A stretch of DNA of 64,000 bases from Tribonema minus (lineage: Eukaryota; Sar; Xanthophyceae; Tribonematales; Tribonemataceae). The DNA lies in NCBI GenBank assembly GCA_017506865.1, contig JAFCMP010000528.1, forward strand, positions 434,001 through 498,000, read 5' to 3'. Of the stretch, positions 1 to 64,000 are shown one piece after another (within the stretch, counting starts at the first letter, position 1; every line of letters begins with the position of its first letter). Both the position numbers and the translations under genes were made by a program. The notes under the pieces are model-generated. The model was not told the DNA's origin and did no database searches. It worked only from the letters and a program-made list of their open reading frames with translations.

Positions 1-3000
1 GTGCTAGCAACAGCGGCAGTGGCGCACGAATTCAAAACGGCCGCGGCGGCTGTGGCAGCGGTTGCAGCAGCGACAGCGGTGGACGAGGCTGTGGTCGTGG
101 CGGCCGCGGCGGCGGCGGAGGGGGCCCCCGAGCGGCAGGTGCGGCGACAGCAGCGGCAGCGCCTGCAGGCGCAGCAGGTGGGGCAGGTGGGCTTTTCACG
201 TGGACCATTTCAACCCCCGCAGTCGCAGCAGTGCTTGACAGCATCAGCCTCGATGAGCTGTGCAAGCTGCAGTTCGCGACAACTAGAAGCCTTGCTAGAC
301 CACGCAATCGCCGCTATGTGGGAGCTGCACTGGAGAACGCAGCAACACATCTGTTGGCACACACAATGACGATGTTCGTCAATGCGGCGCGGGAGCCAGA
401 TTCCGCAGGCCCTGGGCGGGTGCAGCGACTGCAAAGATCCACGATTCCACACCACCTCATGCCATCACTCATCACCTCCACCGATGGCGCACCTGGCATC
501 ACTCGCTCCGACAGAATCAGAATGTTGGCACGCGGTGAGCTTGACCGGTTGGTGCCAGCGCTCCTCGCACACGCGCGTGCGCACCGGCGCTGGCGCGCGC
601 GCCAGCAAACGGAGGCAGCGATCAACGCCTACGTCCTACAGTGCATGGGCACACGGGGGGGGCTACAGCAGGCAGCGCGTTTCCTTCAGCCCAAAACGGT
701 GGCGATACCTGATGATGACTGCTTTGCCGCCATGCAGTCCAAACACCCCCCCGCTGCGCCAGGGGAACAACTCCATGAGCTATCCGGCATGGTTGATCAG
801 CTTGTGGCGAAAGCAGCCGACATGCCAGCAGAACTCAGCCTGTTACAGGGGGAGGGACTTGAGCCAGAGACGGTTGCCAAGCTCATCCAGCGAGCAAGCC
901 CTTACAGTGGAGCAGGCCCATCGGGGCTGCGCTACAGCCACCTGCAGGATGCGCTACGCACAAGCTGGGGACGGCATGAGTTTGCTGCTGTCCTCACACG
1001 GTGGCTTCAGACCGTTATGCGGGAGGCTGCGCGGCTGCCGGATGCCTTCTGGCAGTTGCATGGCGCGGGGCGCCTGACGCCACTTGCAGAACAACAGGAA
1101 GATGGTACAGCTAAGCAGCGGCCCATCGTTTGCGGCGAGGTGCTGCAGCGACTATGCACTTCGGTGTACGTGGCAGACCGCAAAGACTTCCTGGCGGAGC
1201 TCCTTGAGCCAGACGGGCAGTATGGGGTAGCCGTCTCAGCAGGAGCGGAGAAAGCGGCCATGGCCGGCAAACTCGCGTATGAGCTTGGTCACTGGCAGTT
1301 CATGCTGGACCTCAAGAATGCCTTCAACATGGTGTTCGTCCTGGCGGCAGCGGAATGGGAAGCAGCACAGCTGCCGGACTTCCTCGACTCCTTCATCGGC
1401 ACATACGTTCGCACTCGGCCACGCCTGCTGTTCCAGCACGTCGACGGCTCCACGCGCATCATCATGTCTCAGCGCGGGTTTAAGCAGGGGACCCCGCGGC
1501 ACCGATGCTCTTCTGCGGCGCCATTGCTCAGTGCTTGAAACGGTTCAACGAGGCGGCGGCCGCGCAGCGCGCGCGGAGGCGGATGGGCGCCTACATGGAC
1601 GATGCCAACGTCCGAACAGGCGCTTGCACGCTGACTCAGGATGACATACAGGCGGTGGCGCAGCTCAAACAACACTTTGCGGAGGTGGGGCTGGAGCTAA
1701 ACCTCACCAAGTCACACGCGCTGCCTGGCAGGGGGCATGTGGTGACAGACCACGAGCGGCAACTGCTGCAGCAGCTGGGCGTTCAGCTAGTGGGGGATAC
1801 GGATGAAAATCAGAACCGCGGAGCTGTGTTGCTGGGGGTGCCGGTGGGCCACAGCAGCTTTGTGGACGCATGGCTGCGCAGGGAAGCGGGTGCAGGCGGG
1901 GCAGGGGCTCGATTTGCAGAGCGATGCGCGCGCCTGACATCTCCGAGGGCTATGTTCAGGTTACTGCGCTACTGCGTGGTGCCTCGCATGACGTACTGCC
2001 TGCGCACCATTCCCACTACGCAGACAGCGCCAGCCGCCAAGGAGTGGGATCGGGTCACGCAGTGGGTGCTTAAGCACTCAATGGGCCTGCAGCCACCAGG
2101 CCAGACCTGGCGCCAGTTTGAGCAAAGTGGGGCCCACTTCTATCTGGCAGCGCACGACCGAGCCTTACAGCAAGCGCGACTCCCAACACGGCATGGCGGC
2201 CTTGGCATTACCAGCGCCTGCGACATCGTTGATGCTGCGTATGTGGCGGGCACGTTGCAAGCGCTGCAACCAGCACTCTCTGGGTGGGCGGGAGTGCTGC
2301 AGCAGGCGGCTCCTCAAGCGGCTGCAGACAACGCTGCTGAGGATGCGGCAACACAAGCGGCACCGGCAGCAGCGGCAGCAGCACCAGCACCAGCAGCATC
2401 AGCAGCGGCAACTGTTACAGCGGCAGCGGCGGTTGCCAGTGGAGGCGCGACCGCTCCGGCAGCGGCAACTGCATCAGCGGCAGGCCGCGCTTATGGAGCA
2501 GCAATTCCGGCAACACACGACGCAGCTGCCGCTGGATCAGGGGCCGCGGCGGCAGCACAGGCGGCACCAGCGGCAGCAGCAGCGGCGGCGCACGGCGCAG
2601 CTACTCCGGCGGCAGCAGCAGCGGCGGCAGCAGCAGCTGCTCCAGCATCAGAGGCTGCTGCAGCAGCGGCAGCACATGTTGCACCTCAAGTGGCCTCGGC
2701 GGCATCACTAACTGAGTCTGACTCACTCAGTCAACAGCAGCTGCTGCGGGCATACTATGCAACACAGCTGCTCCAGGCCCTACTAGCCTAAGGCTGCTGC
2801 AGCACCTGCAACAGGAGCAGCATCGGCAGGCGGCGCCGCAACCGTGCTGGCTGCGACAGCGGCAATGGCGGTGGCAGCGGCCAATGCGGCAGGTGCTGCA
2901 CCAACACCTGCGGCAGCAGCAACACCACTGGCAGCAGCAGCAACGGCAGGCGCCGCAGCTGCAGCACCAGCGCACGCAGCAGCGGCAGCCGTCAATGCAG

Positions 3001-4353
3001 GCGCTGCGCGTTCCACACCAGCAATCATTATGCTACAAGGCGCAGCAGCAGCAGAGGTGGCGCGCCTGCCCCTCATGCGGACGATCGCCACAGCTGCCGC
3101 ATCCCTACGTGCAGCAACAGGTGACAAGCTGGAACATATATTGCCACCAGCGCTAACGCCACTGCAGCAGCAACCACCTACGCAGCAGCCGCCGCTGCGG
3201 CCGACAGCAGGTAGTGGCACTGGTGCGGATGCTGCTTGCGTACTTGACGCCAGTGCTCTGCAGTTGCAGTGTAGCCTGAAGCGCCCCAATCAGAGTGCGC
3301 TTGCAGATGCCGTCGCTACCGAGCTTGCAGATAAGGTGGAGGCGGACCTGCTGCATTATGTTACAGCTGCCGCAGGGCACGCAACGCACGCAAGCACTTG
3401 CTCGATTCCGGTCGCAGCGCCACATGCACTCGATCGGCATGGCATTCCTCAACGAGCCCATGTACTCCACAACGGCTTCGTTCGATGGCCTATCCTGGCA
3501 GCTGGCCGTCAAACGCGCCATCGGAGTAGAGGAGCAGACGGCAGGCTGCAAGCTGTGCGGGGAGTCGCCGGGCGGCACCCTGCATGCACGGCTGTGTCAA
3601 GCGCCAAGCGTCAAGGCGCACGACACCATCGTCCACAATAGCGTCAAGAGGGCCACGCGGCAATACCTCAAAACGGGACTGGTGGACGAGGACTACACGC
3701 CGTTTCTGGGGTCCGCCGGGCCGCCGGGAGTCGCAGGATGGACATCGTGCTGCCTGCCGACGCCTTCCCGGTGACCGGCTACGACGACCCGACACGCCAC
3801 CTACCGCTCATGGTGGACGTTATTTGCTTCGAGGCACAGGTGGCGTCGCGGGCGGCGAAGACTGCAGCAGACCCCGAGCGATGCTGCCGCGACCAAGAGG
3901 CCGCCAAGACTACCCACTATTCTGGTCATTATGATCAGAATTGCTACAAACTTGCCACTTTGGCAATAGGGTCATTTGGCAGCATCGGGGAGCAGGGGCG
4001 GAAGCTGCTGGAGGCTGTGGCGACGGAGTATGCCAGCAGGATGTCAGTGCCCGGAGGAGCGCGCCCTAAAGCTCTCAAGGGCATCGCCCTGGCGCGCTTA
4101 CGCTCGGCACTGTCGGCAGCGCTCCACATGGCGTACTCTGGCCGTGTCATGACACACATGGCAGAATCCAGGGGGGGGGGGCACATGGAGGAGGACGTAG
4201 GGGAGGACCCCGAGATGCCATTTGGCGGCGGCGTCGTTTGAGTGGTTGTCGTTGCGACACTTTCAGACTGTTATTCGACATGTAGATTCCTTACAGCTAG
4301 ATGCCAATCATCTGGGCTTTTTCGCGCCCTGAGCGAGAATCAATAAAAAGTAC
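1..4353 (+). mobile_element. RLE-type non-LTR retrotransposon, copy 1 (degraded, 5' end off window)
   Basis: A LINE copy that runs in from the left edge and ends in a short A-rich tail (AATAAAAAG, to about 4350). The 3' untranslated part (4242-4350) closely matches the minus-strand copy at 61241-61350 and the fragment near 41230-41398, which fixes the 3' end of the family. The preserved 3' end with variable 5' extent is what target-primed reverse transcription leaves. No LTR or terminal inverted repeat is seen. The downstream ankyrin-like gene ends only about 120 bp past the element tail. Confidence 0.85.
3..4241 (+). pseudogene. LINE reverse transcriptase/endonuclease ORF, multiply frameshifted
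   Basis: The reading frame is open from position 3 (Gly/Arg-rich, then Ala-rich N-terminal part) and encodes a reverse transcriptase: GPSGLRYSHL near 920, LDLKNAFN near 1310 (motif A aspartate), GFKQG near 1480 and YMDD near 1591-1602 (catalytic aspartates). Against copy 2 and the expected QGDP motif, one G is missing near 1490, so the frame shifts just before YMDD. Further small indels lie near 2710-2790, 3350, 3650 and 3730. A long Ala-rich stretch made mostly of GCA/GCG codons (about 2300-3200) separates the RT/thumb from a C-terminal domain with a CxxC-H-C zinc motif and restriction-like endonuclease signature (RMDIVL, VDV, K..HY). The copy is therefore unlikely to make a working protein. 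Confidence 0.85.
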
Positions 4354-4473
4354 ATGATTGTGCAGGCAAGGGGGAGAGGGGTGCCGCATCGATGTGCTGA
4401 CAAGATGCGGGCAGGCATCTCGCAAAAAGCCCTTGAAAAGGTACTACAGGAGGCAGTTGCCAGTCATACCTGC

Positions 4474-5949
4474 CTAGCAGTTGGGCCGGGGACACGCGCA
4501 GGGACAGCCGAGGTCGTGCAGCGCGCGCTTGACCGCACCGCCGCCTTCGCGATCGTCGTCCAGCAACTCGCACACCTCAGTAGTCCACCGCCCAAAAGGG
4601 CAGCCCTGCTGGACCGCCCACAGTATGGTCTGCGGTCTTACGTCCTCGATTTCCGTCGCGACCAACTCCGCCAGGTCTTCTGGCCACGGCGCCCCTTCCG
4701 CGCGCAGGCGGCGCGCAAGGGCCGGGGTGCCGTTCAACATAGCCGACGCCAGCATGCCCCTCATGCACTGCGGGCTCCAGTCGCCTGTGCCGTAGCGGCG
4801 AACCCAGGCCACGGCAGGCGGTGTCGCGCGGCGGCTGCCCAGGAGCTGCCGGCAAACCTGCGCCATGTCGTGCGGGCACCCCTGCGCTCGCAGCCACGTC
4901 AGACTGGGCAGCCTCGCGTTGGCGGCGGCCACCTGCATGGTTATGCCGGTGAACGCGAGGGCGCGACGCGACTGAAGCCACCGCAGCACTGCTGTGTCGT
5001 CGGCAGCGGCGGCTGCGTCGGTGAGCGTCATCACCTGCTTCGCGCCCTCCTCATCCCTGTACGTCCAGACGCCGTCCATGTCCTTGTCCGTCAACGGCCA
5101 CGTGTTCTCGTGATCGGCAAGGGACACCGCGCCCAATGCGCCAAACAGTTCTTGACCACGTGCCAGAAGGAACTGTAAGGTGCTGGTTCGGCCCCAGGCA
5201 GCGGCGTAATTGCTGAGGATGTTGATGTAGCAAGGCGACCATGCCTGAGCTTTGGGCAGCTGCGGCGCCAGCCATGACAAGGCCGAGCCATCATCGCCAA
5301 ATATGGCGAGCCTTATCCCTATCTCGTAGCAACGAGGTGCATCTAACTCCTGGCTGCCGAGAGGGCCTGCCCATATCGACTGCAGGCTGCTGCTGTCGCA
5401 CGACTTTGCCGCACCATTCAACACCTCCTCTTCTATATCAAGCCCTGCCTGCTGCATGCGTTCCACTGCCTCGACAGACCCCGCCTCCCCCAAAGCGCTG
5501 CTCAGTTCGCACCTGGCAGTAAGCCTGAGAGACGACAGTACATATGTAAACTCTCCGCTAACGAGAGCGAGGTTCAGCCTCGACTGAGATCGCACAGCGG
5601 CGACGCACTCCGTCAAGTGCACTGATGTCACCTCGCAGGCAGACGCCACACCAGCCACATAAAGCGCTCGTACCCTCCTGCTCACCGGCGCGATGAACAA
5701 GTATTCGCAGGCGCCTACGAAGGATAGCGTGCTGGCGAGCAGTTCGTTGTTCGTGAGCACCTCCGTCGCTGCTGATGATTCCGTGCGACGGTACTGCCTG
5801 CGGCGTCCATCGCCCACCGCTTCCTGCACGGCTGCCAACCTCTGGTCCAGCGTTCGTAGCGCAGCACTCAAGCTTGCCAGACCTCGCATGGGCGTGAAGC
5901 CCGCAGCGTCAGGGTGGAGGTGGCGCAGCACCACTTTGATGCTCTCCAC
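4474..5949 (-). CDS. Ankyrin-like repeat protein, single exon
   Basis: An uninterrupted 491-aa frame with no intron, unlike its neighbours. The N-terminal third is helical and not recognised. The C-terminal half has spaced degenerate ankyrin-type helices with the W-x-x-x-x-GCP pattern seen in large protist ankyrin families: LTWLRAQGCPHD, ILWAVQQGCPFG and the related LARRLRAEGAPWPED and VLRWLQSRRA. Such repeats bind proteins; no catalytic domain is visible. It ends CPCACPRPNC. The Met at 5949 is the first in this open frame after two upstream in-frame stops. The function is unknown, and because long shadow ORFs are common in this GC-rich DNA the call rests on the repeated motif rather than on length. 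Confidence 0.62.
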   Translation of the reverse strand: MESIKVVLRHLHPDAAGFTPMRGLASLSAALRTLDQRLAAVQEAVGDGRRRQYRRTESSAATEVLTNNELLASTLSFVGACEYLFIAPVSRRVRALYVAGVASACEVTSVHLTECVAAVRSQSRLNLALVSGEFTYVLSSLRLTARCELSSALGEAGSVEAVERMQQAGLDIEEEVLNGAAKSCDSSSLQSIWAGPLGSQELDAPRCYEIGIRLAIFGDDGSALSWLAPQLPKAQAWSPCYINILSNYAAAWGRTSTLQFLLARGQELFGALGAVSLADHENTWPLTDKDMDGVWTYRDEEGAKQVMTLTDAAAAADDTAVLRWLQSRRALAFTGITMQVAAANARLPSLTWLRAQGCPHDMAQVCRQLLGSRRATPPAVAWVRRYGTGDWSPQCMRGMLASAMLNGTPALARRLRAEGAPWPEDLAELVATEIEDVRPQTILWAVQQGCPFGRWTTEVCELLDDDREGGGAVKRALHDLGCPCACPRPNC

Positions 5950-6299
5950 CTCCGTGACTATGACTGGAAGCTCTCTTCAGCAATATCCTCAGACCTGCGT
6001 ACTACTAGGACAGAGCGAGCAGGAAACAGTGAAATGAGCTCTTCGGCCAAGGATGCTCTCGTCCGAACATCCTGAGCAATGAGCGTGTGTGCCCACTTGA
6101 CGGACCGCAACAGCCATGCGCGCACACACATGGCGGGCAATGCGACACCAGGCTGTGAAAGGATGGGCACCTTCGAGGGACACCAAGCGTGGATCAAACG
6201 ACGCCTTCGCCCAATGATTCCGGAGTAGTGCCTCGGCTCTATCGACAAGAGAGTTCAGCACGTGCTGCTGCTCGCTTCCCATCTGCCCCTGCACCTAGA

Positions 6300-8290
6300 G
6301 GCTCGCGAAGTGAACGTTTATTCCAAAAAAAAACTTCGGTTTTGAATTGAAGTTATATTTGAGTTGAAGTTCTTATAGGGAGCCGGAGGCAGGACAAAGT
6401 GGCAAGCCTGTTGTTGCAGGTGGTTGTCGCATTGAGCAGTCGCTATTGTTGCTGGACGCTCCTGGCGGCTGTGGCAGGTGTCTCTCGACAGTCAAAGGTG
6501 ATGTGCCTCGATAGCTGTCGTAGCGCACCTGTCTGTATCTCAGGCAAACGATCTGGCTTATAGAAGACTCTTGTCATCCTGCAATATACCTGCAGACAGA
6601 TTGGCAGACATGAAGACGTGCAGCCTCTGCACGGTTGTGCCGGCAACGAACGTGACAAGCTGGCGCAAGCATGCGGGGCTTGCACTGCAGATTGCAGTCT
6701 GGAACACGAATGTATATATACATCTCGGGGTGGTTTTTTAGGTCACGTCGTCTAATAAGAACTGCACAGCTGCCGCGCCGTACCAGTGTCTGTGCCTAGC
6801 AAAGCGCCCTTGTGGCACCACCAGCGACATATGCACACCAGCTTGGCGGATGCCTGTGGAGCAGGGTGAAGAATTAGCGTTACCGCAGGCTGGAGCAGGG
6901 TGAATCATGCAGTACTGGAGGCTCTGGCAGCCGCTGCAACTATCCGGTACTGCGGTGTCATGCAGATGCATCTCACAAAATCCGTTTAGGCCGACCGTCA
7001 TGGTTGCTGCTCGCGATCCCATGCTCACGGTCGGACAAGGCTCCCTATCGCCAAGTCAGACACGAATGCGTACAGCGCCTGCCGTCAAATAACTTGTTCG
7101 CTGGCTATAGTATACACCTCTTAAGCCATCATCACGTGTCGTTGTGGTCAGCAGGTTTTGGGTGCTAATGGAGGTGTGTCATGTTACTGTCAAGAGTTGC
7201 ATCTGCATATATTTCATGAATAATTTACAGAGCTCTCTAGAGAAAGCCTGTGTTCAGCAACACAAAATAGATACCGTCATGTGCCAAATTAGGCCGGTCA
7301 GTCAAGAATTAGGAGCGTACCGAGCACCGATCCTAGTTAGGCCTGGGTTTATTATTGCGCATTCCTTTTTAGGCCTGGCAGCACCTCCTTGTGTTCGCCC
7401 TACTATGGCATGCACATCATGTGTTGCTGGTGAGGCACATGAAGCACAGCATACGAGCAAATGAACAAGTGCCATTGCACTGATGCACACCTTCATTGCA
7501 CCCTGATCTGTTTTGGGTCTCTGGCTGCAGCCTGCTTGGCCTCATCGGCCTTGTTTATGACCCATTAAGCAGTGGTGGCCTTCTAATAACAACAACTTCA
7601 ACAAGTCTGAGCTTCTGTTCTTGGTTCGACAGAGGAGACAGAAGCAGACACATGACCGCATGTCCCATTGATGGTCATACAGTGCCCATGTGATGGTGTT
7701 TTGGGGCCCATGTGACGGGATGGGGTGCTGCAACAAGTGCAATCCGAGATGAGTGGGCTTTTTGCACCCCATTGGCAAGCGAAGAAATAATACAACTACA
7801 CATGAAGCTGCTGGTGCTGTACAGGTAATGTTGCTATAGTTGCATGGATTGTGAAGACGTTGCACTTAAGCTTTGGACATGTCATGCCGTACATGCTGCA
7901 GTACGGCTTGTTATCAGGACGCTTGATTGCGTGCCTAATGGTTGCAGTTTGCAAACATGTTGCATGAAGCAGCGTCGTACCTGCCCGCACTGTCATTGCA
8001 CTGGTGAACTTGTGCCTCTCCTACGAGAAGCAGTGATACTCCATCGTTATTGCTGTGGGTTGTGTACTACGTAGTACGCATACTTGAGAAGGCATTGAGG
8101 CCGCGTCGTACACTCTTCCTGTTGGCGCAATCACAGCTTTCTGAATGCGGGCAATCGCAACTAGAAGGATCATTGTCACAAGCCTTCATTGCAGTTCACA
8201 TTTTTTTTTTGAAAAAAAAAAACGTCTGTAACCGTCGAGTGCGGAAGGACCTTCTCAGTGAACGGGTTCACTGAGGACCTGTTCCCTGGG
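6300..8290. other. Intergenic stretch, no gene recognised
   Basis: Lower GC than the flanking genes. I see only short ORFs without family resemblance or splice-linked exons. It contains GAAGTT-type words near 6335-6375 and a T10-G-A11 perfect hairpin at 8201-8222. The 3' part probably carries the promoter of the downstream kinase gene. Confidence 0.5.
8201..8222. repeat. Poly-T/poly-A hairpin
   Basis: Ten T, one G, then eleven A: a near-spacerless inverted repeat about 180 bp upstream of the PKG1 start codon. It may be a nucleosome-excluding poly(dA:dT) element or a remnant of a retroposed tail; nothing in the sequence decides between these. Confidence 0.6.
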
Positions 8291-8294
8291 CCGC

Positions 8295-8302
8295 TATATA
8301 TA
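8295..8302 (+). promoter_or_regulatory. Candidate TATA box of PKG-like gene 1
   Basis: TATATATA followed by GACACAATG, about 100 bp upstream of the predicted ATG at 8404. Spacing and sequence suit a TATA element. It is the only strong TATA-like word in the local region. No transcript evidence is available here. Confidence 0.4.
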
Positions 8303-8403
8303 GACACAATGCTGCTGCAAGACGTGGTCTACACGAGGAGCCTGTCAGGCTGCACAGGCCGCTGTGCAAATCTCTGCTTGATGCGGCGAGCCTAGGGCGC
8401 AAA

Positions 8404-11400
8404 ATGGGATCGGGCTCGAGCGCTCAGAGGAGGTCTGCAGGGACACAGGTGATACGTTGTACAGGAAGGTTGTACAGTTTAAAGAGTTGGTCACTACCGC
8501 GGCCAGTAAGTCAGAGACTGCGATGCCTTGCGATGGACACGGACTCGGCGTGTCTGCGATCAACAGTACCTACTACCTACTATAGCAAGTAGTAATCCCC
8601 GGACTCGTGCTGGCATGAGCTGCAATGAGCCTGTGATGCCAGTTATTGCTGCTGCCTGACGTTTGATTAGCTCTGCTACTGGCAGCAGGATGAGTGTAGA
8701 AGTGAATGTCCGCGTGGGACTGGGTCAGGCGCACAACGCAGACAAATACAGCCCATCGTTGAAGGCAAGCGCGGTGTGCGTGTGGTGCGCCAGTCACACT
8801 GAAGCTATTGTGAATTTTTGTTGATTGACTGAGTCCAGCCCTGACATGTTTCAGCCAAACACATGCATTACTGATTCTTCGATTCAACACAACAACTAAC
8901 CAATTGGATTGGCCAACCACGCTGTTGTGCAGGCAGCTGCAGCAGTTGGTCAAAACTTGCACATCCTGACCAATTTCAATTTGTGAATACAAAAAAGTTC
9001 TTTGAATTTCACAAATATGCAGTTTTGTGTCGATGCAGCCTACATTGCAGTTGTGAACGCAGGATCAATGTCGCAAGCTACAGTACAGGGCTTATGAGCT
9101 ACAAGGCTCGATACTGAGTTCAGGGAAACAAGGCTGCTGCGGTTGTGTGCGCAGCAGCGGAAAGAGGACACCTGGCAGCCTCAGTTGAGCATTCTGCTGT
9201 GCATGACATCAGGCATGTCTGGATTAGGGTTCAGGTCAATGTGAGCTAGGGTTGGGGCGAGGTTTAGGCCTAGACTAAACACTTTGCCTGAGGAGGATCG
9301 AGGTTCAGCAAGTTGTCGTCAGCAACCGGCGATGATCACCTCCAGCTGTGATCCCAGTCGTGACATCAATTTTAGGTGATGCCGTCACCATGCTCCGATT
9401 CATGGTGCCCTGTGATTGCAGCCTCGTCTCAACGCACTGCTCACCCCTCTGCTGTGGAGACCCACTTGAGCTGTGCAACAGAATCGTCAGAGAAAGACAA
9501 AGCTGACTGAATGAAGCCCGCAACTGAGAGCCCATGTATGTATGCATAACTTCAAGTTCATGCCTCTGCCGCAACTCCAAGACCCTGAATGGCCCGCAAA
9601 CTGAGACTTGAAATCGGAGCACGCCCAAAGTATTATGGTATATTTGACACACGTGTGAGATTTTCTTGAGCATTCTGGTGTCACAAGCGCAATGAAATTG
9701 GGCAGCTTGGTGCGAGTGCACCCGCCAAGTCCCAAGTCCATGAGCTCAGCGTGCTCACGCACCACTACGTCCGTGCCTGGGGACCTCAGGTTGTCCACGA
9801 TCATTCACTTCCCGCAACGGAAGCATCACGCGCCACAGCCCATAACTTCAACTTCAACCCCCCCCCCCCGTCCCCCTCGTCCGCAGGCCGGCGCCGCACC
9901 GCAGGCCCCCCCCCCCACGGCTGACGCCACCGCCGCCGCTCACGACTTCAACTCTCTCAAGCATAAGTACCTCAGCGCCAAGCACACGGGCGCGTCCAAC
10001 AAGGACATCTTCAATACGCTCACGGAACACGGTGGTGGCAATAAGGCGGCGGCGGCGTCGCGCAAGAATGGGCGGACGGCGTCCGGGTCAGGGGCGATGC
10101 TGCCCCCCGCGGGGGGGGCGTACGTCATTCAGGACAGGCACAACAGCCCCGCTAACAGGTACTGTACGGGGGGGAGGTATATTGTGCTGCGGATGCGAGA
10201 TCAGGCCACGGTTTAACGTTGTCTGTATTTGGCGGGTGACAGCGATGCTGCCTCCTGCGGGGGGGGCGTACGTCATTCAGGACAGGCACAACAGCCCCGC
10301 TAACAGGTACGCCTGTAGGGGGGGAGGGGGGGGGGGGGCGCTGCGCATGCAAGATCAGGCCACGGTTTAACAGTGCTGTGCAATTTGATCTGTCTTTGGC
10401 GGGTGACAGCGATGCTGCCCCCCGCGGGGGGGGCTTACGTCATTCAGGACAGGCACAACAGCCCCGCGAACAGGTACTGCTGTAGGGGAGGGGGTACGCT
10501 GCGCGGCAATTGCGAGATCAGGGCGTGTGTAGACAGTGCGCTGTGTTTGGCAGGCGACGACCGGTGTGCAGGGTGAAGCGGGCGTCCGTGACAGCGCTGT
10601 TGACCGGGGGGTGGGGGGGGGGGTGTCTAGCTGACAAGGGACAAAACATATGAATGCTTTAGTCGGGTTGTTGAGCCAGTTGAGCACTGTGCTTGATAAA
10701 AGTTTGTGGGGTTGCAGTCGAAATGTCACCACATGTATATGCCTTGAAGCACTTTTCATAACCTACTGAGGTTGCTCGCTGCCACACACGCCGCCGTGAA
10801 GCGGCGCCACGCAGCAAGCGTCTGTTGACAAAGCGGCCATGCCTTCTAGTAGGCCCATATGAGGCTTGTATGGCTGTGGCATTTTCAGAGAAACATCTGA
10901 GTATGCCCTGCAAACCACTTTCATATGTGCTCGCTGCACACGCCGCTGAGCAGCGCCGCGCGGCGCGCCTCCATCGGCCGCGGCCTCCGGCGACCACGCC
11001 GTGCATCTGTGACAACACGATCATCTTCTTGTGGCGCGTTTGAGTAGCGCTCACTGTCGCCTCGCGCCCATTTGCCGCGCACCTACTGCACTGCTGAGCA
11101 GCGCCGCGCGGCGCGCCTCCGTCGGCGCCGTGGCCTCCGGCGACCACGCCACGTATCTGTGATAGCACGATGATCTTCGTGTGGCGCGTTCGAGTAGCGC
11201 TCACCGTCGCCTCGTGCCCATTTGCTGCACACCTACTGCACTGCTGAGCAGCGCCGCGCGCCGCGCCTCCGTCGGCGCCGTGGCCTCCGGCGACCACGCC
11301 AAGCGCGCGCGCCGCGGCCAGATCTTCCAGCGCGGCATCGACTTTGCCGACACGGCGCGCGCGATGCGCAAGGGCACGGAGCCCCTCGACACCACCAAGG

Positions 11401-14400
11401 AGGCGTTTCTGCCGGAGACGCGAGCGCTGCTGCACGCCGCCATGGGCAAGGTGTTCTTCACGGGGGGGGACAGCGCTCAGGCGGGGCTCGCGGACGCGGT
11501 GTTCGACAGGCTGCTGGACGCGTTCGAGCGGCGCGCGTGCGCGCCCGGGGAGTGGCTCATGAAGGAGGGGGAGGTGAGCGCTGCTGATAATGTACACTTC
11601 AACTGTGAAGTTCATGGTTTGACAGGCTGCTGGACGCGTTCGAGCGGCGCGCACGCAAGCGGCGCGCGTGCGCGCCGGGGGAGTGGCTCATGAAGGAGGG
11701 GGAGGTGTGCGTTGATGGGGGTTAAAACTTCAAATTTGAGGTTCATGTTTTGAGCGCCTCATTTGATGCGGCGTTCAACAGGCTGCTTGACGCGTTCGAG
11801 CGCCGCGCGTGCGCGCCAGGGGAGTGGCTCACGAAGGAGGGGGCGGTGAGTGCTGCTGAGAACGCAAAAACAGTGTGAACTTCAATGTTGAAGGTCATAT
11901 TTTGAGCGCCGCGTGCGTGCACGCCGGGGGAGTGGCTCATGAAGGAGGGGAACAGCGCGCTGATGTGTAGTTCAATCTTGTGTCATGTCAGCCTCAATCT
12001 TGAAGTTCCGTGTCACACCTGATCATGGTTGTGTGCGCGCCGGGGGCGTGGCTCATTAGGGAGGGGGAGGTGAGCGCGCTGATGTAGACTTCAGCTTTGA
12101 AGTTTGTGTCAAAACAGGTTTTTTTTCTGAGCGCCGTGCACATGCGCGCCGGGGGAGTGGCTCGTGAGGGAGGGGGAGGTGAGCGTTGATGGCCTAAATC
12201 TTCAAATCTGAAGTGCATGTCACACACAGGATGCGTGTTGTGGCAGCAAGCCAGGGTATGGGGGGCAGCAGGGGGGCATCGGGGGGCTGGGGGGTCGCAC
12301 AGCCGGTGTGTCCGAGCTCGCGCGGAGAGTGGGTGCGTAACAAGAGATCTGAATGAATTGCAGTACGCTGCAAACAAACCAAGGACAACAACACAATCAT
12401 CATCTGCATTGACAGATGCGGAATGTATAATGCGCGCTATAACAGTGCCTGGGAGCTGACCCCCAGCCTACCCCCCCCCCCCCCCCCCCCCAACCCTCTG
12501 CAGGAGGGCGAGAAAATGTACATCGTGGCCGAGGGCACCCTGGAGGTCTTTGTCGGTGACGAGAAGGTGCGCGACATCGGGCGCGGCGACGCCGTCGGCG
12601 AGCTCGCACTGCTCTACAGCGCGCCGCGCAGCGCCTCCGTGCGCGCCGCCCCCGCCGCCGCCGACGCCGACGCAGCGGCAGCGGCGCCCGCCGCGGCGCT
12701 GTGGTCGCTCGCGCGCGACGCGTTCCGCGAAGTTCAAGCGGTGACGTCGTGCGAGGCGATGGTGGCGCGGTTCGAGGCGCTGAGCGCTGCCCCCGCACTT
12801 GAAGTTGTGGACCGCTACGCGCTGAGCATGCTGGCGGGGGCGGCGGAGGAGGTGACGCTGCGCGCGGGCGAGGCGATGGTCGTGGAGAAGCAGGCCATCA
12901 CCAGGTGCGCGCATCGCCTGTTAAAGGAATTGTTGATGCTCTTGTGCTTCAAGAATGGGTGTGGGTGGTCTTGACGGCGGTAGGTATGCCGAACTGACAG
13001 GTTCAGTTCAGTCTTTGCATTTTCATGAAAAGATGTTGAGCTTGGGAGGCGGAATAGCCCAGATGGTCAATGTGCGTACCGATTGCAACAAGGTGTCAAT
13101 GGCTCTGTCGCAAAGGACACCAAGTTCAGGTCAGCGACATTGCATACTGCATCTCCTGCTCCACACCAGCCTCGTCCACCTGCCCCCCGACCTTTGTACC
13201 TCCAGTGTATTGCAAGCAGGAGTCCTTGCACAGCGGCATTCGCTGTGTTCGACGCTGCTACTGGCCCATTCTTGCACACCCCTTTGTGCTGCACACGGAC
13301 TGAATCACACCTCCACCAAAAGCATCATCCGCCCCTGCCGGCACCCCCCTGCCCCCCCCCCCCAGGTGCATCCTCGTCGACTCCGGCAAACTTGAAGTCA
13401 CAAGTTCAAACACGCGCGGGCGCATGGAATTGGAGCGTCTCTGTGGCGTTGCTCGCTCAAAGGGCGCGCCTCCGTTGCTCTCAGGACCGGACCTGGGACC
13501 AGGACTGTTCCTGGAATCGGGCGCGTTCCTGGGAATGCCGCTGCTGCTGTGCGCCGGCAAGGGGAAGCGGGGGGCGTGGACGAAGGCCCCCGCGAATAAG
13601 GCCAAGGGCCATGTGAGTGTTCGGCGAGTGTGCGTGTGGCTTTCGGGCGAAGCGCTGTGCGGGATGTGTGCGTTGGTGTTGTGCAGCGGTGGGGGCTGTG
13701 CGGGACTGAACGTGCGCACGTGTCATGCTGCTGGATGAGGAGACTGGAGCTGAGCCTGCAGAAGTGTTCTGTGGACATTATGGGGGGCAGGGGGGGGAGT
13801 TGGGTGTGTGGGGGGGGTATCAAATGCCAAGTTGACCGTTCATCACCCTGACTCAAACACCAGTTGGCCCAGCTGTTAATAGTGCCGTGCCAGACAACAA
13901 CACTAGATCCGCCACACACAGGACGGCTGTTTGTGGCTGATCTGCCAAAAAAACGTGCAATGCGCTATACTTGTCGCAGACATTATTATTTGCATGAGGG
14001 GGCCCGGATGTTGGACACCACCACTTGTATCTCAGCACTGCTTCATGACCACTACCTCTCCCCCATCTTTGCTGCGCACTGACTGCCGCACTTGACAATG
14101 ACGCTCCCTCGGCTTGTCTGATCAGGGTCACAGCTAACCCTTGCCCCGACCTTAAAATGTGCCAATATCTCTGAAGTGCTGTCTCTGCCCACGAGAGCAC
14201 TGCCACTCAAGCCTCTCAACTGCTGCACCCCCACACACACACCCCTCCCCTCCTGTTCCCCAGGAGAATGAATTTCCCGGCGCGGTCTGCCCTGTAACTG
14301 TCACTGCGCTGGAGCCCACGCGCGTGACCGTCTTCACGGTGGCGCAGTTTGAAGCAGCCGCGGGGCCCGTGTCTGAGGTGTTCAGTCAGGCCATTCAGGG

Positions 14401-17400
14401 GCGTCCCAGCGTGCTGCGGCCGATGGGCATCGTGGCGGAGGCGGCGCACACGCAGCAGGTCAAAGTTGAAGTTGAAGTTAGCGCCACCGCTTGAAGTATT
14501 CAGTCAGCTCATGCATATCCGAGCGTGCTGCCGTCGTGGAGGCGGCGCACATGCAACAGGTCAGTGTTGAGGTTGACGTCACCCACTTGAAGTTGTTGTC
14601 AGCGTATATATACAAGCGTAATGCTGTCGCGGAGGCGGCGCACGCGCAGCAGGTCGGTGTTCAAGTTGGTGTCACCACTGAAGTATTCAGTGAGCTCTAC
14701 TTACATACCAGCGTGCTGCGGCCAATGGGCATCATGGTGGAGGCGGCGCACATGCAGCAGGTCGGTGTTGAAGTTGGCATCACCACTTCAAGTTTCAGCC
14801 AGGTCATACATGCACATGCACACAAAAGCCGGCCCAACGTGCTGGCGCCCGTGGCAGAGGCTGTGCACACGCAGCAGGTCAAGGCTGAACTTTACGCCAG
14901 CACTCAAAGGCACGCAGCAGGTTGGACGCATGGTGTCAGCAATGAGTGTTGTCGCGGAGGCGGCACATGTAGCAGATTTGTGGTGAAGTTGGCATCAAGA
15001 GTTGAAGCAACTATCTGCAATGTGAGAAGCACACGTCGACGCTAAGCCAAGCACCACACGCGTAGAGCCAGACTTGCAGAACTGAGGATGTGTACCAATG
15101 TAGACGGCTGCAGAGGAACCCAGAGGCGTGCTCGCACTTGCTGAGCACTGATGCCCAAAGAGGCATGCTCGCACTTTGGTGCGGCTGCATCATATGTGCC
15201 TTCATGCTCGCTGCGTACTTCCACATGCTGTGCACATGCAGTGCGTGAGGCAAGGGGCAACAGAGTTGACGGTCACGTTCTCATGCTGGTTGCAGGAGCA
15301 CTTTGAGCCAAGCGAGTTCCAGCAAGTGCAGTTCCTGGGAACAGGCAGCTTTGGGAGAGTCAACCTCGTCAAGTTCAAGGATGCCGCGCGACAGGAGCGA
15401 AGCGCAACATGCCGGTAAGTGTGTACTTTAAAGTACATGCCCCAGTGCCTGTTGTAGCAGCGCAGCTCACGCGTAAGCAACTTGTTCAACTTCGTACGCG
15501 AGATTTTCCCCTGTACCTGCACCCCGACTGTGCTGGTGTACCCCCCGATGTCCCTCCTGGCCATAGCACAGTAGGGTACCCAGCGCAGCCCGCATGTATC
15601 CTGCCTACCCTTGCCTGGCCCTGTCTGCAACACTCTGTCTGATCACTGACGCGCTGCTGACTTGGTTGCTGTGCCGCTCCACTCATCCATTTCATTTTGT
15701 TCCTTCATTCATTCATTCATGTCATTCACTCATTACGTGCGCAGCGGCGTCAAGCACTTTGCGCTCAAGGCGCTGGCGAAGCAGGCCGTCATTGACTACG
15801 GCCAGCTGAGCCCGTCTCATTTATTCATTCATCCATTCGTCATTGATTTCATTCATTCACCACATGCGCAGCGGCGTCAAGCACTTTGCGCTCAAGGCGT
15901 TGGCAAAACAGGCCGTCATTGACCGCGGCCAGCTGAGCCATGTCAAGGACGAGCGGCTGCTGCTGTTTGCACTGGACCACCCCTTCATCCTCAAGCTCTA
16001 CGCCACGTTCCAGGACCATGACTCCATATTCCTGCTCACGGAGGTGAGCGCTGCCATTGCAGTGAAGGATATATATCATGTGGTAACTGAGCAATGGGGG
16101 GTTGCACGGCTGGGCTTCTGTACTTTTGCGTCACAGCCATGTTGAAGTTGCTGCCTTGAAGCGACTTAGCTGACGGAGGTGAGCGCTGCCACCGCCGCAA
16201 GAATCATATATATCATATGGTGACTGAGCATCGGGGGCTCGCACAGCTGCGCTCCCGTCCTCGTGCGTTGCAGCCAATTTGAAGTTGCTGCACTTGAAGT
16301 GATTAGCTAGGCACATCTGACATCTGGCCCTATTTGTGGGCGCCCTGCAAAGCTGAGGTCACGAGTAACCAAGAGGTAACTGGCTGTTTATGAATTCTCG
16401 GGGCGTGGGAAACTTGCCGTGCACCAGACTCAGGAGTTGATCAGTGTGCACCATTGCTTGGTGCACATGCTGCCTCTAGTGTAGCCTTTTACCCATCCCT
16501 TGCCCTGACTCTAGCCCTTACCATGGAGGTGCACCAGAAGTGCCAAATACGCTTAGAGTTATTTTAATATGGCTACATACATCAAATCAGTGACCTCGTT
16601 TTGAAGCCTTGTGATGTAAACAGAGTACTTGCTTTGGCACGAGTTGAGCACCATGCATTTTTATGTCAGGCGTGTGCATAATCATGGAGGCAGCTGTGCA
16701 TTGTGTTCATGCTTGGCCACACCATCCTGACAGTGCGTGCATGGCCAGGCTAATCGTCGTGAGCAGGCAGTGATGGCCAACAACCTTTGAAGCGATGCTC
16801 AAACGGCCCGACGCACAAAACATGAATAACATCAGCAGTGACTGCAACAGAACTCATGATGCCAATACGCACGCCGTGGAATTCGGAATGTTGCCCATGA
16901 TTGCACTCACGTGCACATGACAGTTTGGTTGCTGCAACAAGATTTGTGTTATGTGCTGATCGTGATGATGCTCAGGCGGTGACAGCGGGCGAGATGTGGA
17001 GCGTCATCTGCAAGGGCTGTACCGGCCACAAGGAGTGCAACCTAACCCTAATCCTAATCCTAATCCTGACTCTCACCCTAACCTAACTAATGCGGAACCC
17101 TGCCCATGGCGCAACCACGTGCAAGCAACACCTCTGTGTGAAAAAGTTGGTGTTATCGTGTTGGTCATGGTGATGCTCAGGCGGTGACGGCGGGCGAGAT
17201 GTGGAGCGTCATCTACGAGGGCATCACAGGCCACAAGGAGGGCAGGCTGCCCATCAACCACTGCGTCTTCTACGCCGCGTGCGTGCTGGAGGCACTGGCA
17301 CACATGCACGGCAAGGGCGTCGCGTATAGGTACATGCATACGTACCCACCCCTTTTAATCACTGCATGTTCTACGCGGCATGCGTGCTGGAGGCACTGGC

Positions 17401-20400
17401 TCACATGCTCAGCAAGGGTGTTGCACACAGGTACGTACCTGCCTCATGAACCACTGCGTGTTCTACGCGGCGTGCGTGCTGGAGGCGCTGGCTCACATGC
17501 ACGCCAAGGGCGTCGTGTACTGGTGTGTACTGGTGTGTGTACAGCCGTGACCTCAAACGCGACACGTCTTCAAGTTGCGTGCACTCGCCAATCTAGGTTG
17601 AAGTGCGTTGCAGCCGCCTCTTCAGATAAATTTCAAAGGGCGTGTGTCGCATGTACTCCAGGAGCACCGATTGCGCGTCATGGAGGTGCACGCTGCCGTG
17701 TCGACATCTGCCTATCACAGCCACCGAGCGAAGCGTCACCGTCAGTTTCTGCTACTGATTTGCATACGTATGTGGCACCTGCTATATATGCGCCCTCTCG
17801 CGTGGCGCAGTGTATGGGGATTGGTTGCATGTCTGCAGGCAACCCCAAGCCATGTGCCCCCCAATATTTTGAAACAGCATATCTGAAACGCGCTGCGCGC
17901 TTCTCCCCACAATTTAATTGCAGTGCATGAGTGCCTTGGCATGATGGTACCCTCACTTTTTCCCTTGATCACGCCAGAACAACAGCATACGCGTAGGCCT
18001 GGGGTCTGGGCTAGAGTTAGGACTCCATAGGGGGCAGGCAGAGGTAATATAGGACATGAGCAATTTACACACAATCACCGTCTTGGACGTCACTGCTGTA
18101 TTGACAGACATGAATCACAGCGGTAGGCCACACAAACACAACCTTCAATCACGAACATCAACTCCATGACCACAAGGCTTGGATTGACTCGCTGCTGCAG
18201 GTTCCCATTTCAGAAGCTCAACCAGCTTGAACTGGTCACCTCATTGCTTCACAAGTGACCTGCGATGATCCAACTTCAGCCTGATTTAGATGCACATTGT
18301 TCCCTGGAATGAGCATGGGCCCATGCTGAGCGCTGCTGCTGTGCTGCACCCTGCTGCACGTTTTGCCGTCCCGGTGCAGGGACCTCAAGCCTGAGAATAT
18401 TATGCTGGATGGGATGGTACGAAATGTTGGCTCATGAGCCGTGTTTCTGAATGCTTCAATAAATTAGACGCACGTTGTGAAGCAGCAAGCTCGTGACCTG
18501 TCATGTTCTGTGCGAGAAACGTTCCGCATCAGGACCAATATGCTCGGCAGCAAATTCCCTCAGTTGACTTGGGTGCTGAGCTTGCGTTGATCAGAGTGCC
18601 TTTTTGAAGCACTGCGTGCCTTATTTAAGGCCCCATGCAGGGGCGAAGCACCGCATGACAGCGCTTTTGAAATACTTCAACAACTGCATACTGGATGTCC
18701 ATTGTAAGCACAGCATACTTGTTACTTTTCAAAAGTTCGAAGTATTGCAAACGGCATCGTCTCGCCCAGCGCTTTGAGCATCAGCCACCTTGATGCCATC
18801 CGCTAACTAAGCAATGCCTGCGGTTTTGCACGGACCATTGTCCTTGCCGCACCATGTCCTTTCTATTGATTGTTGCATAGGGCGCAAAATAGCGCACATG
18901 ATTGATGTCAAGCTTGCTTGCTACCAGGGCCTACACGCATCTTGTGACACCTTCCAAGAAGTGTCCCAATGCGCATTCACACTCACCTCAGCACGTACTT
19001 GTGGGCATGCATTGCCAGGGGTATGTATGTTTCACATAGCCCTCACCATGCCCTACCTACCCTGGTCATGCCCTGGGGCGCGCCGCAGGGGTTCCTGTGC
19101 ATCATCGATTATGTAGTGCCTTGACAATTATTACCACTACAGCCGGGTGCTGCCAGTGTGCTTGAGCATCACCTCTTTGTAACTCTCACCGGTAAGGAGC
19201 TGACTGTACCTACCCCCCCCCCCTTCCCACACACACACGGCGCACACTGCAGGTGTTCCTGCGCATCACCAATTAGTCCCTTGGTGATTATTGCCACTAC
19301 TGTCGGGTGCTGCCAGTGTGCTTGAGCCTCACCTCTATGCAAACACACACACACAACGCGCGCGCGGCGCACACTGCAGTGGTTCCTGCGCACCATCAAA
19401 CTGTGTAAATCTCAATGTTTACAAACTGACTGCGGCAACCTCCCCCCCCCCACACACACAAACACATACTGCAGGGATTCCTGAGAATCATTGACCTCGG
19501 CTTTGCCAAGAAGATCCCCTTTGTCGTGAACGTAGACGGCAAGCCAGAGATACACCCCAAGTCGTACACCATGTGCGGAACCCCGGAGTACCTCGCACCG
19601 GAGTTCATCTTCAACAGCGGCCACGACAAGAGCGTGGACTACTGGGCCTTTGGCGTGCTCGTTTTCGAGTTCACCGCGGGGCACACGCCATTCCAGGTAC
19701 TTCAAGGCAGAGCATACCAGCGGCAAAGTAGAAACGCAGCCAAGTGCTCTGCAGACCTGTTGCTCGCACTCTCATTTGGGCTGCAGTTACAACTTTCAAA
19801 CCAACAGAAAATCTCATGTATGTGCCCTTGCGTCGCATCGCAGGCGCCCCAGGAGCCGCGGGACATGACCAATCTCTTCACGCGCATTGCGTGCTGCAAG
19901 CGGGACGGCGTGCGGTTTCCCCCGGTGTGTATACTTGAAGTACTATTCACATGCTGCTTCACCTTATATTGGTGTTTGAAGAAATGTACTTCAAAAAAGA
20001 AGTATATACTTTGGGTGCACCCTGGGAACAAAACCAAGCGTGTGTCTATGTGATGATAGGGGGGGGGGAGGACACCAGTCGGGAGCTAATGGTGACCCTG
20101 GCCCTGTTGTATGCGGCGCTGCTGCGGCATTGTGCGCTTTCCCAAGGTCCGCAACATTCGAACCAACATCCATATGATGTGCCTCAAACGCAACACACCA
20201 TTATTGCCATGACCTGTGGTTCCATGTACTTGAAGAAGTTTCGCGCTACGTAGGACCAGAAGTCATGGGTCCACACAGCTACTTAGGCTCCAGGACTAGC
20301 CGCCTTGTCCTGGTGGACGCTGTGCATGCCTGAGACCTAAGAGCAAGCCTTGCTGATGCTCTCATTACATGCCGTCACTGCGCAAAGCTGACCACTTGAT

Positions 20401-21777
20401 GAAGCTCAAGTTATGCATGCGCGTAGCCCTGAGGCAAGTCGCACTTACCCAAATACTCCTTGAAGTACATACCAACCCTAACCTCAACCCTGAATCAACC
20501 CCTAACCCTAACCCGAACGGTCCCTGTTCACACCCAGTCCTCATCGTAGTCCCAGATCTGCTCGTGCATATGCTCGATGCATATACCAGGTTGGCCACAG
20601 CAGGGGTGCCGAACGTCCGATCTAACCCTAACCCTAACCCTTGCTCAAGAGCAGCACAGGCAGACAAGTCTTGAAGAGAGAGAACACGATGTGACATGAG
20701 TGAAGCAAAGGGAACGCAAGGGTCCCCACAAGGTCTCGTTGCCGTGTTTGATGTTGATGCGAAGAGGAGGACGGCTTGAACTTGTACGGACAGCGTCAGA
20801 CAGGCATAGCCCTGTTGCCAATAGCTACCGGGTAGGCTGCACTACCAGAGTTGTGAAGCTGTGCACACTGTTTTCATGTGCCCTTTGATATGCAATCCGA
20901 ACTAGTTGCACCTGATTCGCATAACGTCAGGTCCAGCTCTACATCCCATACTTCGAAGCATCAAGGTCTAGGGTGACCAGCCAGGTCTGCGTATGACCTG
21001 TGCTGGCAATGAGATGTGACTGTCGATACTAACCTACCCATATCACCTGCATCAACTTGCAGTCCCTCCGGGCAGCACAAAGCTGACCGCAACCTATATC
21101 TATACCTACTTCCAAGACTTTTGACCGAGGGATGCCGTTACGGCCCGTGCCTCCTCCACCAGGGGCCCCCCAAAGCAGCCCCATGCAGCCCGACCAGCCC
21201 TCGACGCTCTCTCTCGTACCTCTATCAACCACACTATGCGGTTCACCCCCGCGGCAACCCTAGTCCCCCTACCCCCCCTCAACAATCTCTCTCACACTTC
21301 CATCAACCTCACTATGCGCTTCACCTCCGCATTGACCACCCCCCCCCCCCCCAACCTTGCAACCCCCCCCCCCCCCCTCTTCCCCCAGGACTTTGATCGC
21401 AAGACAAAGTTGTGCCACCATTCCCACCTGTCTCACCCAAGCGCCTGCATCGAACCCTGAATCCACCCCCCCCACCCCCCCACCCCCCTCCCCCCCCAGG
21501 ACTTTGACCGCAAGACCAAGGGGCGCCCCACACGCGACCTCGTCTCGCGCCTCCTCACCGCGGACGCGAGCCAGCGCCTCGGCGCGCTCACGGCGGGCGC
21601 CGACGGCGTGCGCGCGCACGCGCACTTCGCCGGCGTCGACTGGGCAGCGCTCACCGCCAAGCGCGCCGCCGCGCCGTGGGCGCCGCCGCGCGAGCTCGGC
21701 AAGCTCGGCGCCGACGACGATGCGCACAAGGACGTGCCGGTGTTTGCGGGCGACCAGGCGGCGTTCGCGGACTGGTA

Positions 21778-21778
<1 letters not shown>
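8404..21778 (+). CDS. cGMP-dependent protein kinase-like, gene 1 (13 exons, predicted 846 aa)
   Basis: Exons: 8404-8448, 9887-10158, 11252-11573, 12504-12904, 13366-13612, 14264-14458, 15296-15414, 15872-16043, 17181-17329, 18380-18416, 19475-19696, 19844-19924, 21500-21778; all borders are GT-AG and phases join in one frame. The N terminus MGSGSSAQ has Gly2 and Ser6 of a myristoylation site. RRASV (about residue 110) is a kinase-substrate or autoinhibitor motif. cNBD-A carries GELALLYSAPRSASV (E246, R255; Ser after Arg suits cGMP). cNBD-B is degenerate. AGC kinase domain: GTGSFGRV (509-516), K542, E561, Thr gatekeeper T590, YRDLKPEN (D642), DLG (D660), activation-loop T685 in SYTMCGTPEYLAPE, C terminus FADW resembling the PKA FxxF tail. 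ELW/EMW after the hinge and GHD..DYW favour PKG over PKA. Confidence 0.93.
10094..10473 (+). repeat. Echo array of PKG1 exon 2 end (3 copies)
   Basis: The last 65 nt of exon 2 (reading MLPPAGGAYVIQDRHNSPAN), including the CAG/GTAC donor, recur at 10242-10306 and 10409-10473 inside intron 2, spaced 148 and 167 bp. The 64-nt segment after the nearest upstream AG would shift the frame if spliced in, so these copies look like duplicated border fragments rather than usable cassette exons. Confidence 0.9.
10940..11300 (+). repeat. Echo array of PKG1 exon 3 start (3 copies)
   Basis: Three direct copies with a period of about 150 bp, each holding the acceptor region (CTGAGCAGCGCCGCGC) and the exon start up to GGCGACCACGCC. 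Only the last copy (from 11241) continues into the cNBD-A coding sequence. The intervening sequence contains stops in the exon frame. Confidence 0.88.
11505..12180 (+). repeat. Echo array of PKG1 exon 3 end (about 6 copies)
   Basis: The exon end coding for RLLDAFERRACAPGEWLMKE plus its GAG/GTGAGC donor is followed by decaying copies near 11620-11706, 11771-11848, 11906-11950, 12036-12072 and 12127-12180. Each copy is separated by a spacer containing ACTTCAA...TTGAAGTT-like words. GGGGGAGTGGCTCATGAAGG is the best preserved core. Confidence 0.9.
14405..14980 (+). repeat. Echo array of PKG1 exon 6 end (about 6 copies)
   Basis: The exon end VLRPMGIVAEAAHTQQ with donor CAG/GTC is repeated downstream near 14521, 14620, 14703, 14838 and 14941, each followed by a GTTGAAGTTG-type spacer. 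Copies differ by point changes and truncation, so they have aged separately. Confidence 0.88.
15741..15940 (+). repeat. Duplicate of PKG1 exon 8 start
   Basis: The acceptor and first ~70 nt of exon 8 (GVKHFALKALAKQAVID, the catalytic-lysine strand) occur at 15741-15812 and again at 15868-15940, offset 127 bp, with ATTCATTCATT tracts before both. The first copy has no donor at its end, so only the second fits a complete exon. Confidence 0.9.
16967..17525 (+). repeat. Echoes around PKG1 exon 9
   Basis: An upstream partial copy (AVTAGEMWSVICKG, 16976-17037) precedes the full exon 17181-17329. Two partial downstream copies of its end (FYAACVLEALAHM..KGV) lie at about 17366-17433 and 17446-17520. 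The exon thus has echoes on both sides. Confidence 0.87.
17040..17095 (+). repeat. Interstitial telomere-like CCCTAA tract
   Basis: Imperfect CCTAAT/CCCTAA repeats inside intron 8 of PKG1. Similar short tracts occur at 20473-20520, 20622-20642, 24390-24412, 40303-40322, 46350-46386, 46493-46512, 47263-47283 and 60068-60090. Confidence 0.8.
19076..19500 (+). repeat. Echo array of PKG1 exon 11 start (4 copies)
   Basis: Four copies of the acceptor region CACACTGCAG followed by GGTTCCTGCGCATCA-like sequence (about 19076, 19240, 19366 and the real exon at 19475). Only the last continues into the DLG and activation-loop coding sequence; the others soon meet stops. Confidence 0.85.
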
Positions 21779-21812
<34 letters not shown>

Positions 21813-22250
21813 CGCAGTGCTGACGGTGGCGGCGGCGGCGGCTGCAGCGATGGCGGCAGACGCAGCGGCGAAGGTGGCGGCAGCGGCGGCGGCGGCGGCT
21901 GCGGCGGCTGCGGTGGCGGCCGCAGTGCTGGCAGCAATGGAGGCGATTGCTGCTGTGGCGGCTGTGGAAGTGGCAGCGTTCACTGCGACCGCTGCGATCC
22001 GTGGTGCCGGCAGTGGCGGCGGCGCTGCACAGGCACACCGGCAGCCACGGCACTGCGCGGTGGCAGCAATCGCTGCACAGCAGTGGCGGCAGCGCTCTGT
22101 GAGAGTGGCAGCGGTTCACGGCAGCGGTGGCAGAGTGCCGCTGCCCTCAATGGCGGCGGTGTGTCGTGTACGACGGCAGCACTCCACAGCACCCACACTT
22201 CTCAGACAAATAGCACCAGTAGCATAGCCGTGTAAGGCCTCACAGACACA
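21779..22250 (+). other. GGC-rich low-complexity 3' flank of PKG1
   Basis: Directly after the TAG stop come (GGC)n and then GCAGTGGCGGC-type repeats. It is open in several frames because of triplet composition, not because it is coding. A comparable low-complexity flank follows PKG2 (42163-42600), so the region was probably duplicated with the gene. Confidence 0.6.
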
Positions 22251-22896
22251 GATGCCCATGGCGACACTGCGACGGGCGTCGCAACACATTATCAATCGGA
22301 GTGCGCAGCACCACCCGCGCAATGACGGGATGGATTACATCCGGCCAACAGAGGCAGACATGTGGGATCGTGATGAAACAGCCGTGGCGCCAGGATCTGC
22401 TCTCAGTGCGGGCTCGCATAAGCCCCCCCCACACCAGGACAGGCAGAACGCCGCAACGTCACAGCAACAGACAGCTGAGCATTGCTCACGCTCTGTCCAT
22501 GGCAAGTATGTGCCTGAAGTACAAGGTTGCTGATGGCTCCCCACTCTTGCACACACGGGCGCAGGGCTGCGAAGGGGGCAAGAGTACAATATCAACAGCG
22601 GTGCTCAGAGCGTGCTCACAAGGCAGCCATGTTCTCAAGCGACCATGCGCACTCCCGGCCTGGGGACACCCCACAATGTTCAGTACCATGTGCAGCGCGC
22701 AGCCATTACCGATGGCGCGACACACGGGGCTCCCCACACCGTCGGCAAGGCGGCGCGCAGGGGAGGACGGGGGGGGGCTCAGGGGACGGGCAATTTGCTG
22801 CATAGCAGCATGCGGCGGCCGCAGGCGCTGATGTACCTCACATACATACATGCCCCCCCCCCCCCCCCCCTTCCCCCCATTCCCCCCCCCTTCAAG

Positions 22897-23433
22897 CCGC
22901 TGCGCATCACGCTCTGCGACGTCGCGCGGTAGTGCAGTCGCGGGCGGTGCTCAGTTTTGCGTCGCGCATACGCACCCCTTGTTGTTTCTATAGAGTAAGA
23001 GTCGTGCGTTCACGCTGGAGGTGCCGGCAGCGGGGTTTGAGAGCACAGCTCAACTTGAAGTTCACCAGGTGCGGTCGGGCCGACCCCCATGCAGCCGCCT
23101 CCACGGATTGAGCTACGCACCCTTGCCTACTTCCAGCGCAAACGCGATGTCACATCTATTTCAAGGCGCATAATGAACACCACATCGACCCCTCTCACAT
23201 GGTTTGTGACTGCCTTGCAGATGCTGCACACAGCGCAGAATTCTGTGATCGCCTTGCTGATGCTGCACAGCTCAAACTTGAAGCTGTGCCGCGCGCCTGC
23301 TCTTGGCAAGCACCGTCCTCCCTGCCAGAGCTGCTGTGACCCTTTGCACAAGTGTCATCGTCAGCTTGCTAACATCATGTGCAGCACGCTTCAAACGGCA
23401 CCCCTCGAGGGCCGCGCCTACAGCGACTGGTAG
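22897..23433 (+). CDS. Unrecognised gene, candidate C-terminal exons
   Basis: Three exon-like pieces: about 22897-22928 after a poly-C tract (PLRITLCDVA), 22994-23068 between TATAG and CAG/GTGCGG (frame begins SKSRAFTLEVPAAGFES, ends LEVHQ), and a terminal piece 23389-23433 after ATGTGCAG (LQTAPLEGRAYSDW, stop TAG). The middle piece looks coding, but phases between pieces could not be reconciled with certainty, and no 5' exons were found in 22.2-22.9 kb. I do not recognise a family. Confidence 0.3.
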
Positions 23434-25942
23434 TAGCGGCTTGTAGCTATGTAGTTGGTGTGCCAGATCCATCCATGCCATGCATCGACCCAACACTGTC
23501 ACTGTGATTTATTGAGTCTAAGGTCCACACTGCAATTGCATCTGTGACGCGCCATGAACTGCTGAGCACTGGCCCATTTCAATTCAGCTGCACAGGGTCA
23601 GCTGCGGTCTGCGCTTTGAACGCTGCTGGTACTTTTTTAGTATTCTTGCTTCGGGCGCAAACAAGCCCAGATGGTGAATGTCAAGCTTTCTTGAGTAATC
23701 GTTGCTGTACCAGAATTTACACGCTGGTACAGTACCTGACTCGCGCAGATTCACCTCTACCTGAACACATCCGGTCCACAGGTAGTTCTTAACATCAGCT
23801 TTCACCAGACTTCAGTTGCAGATATGCCCGCACAAGATTGAGCATGCATGCTGCTCATACAAGGCACTGCAGCAAGCAGTCCGCACAACGCAGAATCTCC
23901 TGTGAAACGAGTCCCATTCCTCGGATGATCTAGGCACTGCTCAATTTCCGTGTGGTTCCCGATAGCGGGGGAGCCCCGGGGGAAGCAAGGGCTGTGTCAC
24001 GTGGCTGAGGCGTGCATTACAAACTGTGTGCTGTGGACAGGAAGTGTGTCTTCCTCTGTCGCTCAAGTACTATCCACCCACTGACAAAACCAACTACTTG
24101 ACAAACTGCTTCTGGGCGAGAGCGCTGCTCTCACTCTGATGCGTGATCTATGCCACGTTGCTTTGTATAGTGATCATGCAATGGGAAAGCTGCTGCAGAC
24201 TGGGCCAACTGGAAGCCGTCCAGTTCATGACAGAACAAGAGTCAAGAGTACATGGAGCGAGGTCGGACACTCAGGTGTCGGGATACGCACAGAGGTCGCG
24301 ACAGCGTAAGGAATTCGCAAAGCGTACAGACGCGAACGATGGGGCAGGTATGATTCCAGCAAGAACGGGGAAGGGGGTAGGGTTTGGCCTAACCCTAACC
24401 CTAACCCTAAAATCGATTTGCCATGAAAAACAAACCCGCGCAGGCGACGATGTGACACTTGGGACATGCAGCAAGCGAAGGCAACAGAATGCGCACAGAA
24501 TTTGGCTTGAGGCCAGAGAATCGCTGTTTGCCATAATCGCCTCTGATCATTGTCTGTCCCGTGTCTCGTCCCCCATGTATCGGTACGCGCTACCACCGTG
24601 CTGGAGCTTACGCTGACATATGTACAGCGCGCTCGAATAGCACCTCTTGAACGCTGGCGTCACGCGCGTCCGTGCGTAGCCGCACCAAGCGACAGTCGTT
24701 ATCGCTTTGAATGGCGCACATGGCCGACTGTTGAGCGCTGCTGCTGTGGCGTCGTGCGCATCCTGGCGTGCAAAGGTGTTTTGCAGCATGCGGCCCAGTA
24801 GCTGCCGTGCCATCGCACCCAGCGCTCGACAGTAACGTCACTGCAGCGGCTGTTGCGCGAGAGCGGTCGCAAGTGCCTACATGTGTAGCGCTGTATCGCG
24901 AGGCCGCCCGACGAGTGACTCAATTACTTGCCACTGACTGGTCGCTGCAGTGTGATGCAGTGCTCAACCGAGCACGGCGGTAAGCTGTTGTTTCATCATG
25001 GGCCGCTGCTGAAATTCATCGCTGTGTCATGTACGCACTGCCGTCAGTGCCTTTGTAGATCACAAGTCCATGGAGTCCGCCCCTGCGCAAGGCACCACGA
25101 CAGCACGCAAGACAGGGTGTCATTCAGTCACAGGGATTGCCCTCAAGTGGAGACCACAACCATACTTTGAGGTGCACACGTCAGCAGCTGACTCCAGCAG
25201 CCAAAACATTGTACTGGGATGATTGAGAGAGGTGAAGATATACGGGTCGGATTACACAATTTGGCGAGGTGTTTTGGCAAGGTGCTGCAGTCAGCATGCA
25301 GTTGAAAGTCAGCCAACACAAGTTGAAGTCTGGCATTGCAACACAAGTTGAAGTCTGGCATTGCAGCAACAAGGAAGAGGGCTTCACACAACGCTTTCCT
25401 CGTCGTTCAACCGCAAGCGTGCTCTCGGCGTAACCCTAGTTGTGCCACACGTCCAAACTGCCAAGCCTCGCTGGACCGCGCAACCAGCTAGGGTTACGGT
25501 CAGGTCAGGGCAACGTTAGATCAATGTATCAACATGTACAGAGCCTTTGCCATCTAAGTAGGCGCCATGCTTTAGAGACAGCAAGACATGTACTGCTGAG
25601 CATCAGGGGTCTTGCACGCATCTGCATGTAAGCGGCACGCATTGTAGACTAAATATGGGCTTAGGGTTGCAGGTTGTCAACACTATACAGATCTTACATC
25701 CCTGTCTAGTTTAAATCCAACTATGTGGTACAAGCAGGGTGAAAGCGACGCGAAGTGGTGCTGATGACGTCAACAAGGCTCAGTAAAGAGAGCCTTTACC
25801 TGGGGATTGCGCAAAATTGGCTGGCCCCATGGCGCTGATACTGACAACACGGTACACAAGTCTGAAGTGAGCCTTTGCCTGAAAACTGCCTTGTGATGCT
25901 GATGATGACGACACGGTACACAAGTCTGAAGTGAGCCTTTAC
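23434..25942. other. Intergenic stretch, probable 3' end of MED8
   Basis: No convincing exon chain. A TTAGGG-type tract lies at 24390-24412 and a 24-bp tandem duplication (ACAAGTTGAAGTCTGGCATT) at about 25318-25365. The last small exon of MED8 (minus strand) should lie in or near the right part but was not identified. Confidence 0.45.
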
Positions 25943-26370
25943 CTGAGGACTGTGCGGGGTTGGCTGGCCGCATGCGGCCGGTGCCGGATGCTGCCGTGAT
26001 GGAGGCCAGAACGGCCTGACTGGCTTTCTCGTATGCATCCTCGGCGCTCTGCACCGCCGTGTTGTACTGCAGAGGGGGCAGCGGAGAAGTTCAATGAGAA
26101 GTTGAGGTTGGGGTTTGGCGCTCTGTACCGCCGCGTTGTACTGCAGAGTGGGCAATGCAACAGTTGAATCAGGAATTGTGGTAGAGGTTTGGTTGTACTG
26201 CAGCGAAGATAATCAACAACAAGTTGAGGTAAGGGGTTGGCAGCTGTCAAACTCGCAGCGCTGCATGGGAGTATGCTTGAGAGTTCAATGTGCAGTGTGG
26301 GTTGAGGGCTCAAAGAGGTAGTGTGCCTGACGTACATCCTATGTACTGCAGAGTCGGCAGCGGAAAAGTT
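25786..26370 (-). repeat. Echoes around MED8 exon 5
   Basis: On the minus strand the donor of exon 5 (CCTCAG/GTAAAGGCTC) is echoed near 25786-25815 and 25868-25890. Its acceptor region (CTCTGCAGTACAA) is echoed near 26120-26155, 26185-26205 and 26335-26370. This repeats the pattern of the kinase genes in an unrelated gene on the other strand. Confidence 0.8.
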
Positions 26371-29300
26371 CAACACAAAATTGAGGTAGGGGTCTGGCGG
26401 CGTTGGCAGTTGGTCGAACTCATTTCATTAGTGCATTTTAGGGCATCTTCTACCCTGCCTCCAAGTACAAATGTGCAATTTGGGTTGTGCCGCAGCAGAT
26501 GAAGCTCGCCGCAGCGAGGTATTCACCTTACCATGCTTACCAGAAGCAGCATGTTCATCGTCATTGTGAGCAAGCCGCATCCTCACCGCCTCTACAACTC
26601 TCAGTGCGTGCGCACGGCGTCTTGCGTCACCGGCAACGGGCGTTGTGCGCATACATACATACACGCATGAATCAATGAACATGATATAGTAGTGCAGGCT
26701 CGCTGCACGCGCCACAGGCACGCCGTATCCTCACCGTCTCTGCGACATCTTCGCCCGCCGCAGCGCCGCCACTCGCTGCCCCCGCACCCTCCCCCTCCTT
26801 CCCCTCTCTGCAGGCGCGCAGCTTGGCGTCCGCAGCATCCATCTCCGCCAGCGGCCGCGTGCTGAGAAACAGGGGGACTGCGTGCGCAAAAGAATGTCTT
26901 TGATAAGAATGAGGTGGGTGGGCATGTGGTAAGGCGTACCGTATCATCTATGATTAAGCCCATGAAGCAAGTTCTTTATGAGGGCGAAAAAAAGGGGGTG
27001 GGGCGCCATAAATACTTGGAGAAAAAAAGGGTGGGGTGCATGTATATTTGAGCCATTTCAGCTCATCTACCACCATCAGGAAGTGCCGGTAGCGGTAGCG
27101 GCATACTTCTGCACCGCTACAGAAGCCCGGAACTTCACTTCTGAAGAGGCGAGTTGAACGCAAAGTTGGGTTGTGTCTTAGCTGCCTTTCTGCCTGCTGT
27201 GCACATTGAGGACAGAGCATGCATGTGCACACATATGTGGTGACGTAGCATGAGTCGCTGAGTGTGCAGAGTACATGTACGTAGAGGATACATGCTGTAT
27301 ATCCATATGCAAAAGGGGGGGGGGGCATAGTTAAATGCGGGAGAAAAGAAAGTGGGGCATCATTTTATGAGGGCGTGGAAACTCAAAAAACTCGCCTCAT
27401 GGGCTTCAGTATAAATAGATAATACGGTACTCCAAGGCAGTGAGAAATAGCGGGACTGTGTGCAAAGGAAATTGTTAGATAAGAACAACATGCATCGTGT
27501 ACTGGTAGGCATGTGGTCAGGTGCACTCCAAGGCAGTGAGAAACAGGGGGGCTGCATGCACGAACGATAAGTTATCAGAATGGGGGGCGTGGTAGCACAA
27601 GCACGAGCAGTCGTGCAGCAGTGTCCAGCACTCTTGACGTTGCCAGCACAGCTGTGAGTTGAACCCAGTGCATGCGCACACCGGAGGTGGAATGCTCCGC
27701 TAACCCTAACCGTAAACCTGACCCTGAAGGCCCGCCGCACGATGCACTTGTACGCAAGCCGGTGCTGCTGCAAATGGCAACGCTCAATATTTATCTTGTT
27801 TTTGTTACGCACAGCCGGGTCCACTATACAATGATTTATCGTGCTGTGCTGCTGTCACAGGGCAACATGGCAGCTCTTGCGTGGAGCTTGAGTAGCGGCC
27901 AGCGCTGCTGCTGAGCACTGCTTGAGGCAACTCCTTTTCGCATCGCGGCCGCACAGCACATGAAGTTACTGTTCTTCCAATGGTGACGTGCTGATCACAC
28001 ATCCGTAACTGCCGCTGCTGCCGTCTGCTGCCCATAAATGTCAGCGGCAAAAGACCCAGCTGAAGAACCAATGTGATGCGTTCGCTTCGAAATACTGCGA
28101 GGGTGTGTTCAACTCACTGTGCGCGGGATTCGCCGTTGGGCGCACGGGCTGGAACGCAAAGAACTGCAGCACCGGATCCACGTCCTCCGCCAGATCCGCC
28201 AGCTGCCGCGCCACGACTTGGAAGCTGTTGATCAGCTCCGGCCTGTCGAGTGTACATACCGCACGGTGTCAAGGTGTCGATAAGCTGCAGCTTACTGGAG
28301 TCAGGGTCTGAGTTACAGTGGCCATGTACGCACTCTACGCACCGCACGTTGGTCAAGGTGTTGATCAGCTGCAGCTTACTGCACTCAAGATAAATTAGCC
28401 ATGTACACAGTCCACGACGGTTCGTGTAAATCCTTCAGGATGAGCTCCGGCGCGTTGCGCATGCGAATGCGACGCGTGACCCTTCGTGTGGAGTATACCG
28501 CTGCAGCGGACCACGGGCTGGCTGGTCACTATCAGCGTCAACGGCGCATGTCACACTTATCACTAATGCAGGGTCAGGGTAGGGAGTAGCGGGTTGCATG
28601 AGCTTCCCTCGTCCGTCCGACAGCATTGCGGCTGCAAGTACTGCGACTTTGACTGTTGGCCGCCAGTTGTGCCACCACGAACTCTGGCCTGCTGTGCGTT
28701 CACAAACACATCATGTGTAATACCGTTCAAAGAGGGGTGATCTCACAATACTGTTCATGTATTCAATCTCTAGAGCTCAGTTTAGGGTATCACACTACAC
28801 GTGTTGCTTGCGTTGTCGAACGCATGTACTCGACGCAGTCACTGGCCAACGACTTCCATGTAAGGTTCCTGAATGTTTGTGATGTAACGATGATGAAAAA
28901 ACAACGTCATGCCAGGTGAAGCTGCGCTGGTGCGATCGGTGACTACTGCGAAGCAATGAGCATGACGTTTGCGATCACGATGCGACAATGACAATCGTGC
29001 GTTGACGAGCAAGAGGCGGTGTTATCACGATCTCAGTTAGAGCATGGATGCCGTGTGGGAAACAGAGAAAGGGATGATGCATTCCGGTGAGGGGAGGTCC
29101 GGTGGCCTCACTCAAGCGAGCCCATCGAGCAGAATCGCAAGTGTCCAATCGCATTAGTGACTGTAAGTAAGTGGTACTGTTGAAGTACAGACCGCACGTG
29201 GGAGGAACACAGGTGAGCACCCTGATACGGCCTGTGCAATGGCAACTCGTTTCTGATCCGACGCGACGGATGCACCAACGAAACCAGCAGCCTGAAACTC

Positions 29301-29415
29301 ACCAGCTGGGATTGCCATTCATCCGCAGCTCCCTCTCAATATGGTGAGTAAGAGTGGTACGGATGGCATTCGCCTGATTGCGGACGGCGTTGAGCGCCGG
29401 AATAGATGACTCCAT
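25943..29415 (-). CDS. MED8: Mediator complex subunit 8 (5 exons found, last exon missing)
   Basis: Exons on the minus strand: 29303-29415, 28118-28242, 27107-27140, 26735-26861, 25943-26066; their phases join exactly (2/1, 1/2, 2/1, 0/0). The product reads MESSIPALNAVRNQANAIRT, then PSWPELINSFQVV...LADL, then TRPLAEMDAADAKL, then YNTAVQSAEDAYEKASQAV. This order matches MED8: an N-terminal helix, the WP-x-LL-x-SF segment, the TRP.PEME segment and a C-terminal helix. MED8 sits in the head module of Mediator and links RNA polymerase II to activators. About 174 residues are assembled, and the open final phase requires one more short exon to the left. The start Met at 29415 is the first plausible one; an upstream exon is possible. 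The gene is divergent from PKG2. Confidence 0.75.
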
Positions 29416-30180
29416 ATGGGTCACTTGCTTGTAAAAAAATTTCGACACAGAGTCGAAGAGTGAAGTTTGGCTTTGAAGTTTGGTTTTGGGCTTGGCTTTG
29501 GCTTTGGCTTTGAAGTGTTGAGTAGAAAGGAACCGGCGAGTTGAGTACATACACGGTTTTTTGGTTTATGCTTGCTGTCTACATACATTTGATGTAGCAA
29601 CGTCTTTCTGTACGCACGCCTGCTGCGTGAAGACAACCGCGCTCAAACATGATGTTAGTGACACAGTCCTCTTCATACGGTCTTGTGGGTCATCATTTGA
29701 TGCTTTCGAGCATTTGTGAACATTTCACCGAGGCTCGTATCCCGCCACAAGCGAACACTCTTTTGTCAAGATTCTTCAAAACAACATCCAAAACATGAAT
29801 CACTAAACGATGCCGAGCCTGCAGTAGTGGTAGGGACGTCAAGCACGCAGAGTCCAATACAACCAAAGCAGCGCATCATAAGTCCAGCTCACTTGGTATG
29901 TGCTTGGGGGTTACCCCCAAGGTATGTGCGTCAAAGATTTCTCCGTGCCGGTGCCTCCCCAGCAAAAGGCAAAACTTCTAACGGTTTCATGTTCTGAAAC
30001 CGAAAAGTTGACAAAACAGCTCTATCATCTATGTGAACCGCTTTCAGCGACTGCTGACCTGTCTATGGGTACAGCAGGAGACACGCTGTGGAGCGCAATC
30101 AGGGACGTGCTGTTCTGTGCTTCAAAGGCATCAAACGGTGCCTGGTAGACGTACCAGGAGGGTGCGGCGTACAGGTGTCC
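29416..30180. promoter_or_regulatory. Divergent intergenic region MED8/PKG2
   Basis: A 765-bp space between the predicted start codons of MED8 (minus) and PKG2 (plus). No TATA box is evident. It likely holds both promoters if the first exons are correctly placed. Confidence 0.4.
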
Positions 30181-33100
30181 ATGGGGTCAGGCTGGAGCGC
30201 TCAGGGCTCTCCTGACCAGTTGGCGGCGCTGCGGGCAGCGTCATTACAGCAGGGCGATGGCGCGGCAAAGCGCAAAAAATCGGTGAGAGAGAAAGCGCGA
30301 GAGCTGCAAATTCAGCGACCGTAGGCGATGCGAATAAATGACACCGTGTCATAGTTTCGGTCACCGCGGGCCCTCGGTGGGTCCAGAGCAGTGAAGCCCT
30401 GAATAGAAGCGCTCGTGCCCTCGGTGGGTGATGACTCTTGATTGAGAAGACAGAGGGGTGTTTCTCAATGGACCGCCTAGCGCGAGGCGCATCCGCGTTA
30501 TCAGGGGTTAATGGTCTCATGCTGCGAGCGGTGGGGCCGTGTTGAACATGGGCGTGGATTATGAGCAGTGTTAAACATTTACTGCTGCGAGCGCAGCGGA
30601 GCAAACGATCAGGTCAAGGCCTTACCACCAGTTGTCAATTCTGCACTGCTACTCTGTAGTGGATTGGTGGCGTCGCAGTTGAAGTGTAAGCGGTTGCAGT
30701 CAGCGTGTTGGCGCGCAGCTGCTGCTGTTGTCACCGACAGCACTCACTACCACGATTTATCGAGCTCGCCTTGGTGGCCAGCACAGTAGATGCAACACCA
30801 GTGCCATTGTTTGCAGTGCCGTAATTTGCAAGGTCAAGGCCCTTGACACGTTCGCACATGGATCAAGTGTGAACACACTTCAACATCTCCACAAACACCA
30901 TTGGGCTGGCGGAGACGCATAATGACAGGGTTTTGGCAACAAGGTGTTGAGGGCATACTTCGAAATTGTCTGCACTGCATGATAAACCAGCCATATAGTG
31001 CCCCAACAGTCGTTTTATCAACGAAACAACGTGTCTACGGCGCTGTGGCAGTTGCTTGCGCTACTTGCTTGAAACAGTGCTGACGGCCGGCACTGCCACA
31101 GCATGGCTGCAACTCTTGCTACGCTGCGTATAGTTTGAAGTACGTATCTTTATGCCACGCACACTCAACCTTGATGCCGTTGTCGGCAGCTCTTTGGTGC
31201 GGCCCTCGTGCCAGAAACATGCAAGTTCAAGTTGCATCTGCGCAAGGGGTTCTCGCCCCAAACAGTTGGGCTCTACGTCTCCCTCAGGACCTTGGCTGGT
31301 TGGGTACAAGCCAGCCTCGAGTGCGGAACCCGGTTTCTCAACGGCAATGTCTCTCGCCTCATGCAAGGTCAAACGCCCGTCAGTCAGACACAGGCTGCAC
31401 CTCTACCACCTCTTCAAAGTATGCACTTTCAGCCGAGAGTGATGCTGGTGCCACCGATGCAGGCCCGATGATGCATCTAAGCAATTTGTGCCAGAATCCA
31501 GAATGGCTATACCACGTGTTGAGTGTGCGTGCCGGTGCTGGGGCCAGAAAGGCACCGATCTTTTCCACAGTGCAGACACCAGTTAGAGTTGAAGTTTTCT
31601 TGCTGTGTACAAAATGTGAACGATGTGGCCAATGATTTATACAGCAACATGCTTGCCACGGTATGGTGTATTCGCACTTGCTGGCAGAAGTGTATGCCGC
31701 AACAGTGCTTAGCAGCCTATCTGCAGTTCAACGATACAACTGCCCACAAAATGCGTGTCTCCATGGCAAATGGGGCTCACACAATGTCACTGGTCTGCTG
31801 GACAACAGCAGACACCGCGTCGTTCATGGCCTCATTGGGTGCTCACACACAGCTTCACCATGTGCCAGCTGCTACTGCATGCGCGCAGCACTTGATGGGC
31901 ACGGCAAATGCCAAGCCTTGGGGGATGCTGACGAGCGCTGATGCCAGTACTTTATTCACTTCTGCATGAGAGGCGGAGACCCTATGTCTCGTGTCAAGCG
32001 TGGAGTCGTATGCATTTGTGACTGCAACGGAACACATGCGCTATTTACACCAGTACATAGCGCTGCCATACTGGTCCAAATGCGTGCCGGCATCGATGTC
32101 CACTGCTGCACAGGGTGGCCAGACCTGCAGCACACCGTCAACTGCTGCCGGTGCATGATGAGGCCAAAGCGCAGCTGCGCTGCCATAGCGAGAATGCTGC
32201 TGTGTGCGCACAAGCACTTGCGATCAATAATTAAAACTCAGGGGTGGCTGTCGAGCACGCACACGCAGCCTGCAAACGCGTGCACTGCCGCTGCTGCTCT
32301 GTACGCACACCACCACTGAGCCGCAGTACTCTTCACAAACGTGAGCGCCGCGGTGGGGCAATATCGGCAGTGTCACATGACCGCTGGTGCTGCACGATGC
32401 TGTGCCGTCGTTTTTTGTTTTCCGAGGCGAAAACGCTTGATGATGCACCTACACATGCTCCCATTGTACTTGCGCACGCTTTCCCCTGCCTGCGTACTCA
32501 GGCTGACCCGCTGCTGAACCGCTGCTGTACCCTGCTGATCGCCGTCACAGGACATCGCGGCCAATGTACTCAGGCTGAACCGCTGCTGTACCCTGCCGAA
32601 CGCTGCCACAGGACATCACGGCGGGCGTGCTTAGATTGAACCTCTGCTGTACCCTGCTGATCGCTGCCACAGAGCACTCACGGCCGGTGTACTCAGACTG
32701 AACTGCCGCTGTACCCTGCTGATCGCTGCCACAGGACATCACGGCGGGCGTGGGGTCGAACGCGGCCACCAGCCCCACCGGCGTCGCCGAGTACCAGAAC
32801 GTGAAGCAGCTGTTCCTGGAGGCCAAGACCAAGGGCATGTCCAACGAGGCCTTCTTCCAGAGCATGGTAAATAAGACCAAGGACGCCAACAGCGCGACGG
32901 AACAGGAGAGCTACACCGCCCCGCACGCGCCGGGCGTCTCGTTCACGACGACGACGGCTACGCCGATGGCGGCAGGGGCAGATGCGCGTCACCGCTGGCC
33001 CACGGCCATCAACATTGACGTTGAAAAGTGAGTCAGCGAGTGGAAGTGAGCGAGTGAGTCAGTTTATAGCTGGCAGCGTTGATGCAATGATGGCAAACGC

Positions 33101-36100
33101 ACGCCACCTGTGGCCCGCGCTCGTCAGGTATAAAGTTGAACAGCACTTTGGAAGTGAGGCGATGGGTGGGCGGAAGACTGAGTCACAGCGTGGAACATAA
33201 TTCATCCAATAAGTCAGCAAAAAGTGAGTTAGTGAGTCATTGAGTCAGTGACTAACTGAGCAGTGCTGACACAATGACGGCGGCAGCGCTTCACCACCAC
33301 TGCTGCACGCCCTGAATGCAACTCTGTTCACCACAATGGCAGCGTCACAGCGGCACCCATTCCACGCCTCTCGTCGCGCCGTTTCCGCCGCGGCCGCAGC
33401 AACAAGCGCAGCTACTCGGACGTACCCAGCACGGAGCATATGAAGCGCGCGCGCCGCATCCGCATCTTCGAGCGCGGCGTGGACTTTGCCGACGAGGCAC
33501 GGCTCAACCGCCTCCACATCTCGCTGGACAAGTCCAAGGCCGTCTTCCAGCCGGAGAATCGCGCGCTCATTCAGGCCGCCATGGGCAAGGTGTTCTTCAC
33601 GGGGGGGGACAGCCCGCAGCAGGGGCTGCAGGGCGCGGCCTTCGACAGGCTGCTGGACTCGTTTGAGATGGTCGCGTGCGCCGCGGGGGAGTGGCTCATG
33701 AAGGAGGGGGAGGTAAGCCTCTGATAGTGTACACTTCATCTTTGAATTTCATGTTTCGAGGGCTGTGTGTGAGTGCGCGCTGGGGGAGTGGCTGATGAGG
33801 GAGGGGGATGTGAGCTCTGTTTAATGTGGACTTCAACTTTGAATGTTATACTTCAATTTTGAAAGTTCATGTCACAAGGGCTCAAAAACGGTCACGTGAA
33901 AGGCGAGCAGGAGTGGCTCATGAGGGAGAGGGGGAGGTGCGCTGATGATAATGTAGACTTCAACTTTGAAGTTCAGGTCACGCGGGCTTGAAATTTTAAA
34001 CAGTCACGTGCGCGCCCAAGGTAGTGGCTCGGGAAGGAGAGGGAGCTGAGTGCTGAGCATCGCGCTCAGAAAGCTGACCACCCCCCCCCCCCCCTCCTCC
34101 CCCCCTCCCCCCGCAGGAAGGGGACAACATGTACATCGTGGCCGAGGGCAGCCTGCAGGTCCTGGTGGGCGGCGAGAAGGTGCGCGACATCGGGCGCGGC
34201 GACGCCGTCGGCGAGCTGGCCCTCATCTACAGCGCACCGCGCAGCGCCTCCGTGCGCGCCGCCCCCGCCGCCGCCGTCCTGTGGTCGCTGTGCCGCGACA
34301 AGTTCCGCGAAGTTCAAGCGGTGACGTCGAGCGAGGCGCTGGTGGCGCGCGTGGAGATGCTGAGCGCCGCCCCCGCGCTTGAAGTTGTGGATCGGTACGC
34401 GCTGAGCCTGCTGGGGGGGGCGGCGGAGGGGGTGACGCTCCAGGCGGGGGAGACCATGGTCGTGGAGAAGGACACCATCGAAAGGTGCGGCGCGGTATCA
34501 GAACGCTGTGCACTGTTTGTCCGGGGCCTGAAGCACTTGCACTTGAGGGTTGTAATGGTATCAGCGCGCTGTCTGTTGCGCTTTATTTGGGGGCGCAGTG
34601 GCACTTGAGACCATGGCGAATGAGAAGGACACCATCGACAGGTGCGGTGCGGTGTCAGAACGCTGTGGACTTTATTTGCTGCTCCTGCTCGAGGGGTGGG
34701 AACCCTATCAACAACGCAAACCATGCAATCCATGTACACAGGTGCTGTGTCAAACGTGTCACACATGCGCTATCTACACTTTCAAACGGTCACTGACCGC
34801 CACGCCAACTACAGATGGGCTTACAGGAGCACTGTGTAGTTTTTGTCCCTGAAGTACTCCAGAGGACTTGAGGTTTGCAGCGGTATCGGTGCGCTGTCTA
34901 TTGCGCTTTGGGGTTCAGTCGCAGTTGAACGGTGTACTTCACTGGTTGAACTTTGCCTGTACCATGGCCGTGGAGAAGGACACCATCGATAGGTGCGGTG
35001 CGACGCTGTTGCTGCTCGGTTGTCGTGATGGTGGATCGTTCGGAGCGCTGCGTTGTGTACTTTGCTGTCTGTCCTTCGCTTGCTGGAGAAGTTGGGCCGC
35101 CTTGAAGTTTCCAGCAACTTGACGTTCAGGATGCAGTTGACTCTCCGCCAGTCAGCTCACGCCTCCCTCGCCTGACACCAAGCCCCGCTTCCACACCATC
35201 GTTCACAGGTGGATACTGGTGGAGTCCGGTCGCCTGGAGATTTCCAGCGGCACCACGTCGAGCGACGCCGCAATCGCGCATAACTCAACTTGCCTTTCAC
35301 ATTTGGCAGGTGACATTCCACTTGCTGACCCCCAAAAAAAAAATCCCCTGCGACGGCGTGCGCAGGTGCATACTGGTGGAGTCCGGTCGCCTGGAAATCT
35401 CCAGCAGCACCACTTCGAGCGACGCCGCGATCGCGCGCCTGTGCGGCGTGCCCATCACGCAGATGGCCATCTCGCCCTCCACGCACACGCTCGTGGTGCA
35501 GCGCGGCGCGTTCGTCGGCATGCCGCTGCTGCTGTGCGCGGGCAAGGGGAAGAGGGGGGCGTGGACCAAGGCCCCCGCGCGCCCGGGCGCTCCGGTCAGT
35601 GCACTTCAACTTTGGAGTATACTTCAAAATTGAAATAAAGGCCTTGTGCGTATCATCGGCTTGTTTGTAATGCGAAGTTTTCAGCGTGCTCGCAGGCTGC
35701 AGGGCTAGCTGTCGGCTGCATACCTATGTGTGAGCGCTCTGGTCAATTTTCAGTAGGGGTGGTGCGAGTTTGTACGTCATGGTACCTGGTTCTTCGAGCT
35801 TCGTGTGGGTCACAACAAAGTCCCAGAAGATGATTGCAGCTTTTGTTGCAGGATGTCTGTGCGTTATCGCAGTGCTCAAATGCGCCAACTAACGGAACCT
35901 GGTCATACTTGTCGTTTGAAGAGATCGTCAACAGGGCAGCCCGTGACTCGCTCGAAGGCTTCGGTTGCTGCACGTCTGCAGAACTCTGGTCCGCACGTCA
36001 CCTGCACACCAGAGCCATTGCCCCCCGCAAGGCTGGCAAAAGCTTACCCTCGCTTTCAAACATGCGGCGAGAGTTACAAGTTTACGAGGCGTACTGCCGG

Positions 36101-39100
36101 TTCTGCACTTGATGATCAAAAAGCAATAGTGCCCGGCACACAGTACACAACACCGCTCAACAACCCCCCCTCCCCTCCCCCCCCCCCCCCGTGTGCACCC
36201 CCCTTTCGCAGCCCGACGCATTCCCCGGTGTGGTGAGCCCCGTGACCATCAAGGCGCTGGAGCCTACGCGCGTGGCGACCTTTACTGTGGCGCAGTTTGA
36301 AACGGCCGCGGGTCCTATTCGGGAGGTCTTCAGCCAGGCGCTGCAGGGGCGCGCCAGCGTGCTCAAGCCCATGGGCATCGTCGACGCCATCGCGAACACA
36401 CCGCAGCACGTGAGTGCCGGATGTCAGTGTAATGGTGGTTGGCTTATGCTGCGCAACTGAGTGGCATTGGCGCAGCTGTGCATGTGCTGTCTCGGCGCGT
36501 CTGCGGCGCGAGAAAAGCACCGGATGCGCGGCTTTAACCCTAGCCCTAGCTCTTGCCTGCTGCAGCGCCAGCATGTTCCAGCCCGTGGGCACTGTAGGCG
36601 CCAGCGCTGACGAGCCGCAGCTGGTAGCTGCTCACAGCAACGGTGCCGCGTTCGACTCTACGTGCAAGCCTGAGGCCCCCTGCATGCAGCTGGCAGCCCA
36701 TCACGCCACCCTCATTCAGCGCAAGCCAGCCGCTGCAATAACTCTACTGTGCCCAGTGCTCACGACACAAACATGCGCCCGTTCGCACTCATTCTCTGAT
36801 ACTCAGGAACGGTTTGAGCCAGATGATTTCCAGCTAATCAAGTTCCTCGGCACGGGCAGCTTTGGCAGGGTCAACCTCGTCTGCTTCAAGGACCCCAAGC
36901 GGCAAGAAAGCAGCCCGGCGTGTCGGTGAGTTGAAGTTGAAGTTATGCAGCTGAAGTTGATGTGCGCCGTACCGCAGACACCAGAGGTCGCCTCCAGCGA
37001 CAACAGTGCAGTGCCGCCGCGGTGGTCTCTGCCCCAGCCAGTGCAAGTTCCCGCAGCAACAAGAGGTGGAAAAATGCAGTGCTGCGCTAGCGCAATGCTG
37101 TCAGTGGCGGCATCCCAGTCGCAAGTGAGCGCCATCAAACCTGTGGCGATGGCATGACAAGCAGAGTTTGCGCATCTTGCGCACACTAATGGCGTCGCAC
37201 ACCAGTGCTCAGCATAGCAGGCTAGCCGGGGTCACGGTTTTTAAGATTTGCAGGGTTGCTACATGCGTCCGGCTGCATGTTCGCAGCGTCGGCAATGTGC
37301 ACTCACGGCTGCGGGTAGATGTGGCAGTCGTTGCATGCGGCCCCTATGTGTGCATACAGACTTGCATCTGTAGCCCACATTCTTGTATTGCGAGAGAGCA
37401 ACACCTGTCCATGCATCCTCATGTGTGCGCTCTTTACAGACGTCGAGATTACGTCATATGCACCTCACGGGTTCGGGTGCAATGAGCATGTATAGATCTG
37501 ATACATTTGCCAGTATTTGTTGTGTGCATACGTGAACATTGTGCAGACGACGAGCTGACTATTGCACATTGCGAGGCGGCAAGGCCATGGCCAAGCGCAA
37601 CATCGATGGACGTTACATTGACACCGAGCGGGTGTAACGTTGACAGCGGGCGGGTGCTGCCCACGTCCCGCGACCGTCCGTTCAGCATGGCCAGGCATCT
37701 CATTCACGCGTTCACGCGCCAGTCTTCATGTACAAATTCTATAAATATACTTGCATCGCATTCATTCACGCATTCATGCAATCATTTCATTTCATTCGCC
37801 ACATGCGCAGCGGCATCCGCCTTTTCGCGCTCAAGGCCATGGCCAAGCGCAGCGTGATCGGGCGCGATCAGCTGGCGCACATCAACGACGAGCGGCGCCT
37901 GCTCATGTCCCTCGACCATCCGTTCATCATCAAGCTCTTTGGGGCCTTCCAAGACAGGGACAGCGTGTTTCTGCTCACAGAGGTACTCATTATTACGCAA
38001 CAGCAGCACATGGTCTTATTACGCAACAGCAGCACATGGTCTCATGTCGCTATCTCGAATGTGGTGTTGTGGGTTGCTTAACAAGGACAGGGACAGCGTG
38101 TTCCTGCTCACAAAGGTACGCAGCTCGTGCCGCGGCGGAAGTCTCATGGTGATAGTCTCGACCGTGGTGTTGTGGGATGCTTAATAAGGACAGCGTGTTC
38201 CTGCTCACGGAGGCACCTGTCTACACGGTTTGCCTGGCAGCAGGAGTGTTGCAGTGGGACTGTTGAGCGCTGCGGCTCGTGAGCGTTCTGTAGCGGCCCT
38301 TTTTGCAAGTGACAGTTGTGGGGTTTTCAGCGTCATGTATGTGCAGCGCACTTCAGCCTATACCCCAAAACCCACACAACAGGCATATGCAACTGACCAC
38401 ACTTCGTGAAGCTTATGTTGTAAGACTGCCTCGCCAATGCATGCACCCGCGACACAAACGGTGCTTCGTGTTCCCTGTGCTCTGATCATGACTGCGTTCA
38501 CACATGCCGGTGCACCACATAGCATGCTCATGTATCCTGTATTTGATGACGGTGATGAGCAGGCAGTGACGGCGGCGGAATTATGGAGCATCGTCTACGA
38601 GGGCACAGCGGGGTACAAGGAGGGGTGCCTCCCCATTACGCATGGCGTGTTCTACGCGGCGTGCGTGCTGGAGGCACTGGCGTACATGCACGGCAAGGGT
38701 ATCGCATACAGGTGAATGCATACCTACTTACCCCCATCACATGCACGGCAAGGGTGTCGCATACAGGTACATGCATACACATCTAACCCTACCAGCGCCT
38801 GTCATCTCTCTGCCACACGACTGAGCTGTGTGCTAACTAGTATTCTACCAGGCTGCCTAAATTAACCCTCTCCCGCTCTGTGGTGCGCAGCATATCATTG
38901 GCGTGCTACTGACGGTGTGTGTGCATGAACCATTATGGGAGTGAAATATGTGGGTGGTTGTACACCTATGCCATTGCGTGGTCCCGGCGCAAGCTTGCAA
39001 GGGCAAGGATACTGGCATGGTGTTCAAAGTTCTGAGAATTGCAATTCAAGACAAGCATTTCATTCAATCTGCAATTCACACTGCCTGCTACAGCACCAGT

Positions 39101-42100
39101 AGTTGCCATGATCAATGTATGGTTACGAGGTTTGTCTCTGCCATGTTACCACACAAACAAAGATGAACTTCTTCAAGTTACAAGTCATTCCAACTCACGT
39201 GACTCTCTGCTTGTGCCATGCTCCGCTGCTGCAGAGATCTCAAGCCCGAGAACATCATGATGGATGCTCAGGTATCTACTTGTAATGCTATGCTAATGCT
39301 GATGCGATGCTCAGCCATTTTGCACCAATCCTCACCTAAAAACGCTGGTTTGTGTACCAGCTTTTGCATGCTTGACTCCAATACATAACATAATACTTCG
39401 AGGTTTGAGTTCAAAGTGTACTGAAAGCAAATGTTCATGCACTTCCACTCCAAATTGCATGACTTGATATGGTGCACTGCTGAGTTTACAGAGCCACAAC
39501 ATAACGACGCTGTCACTACCACTGGCTGTACAATGCGCCGGGCGCAAGCAGCAGCAAGCAATAATGTGGCACTCGATGCATGTGTCGCGACAGCGTTTTG
39601 CTGACGGTTTTCCTGCTAGTGTGTGCGTCAACAGCATTGCTCTGATTGCAGCTGGTGTACGCATGCCAACAGCGGTGGCGCACAAGTAGCAACTGGTCAG
39701 GAGCTGACTGTGCCAACCCCCCCCCCCCCCTTTGCGGGCACACGCCGCAGGGCTACCTGAGAATCATCGACCTCGGGTTTGCCAAGCAGATCCCCTTTGT
39801 GGTTCATGTGTGGGGGAAGACAGAGATACACCCCAAGTCGTACACCATGTGCGGAACCCCCGAGTACCTCGCACCGGAGTTCATCTTCAACAGCGGCCAC
39901 GACAAGGGCGCCGACTACTGGGCGTACGGCGTGCTGGTGTACGAGTTCACTGCGGGACACACGCCGTTTCAGGTACTACTTTGAAGTATATATTTGTAAA
40001 CTTGTGCAATTTGCATGGGTCCAAAGGGATGTCTCTGTGCGCCTGTAGTACGGCGTACTCGTGTACGACTTCACTGTGGAACACACTGTTTCAGGTACTG
40101 CATGATTGTAAGCTTGTGCATTTACATGGGTCCTAGGGGATGTGTGTGTGTGCCTGCGGGACGGTGTACTTGTGTATGAGTTCACAGCGGGGCACACGCC
40201 GCTTCAGGTACTTGCTCGTAAAGCTGTGCACTGTCAAGAATCCAGGCCCCAAGTGAGGCTGGATGTCTGCGTGCAACTGCAGTCGAGCGATGACACCACC
40301 TCTAACCCTATTCCTAACCCTAGGCACATACTCGTGAACTTCTGCACTTCAAATGCTAAAAGCCTCAAAGAGAGGCCGGATGTCTGTGTGCGACTGCATT
40401 AAAGTGGTACACACCGCCTCCAGCAGCGCTGCAATCAAATAGCTGTGGGCATTGTAACGGCAATGTGTGCATTGTGAGCAGCCGGCGATATGTAAGTGCC
40501 ATGGCCGCTGATGTCAAAACGCCGGTGCTCGGCATGCAGAGTGGACCTGTAATCTGGCGTACTACATCTTGCACTTGCAGCAGCGTGAGGGATACATGCC
40601 TGTCAGGCACACTGCTTCCAACTTTATGTGAGAAGTTGTACACAAAAGTTGAGTTTGACAAAGTGCAGCATTCCAACGTGGTACCAAGACAGTCAGGCAT
40701 CAGCAGCGGAGGCTGCAGTGATGCATGCCTGTAAAAGGGGGACTGGGGTTGCTCCAAGCTTTGCGCAGGCACAAAAGGTCAGTTGGCCGCCGTCAACCCC
40801 TATGTGAAGCACACAGTACGTGCCTCGTAATGCCGCACTAGCGCATGTGCCAACATGCGCGCTCGCGCGTGCATACCTACTGCATGCATCCTCGCTGAGC
40901 CGCGCTGCGCATGTGCCCCCGCTGATCTTCCTCTGCATTGACAGTGGCCATCGGAGCCCATGGATATGACAGCGCTGTTCACGCGCATTGCCAACTGCAA
41001 GCGCGAGGGCGTACGCTTCCCCAAGGTGCGTTGCAGAAGCGTGGCCCTTTCTGCATGTAGCCTTCTTGACGCCGCAAGCTTGCGCTTACAGTGGTTGAAA
41101 TGTTGATGGATGTCTTGACCGCGCAGCCATTGCACTCAAGTAAGAGCGTCGACGCTGTTAATATAGCGCGAAAGCCAGTGATGTGCGCCAGCTGCCGACT
41201 GCAATCGTGAAGGTGAATGTTTGTGCGTTTTATTTATTTTCGCTCAGGGCGCGGAAAAAACCCAGATGAACGGCATCTAACTTGAAGCTTGCTATACGGA
41301 GTTTACATGTCGTGTGACAGTCTGAAAGTGTCTCGATGACAACCACTCAAACGCCGCCGCCGCCAAATGGCATCTCGGGATCCTCCCCTACATCAGGCAG
41401 AAAATCATTGTGACCCTTCCGAGTTCAACCTGGTATTGTGCTGCTGTTGCACCCAACATCCGATGTCGTCCGAGCACTTCAACAGTCAAGCTTCCTGCTC
41501 TGTGTGTGGTGCGGGAAGCGTTCACGTCAGTTCGCGCAGGCGCCCCAGTGCGGAACATCGCAGCTCATTCACGCAGCCTGACCTCTTCTTGGCGGCCCCT
41601 CTCCAAACTCTAGCATGACCCCCCCCCCCTTCCCCTCCCCCAGGACTTTGACCGCAAGACTAAGGGGCGCCACCGTTCCCACCTGTCTCACCCTAGCGCC
41701 TGCATCAAACCCTGACTCCCCCCCCACCCCCTCTCTCCCCCCAGGACATTGACCACAAGACCAAGGGGCGCCACTGTTCTCACCTGTCTCACCCCCCAGC
41801 GCTCGCATCGTAACCCTAACCCCGCTCTGACCCCCCTCCTCCCCCCCCGATCCGTCCTCCCCCCCCCCCGTCCCCCCCCGCAGGACTTTGACCGCAAGAC
41901 CAAGGGGCGCCCCACGCGCGACCTCGTCTCGCGCCTCCTCCAGTGGGAGGCGCCGCAGCGCATCGGGAACCTGCAGGCGGGCGCGGACGCGGTGCGCGCG
42001 CACGCGCACTTCACCGGCGTCGACTGGGCCGAGCTGCTGAGCAAGGCTGCGCGCGCGCCGTGGGTGCCCACGCGCAAGGTCGGCAAGGACAAGGTCGACG

Positions 42101-42162
42101 AGGGCGTGCACAAGGACGTGCCCGCCTTCACGGGGAACCAGGCGCTGTTCGCGGACTGGTGA
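30181..42162 (+). CDS. cGMP-dependent protein kinase-like, gene 2 (13 exons, predicted 872 aa)
   Basis: Exons: 30181-30282, 32735-33027, 33343-33712, 34117-34484, 35366-35594, 36212-36409, 36807-36925, 37811-37982, 38563-38711, 39235-39271, 39751-39972, 40945-41025, 41884-42162. Exons 7-13 have the same lengths as in gene 1, and all phases agree. The N terminus MGSGWSAQ has Gly2/Ser6 for myristoylation, followed by a basic KRKKS. A basic stretch SRRFRRGRSNKRSYSD stands where gene 1 has RRASV. cNBD-A keeps GELALIYSAPRSASV (E288, R297). cNBD-B has GMPLLL where the Glu of the binding cassette should be. Kinase: GTGSFGRV, K568, E587, Thr gatekeeper T616, YRDLKPEN (D668), DLG (D686), T-loop T711, C terminus FADW. 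Expected role: cGMP-responsive Ser/Thr phosphorylation, probably membrane-tethered. Exon 1 is placed by resemblance to gene 1 and by phase. Confidence 0.92.
32490..32750 (+). repeat. Echo array of PKG2 exon 2 acceptor (4 copies)
   Basis: A unit of about 60-65 bp (ACTCAGGCTGAACCGCTGCT... to GCTGCCACAG) is repeated four times. Each unit ends in an intact CAG acceptor or a near copy followed by GACATCACGGCGGGCG-like exon sequence. Only the last copy (CAG at 32732-32734) runs into the coding exon. The array multiplies branchpoint and acceptor sequence. Confidence 0.9.
33770..34050 (+). repeat. Echoes of PKG2 exon 3 end
   Basis: Three decayed copies of the GGGGGAGTGGCTCATGAAGG border (near 33780, 33908 and 34015), separated by AACTTTGAAGTT-type spacers. 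The same border is echoed in the same intron of gene 1, but the copies differ in number and sequence. Confidence 0.85.
34612..35000 (+). repeat. Echoes of PKG2 exon 4 end
   Basis: Copies of the ACCATGG.CGTGGAGAAGG / ACACCATCGA..AGGTGCGG border occur at about 34610-34648 and 34962-34998, downstream of the real border at 34455-34490. Confidence 0.87.
35200..35440 (+). repeat. Duplicate of PKG2 exon 5 start
   Basis: The first ~75 nt of exon 5 (ILVESGRLEISS.TTSSDAAIA) occur at 35209-35280 and again in the full exon from 35366. The upstream copy keeps an acceptor (TTCACAG) but no donor. Confidence 0.9.
38080..38220 (+). repeat. Echoes of PKG2 exon 8 end
   Basis: Two downstream copies of the border ACAGCGTGTTCCTGCTCAC (gatekeeper strand) at about 38090-38117 and 38190-38213. 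Confidence 0.85.
39905..40215 (+). repeat. Echo array of PKG2 exon 11 end (3 copies)
   Basis: The border coding YGVLVYEFTAGHTPFQ plus CAG/GTACT is repeated at about 40049-40098 and 40162-40211. The third copy is nearly intact (DGVLVYEFTAGHTPLQ). Confidence 0.9.
41226..41400 (-). mobile_element. 5'-truncated RLE-LINE fragment in PKG2 intron 12
   Basis: About 170 bp matching the last residues (EDPEMPFGGGGV and stop) and 3' untranslated end of the LINE at 1-4353, in antisense to the kinase gene. It ends in AAAATAAATAAAA (minus strand). Only the 3' tail is present, as expected from aborted target-primed reverse transcription. Confidence 0.85.
41637..41925 (+). repeat. Echoes of PKG2 exon 13 start (3 copies)
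   Basis: CAGGACTTTGACCGCAAGAC followed by TAAGGGGCGCC-like sequence occurs near 41641 and 41743 (as GACATTGACCACAAGACC) before the real exon at 41884. Gene 1 has the same arrangement (copy near 21388 before 21500). Confidence 0.9.
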
Positions 42163-42489
42163 CGCTCCGCGTGTGGCAGCGCTCGGCACACACGCGCTCG
42201 TGGAGCGCTGTTGCTGCTGCTGGGGCGGTGGCGGCGCGTCGGCTGCTCTGGCCGTCCTTGTGCGCTGCGTCAGAGGCGGCGGCGGCTGTGGCGGCGGCGG
42301 CAGCGGTGGCGGCAGAGGCAGCGGCGACGGCGGCAGCAGTGGGGAGGGTCCTCTGGTCGATCGGCATTGTCGTCGCCGTGCGTGCGGGATGACTGCGGCG
42401 GCGTATGGTGTAGCGCCAGCGGCGTTCAGTCAAGGGCAGGCCGCAGCGGCTGCACTGCACGGCAGTCATCTAGACAGCTGCCGCTGTCG

Positions 42490-42538
<49 letters not shown>

Positions 42539-44314
42539 GCTGCGAGCGTGGTGATGTCCGCAGCAACAGCAGCAGCTGCTGCGCTGGCGGCGATGATACT
42601 CGTTGCATTTACGTGCGCCCAAAGCTCCAAGCAGCGCGCACCGGGGTACAAAGGGGGGGGGGGGAGCGGCCAACAGAGCCCCCATTGCAGTCCTCCGAAC
42701 CTGCGGTGCTTACTTCAACTCCTTCTTGTTCGTTTTTCCGGTACTTTATAGCATCCATGGCTGAAGCAGGGCGCGCTGTACCGTAGGTTGGCTGCAAGTG
42801 CCCACACCTGGGCTGTGCCATAGGTGAAGGGAGGGCACGCAGCGTAGGAAATGCACGCAACTGTACACAAACAGTCCGAACGGTCCGCCCTGAGGTGAGG
42901 AAAGCCGCGGGTGTGGAACCACAGCATGGGAGGTGCCGTGGTGCTGCGTGTGGATGTTGCATCGGGAGCTCCACAAGAACTTCTTGAAGCCGCCAAATGT
43001 GGAAGCCGGCGCGGCCATTCCTTGAGACGAGTCGCGGCGTTGAGCCTCGTTGCATCACAACAACAGTGTGCCGCTCACCCCGTCGTCGCAGCGGGCTAGA
43101 GTACGTAACTGTAACTGTAGGGGGTCGTCGATGCGCCCACGCGCGCACAAGTTGCCAGTTTAATGAGACGTTGGTGTTTGTTGTGCACTCTATGAGTTGT
43201 GTGTCAACAAGCGCTGGTGGGTCTGAGGGCTCACTCATGCTTCATTTTATGCTCATCCAATCCTCGCTGAGGAAATCGCGAGAAAGCGTTGTTGTACTGT
43301 TTGTGTACACTAGCAAAAAGTCAAGCGTTCGTACATTTTCAGCAATTGCTGCGAGCAGTTGCTGCGCCAATGAAGATTTGGCTCAACATACTCACTGTCG
43401 CAGTGAGTGATGTTTTACATGACACAGTGATAGGCAGCTGAAGGCGGAAACCCACGTTGTGTAGCCCATAGCAACGATGCAAACACCCAACCCATGACAA
43501 GCACTTGGACATAGCAGGGCAGGGTTCTGAGCGTCCATCAAGTGTGTGCTGAATGTCATGCTTTCTTTTCGTCCCCTTCCGAGCAGCAGTTTCCGCAGGA
43601 CAGCAAGTGCGGCTGCTGCCATTGCTGCTGCTGCTGCTGCGCACGCAAGGCGCGGACAGCCGTGCAGCAGCTACATATTTGGCGCGCTGGTCATTTACGC
43701 GCCCTCCAGTGCGGCTGTGCGGTGAGCACAGGTGCCCTTGGGGGTGGCCCCAGGGCCAAACAGCGGGCACTGGGCGCCTCGCATGCCCGGGCTGGCAGCA
43801 GCAGCAGCGCGAGCCGACTGCTGCCGGCACTCCGCACGGGGCAGCAGCGCAAGCGCCGGCGGCATCAGCGCTGCCGAGTTCAACGTTGCCGTAGGCGACG
43901 GCGCCGTGTGCGGCGGCGTTCATCATCACCATGTAGAGCACTGACGTCACCACACGTACAACAGACAGCATCCACTCGCTACACACCACGATCATCACGA
44001 TGAAGCATCCCCACCCGGCACCTGTCATATCTGACACCACGGCGGAGAGCACGCTGCTGCCCGTCAGGTATGACTGCGGAGAATGGATGACCGCAGCGCA
44101 GCGCGTCACTGCAGAGCACTGCTGCCGGCAGTCCGCGCTGCGCACTGCGCTGCCGCGCGCTGTTGCCATGGCGCAGCGCCATCCACAATCGAACGCGACA
44201 CACGGCGGCCGCCGCCGCCATTTGCTGCAGCGCGTCGCCGCGTGCGCGATGCCACTGCAGCTGCTGCCGCGCCCAACATCAGTCACTGTGCTGAGCGCTG
44301 CGATTCGCCATGTG
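42163..44314. other. Convergent 3' region between PKG2 and Ric-8
   Basis: Low-complexity GGC/GCT DNA including (CTG)n at about 42490-42537, then mixed sequence. A 355-codon minus-strand frame spans 43339-44406, but its right part overlaps the Ric-8 terminal exon in another frame and the rest has no recognisable domain, so it is treated as fortuitous. Confidence 0.5.
42490..42537 (+). repeat. (CTG)n microsatellite
   Basis: About sixteen uninterrupted CTG/GCT triplets, 330 bp after the PKG2 stop codon and likely in its 3' UTR. Confidence 0.9.
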
Positions 44315-57268
<12,954 letters not shown>

Positions 57269-57664
57269 GGATTCTTTTGAAATCACAGTCGCTCTCGACC
57301 TTCAACAGGGACCCCGGAAGTCCGCGGGTAGAGAAAAAACGCTTTTTGCTTGCCGAGAGAGCAAGTCCAGGGTGAGGGGACGCGATTTGCGGCAGATGCC
57401 ACCGAGGCTACACTGCTGCATGAACCCCTCCCCAATCTGTCTCCGGGAGAGCACTTCCCCCTGGGGGGACACTGTGTGCAAAAAGAGCTCCTTGCTGCAA
57501 ACCTTACGGCTCTGTGTGTGTGCAAACCGTAAGGCGCTCTGCGCGTGTGTGCAAAACCTTACGGCGCCCTGCGCGTGTGTGCAGAAAAGTGCGTGAGCAG
57601 CGCAATTGTATCTGCCGCCCAGCTTGCGTAAGGTCCGGGAGGACGCCCGCGATCTCGATAGCCG
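57269..57664. promoter_or_regulatory. Divergent promoter region Ric-8/BART gene
   Basis: 396 bp between start codons. At about 57500-57590 there are three tandem units of roughly 25-30 bp built on CCTTACGG or its inverse CCGTAAGG plus GCGCGTGTGTGCAAA; a related TGCGTAAGG lies near 57625. The palindromic core repeated between divergent starts makes it a candidate shared factor-binding array. No TATA box is seen. Confidence 0.45.
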
Positions 57665-59823
57665 ATGCCGCGGCTCAGCCAGGATGACGACTACGACTTG
57701 CTAGACAAAGTCCAGGTACGTGCGAAGTGAACACATTGAGCGCAGGGAACCCTCATGTCAGCACTACCACAAGCAACTGCCTCAGTCTATGTATGCAGTG
57801 TCATGTTAGGTGCAGTATTCCGGACGGCTCCATCGAGCCCTTCCAGACACAGCAGTACTGGCATGAGTAGCGATACGCCTGATGCAGCAGGCAGTTGGTG
57901 AGGTAAATCAGAACGGCATATCATATGGCTGCTGGCGTTATAACCCTAAAAAACCATTCTTGTAAGTATGATTGATACTGCCCAAAAACCCTGTAAATTG
58001 GTACATGGGAATGGTGACCTTGACACATGCGTACACTTTGTGCGACGCCTACGTGCCATGCAGATACGACATGCTCCAACAATCGCAATTCTTCTCAGCA
58101 CTGAAGAGCAGTTTGATGATTTTCCAATCCGCAGAGTGGTGCACTGACTACTGTAACCCGACAAGTGATGACTTCTGACCTTCGGTTTACATGCATACCT
58201 ATGCCTCACCATCGCTGCGACTCTGAACAAGAAGCCGCTCTGCCGTGAGCGCGCAGGCATTCTGCTTCTCGCAGCAGCTGGAGGAGGACTTTGCCACGTT
58301 CACAGAGAAGAACATAGGGCCGTTCCTCATGGCGCTGCGGGAGGTTGGCGTGCAGCATGCCTCCAGCATGGAGCACAGGTGAGAGTTCAAACTTGAGTTT
58401 TGCGTATCTGCAGGAACGTCGCCTTTCCAAAAATTCCGATTTCCAAAAGTTCCGAAAGATCAGAATTGAGTTTTGCGTGTTTGCATGAGCGTCGGCTTTC
58501 CGACAGCATGCTTTACAGTGTGAATGAGGGAGGCAGCACGTGGGCAAGCGACAGCACGGGAGGCGTGTCCCTGTGAGCATGGAACCTGACTGCAGAATTT
58601 CATGTGGTGCCAGTGATGGGATTACCCCCCCCCCTCCCCCCCCCTGCTTAGCCCTACTCGGGCGCAGGCAAAGCTGGTGTGCACACACGTGTCCTCCCCA
58701 GTAGCACAATAGCACACCTTTCCTTAAGGCCTGACACTGTGCGTGCAGACGATTGTACCTCAAAGTACAAGAGACCATGCACTTGCATAGCTGACTCGGC
58801 CCGCACGCGCAAGTTTGCCTGTGGTGATGCTCCATGGTCGCATGTATGCGCGCCATTTCTGAGCACCTGCCAGGCGCAGGCATATTGACGGTGCATGTGA
58901 CGAGCAGTGCCAATCTTTATGATATCTTTCAGATATGGGCACTTAACGCACCAGCGAGGGTCACTGACTGCAGCGGCCACAACTGCAGACCGTGCAGAAT
59001 CATCATGGTGCATGTAGTGTTGCGGGCATCATCGTTTGCTGGCGTAAACTTTGCACAACACTTAGATTAAGGTGCTGCGAAGCACTCGATCGTCCATGCA
59101 TGAGTGCGCACATGCGCAAGTTGCAAAGACCCCAAGCGCAGAGGTTTGTAAGGGCAGTGCTTCAACATGTAGCACCAAGTCAAAGATCACCATCGCACAA
59201 CAAATCATATGAAACACACTTTCACTGGCATTACGGGGGGGTATATAGTGCAAGGTCGTTAGCAACCGCTTTTTGTGGCAAGCTGCCACGTACACAAAAG
59301 CTGTTGCAAGTGGCCTGCACTCACAAGCACTTTCCCCAGTGTTCCTCAAGCTCACACGGTGTGAAAAGCAGCTTCCTGCACTACCTTTGTGCATACTCTT
59401 TCCGACAGCAGCAAGGCGCCACCCTGGCCGGTACCTCGACCACCTTAATTGCAAACTCCTCTACGCCAGCGACAAACGCCACACTGACCTCTCAAGTTCA
59501 TCGCAACGCCCGATTTACCGTGTGCTCAGCCTATGCGGTCCAGGACATGATATACAACCTCAGGTTGAAGACACCGTAACCTCAACTTCAAGCCGCCTGC
59601 CCCCCCTCTCTCCAGGCTCGAATTCACGGAGACGTACCGCAAGTTTCTGGACCACTTTGAGGCCAAGATCCAGTCGCACATCGAGGCCGTGGGCGGCGAC
59701 GACGCTGAGTTCCAGCGGCAGTGCCGACGAGCGCTGATGGACCTGCCGCAGGGGTCTGAGCGGCGCTTTTTCATCGAGGCGCTGCTGGCGACCACAGAGT
59801 ACCAGCGCTTCTTCGTGCTCATG
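57665..59823 (+). CDS. BART-domain protein (ARL2BP/CFAP36-like), 3' end not found
   Basis: Exons 57665-57715 (MPRLSQDDDYDLLDKVQ), 58257-58378 and 59616-59823, with phases joining exactly (0, 2/1, 0). The product reads FCFSQQLEEDFATFTEKNIG, then EHRLEFTETYRKFLDHFEAK and QGSERRFFIEALLATTEYQR. This order (acidic F-x-x-F helix, then an LEYTE-type helix, then a terminal helix with F..FL.M) is that of the BART domain, which binds Arl2/Arl3-type GTPases and is found in ciliary proteins such as ARL2BP and CFAP36. About 127 residues are assembled; exon 3 ends at ATG/GTGAGG, so at least one further exon is needed. None was recognised before the LINE at 61241. Confidence 0.6.
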
Positions 59824-60040
59824 GTGAGGCGCATGCATTGACTCTAACCCTAAACCCTGTCACTAACTCTGGTCTGGCCACCACCGAGTACCAGCGCTTC
59901 TTCGTGCTCACGGTGAGGCGCATACATGCTGACTCTTACCCGAAACCCTTTCACTTACTCTGGTCGGAGCGTCGCTTCTTCACTGAGGCGCTGCTGGCCA
60001 CCACCGAGTACGAGCGGTTCCTCATGCTCATGGCGAGGCG
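59795..60040 (+). repeat. Echo array of BART-gene exon 3 end (3 copies)
   Basis: The border coding LLATTEYQRFFVLM plus the GGTGAGGCGC donor is repeated at about 59876-59922 and 59985-60040 (ATTEYERFLMLMARR), with AACCCTAAACCCT tracts between copies. Confidence 0.9.
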
Positions 60041-61210
60041 CGCTTTGCAATGACGTACATGCTAGTTGAAACCCTAAACCCTAACCCTACTTAGCACTGA
60101 TGATTACCCTGACCCCCACTCGTTGCGGTGTGGTGCAATAGTTGTGCTGCTCATGTATGCTGCTGTTGAGGGCTGGGATGATCATTTATAAGCTCTTGTT
60201 GTAGTTGGTGCAAGCGCTCAACAAGGATTGCTGACAGCTCCAGTGACATGTTCATGCGCGCTACAGGTATGGTGCAGTGTGATGTTGGAGAAGAAAGCAT
60301 GTATTGCAAGAAGTGCTGGTAGGCATAGATTAGTAATTCAACCTGCACATTTGACGCAACACCAGTACTATTCGCAGCCAACGTGAGGGGGGCTGCTGCT
60401 CTACCTGTCATGATAACCTCAGGTGCACTCTTTATGCAGACAGTTTTCAAAGTACTTGCCGTGGTCCCTGTTCCTTGCCTCGTCTGCCATGATGCTGCTG
60501 CCTGGCAGGTGAACGAGGCTTGCAGAATGGAATCCGAGTCGGCCGCCCACAAATGAGACGTGTAGGTAACAGTGTACATTGAGGCAGGCTCCATCTTAGC
60601 ATACGCTACCCTCGCAGTGAGATCGACAGCCCGGTGCTGTGGAAGCCGTTGTAGACAGCAACAGTAATGCAGAACAGCCAGGGGCTGCGGAAGCCAATGT
60701 AGACAGTAACAGACAAGCCTGTGCACTACAGCAGGCGGCATACTTGAGAGCACATGTGCATTCAGACCGAACCAAGTTTGCCAGATGAGCTGTTTTACTT
60801 TGATGTCGTATGCCGTCAGGGCATAAATCAGGAATGAGATTTGCCATTTTTCTTGCATACCACCTCAGTGCCCATGCCTTGCTGACTTGTTGCCTGCCTG
60901 TTCAAGGTACAAAAGCCTTTCGTTTGATTGCTGCTTTCAAAGCGTGCGCGCTTGAAAGAGGTTTGGTCAGGGTGCGGTTATCTGCAGACTGTGAGAGCGC
61001 AAACCGTGGCTGCCATCGCTATCCAGTCCTTTTGTCAACTCAGATGCTCGGTCATGCCGCATGATATGTTTGTTTCATTAGCAGCACCAGACCGAGACAG
61101 GCTCACAATGAATGAGGCGATGACATGTCCGCTGGGCCATACATTAACTTAGGCAGTGCTGTGCAAATGGAGGCGGAGTGCTGTGCAAATGGAGGTGGAC
61201 AAGTACTTAG
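59824..61210. other. Presumed intron/3' part of BART gene, no exon recognised
   Basis: After the echoes the sequence is less GC-rich. A 235-codon minus-strand frame (60151-60858) has no recognisable domain, is flanked by no splice-linked exons and is not called as a gene. Confidence 0.4.
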
Positions 61211-61270
61211 TCGCGCCCTGAGCGAGAATTAATAAAAAGTACTTTTTATTAATTCTCGCTCAGGGCGCGA
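61211..61270. repeat. Perfect 60-bp palindrome at LINE 3' end
   Basis: Positions 61211-61240 are the exact reverse complement of 61241-61270, with no spacer. Each arm is the 3'-terminal 30 bp of the LINE (GCGCCCTGAGCGAGAATTAA to AAAAAGT). The right arm continues into the full element (minus strand); the left arm stops after 30 bp. Confidence 0.97.
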
Positions 61271-64000
61271 AAAAGCCCAGATGATTGGCATCTAGCTGTA
61301 AGGAATCTACATGTCGTATGACAGTCTGAAAGTGTCGCAACGACAACCACTCAAACGCCGCCGCCGCCAAATGGCATCTCGGGGTCCTCCCCTACGTCCT
61401 CCTCCATGTGCCCCCCCCCCCTGGATTCTGCCATGTGTGTCATGACACGGCCAGAGTACGCCATGTGGAGCGCTGCCGACAGTGCCGAGCGTAAGCGCGC
61501 CAGGGCGATGCCCTTGAGAGCTTTAGGGCGCGCTCCTCCGGGCACTGACATCCTGCTGGCATACTCCGTCGCCACAGCCTCCAGCAGCTTCCGCCCCTGC
61601 TCCCCGATGCTGCCAAATGACCCTATTGCCAATGTGGCAAGTTTGTAGCAATTCTGATCATAATGACCAGAATAGTGGGTAGTCTTGGCGGCCTCTTGGT
61701 CGCGGCAGCATCGCTCGGGGTCTGCTGCAGTCTTCGCCGCCCGCGACGCCACCTGTGCCTCGAAGCAGGTAACGTCCACCATGAGCGGTAGGTGGCGTGT
61801 CGGGTCGTCGTAGCCGGTCACCGGGAAGGCGTCGGCAGGCAGCACGATGTCCATCCTGCGACTCCCCGGCGGCCCGGCGGACCCCAGAAACGGCGTGTAG
61901 TCCTCGTCCACCAGTCCCGTTTTGAGGTATTGCCGCAGGAGGCGCTGCGTGGCCCTCTTGACGCTATTGTGGACAATGGTGTCGTGCGCCTTGACGCGTG
62001 GCGCTTGACACAGCCGTGCATGCAGGGTGCCGCCCGGCGACTTCCCGCACAGCTTGCAGCCTGCCGTCTGCTCCTCTACTCCGATGGCGCGTTTGACGGC
62101 CAGCTGCCAGGATAGGCCATCGAACGAAGCCGTTGTGGAGTACATGGGCTCGTTGAGGAATGCCATGCCGATCGAGTGCATGTGGCGCTGCGACCGGAAT
62201 CGAGCAAGTGCTTGCGTGCGTTGCGTGCCCTGCGGCAGCTGTTGCAGGTCCGCCTCCACCTTATCTGCAAGCTCGGTAGCGACGGCATCTGCAAGCGCAC
62301 TCTGATTGGGGCGCTTCAGGCTACACTGCAACTGCAGAGCACTGGCGTCAAGTACGCAAGCAGCATCCGCACCAGTGCCACCACCTGCTGTCGGCCGCAG
62401 CGGCGGCTGCTGCGTAGGTGGTTGCTGCTGCAGTGGCGTTAGCGCTGGTGGCAGTATATGTTCCAGCTTGTCACCTGTTGCTGCACGTAGAGATGTGGCA
62501 GCTGTGGCGATCGTCCGCATGAGGGGCAGGCGCGCCACCTCTGCTGCTGCTGCGCCTTGTAGCATTGCTGGTGTGGAACGCGCAGCGCCTTCATTGACGG
62601 CTGCCGCTGCTGCGTGCGCTGGTGCTGCAGCTGTGCCGCCTGCCGTTGCTGCTGCTGCCAGTGGTGTTGCTGCTGCCGCAGGTGTTGGTGCAGCACCTGC
62701 CGCATTGGCCGCTGCCACCGCCATTGCCGCTGTCGCAGCCGGCACGGTTGCGGCGCCGCCTGCCGACGCTGCTCCTGTTGCAGGTGCTGCAGCAGCCCTT
62801 AGGCTAGTAGGGCCTGTAGCAGCTGTATTGCCTATGCCCGCAGCCGCTGCTGTTGATGCTGCAGTTAGTGATGCCGCCGAGGCCACTTGAGGTGCAACAT
62901 GTGCTGCCGCTGCTGCAGCAGCCTCTGATGCTGGAGCAGCTGCTGCTGCCGCCGCTGCTGCTGCCGCCGGAGTAGTTGCGCCGTGCGCCGCCGCTGCTGC
63001 TGCTGCCGCTGGTGCCGCCTGTGCTGCCGCCGCGGCCCCTGATCCAGCGGCAGCTGCGTCGTGTGTTGCCGGAATGGCTGCGCCATAAGCGCGGCCAGCC
63101 GCTGATGCAGTTGCCGCTGCCGGAGCGGTCGCGCCTCCACTGGCAACCGCCGCTGCCGCTGTAACAGTTGCCGCTGCTGATGCTGCTGGTGCTGGTGCTG
63201 CTGCCGCTGCTGCCGGTGTCGCTTGTGTTGCCGCATCCTCAGCAGCGTTGTCTGCAGCCGCTTGAGGAGCCGCCTGCTGCAGCACCCCCGCCCATCCAGA
63301 GAGTGCTGGTTGCAGCGCTTGCAACGTGCCCGCCACATACGCAGCATCAGCGATGTCGCAGGCGCTGGTAATGCCAAGGCCGCCATGCCGTGTTGGGAGT
63401 CGCGCTTGCTGTAAGGCTGGGCCGTGCGCTGCCAGATGGAAGTGGGCCCCACTTTGCTCAAACTGGCGCCAGGTCTGGCCTGGTGGCTGCAGGCCCATTG
63501 AGTGCTCAAGCACCCACTGCGTGACCCGATCCCACTCCTTGGCGGCTGGCGCTGTCTGCGTAGTGGGAATGGTGCGCAGGCAGTACGTCATGCGAGGCAC
63601 CACGCAGTAGCGCAGTAACCTGAACATAGCCCTCGGAGATGTCAGGCGCGCGCATCGCTCTGCAAATCGAGCCCCTGCCCCGCCTGCACCCGCTTCCCTG
63701 CGCAGCCATGCGTCCACAAAGCTGCTGTGGCCCACCGGCACCCCCAGCAACACAGCTTTACGGTTCTGATTTTCATCCGTATCCCCCACTAGCTGAACGC
63801 CCAGCTGCTGCAGCAGTTGCCGCTCGTGGTCTGTCACCACATGCCCCCTGCCAGGCAGCGCGCGTGACTTGGTGAGGTTTAGCTCCAGCCCCACCTCCGC
63901 AAAGTGTTGTTTGAGCTGCGCCACCGCCTGTATGTCATCCTGAGTCAGCGTGCAAGCGCCTGTTCGGACGTTGGCATCGTCCATGTAGGCGCCCATCCGC
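61241..64000 (-). mobile_element. RLE-type non-LTR retrotransposon, copy 2 (5' part off window)
   Basis: Same family as copy 1, in inverted orientation about 57 kb away. The 3' tail ends in AATTAATAAAAAGT at the palindrome centre. The portion in the window is very similar to copy 1 but without its frameshifts, so it is the younger or better preserved copy. Confidence 0.88.
61351..64000 (-). CDS. LINE ORF: reverse transcriptase C-terminal half and restriction-like endonuclease (partial)
   Basis: An open frame of at least 881 codons to the window edge, starting inside the RT domain: GAYMDDANV lies at the very edge, so the RT fingers and most of the palm are outside. Then come the thumb, an Ala-rich low-complexity linker of roughly 300 residues, and a C-terminal domain with CKLCG and HARLC (CxxC-H-C zinc motif, about 62000-62060), RRMDIVL (about 61845), VDVTCF (about 61770) and AKTTHYSGHY (about 61660). 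That is the order of the PD-(D/E)xK restriction-like endonuclease of R2/CRE/NeSL-type LINEs, which nicks target DNA to prime reverse transcription. The terminus is EDPEMPFGGGGV. The Ala linker is unusual for the class. Confidence 0.85.
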   Translation of the reverse strand, partial: RMGAYMDDANVRTGACTLTQDDIQAVAQLKQHFAEVGLELNLTKSRALPGRGHVVTDHERQLLQQLGVQLVGDTDENQNRKAVLLGVPVGHSSFVDAWLRREAGAGGAGARFAERCARLTSPRAMFRLLRYCVVPRMTYCLRTIPTTQTAPAAKEWDRVTQWVLEHSMGLQPPGQTWRQFEQSGAHFHLAAHGPALQQARLPTRHGGLGITSACDIADAAYVAGTLQALQPALSGWAGVLQQAAPQAAADNAAEDAATQATPAAAAAAPAPAASAAATVTAAAAVASGGATAPAAATASAAGRAYGAAIPATHDAAAAGSGAAAAAQAAPAAAAAAAAHGATTPAAAAAAAAAAAPASEAAAAAAAHVAPQVASAASLTAASTAAAAGIGNTAATGPTSLRAAAAPATGAASAGGAATVPAATAAMAVAAANAAGAAPTPAAAATPLAAAATAGGTAAAPAHAAAAAVNEGAARSTPAMLQGAAAAEVARLPLMRTIATAATSLRAATGDKLEHILPPALTPLQQQPPTQQPPLRPTAGGGTGADAACVLDASALQLQCSLKRPNQSALADAVATELADKVEADLQQLPQGTQRTQALARFRSQRHMHSIGMAFLNEPMYSTTASFDGLSWQLAVKRAIGVEEQTAGCKLCGKSPGGTLHARLCQAPRVKAHDTIVHNSVKRATQRLLRQYLKTGLVDEDYTPFLGSAGPPGSRRMDIVLPADAFPVTGYDDPTRHLPLMVDVTCFEAQVASRAAKTAADPERCCRDQEAAKTTHYSGHYDQNCYKLATLAIGSFGSIGEQGRKLLEAVATEYASRMSVPGGARPKALKGIALARLRSALSAALHMAYSGRVMTHMAESRGGGHMEEDVGEDPEMPFGGGGV

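Follow-up and report, generated by a model that had tools for sequence, protein, structure and literature searches.

Introns of the yellow-green alga Tribonema minus carry imperfect copies of adjacent exon edges, probably through break-repair duplication

Many introns of the yellow-green alga Tribonema minus (Xanthophyceae) have probably been lengthened by imperfect copies of the adjacent exon end, including its splice site, that were made during DNA break repair. These copies, or echoes, were analysed in a 64,000-nucleotide window (C525:434001-498000 of the 158 Mb, 554-contig assembly) that contains two paralogous cGMP-dependent protein kinase genes, PKG1 and PKG2, and a BART gene on the forward strand, and Ric-8 and MED8 genes on the reverse strand (Table 1). 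Two further PKG paralogues are present in the genome, PKG3 (C522) and PKG4 (C212), and a PKG protein was placed on all four genes with a purpose-written spliced protein-to-DNA aligner. Intron positions are common to PKG1-4 from residue 221 onward, and ten of them provide a test set of 38 introns (ten each from PKG1, PKG2 and PKG4, and eight from PKG3, which is without two of the shared introns in this set) that is independent of any one gene model. The models are less certain for PKG exons upstream of the conserved set and for the 355-520 stretch of PKG3 and PKG4. The remaining window genes were predicted with a small trained gene finder, which recovered most PKG exons and called several echoes as exons too; the approximate Ric-8 model itself seems to take in echo copies as exons, and the BART model overruns its likely exon 3 donor. 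A search of the whole window with Rfam at gathering thresholds gave no match, and no near-identical allele of PKG1 is among the matches listed in the assembly.

Table 1. Gene models and exon-edge copies in the window (positions are those of the window).
Feature	Position	Strand	Basis or remark
PKG1, cGMP-dependent protein kinase gene	9887..21775	+	spliced protein alignment; deposited T. minus protein P0001
PKG1 conserved exons, first part	11252-11573, 12504-12904, 13366-13612, 14264-14458, 15296-15414, 15872-16043	+	
PKG1 conserved exons, second part	17181-17329, 18380-18416, 19475-19696, 19844-19924, 21500-21775	+	
PKG2, paralogue, intron positions as in PKG1 from residue 221 on	32735..42159	+	spliced protein alignment; upstream exons uncertain
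MED8 gene, approximate model	25060..29588	-	gene finder; name from first-pass annotation; Pfam gave no family
Ric-8 gene, approximate model	44315..57268	-	gene finder; PF10165, E 1.5e-14
BART (ARL2-binding) gene, approximate model	57665..59841	+	gene finder; PF11527, E 6.9e-7
Donor echoes, PKG1 exon end 10158	10094..10522	+	
Tandem array of start of PKG1 exon 11252, acceptor side	10945..11301	+	period ~149
PKG1 exon end 11573 and donor, copies in next intron	11493..12220	+	about five diverged copies
Donor echoes, PKG1 exon end 14458	14406..14892	+	
Acceptor echo, PKG1 exon start 15872	15696..15939	+	68 exon and 52 intron nt, 86%
Acceptor echo, PKG1 exon start 17181	16943..17244	+	CCCTAA-type telomeric repeats in spacer 17040-17083
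Donor echoes, PKG1 exon end 17329	17247..17525	+	two copies
Acceptor echo, PKG1 exon start 21500	21364..21520	+	
Tandem array adjoining start of predicted PKG2 exon 32735	32513..32752	+	
Donor echoes, PKG2 exon end 33712	33676..33988	+	
Donor echoes, PKG2 exon end 34484	34450..35002	+	
Acceptor echo, PKG2 exon start 35366	35200..35436	+	71 exon nt, 90%
Donor echoes, PKG2 exon end 37982	37953..38216	+	
Donor echo, PKG2 exon end 38711	38645..38778	+	
Donor echoes, PKG2 exon end 39972	39924..40212	+	
Acceptor echoes, PKG2 exon start 41884	41619..41911	+	
Local repeats at predicted MED8 exon edge 26066	26043..26399	-	
Nested tandem repeats across predicted Ric-8 exon edge	51366..52110	-	periods ~285 and ~120
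Ric-8 exon-edge copies, cluster	52871..53935	-	donor and acceptor sides
Ric-8 exon-edge repeat	44780..44961	-	
Ric-8 exon-edge repeat	48995..49175	-	
BART exon 3 end (donor 59824) and two downstream copies	59753..60041	+	decayed CTAACCCTAAACCCT repeats between copies

The echoes stand well above chance. Each of the 38 introns of PKG1-4 was aligned with the nearest 60 nt of its two flanking exons; the own donor end outscores every non-homologous exon end in 21 of them, where about one is expected, and the own acceptor start outscores every non-homologous edge in ten. A score of at least 40 is reached by 25/76 own edges (17/38 donors, 8/38 acceptors) compared to 8/2596 non-homologous edges and 0/76 reverse-complement controls. 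Control scores of 46 are probably due to an exon of only 37 nt, between junctions 667 and 679, for which the 60-nt test segment enters the intron. Among the other predictions in the window 13/48 edges score at least 34 (0.27 expected; reverse-complement controls 1/48), comprising ten in Ric-8, one in MED8 and two (2657 and 2908) in an RT-like element, counted here though not in a gene. The last 60 nt of BART exon 3 score 70 against a maximum of 27 in 300 control stretches. Many introns are without any echo.

In this sample introns thus match their own exon edges more often than those of other exons, as was proposed by the first-pass annotation, and all the cases it named, in the introns of PKG1, PKG2, Ric-8, MED8 and BART, have repeats. 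When its exon numbers are matched to coordinates, copies follow the ends of PKG1 exons 2, 3 and 6 (10158, 11573, 14458), of PKG2 exons 3, 4, 8 and 11 (33712, 34484, 37982, 39972) and of BART exon 3 (59824), while Ric-8, for which no exons were specified, supplies the ten edges counted above. Of the acceptor-side claims three are weak. Repeats are present at PKG1 exons 3, 8, 11 and 13 (11252, 15872, 19475, 21500), the last two being weak: the 72% match at 19475 does not pass the own-versus-other test (it scores 20, other edges up to 46) and 21500 scores 32 against a maximum of 21. They are also present at PKG2 exons 2, 5 and 13 (32735, 35366, 41884), the first with an uncertain exon model, and weakly at MED8 exon 5 (26066; 38 against at most 24). 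Two strong PKG1 cases, the 17181 acceptor and the 17329 donor, had been missed. Echo length had been put at 15-70 nt; the aligned lengths actually run from 20 to several hundred nt. The single-exon ‘ankyrin-like’ gene offered as a contrast has no intron and is uninformative (Pfam gave no family).

The copies have a consistent anatomy. In PKG1-4, 53 were traced, 41 donor and 12 acceptor, and 49 of them (38 donor, 11 acceptor) reach the splice junction. They are direct, local and variably diverged, are located next to the source or not far from it, and hold exon, splice site and intron. In the nearest copies (20 donor, 9 acceptor) the exon part is 10-111 nt long on the donor side and 16-71 nt on the acceptor side, and 27 of the 29 include 3-391 nt of intron sequence; the aligned source ends before the splice junction in two donor cases, which both belong to the uncertain 520 junction. 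The GT is kept in 35/38 donor copies and the AG in 10/11 acceptor copies, where 31.6 and 9.4, respectively, are expected from copy identity. Some copies are tandem, such that unit and copy overlap, others are separated from the source by 7-336 nt of other sequence. At PKG4 junction 221 source and copy agree at 97.7% over 86 nt, and the 45 nt between them contain CCTAACCCTAAACCCTAACCC-type telomeric sequence; TTAGGG repeats lie between source and copy at two more PKG4 junctions, giving three cases of source, telomeric spacer and copy with identities of 97.7, 94.0 and 91.9%. Overall, three or more telomeric hexamers occur in 6/18 spacers of 10-200 nt, compared to 1.9 expected when stretches are drawn at random from the same introns (P 0.0017), and the remaining 12 lack clear telomeric repeats. 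TTGAAGT, the other common motif, shows no enrichment in the spacers (1/18; 2.2 expected) and was rejected as insertion filler. The copies had been described as differing in age, and they are indeed diverged to varying degrees, but there is no age gradient along the intron; a ‘conveyor belt’ running outward from the exon was accordingly discarded (Spearman -0.13, P 0.36).

Echoes are widespread but patchy among T. minus genes. Direct sequence comparison covered about 280 kb of the genome, overlaps included, and a wider reach was obtained by protein-family searches with exon-by-exon matches, in which an echo appears as an additional, shorter match inside the profile range that the neighbouring exon covers. 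Nested pairs are found seven times in 46 kinesin loci and twice in 22 myosin loci, and at five junctions in 11 CCT chaperonin loci, with three copies at one of the five; an ambiguous CCT pair on C279 and an ambiguous HSP70 pair on C190 were excluded from the counts. These 14 junctions, spread over 13 contigs including that of PKG3, comprise eight donor junctions, at which the copy lies downstream and ends with the exon 3' end, and six acceptor junctions, at which it lies upstream and starts with the exon 5' start, and at all 14 the nested copy ends agree with the exon end within four residues. As family searches detect only strong copies in conserved parts, the junction counts are lower bounds. 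In a UBR4 gene (C112; PF13764, PF02207; predicted introns), however, 0/47 donors and 0/46 acceptors pass, which differs from the 25/76 PKG edges (Fisher P 1.6e-10) even though the UBR4 threshold was the more lenient. None of the six testable edges passes in a kinase gene on C529, and the 22 HSP70 loci have no clean case, only the ambiguous pair. On C112 below 80 kb 2/43 edges pass, the main prediction there (30-43 kb) being a retrotransposon. A regional effect was rejected as sole cause of the patchiness, as an HSP70 gene at C522:954-958 kb without nested matches is about 3 kb from the echo-rich PKG3. The suggestion of a genome-wide process therefore holds in that unrelated genes on many contigs are affected by repeated local duplication across splice junctions, but not as a uniform process. 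Misassembly is unlikely, given that the copies are 65-98% identical (pieces of 20-23 nt aside) and that the pattern is seen on C525, C522, C212 and twelve further contigs. The C529 kinase gene contains, towards the end of its locus, a repeat of low identity (66-82%).

From the geometry, locality and splice-site content of the copies and from their telomeric spacers we infer an origin in staggered DNA breaks, the enzymes that heal them and the use of exon-proximal splice sites. Small local duplications of about 50-300 nt across exon-intron junctions would accumulate in many T. minus genes when both overhangs of a staggered double-strand break are filled in and then joined, and where an end first acquires telomeric repeats or other filler the product would be duplication, spacer, duplication. 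A duplication spanning the junction would be tolerated since the mRNA stays the same as long as the exon-proximal site is used in splicing; the extra copy would turn into intron and then decay, so that introns lengthen by taking up exon edges and decoy splice sites accumulate. This assumes that echo splice sites are ignored by splicing, though most donor copies keep their GT. An adjacent duplication can reach the intron only if its source spans the junction, which fits the 49/53 junction-reaching copies, whereas scattered exon fragments or copies of spliced RNA need not reach it. A duplication inside an exon would usually break the gene, and both copies are in exons in 0/40 repeat families of PKG1-4. 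At the 14 kinesin, myosin and CCT junctions side and exon end are each as the break-repair model demands. The donor excess in the PKG genes (17 against 8) would fit a lower tolerance for decoy acceptors upstream, but it is hardly repeated in the family searches.

Tolerance alone does not fully explain the excess of edge copies. In the conserved spans of PKG1-4, 27/40 local-repeat families touch an exon edge, where random placement that excludes duplications within, or over the whole of, an exon predicts 5.9 (P 7e-15), or 10.0 if recognition odds are doubled for exon conservation (P 5e-9); one family classed as intronic (PKG2 38039-38216) nevertheless overlaps echoes. The excess persists in age-matched recent subsets, of which one has 16/27 families at an edge (3.9 expected, 6.6 with doubled odds) and a second 11/17 (2.2 expected, or 3.8 with doubled odds, P 1.4e-4). 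We regard this excess as real in the PKG1-4 sample, and ordinary biases could explain much of it. Splice junctions might instead be hot spots of breakage or duplication, for example through transcription-linked structures or exon-edge chromatin, which would make the enrichment mutational. Recurrence of the same junctions in paralogues (the 221 and 667 donors in 4/4 each; heterogeneity P 0.033) is in keeping with this, and base composition is a weak alternative to it, copies of purely intronic families being only slightly richer in GC (0.566) than introns (0.54-0.60). Yet exon copies can be recognised for a longer time, introns probably had a smaller length at the time of the early copies, array copies can re-homogenise, recurrence may reflect ancestral arrays, and the UBR4 and HSP70 junctions are cold, so that we consider hot spots doubtful. 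Slower decay of exon copies, formerly shorter introns and re-homogenisation are only partly allowed for in the expectations, and we therefore do not claim a junction hot spot. A bolder, and similarly speculative, form has the junctions as hot spots of staggered breakage healed by telomerase- and fill-in-assisted joining, through which the intron receives a copy of the exon edge; if true, intron length, intron telomeric repeats and a growing number of decoy splice sites would all come from a single junction-directed repair process that operates in some genes and not in others. Ordinary minisatellite dynamics, i.e. slippage and unequal recombination outside coding sequence, would leave break repair and telomeric filler no special part and make exon-touching repeats merely the ones noticed. 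Units overlap in several arrays, which are clearly tandem (e.g. PKG1 221, PKG3 221 and PKG2 753), and 13/40 families are classed as purely intronic, and this reading has to be taken seriously even if we judge it unlikely: slippage does not make the unrelated filler that separates recent PKG4 copies, which also led us to reject a simple tandem repeat as the whole answer for these copies, and telomeric repeats are more frequent in spacers than expected.

Other readings fare worse against the anatomy of the copies. Retro-copying, in which exon ends would be copied from RNA and put into introns, had been raised by the first-pass annotation and has nothing in its favour but the likeness of the copies to exon ends; the copies are local and on the same strand, with no reverse-complement match at the 76 edges, and, as they continue from exon through the unspliced junction into the intron, they were not templated by spliced RNA, leaving this origin very improbable. 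The copies could alternatively be used, as tandem alternative exons or donors that add short peptide repeats. The deposited protein P0001 carries three inserts translated from echoes, two of them 42 and 23 residues long and the third short, and GT retention in donor copies is slightly above expectation. However, retention is near that expected from copy identity, the inserts are absent from all six aligned homologues, and our gene finder, which uses nothing but base composition and splice-site patterns, likewise predicts exons at some of these echoes, so the deposited model requires no transcript behind it; we think such use improbable. The occurrence of intron-borne repeats in many genes might also suggest Introner-like mobile elements or assembly error, but copies that match their own exon and so rarely an unrelated one form no dispersed family, and their identities are unlike those of assembly duplicates, which makes either scarcely credible.

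Break-repair duplication has counterparts elsewhere. In mammals, short telomeric repeats within chromosomes are attributed to insertion at staggered breaks and at some loci are bordered by direct duplicates of the break site, simple duplication being a minority outcome in rodents (6/130), primates (4/25) and the horse (3/66, plus 2 loci with mixed changes) (PMC2246262, PMC7215372). T. minus shares the short telomeric repeats in genes and the direct duplication around them, but here duplication is prominent and many copies are without a telomeric spacer. CST-Pol alpha fill-in at breaks with 3' overhangs, down to 43 bp, likewise leads to small tandem duplications (PMC8355091), and these, as well as those of patch-mediated break repair in plants, are local, direct and without pre-existing homology as far as described; the T. 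minus copies differ in being fossilised at exon edges across genes. In potato, an intron-exon piece is reported as duplicated, and another duplication of 83 bp lies within an intron (PMC4974935). Intron gain by tandem genomic duplication (review: PMC3443670) similarly involves tandem duplication with exon sequence that is absorbed by splicing. In T. minus, however, existing introns grow and no new intron is formed; intron birth by exon duplication was rejected, as 0/38 introns have ends resembling the facing exon (score of at least 24, either side). Introner-like elements, found in several algae, are also repeated DNA associated with introns, but the T. minus copies are private to each exon edge rather than dispersed. 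Among the titles and abstract openings listed from the open-licence literature on junction duplication, telomeric insertions with introns, patch-mediated repair, intron gain, Tribonema and algal genomes, and exon fragments in algal introns, none reports introns filled by exon-edge copies. Each ingredient is already known, and it is the combination and its extent that appear new.

Intron lengthening is usually ascribed to transposons and small insertions. In T. minus what is added is an exon edge of the gene itself, repeatedly copied together with its splice site. If this is general in xanthophytes, their introns would be a record of break repair inside genes and a natural experiment on how the spliceosome chooses among near-identical donors, and gene models of such genomes may hold false repeated exons. 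The deposited T. minus PKG model seems to have been misled in this way by look-alike splice sites, and on the basis of this one protein exon-edge repeats in deposited T. minus proteins should be held doubtful until transcripts are checked. The six exon matches listed for P0001 are 98-100% identical to PKG1, and the acceptor echo of the exon at 15872 is translated in it as an exon.

The window contains two inverted copies of a reverse transcriptase-like element, which are 97% identical across 2.8 kb and carry a long open frame with a YMDD motif, a motif typical of reverse transcriptases; a Pfam search returned no family. Diverged pieces of one end of the element lie within the kinase gene PKG2 (Table).

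Table. Mobile element features in the window and on contig C112
Feature	Location	Remarks
Element copies, RT-like	window 1579-4353 and 61239-64000	inverted relative to each other
Diverged pieces of one end of this element	window 41222-41394	last PKG2 intron
LTR-type retrotransposon	C112:330-343 kb (L032, L033)	PF00145, PF00665, PF17921

The word TTGAAGT/ACTTCAA occurs 74 times in the window against 5.6 expected, an excess of about 13-fold. Most of its occurrences fall outside predicted exons, at a density of 13 per 10 kb compared with 4.6 per 10 kb in exons. It was also noted in other stretches examined, on C112, C522 and C212.

Interstitial telomeric repeats reach very high density in and around the introns of the paralogue PKG4 (45 tracts in 27 kb, C212:895-922 kb, L026-L028), compared with 3 tracts in 150 kb of C112. 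The C112 retrotransposon has a C-5 cytosine methylase domain (PF00145) upstream of its integrase (PF00665), which comes with the usual zinc-binding domain (PF17921); retrotransposons bearing a methylase are known from elsewhere.

Kinase or HSP70 matches score identically or near-identically across contigs C144/C223/C278 and C90/C179, which suggests that these are redundant haplotype contigs of the assembly. If so, they could supply allelic empty sites, i.e. the same loci without the duplication. The top-scoring kinase domains of the genome (L001-L008) lie in single open frames spanning most or all of the domain, a layout that contrasts with the intron-rich PKG genes.
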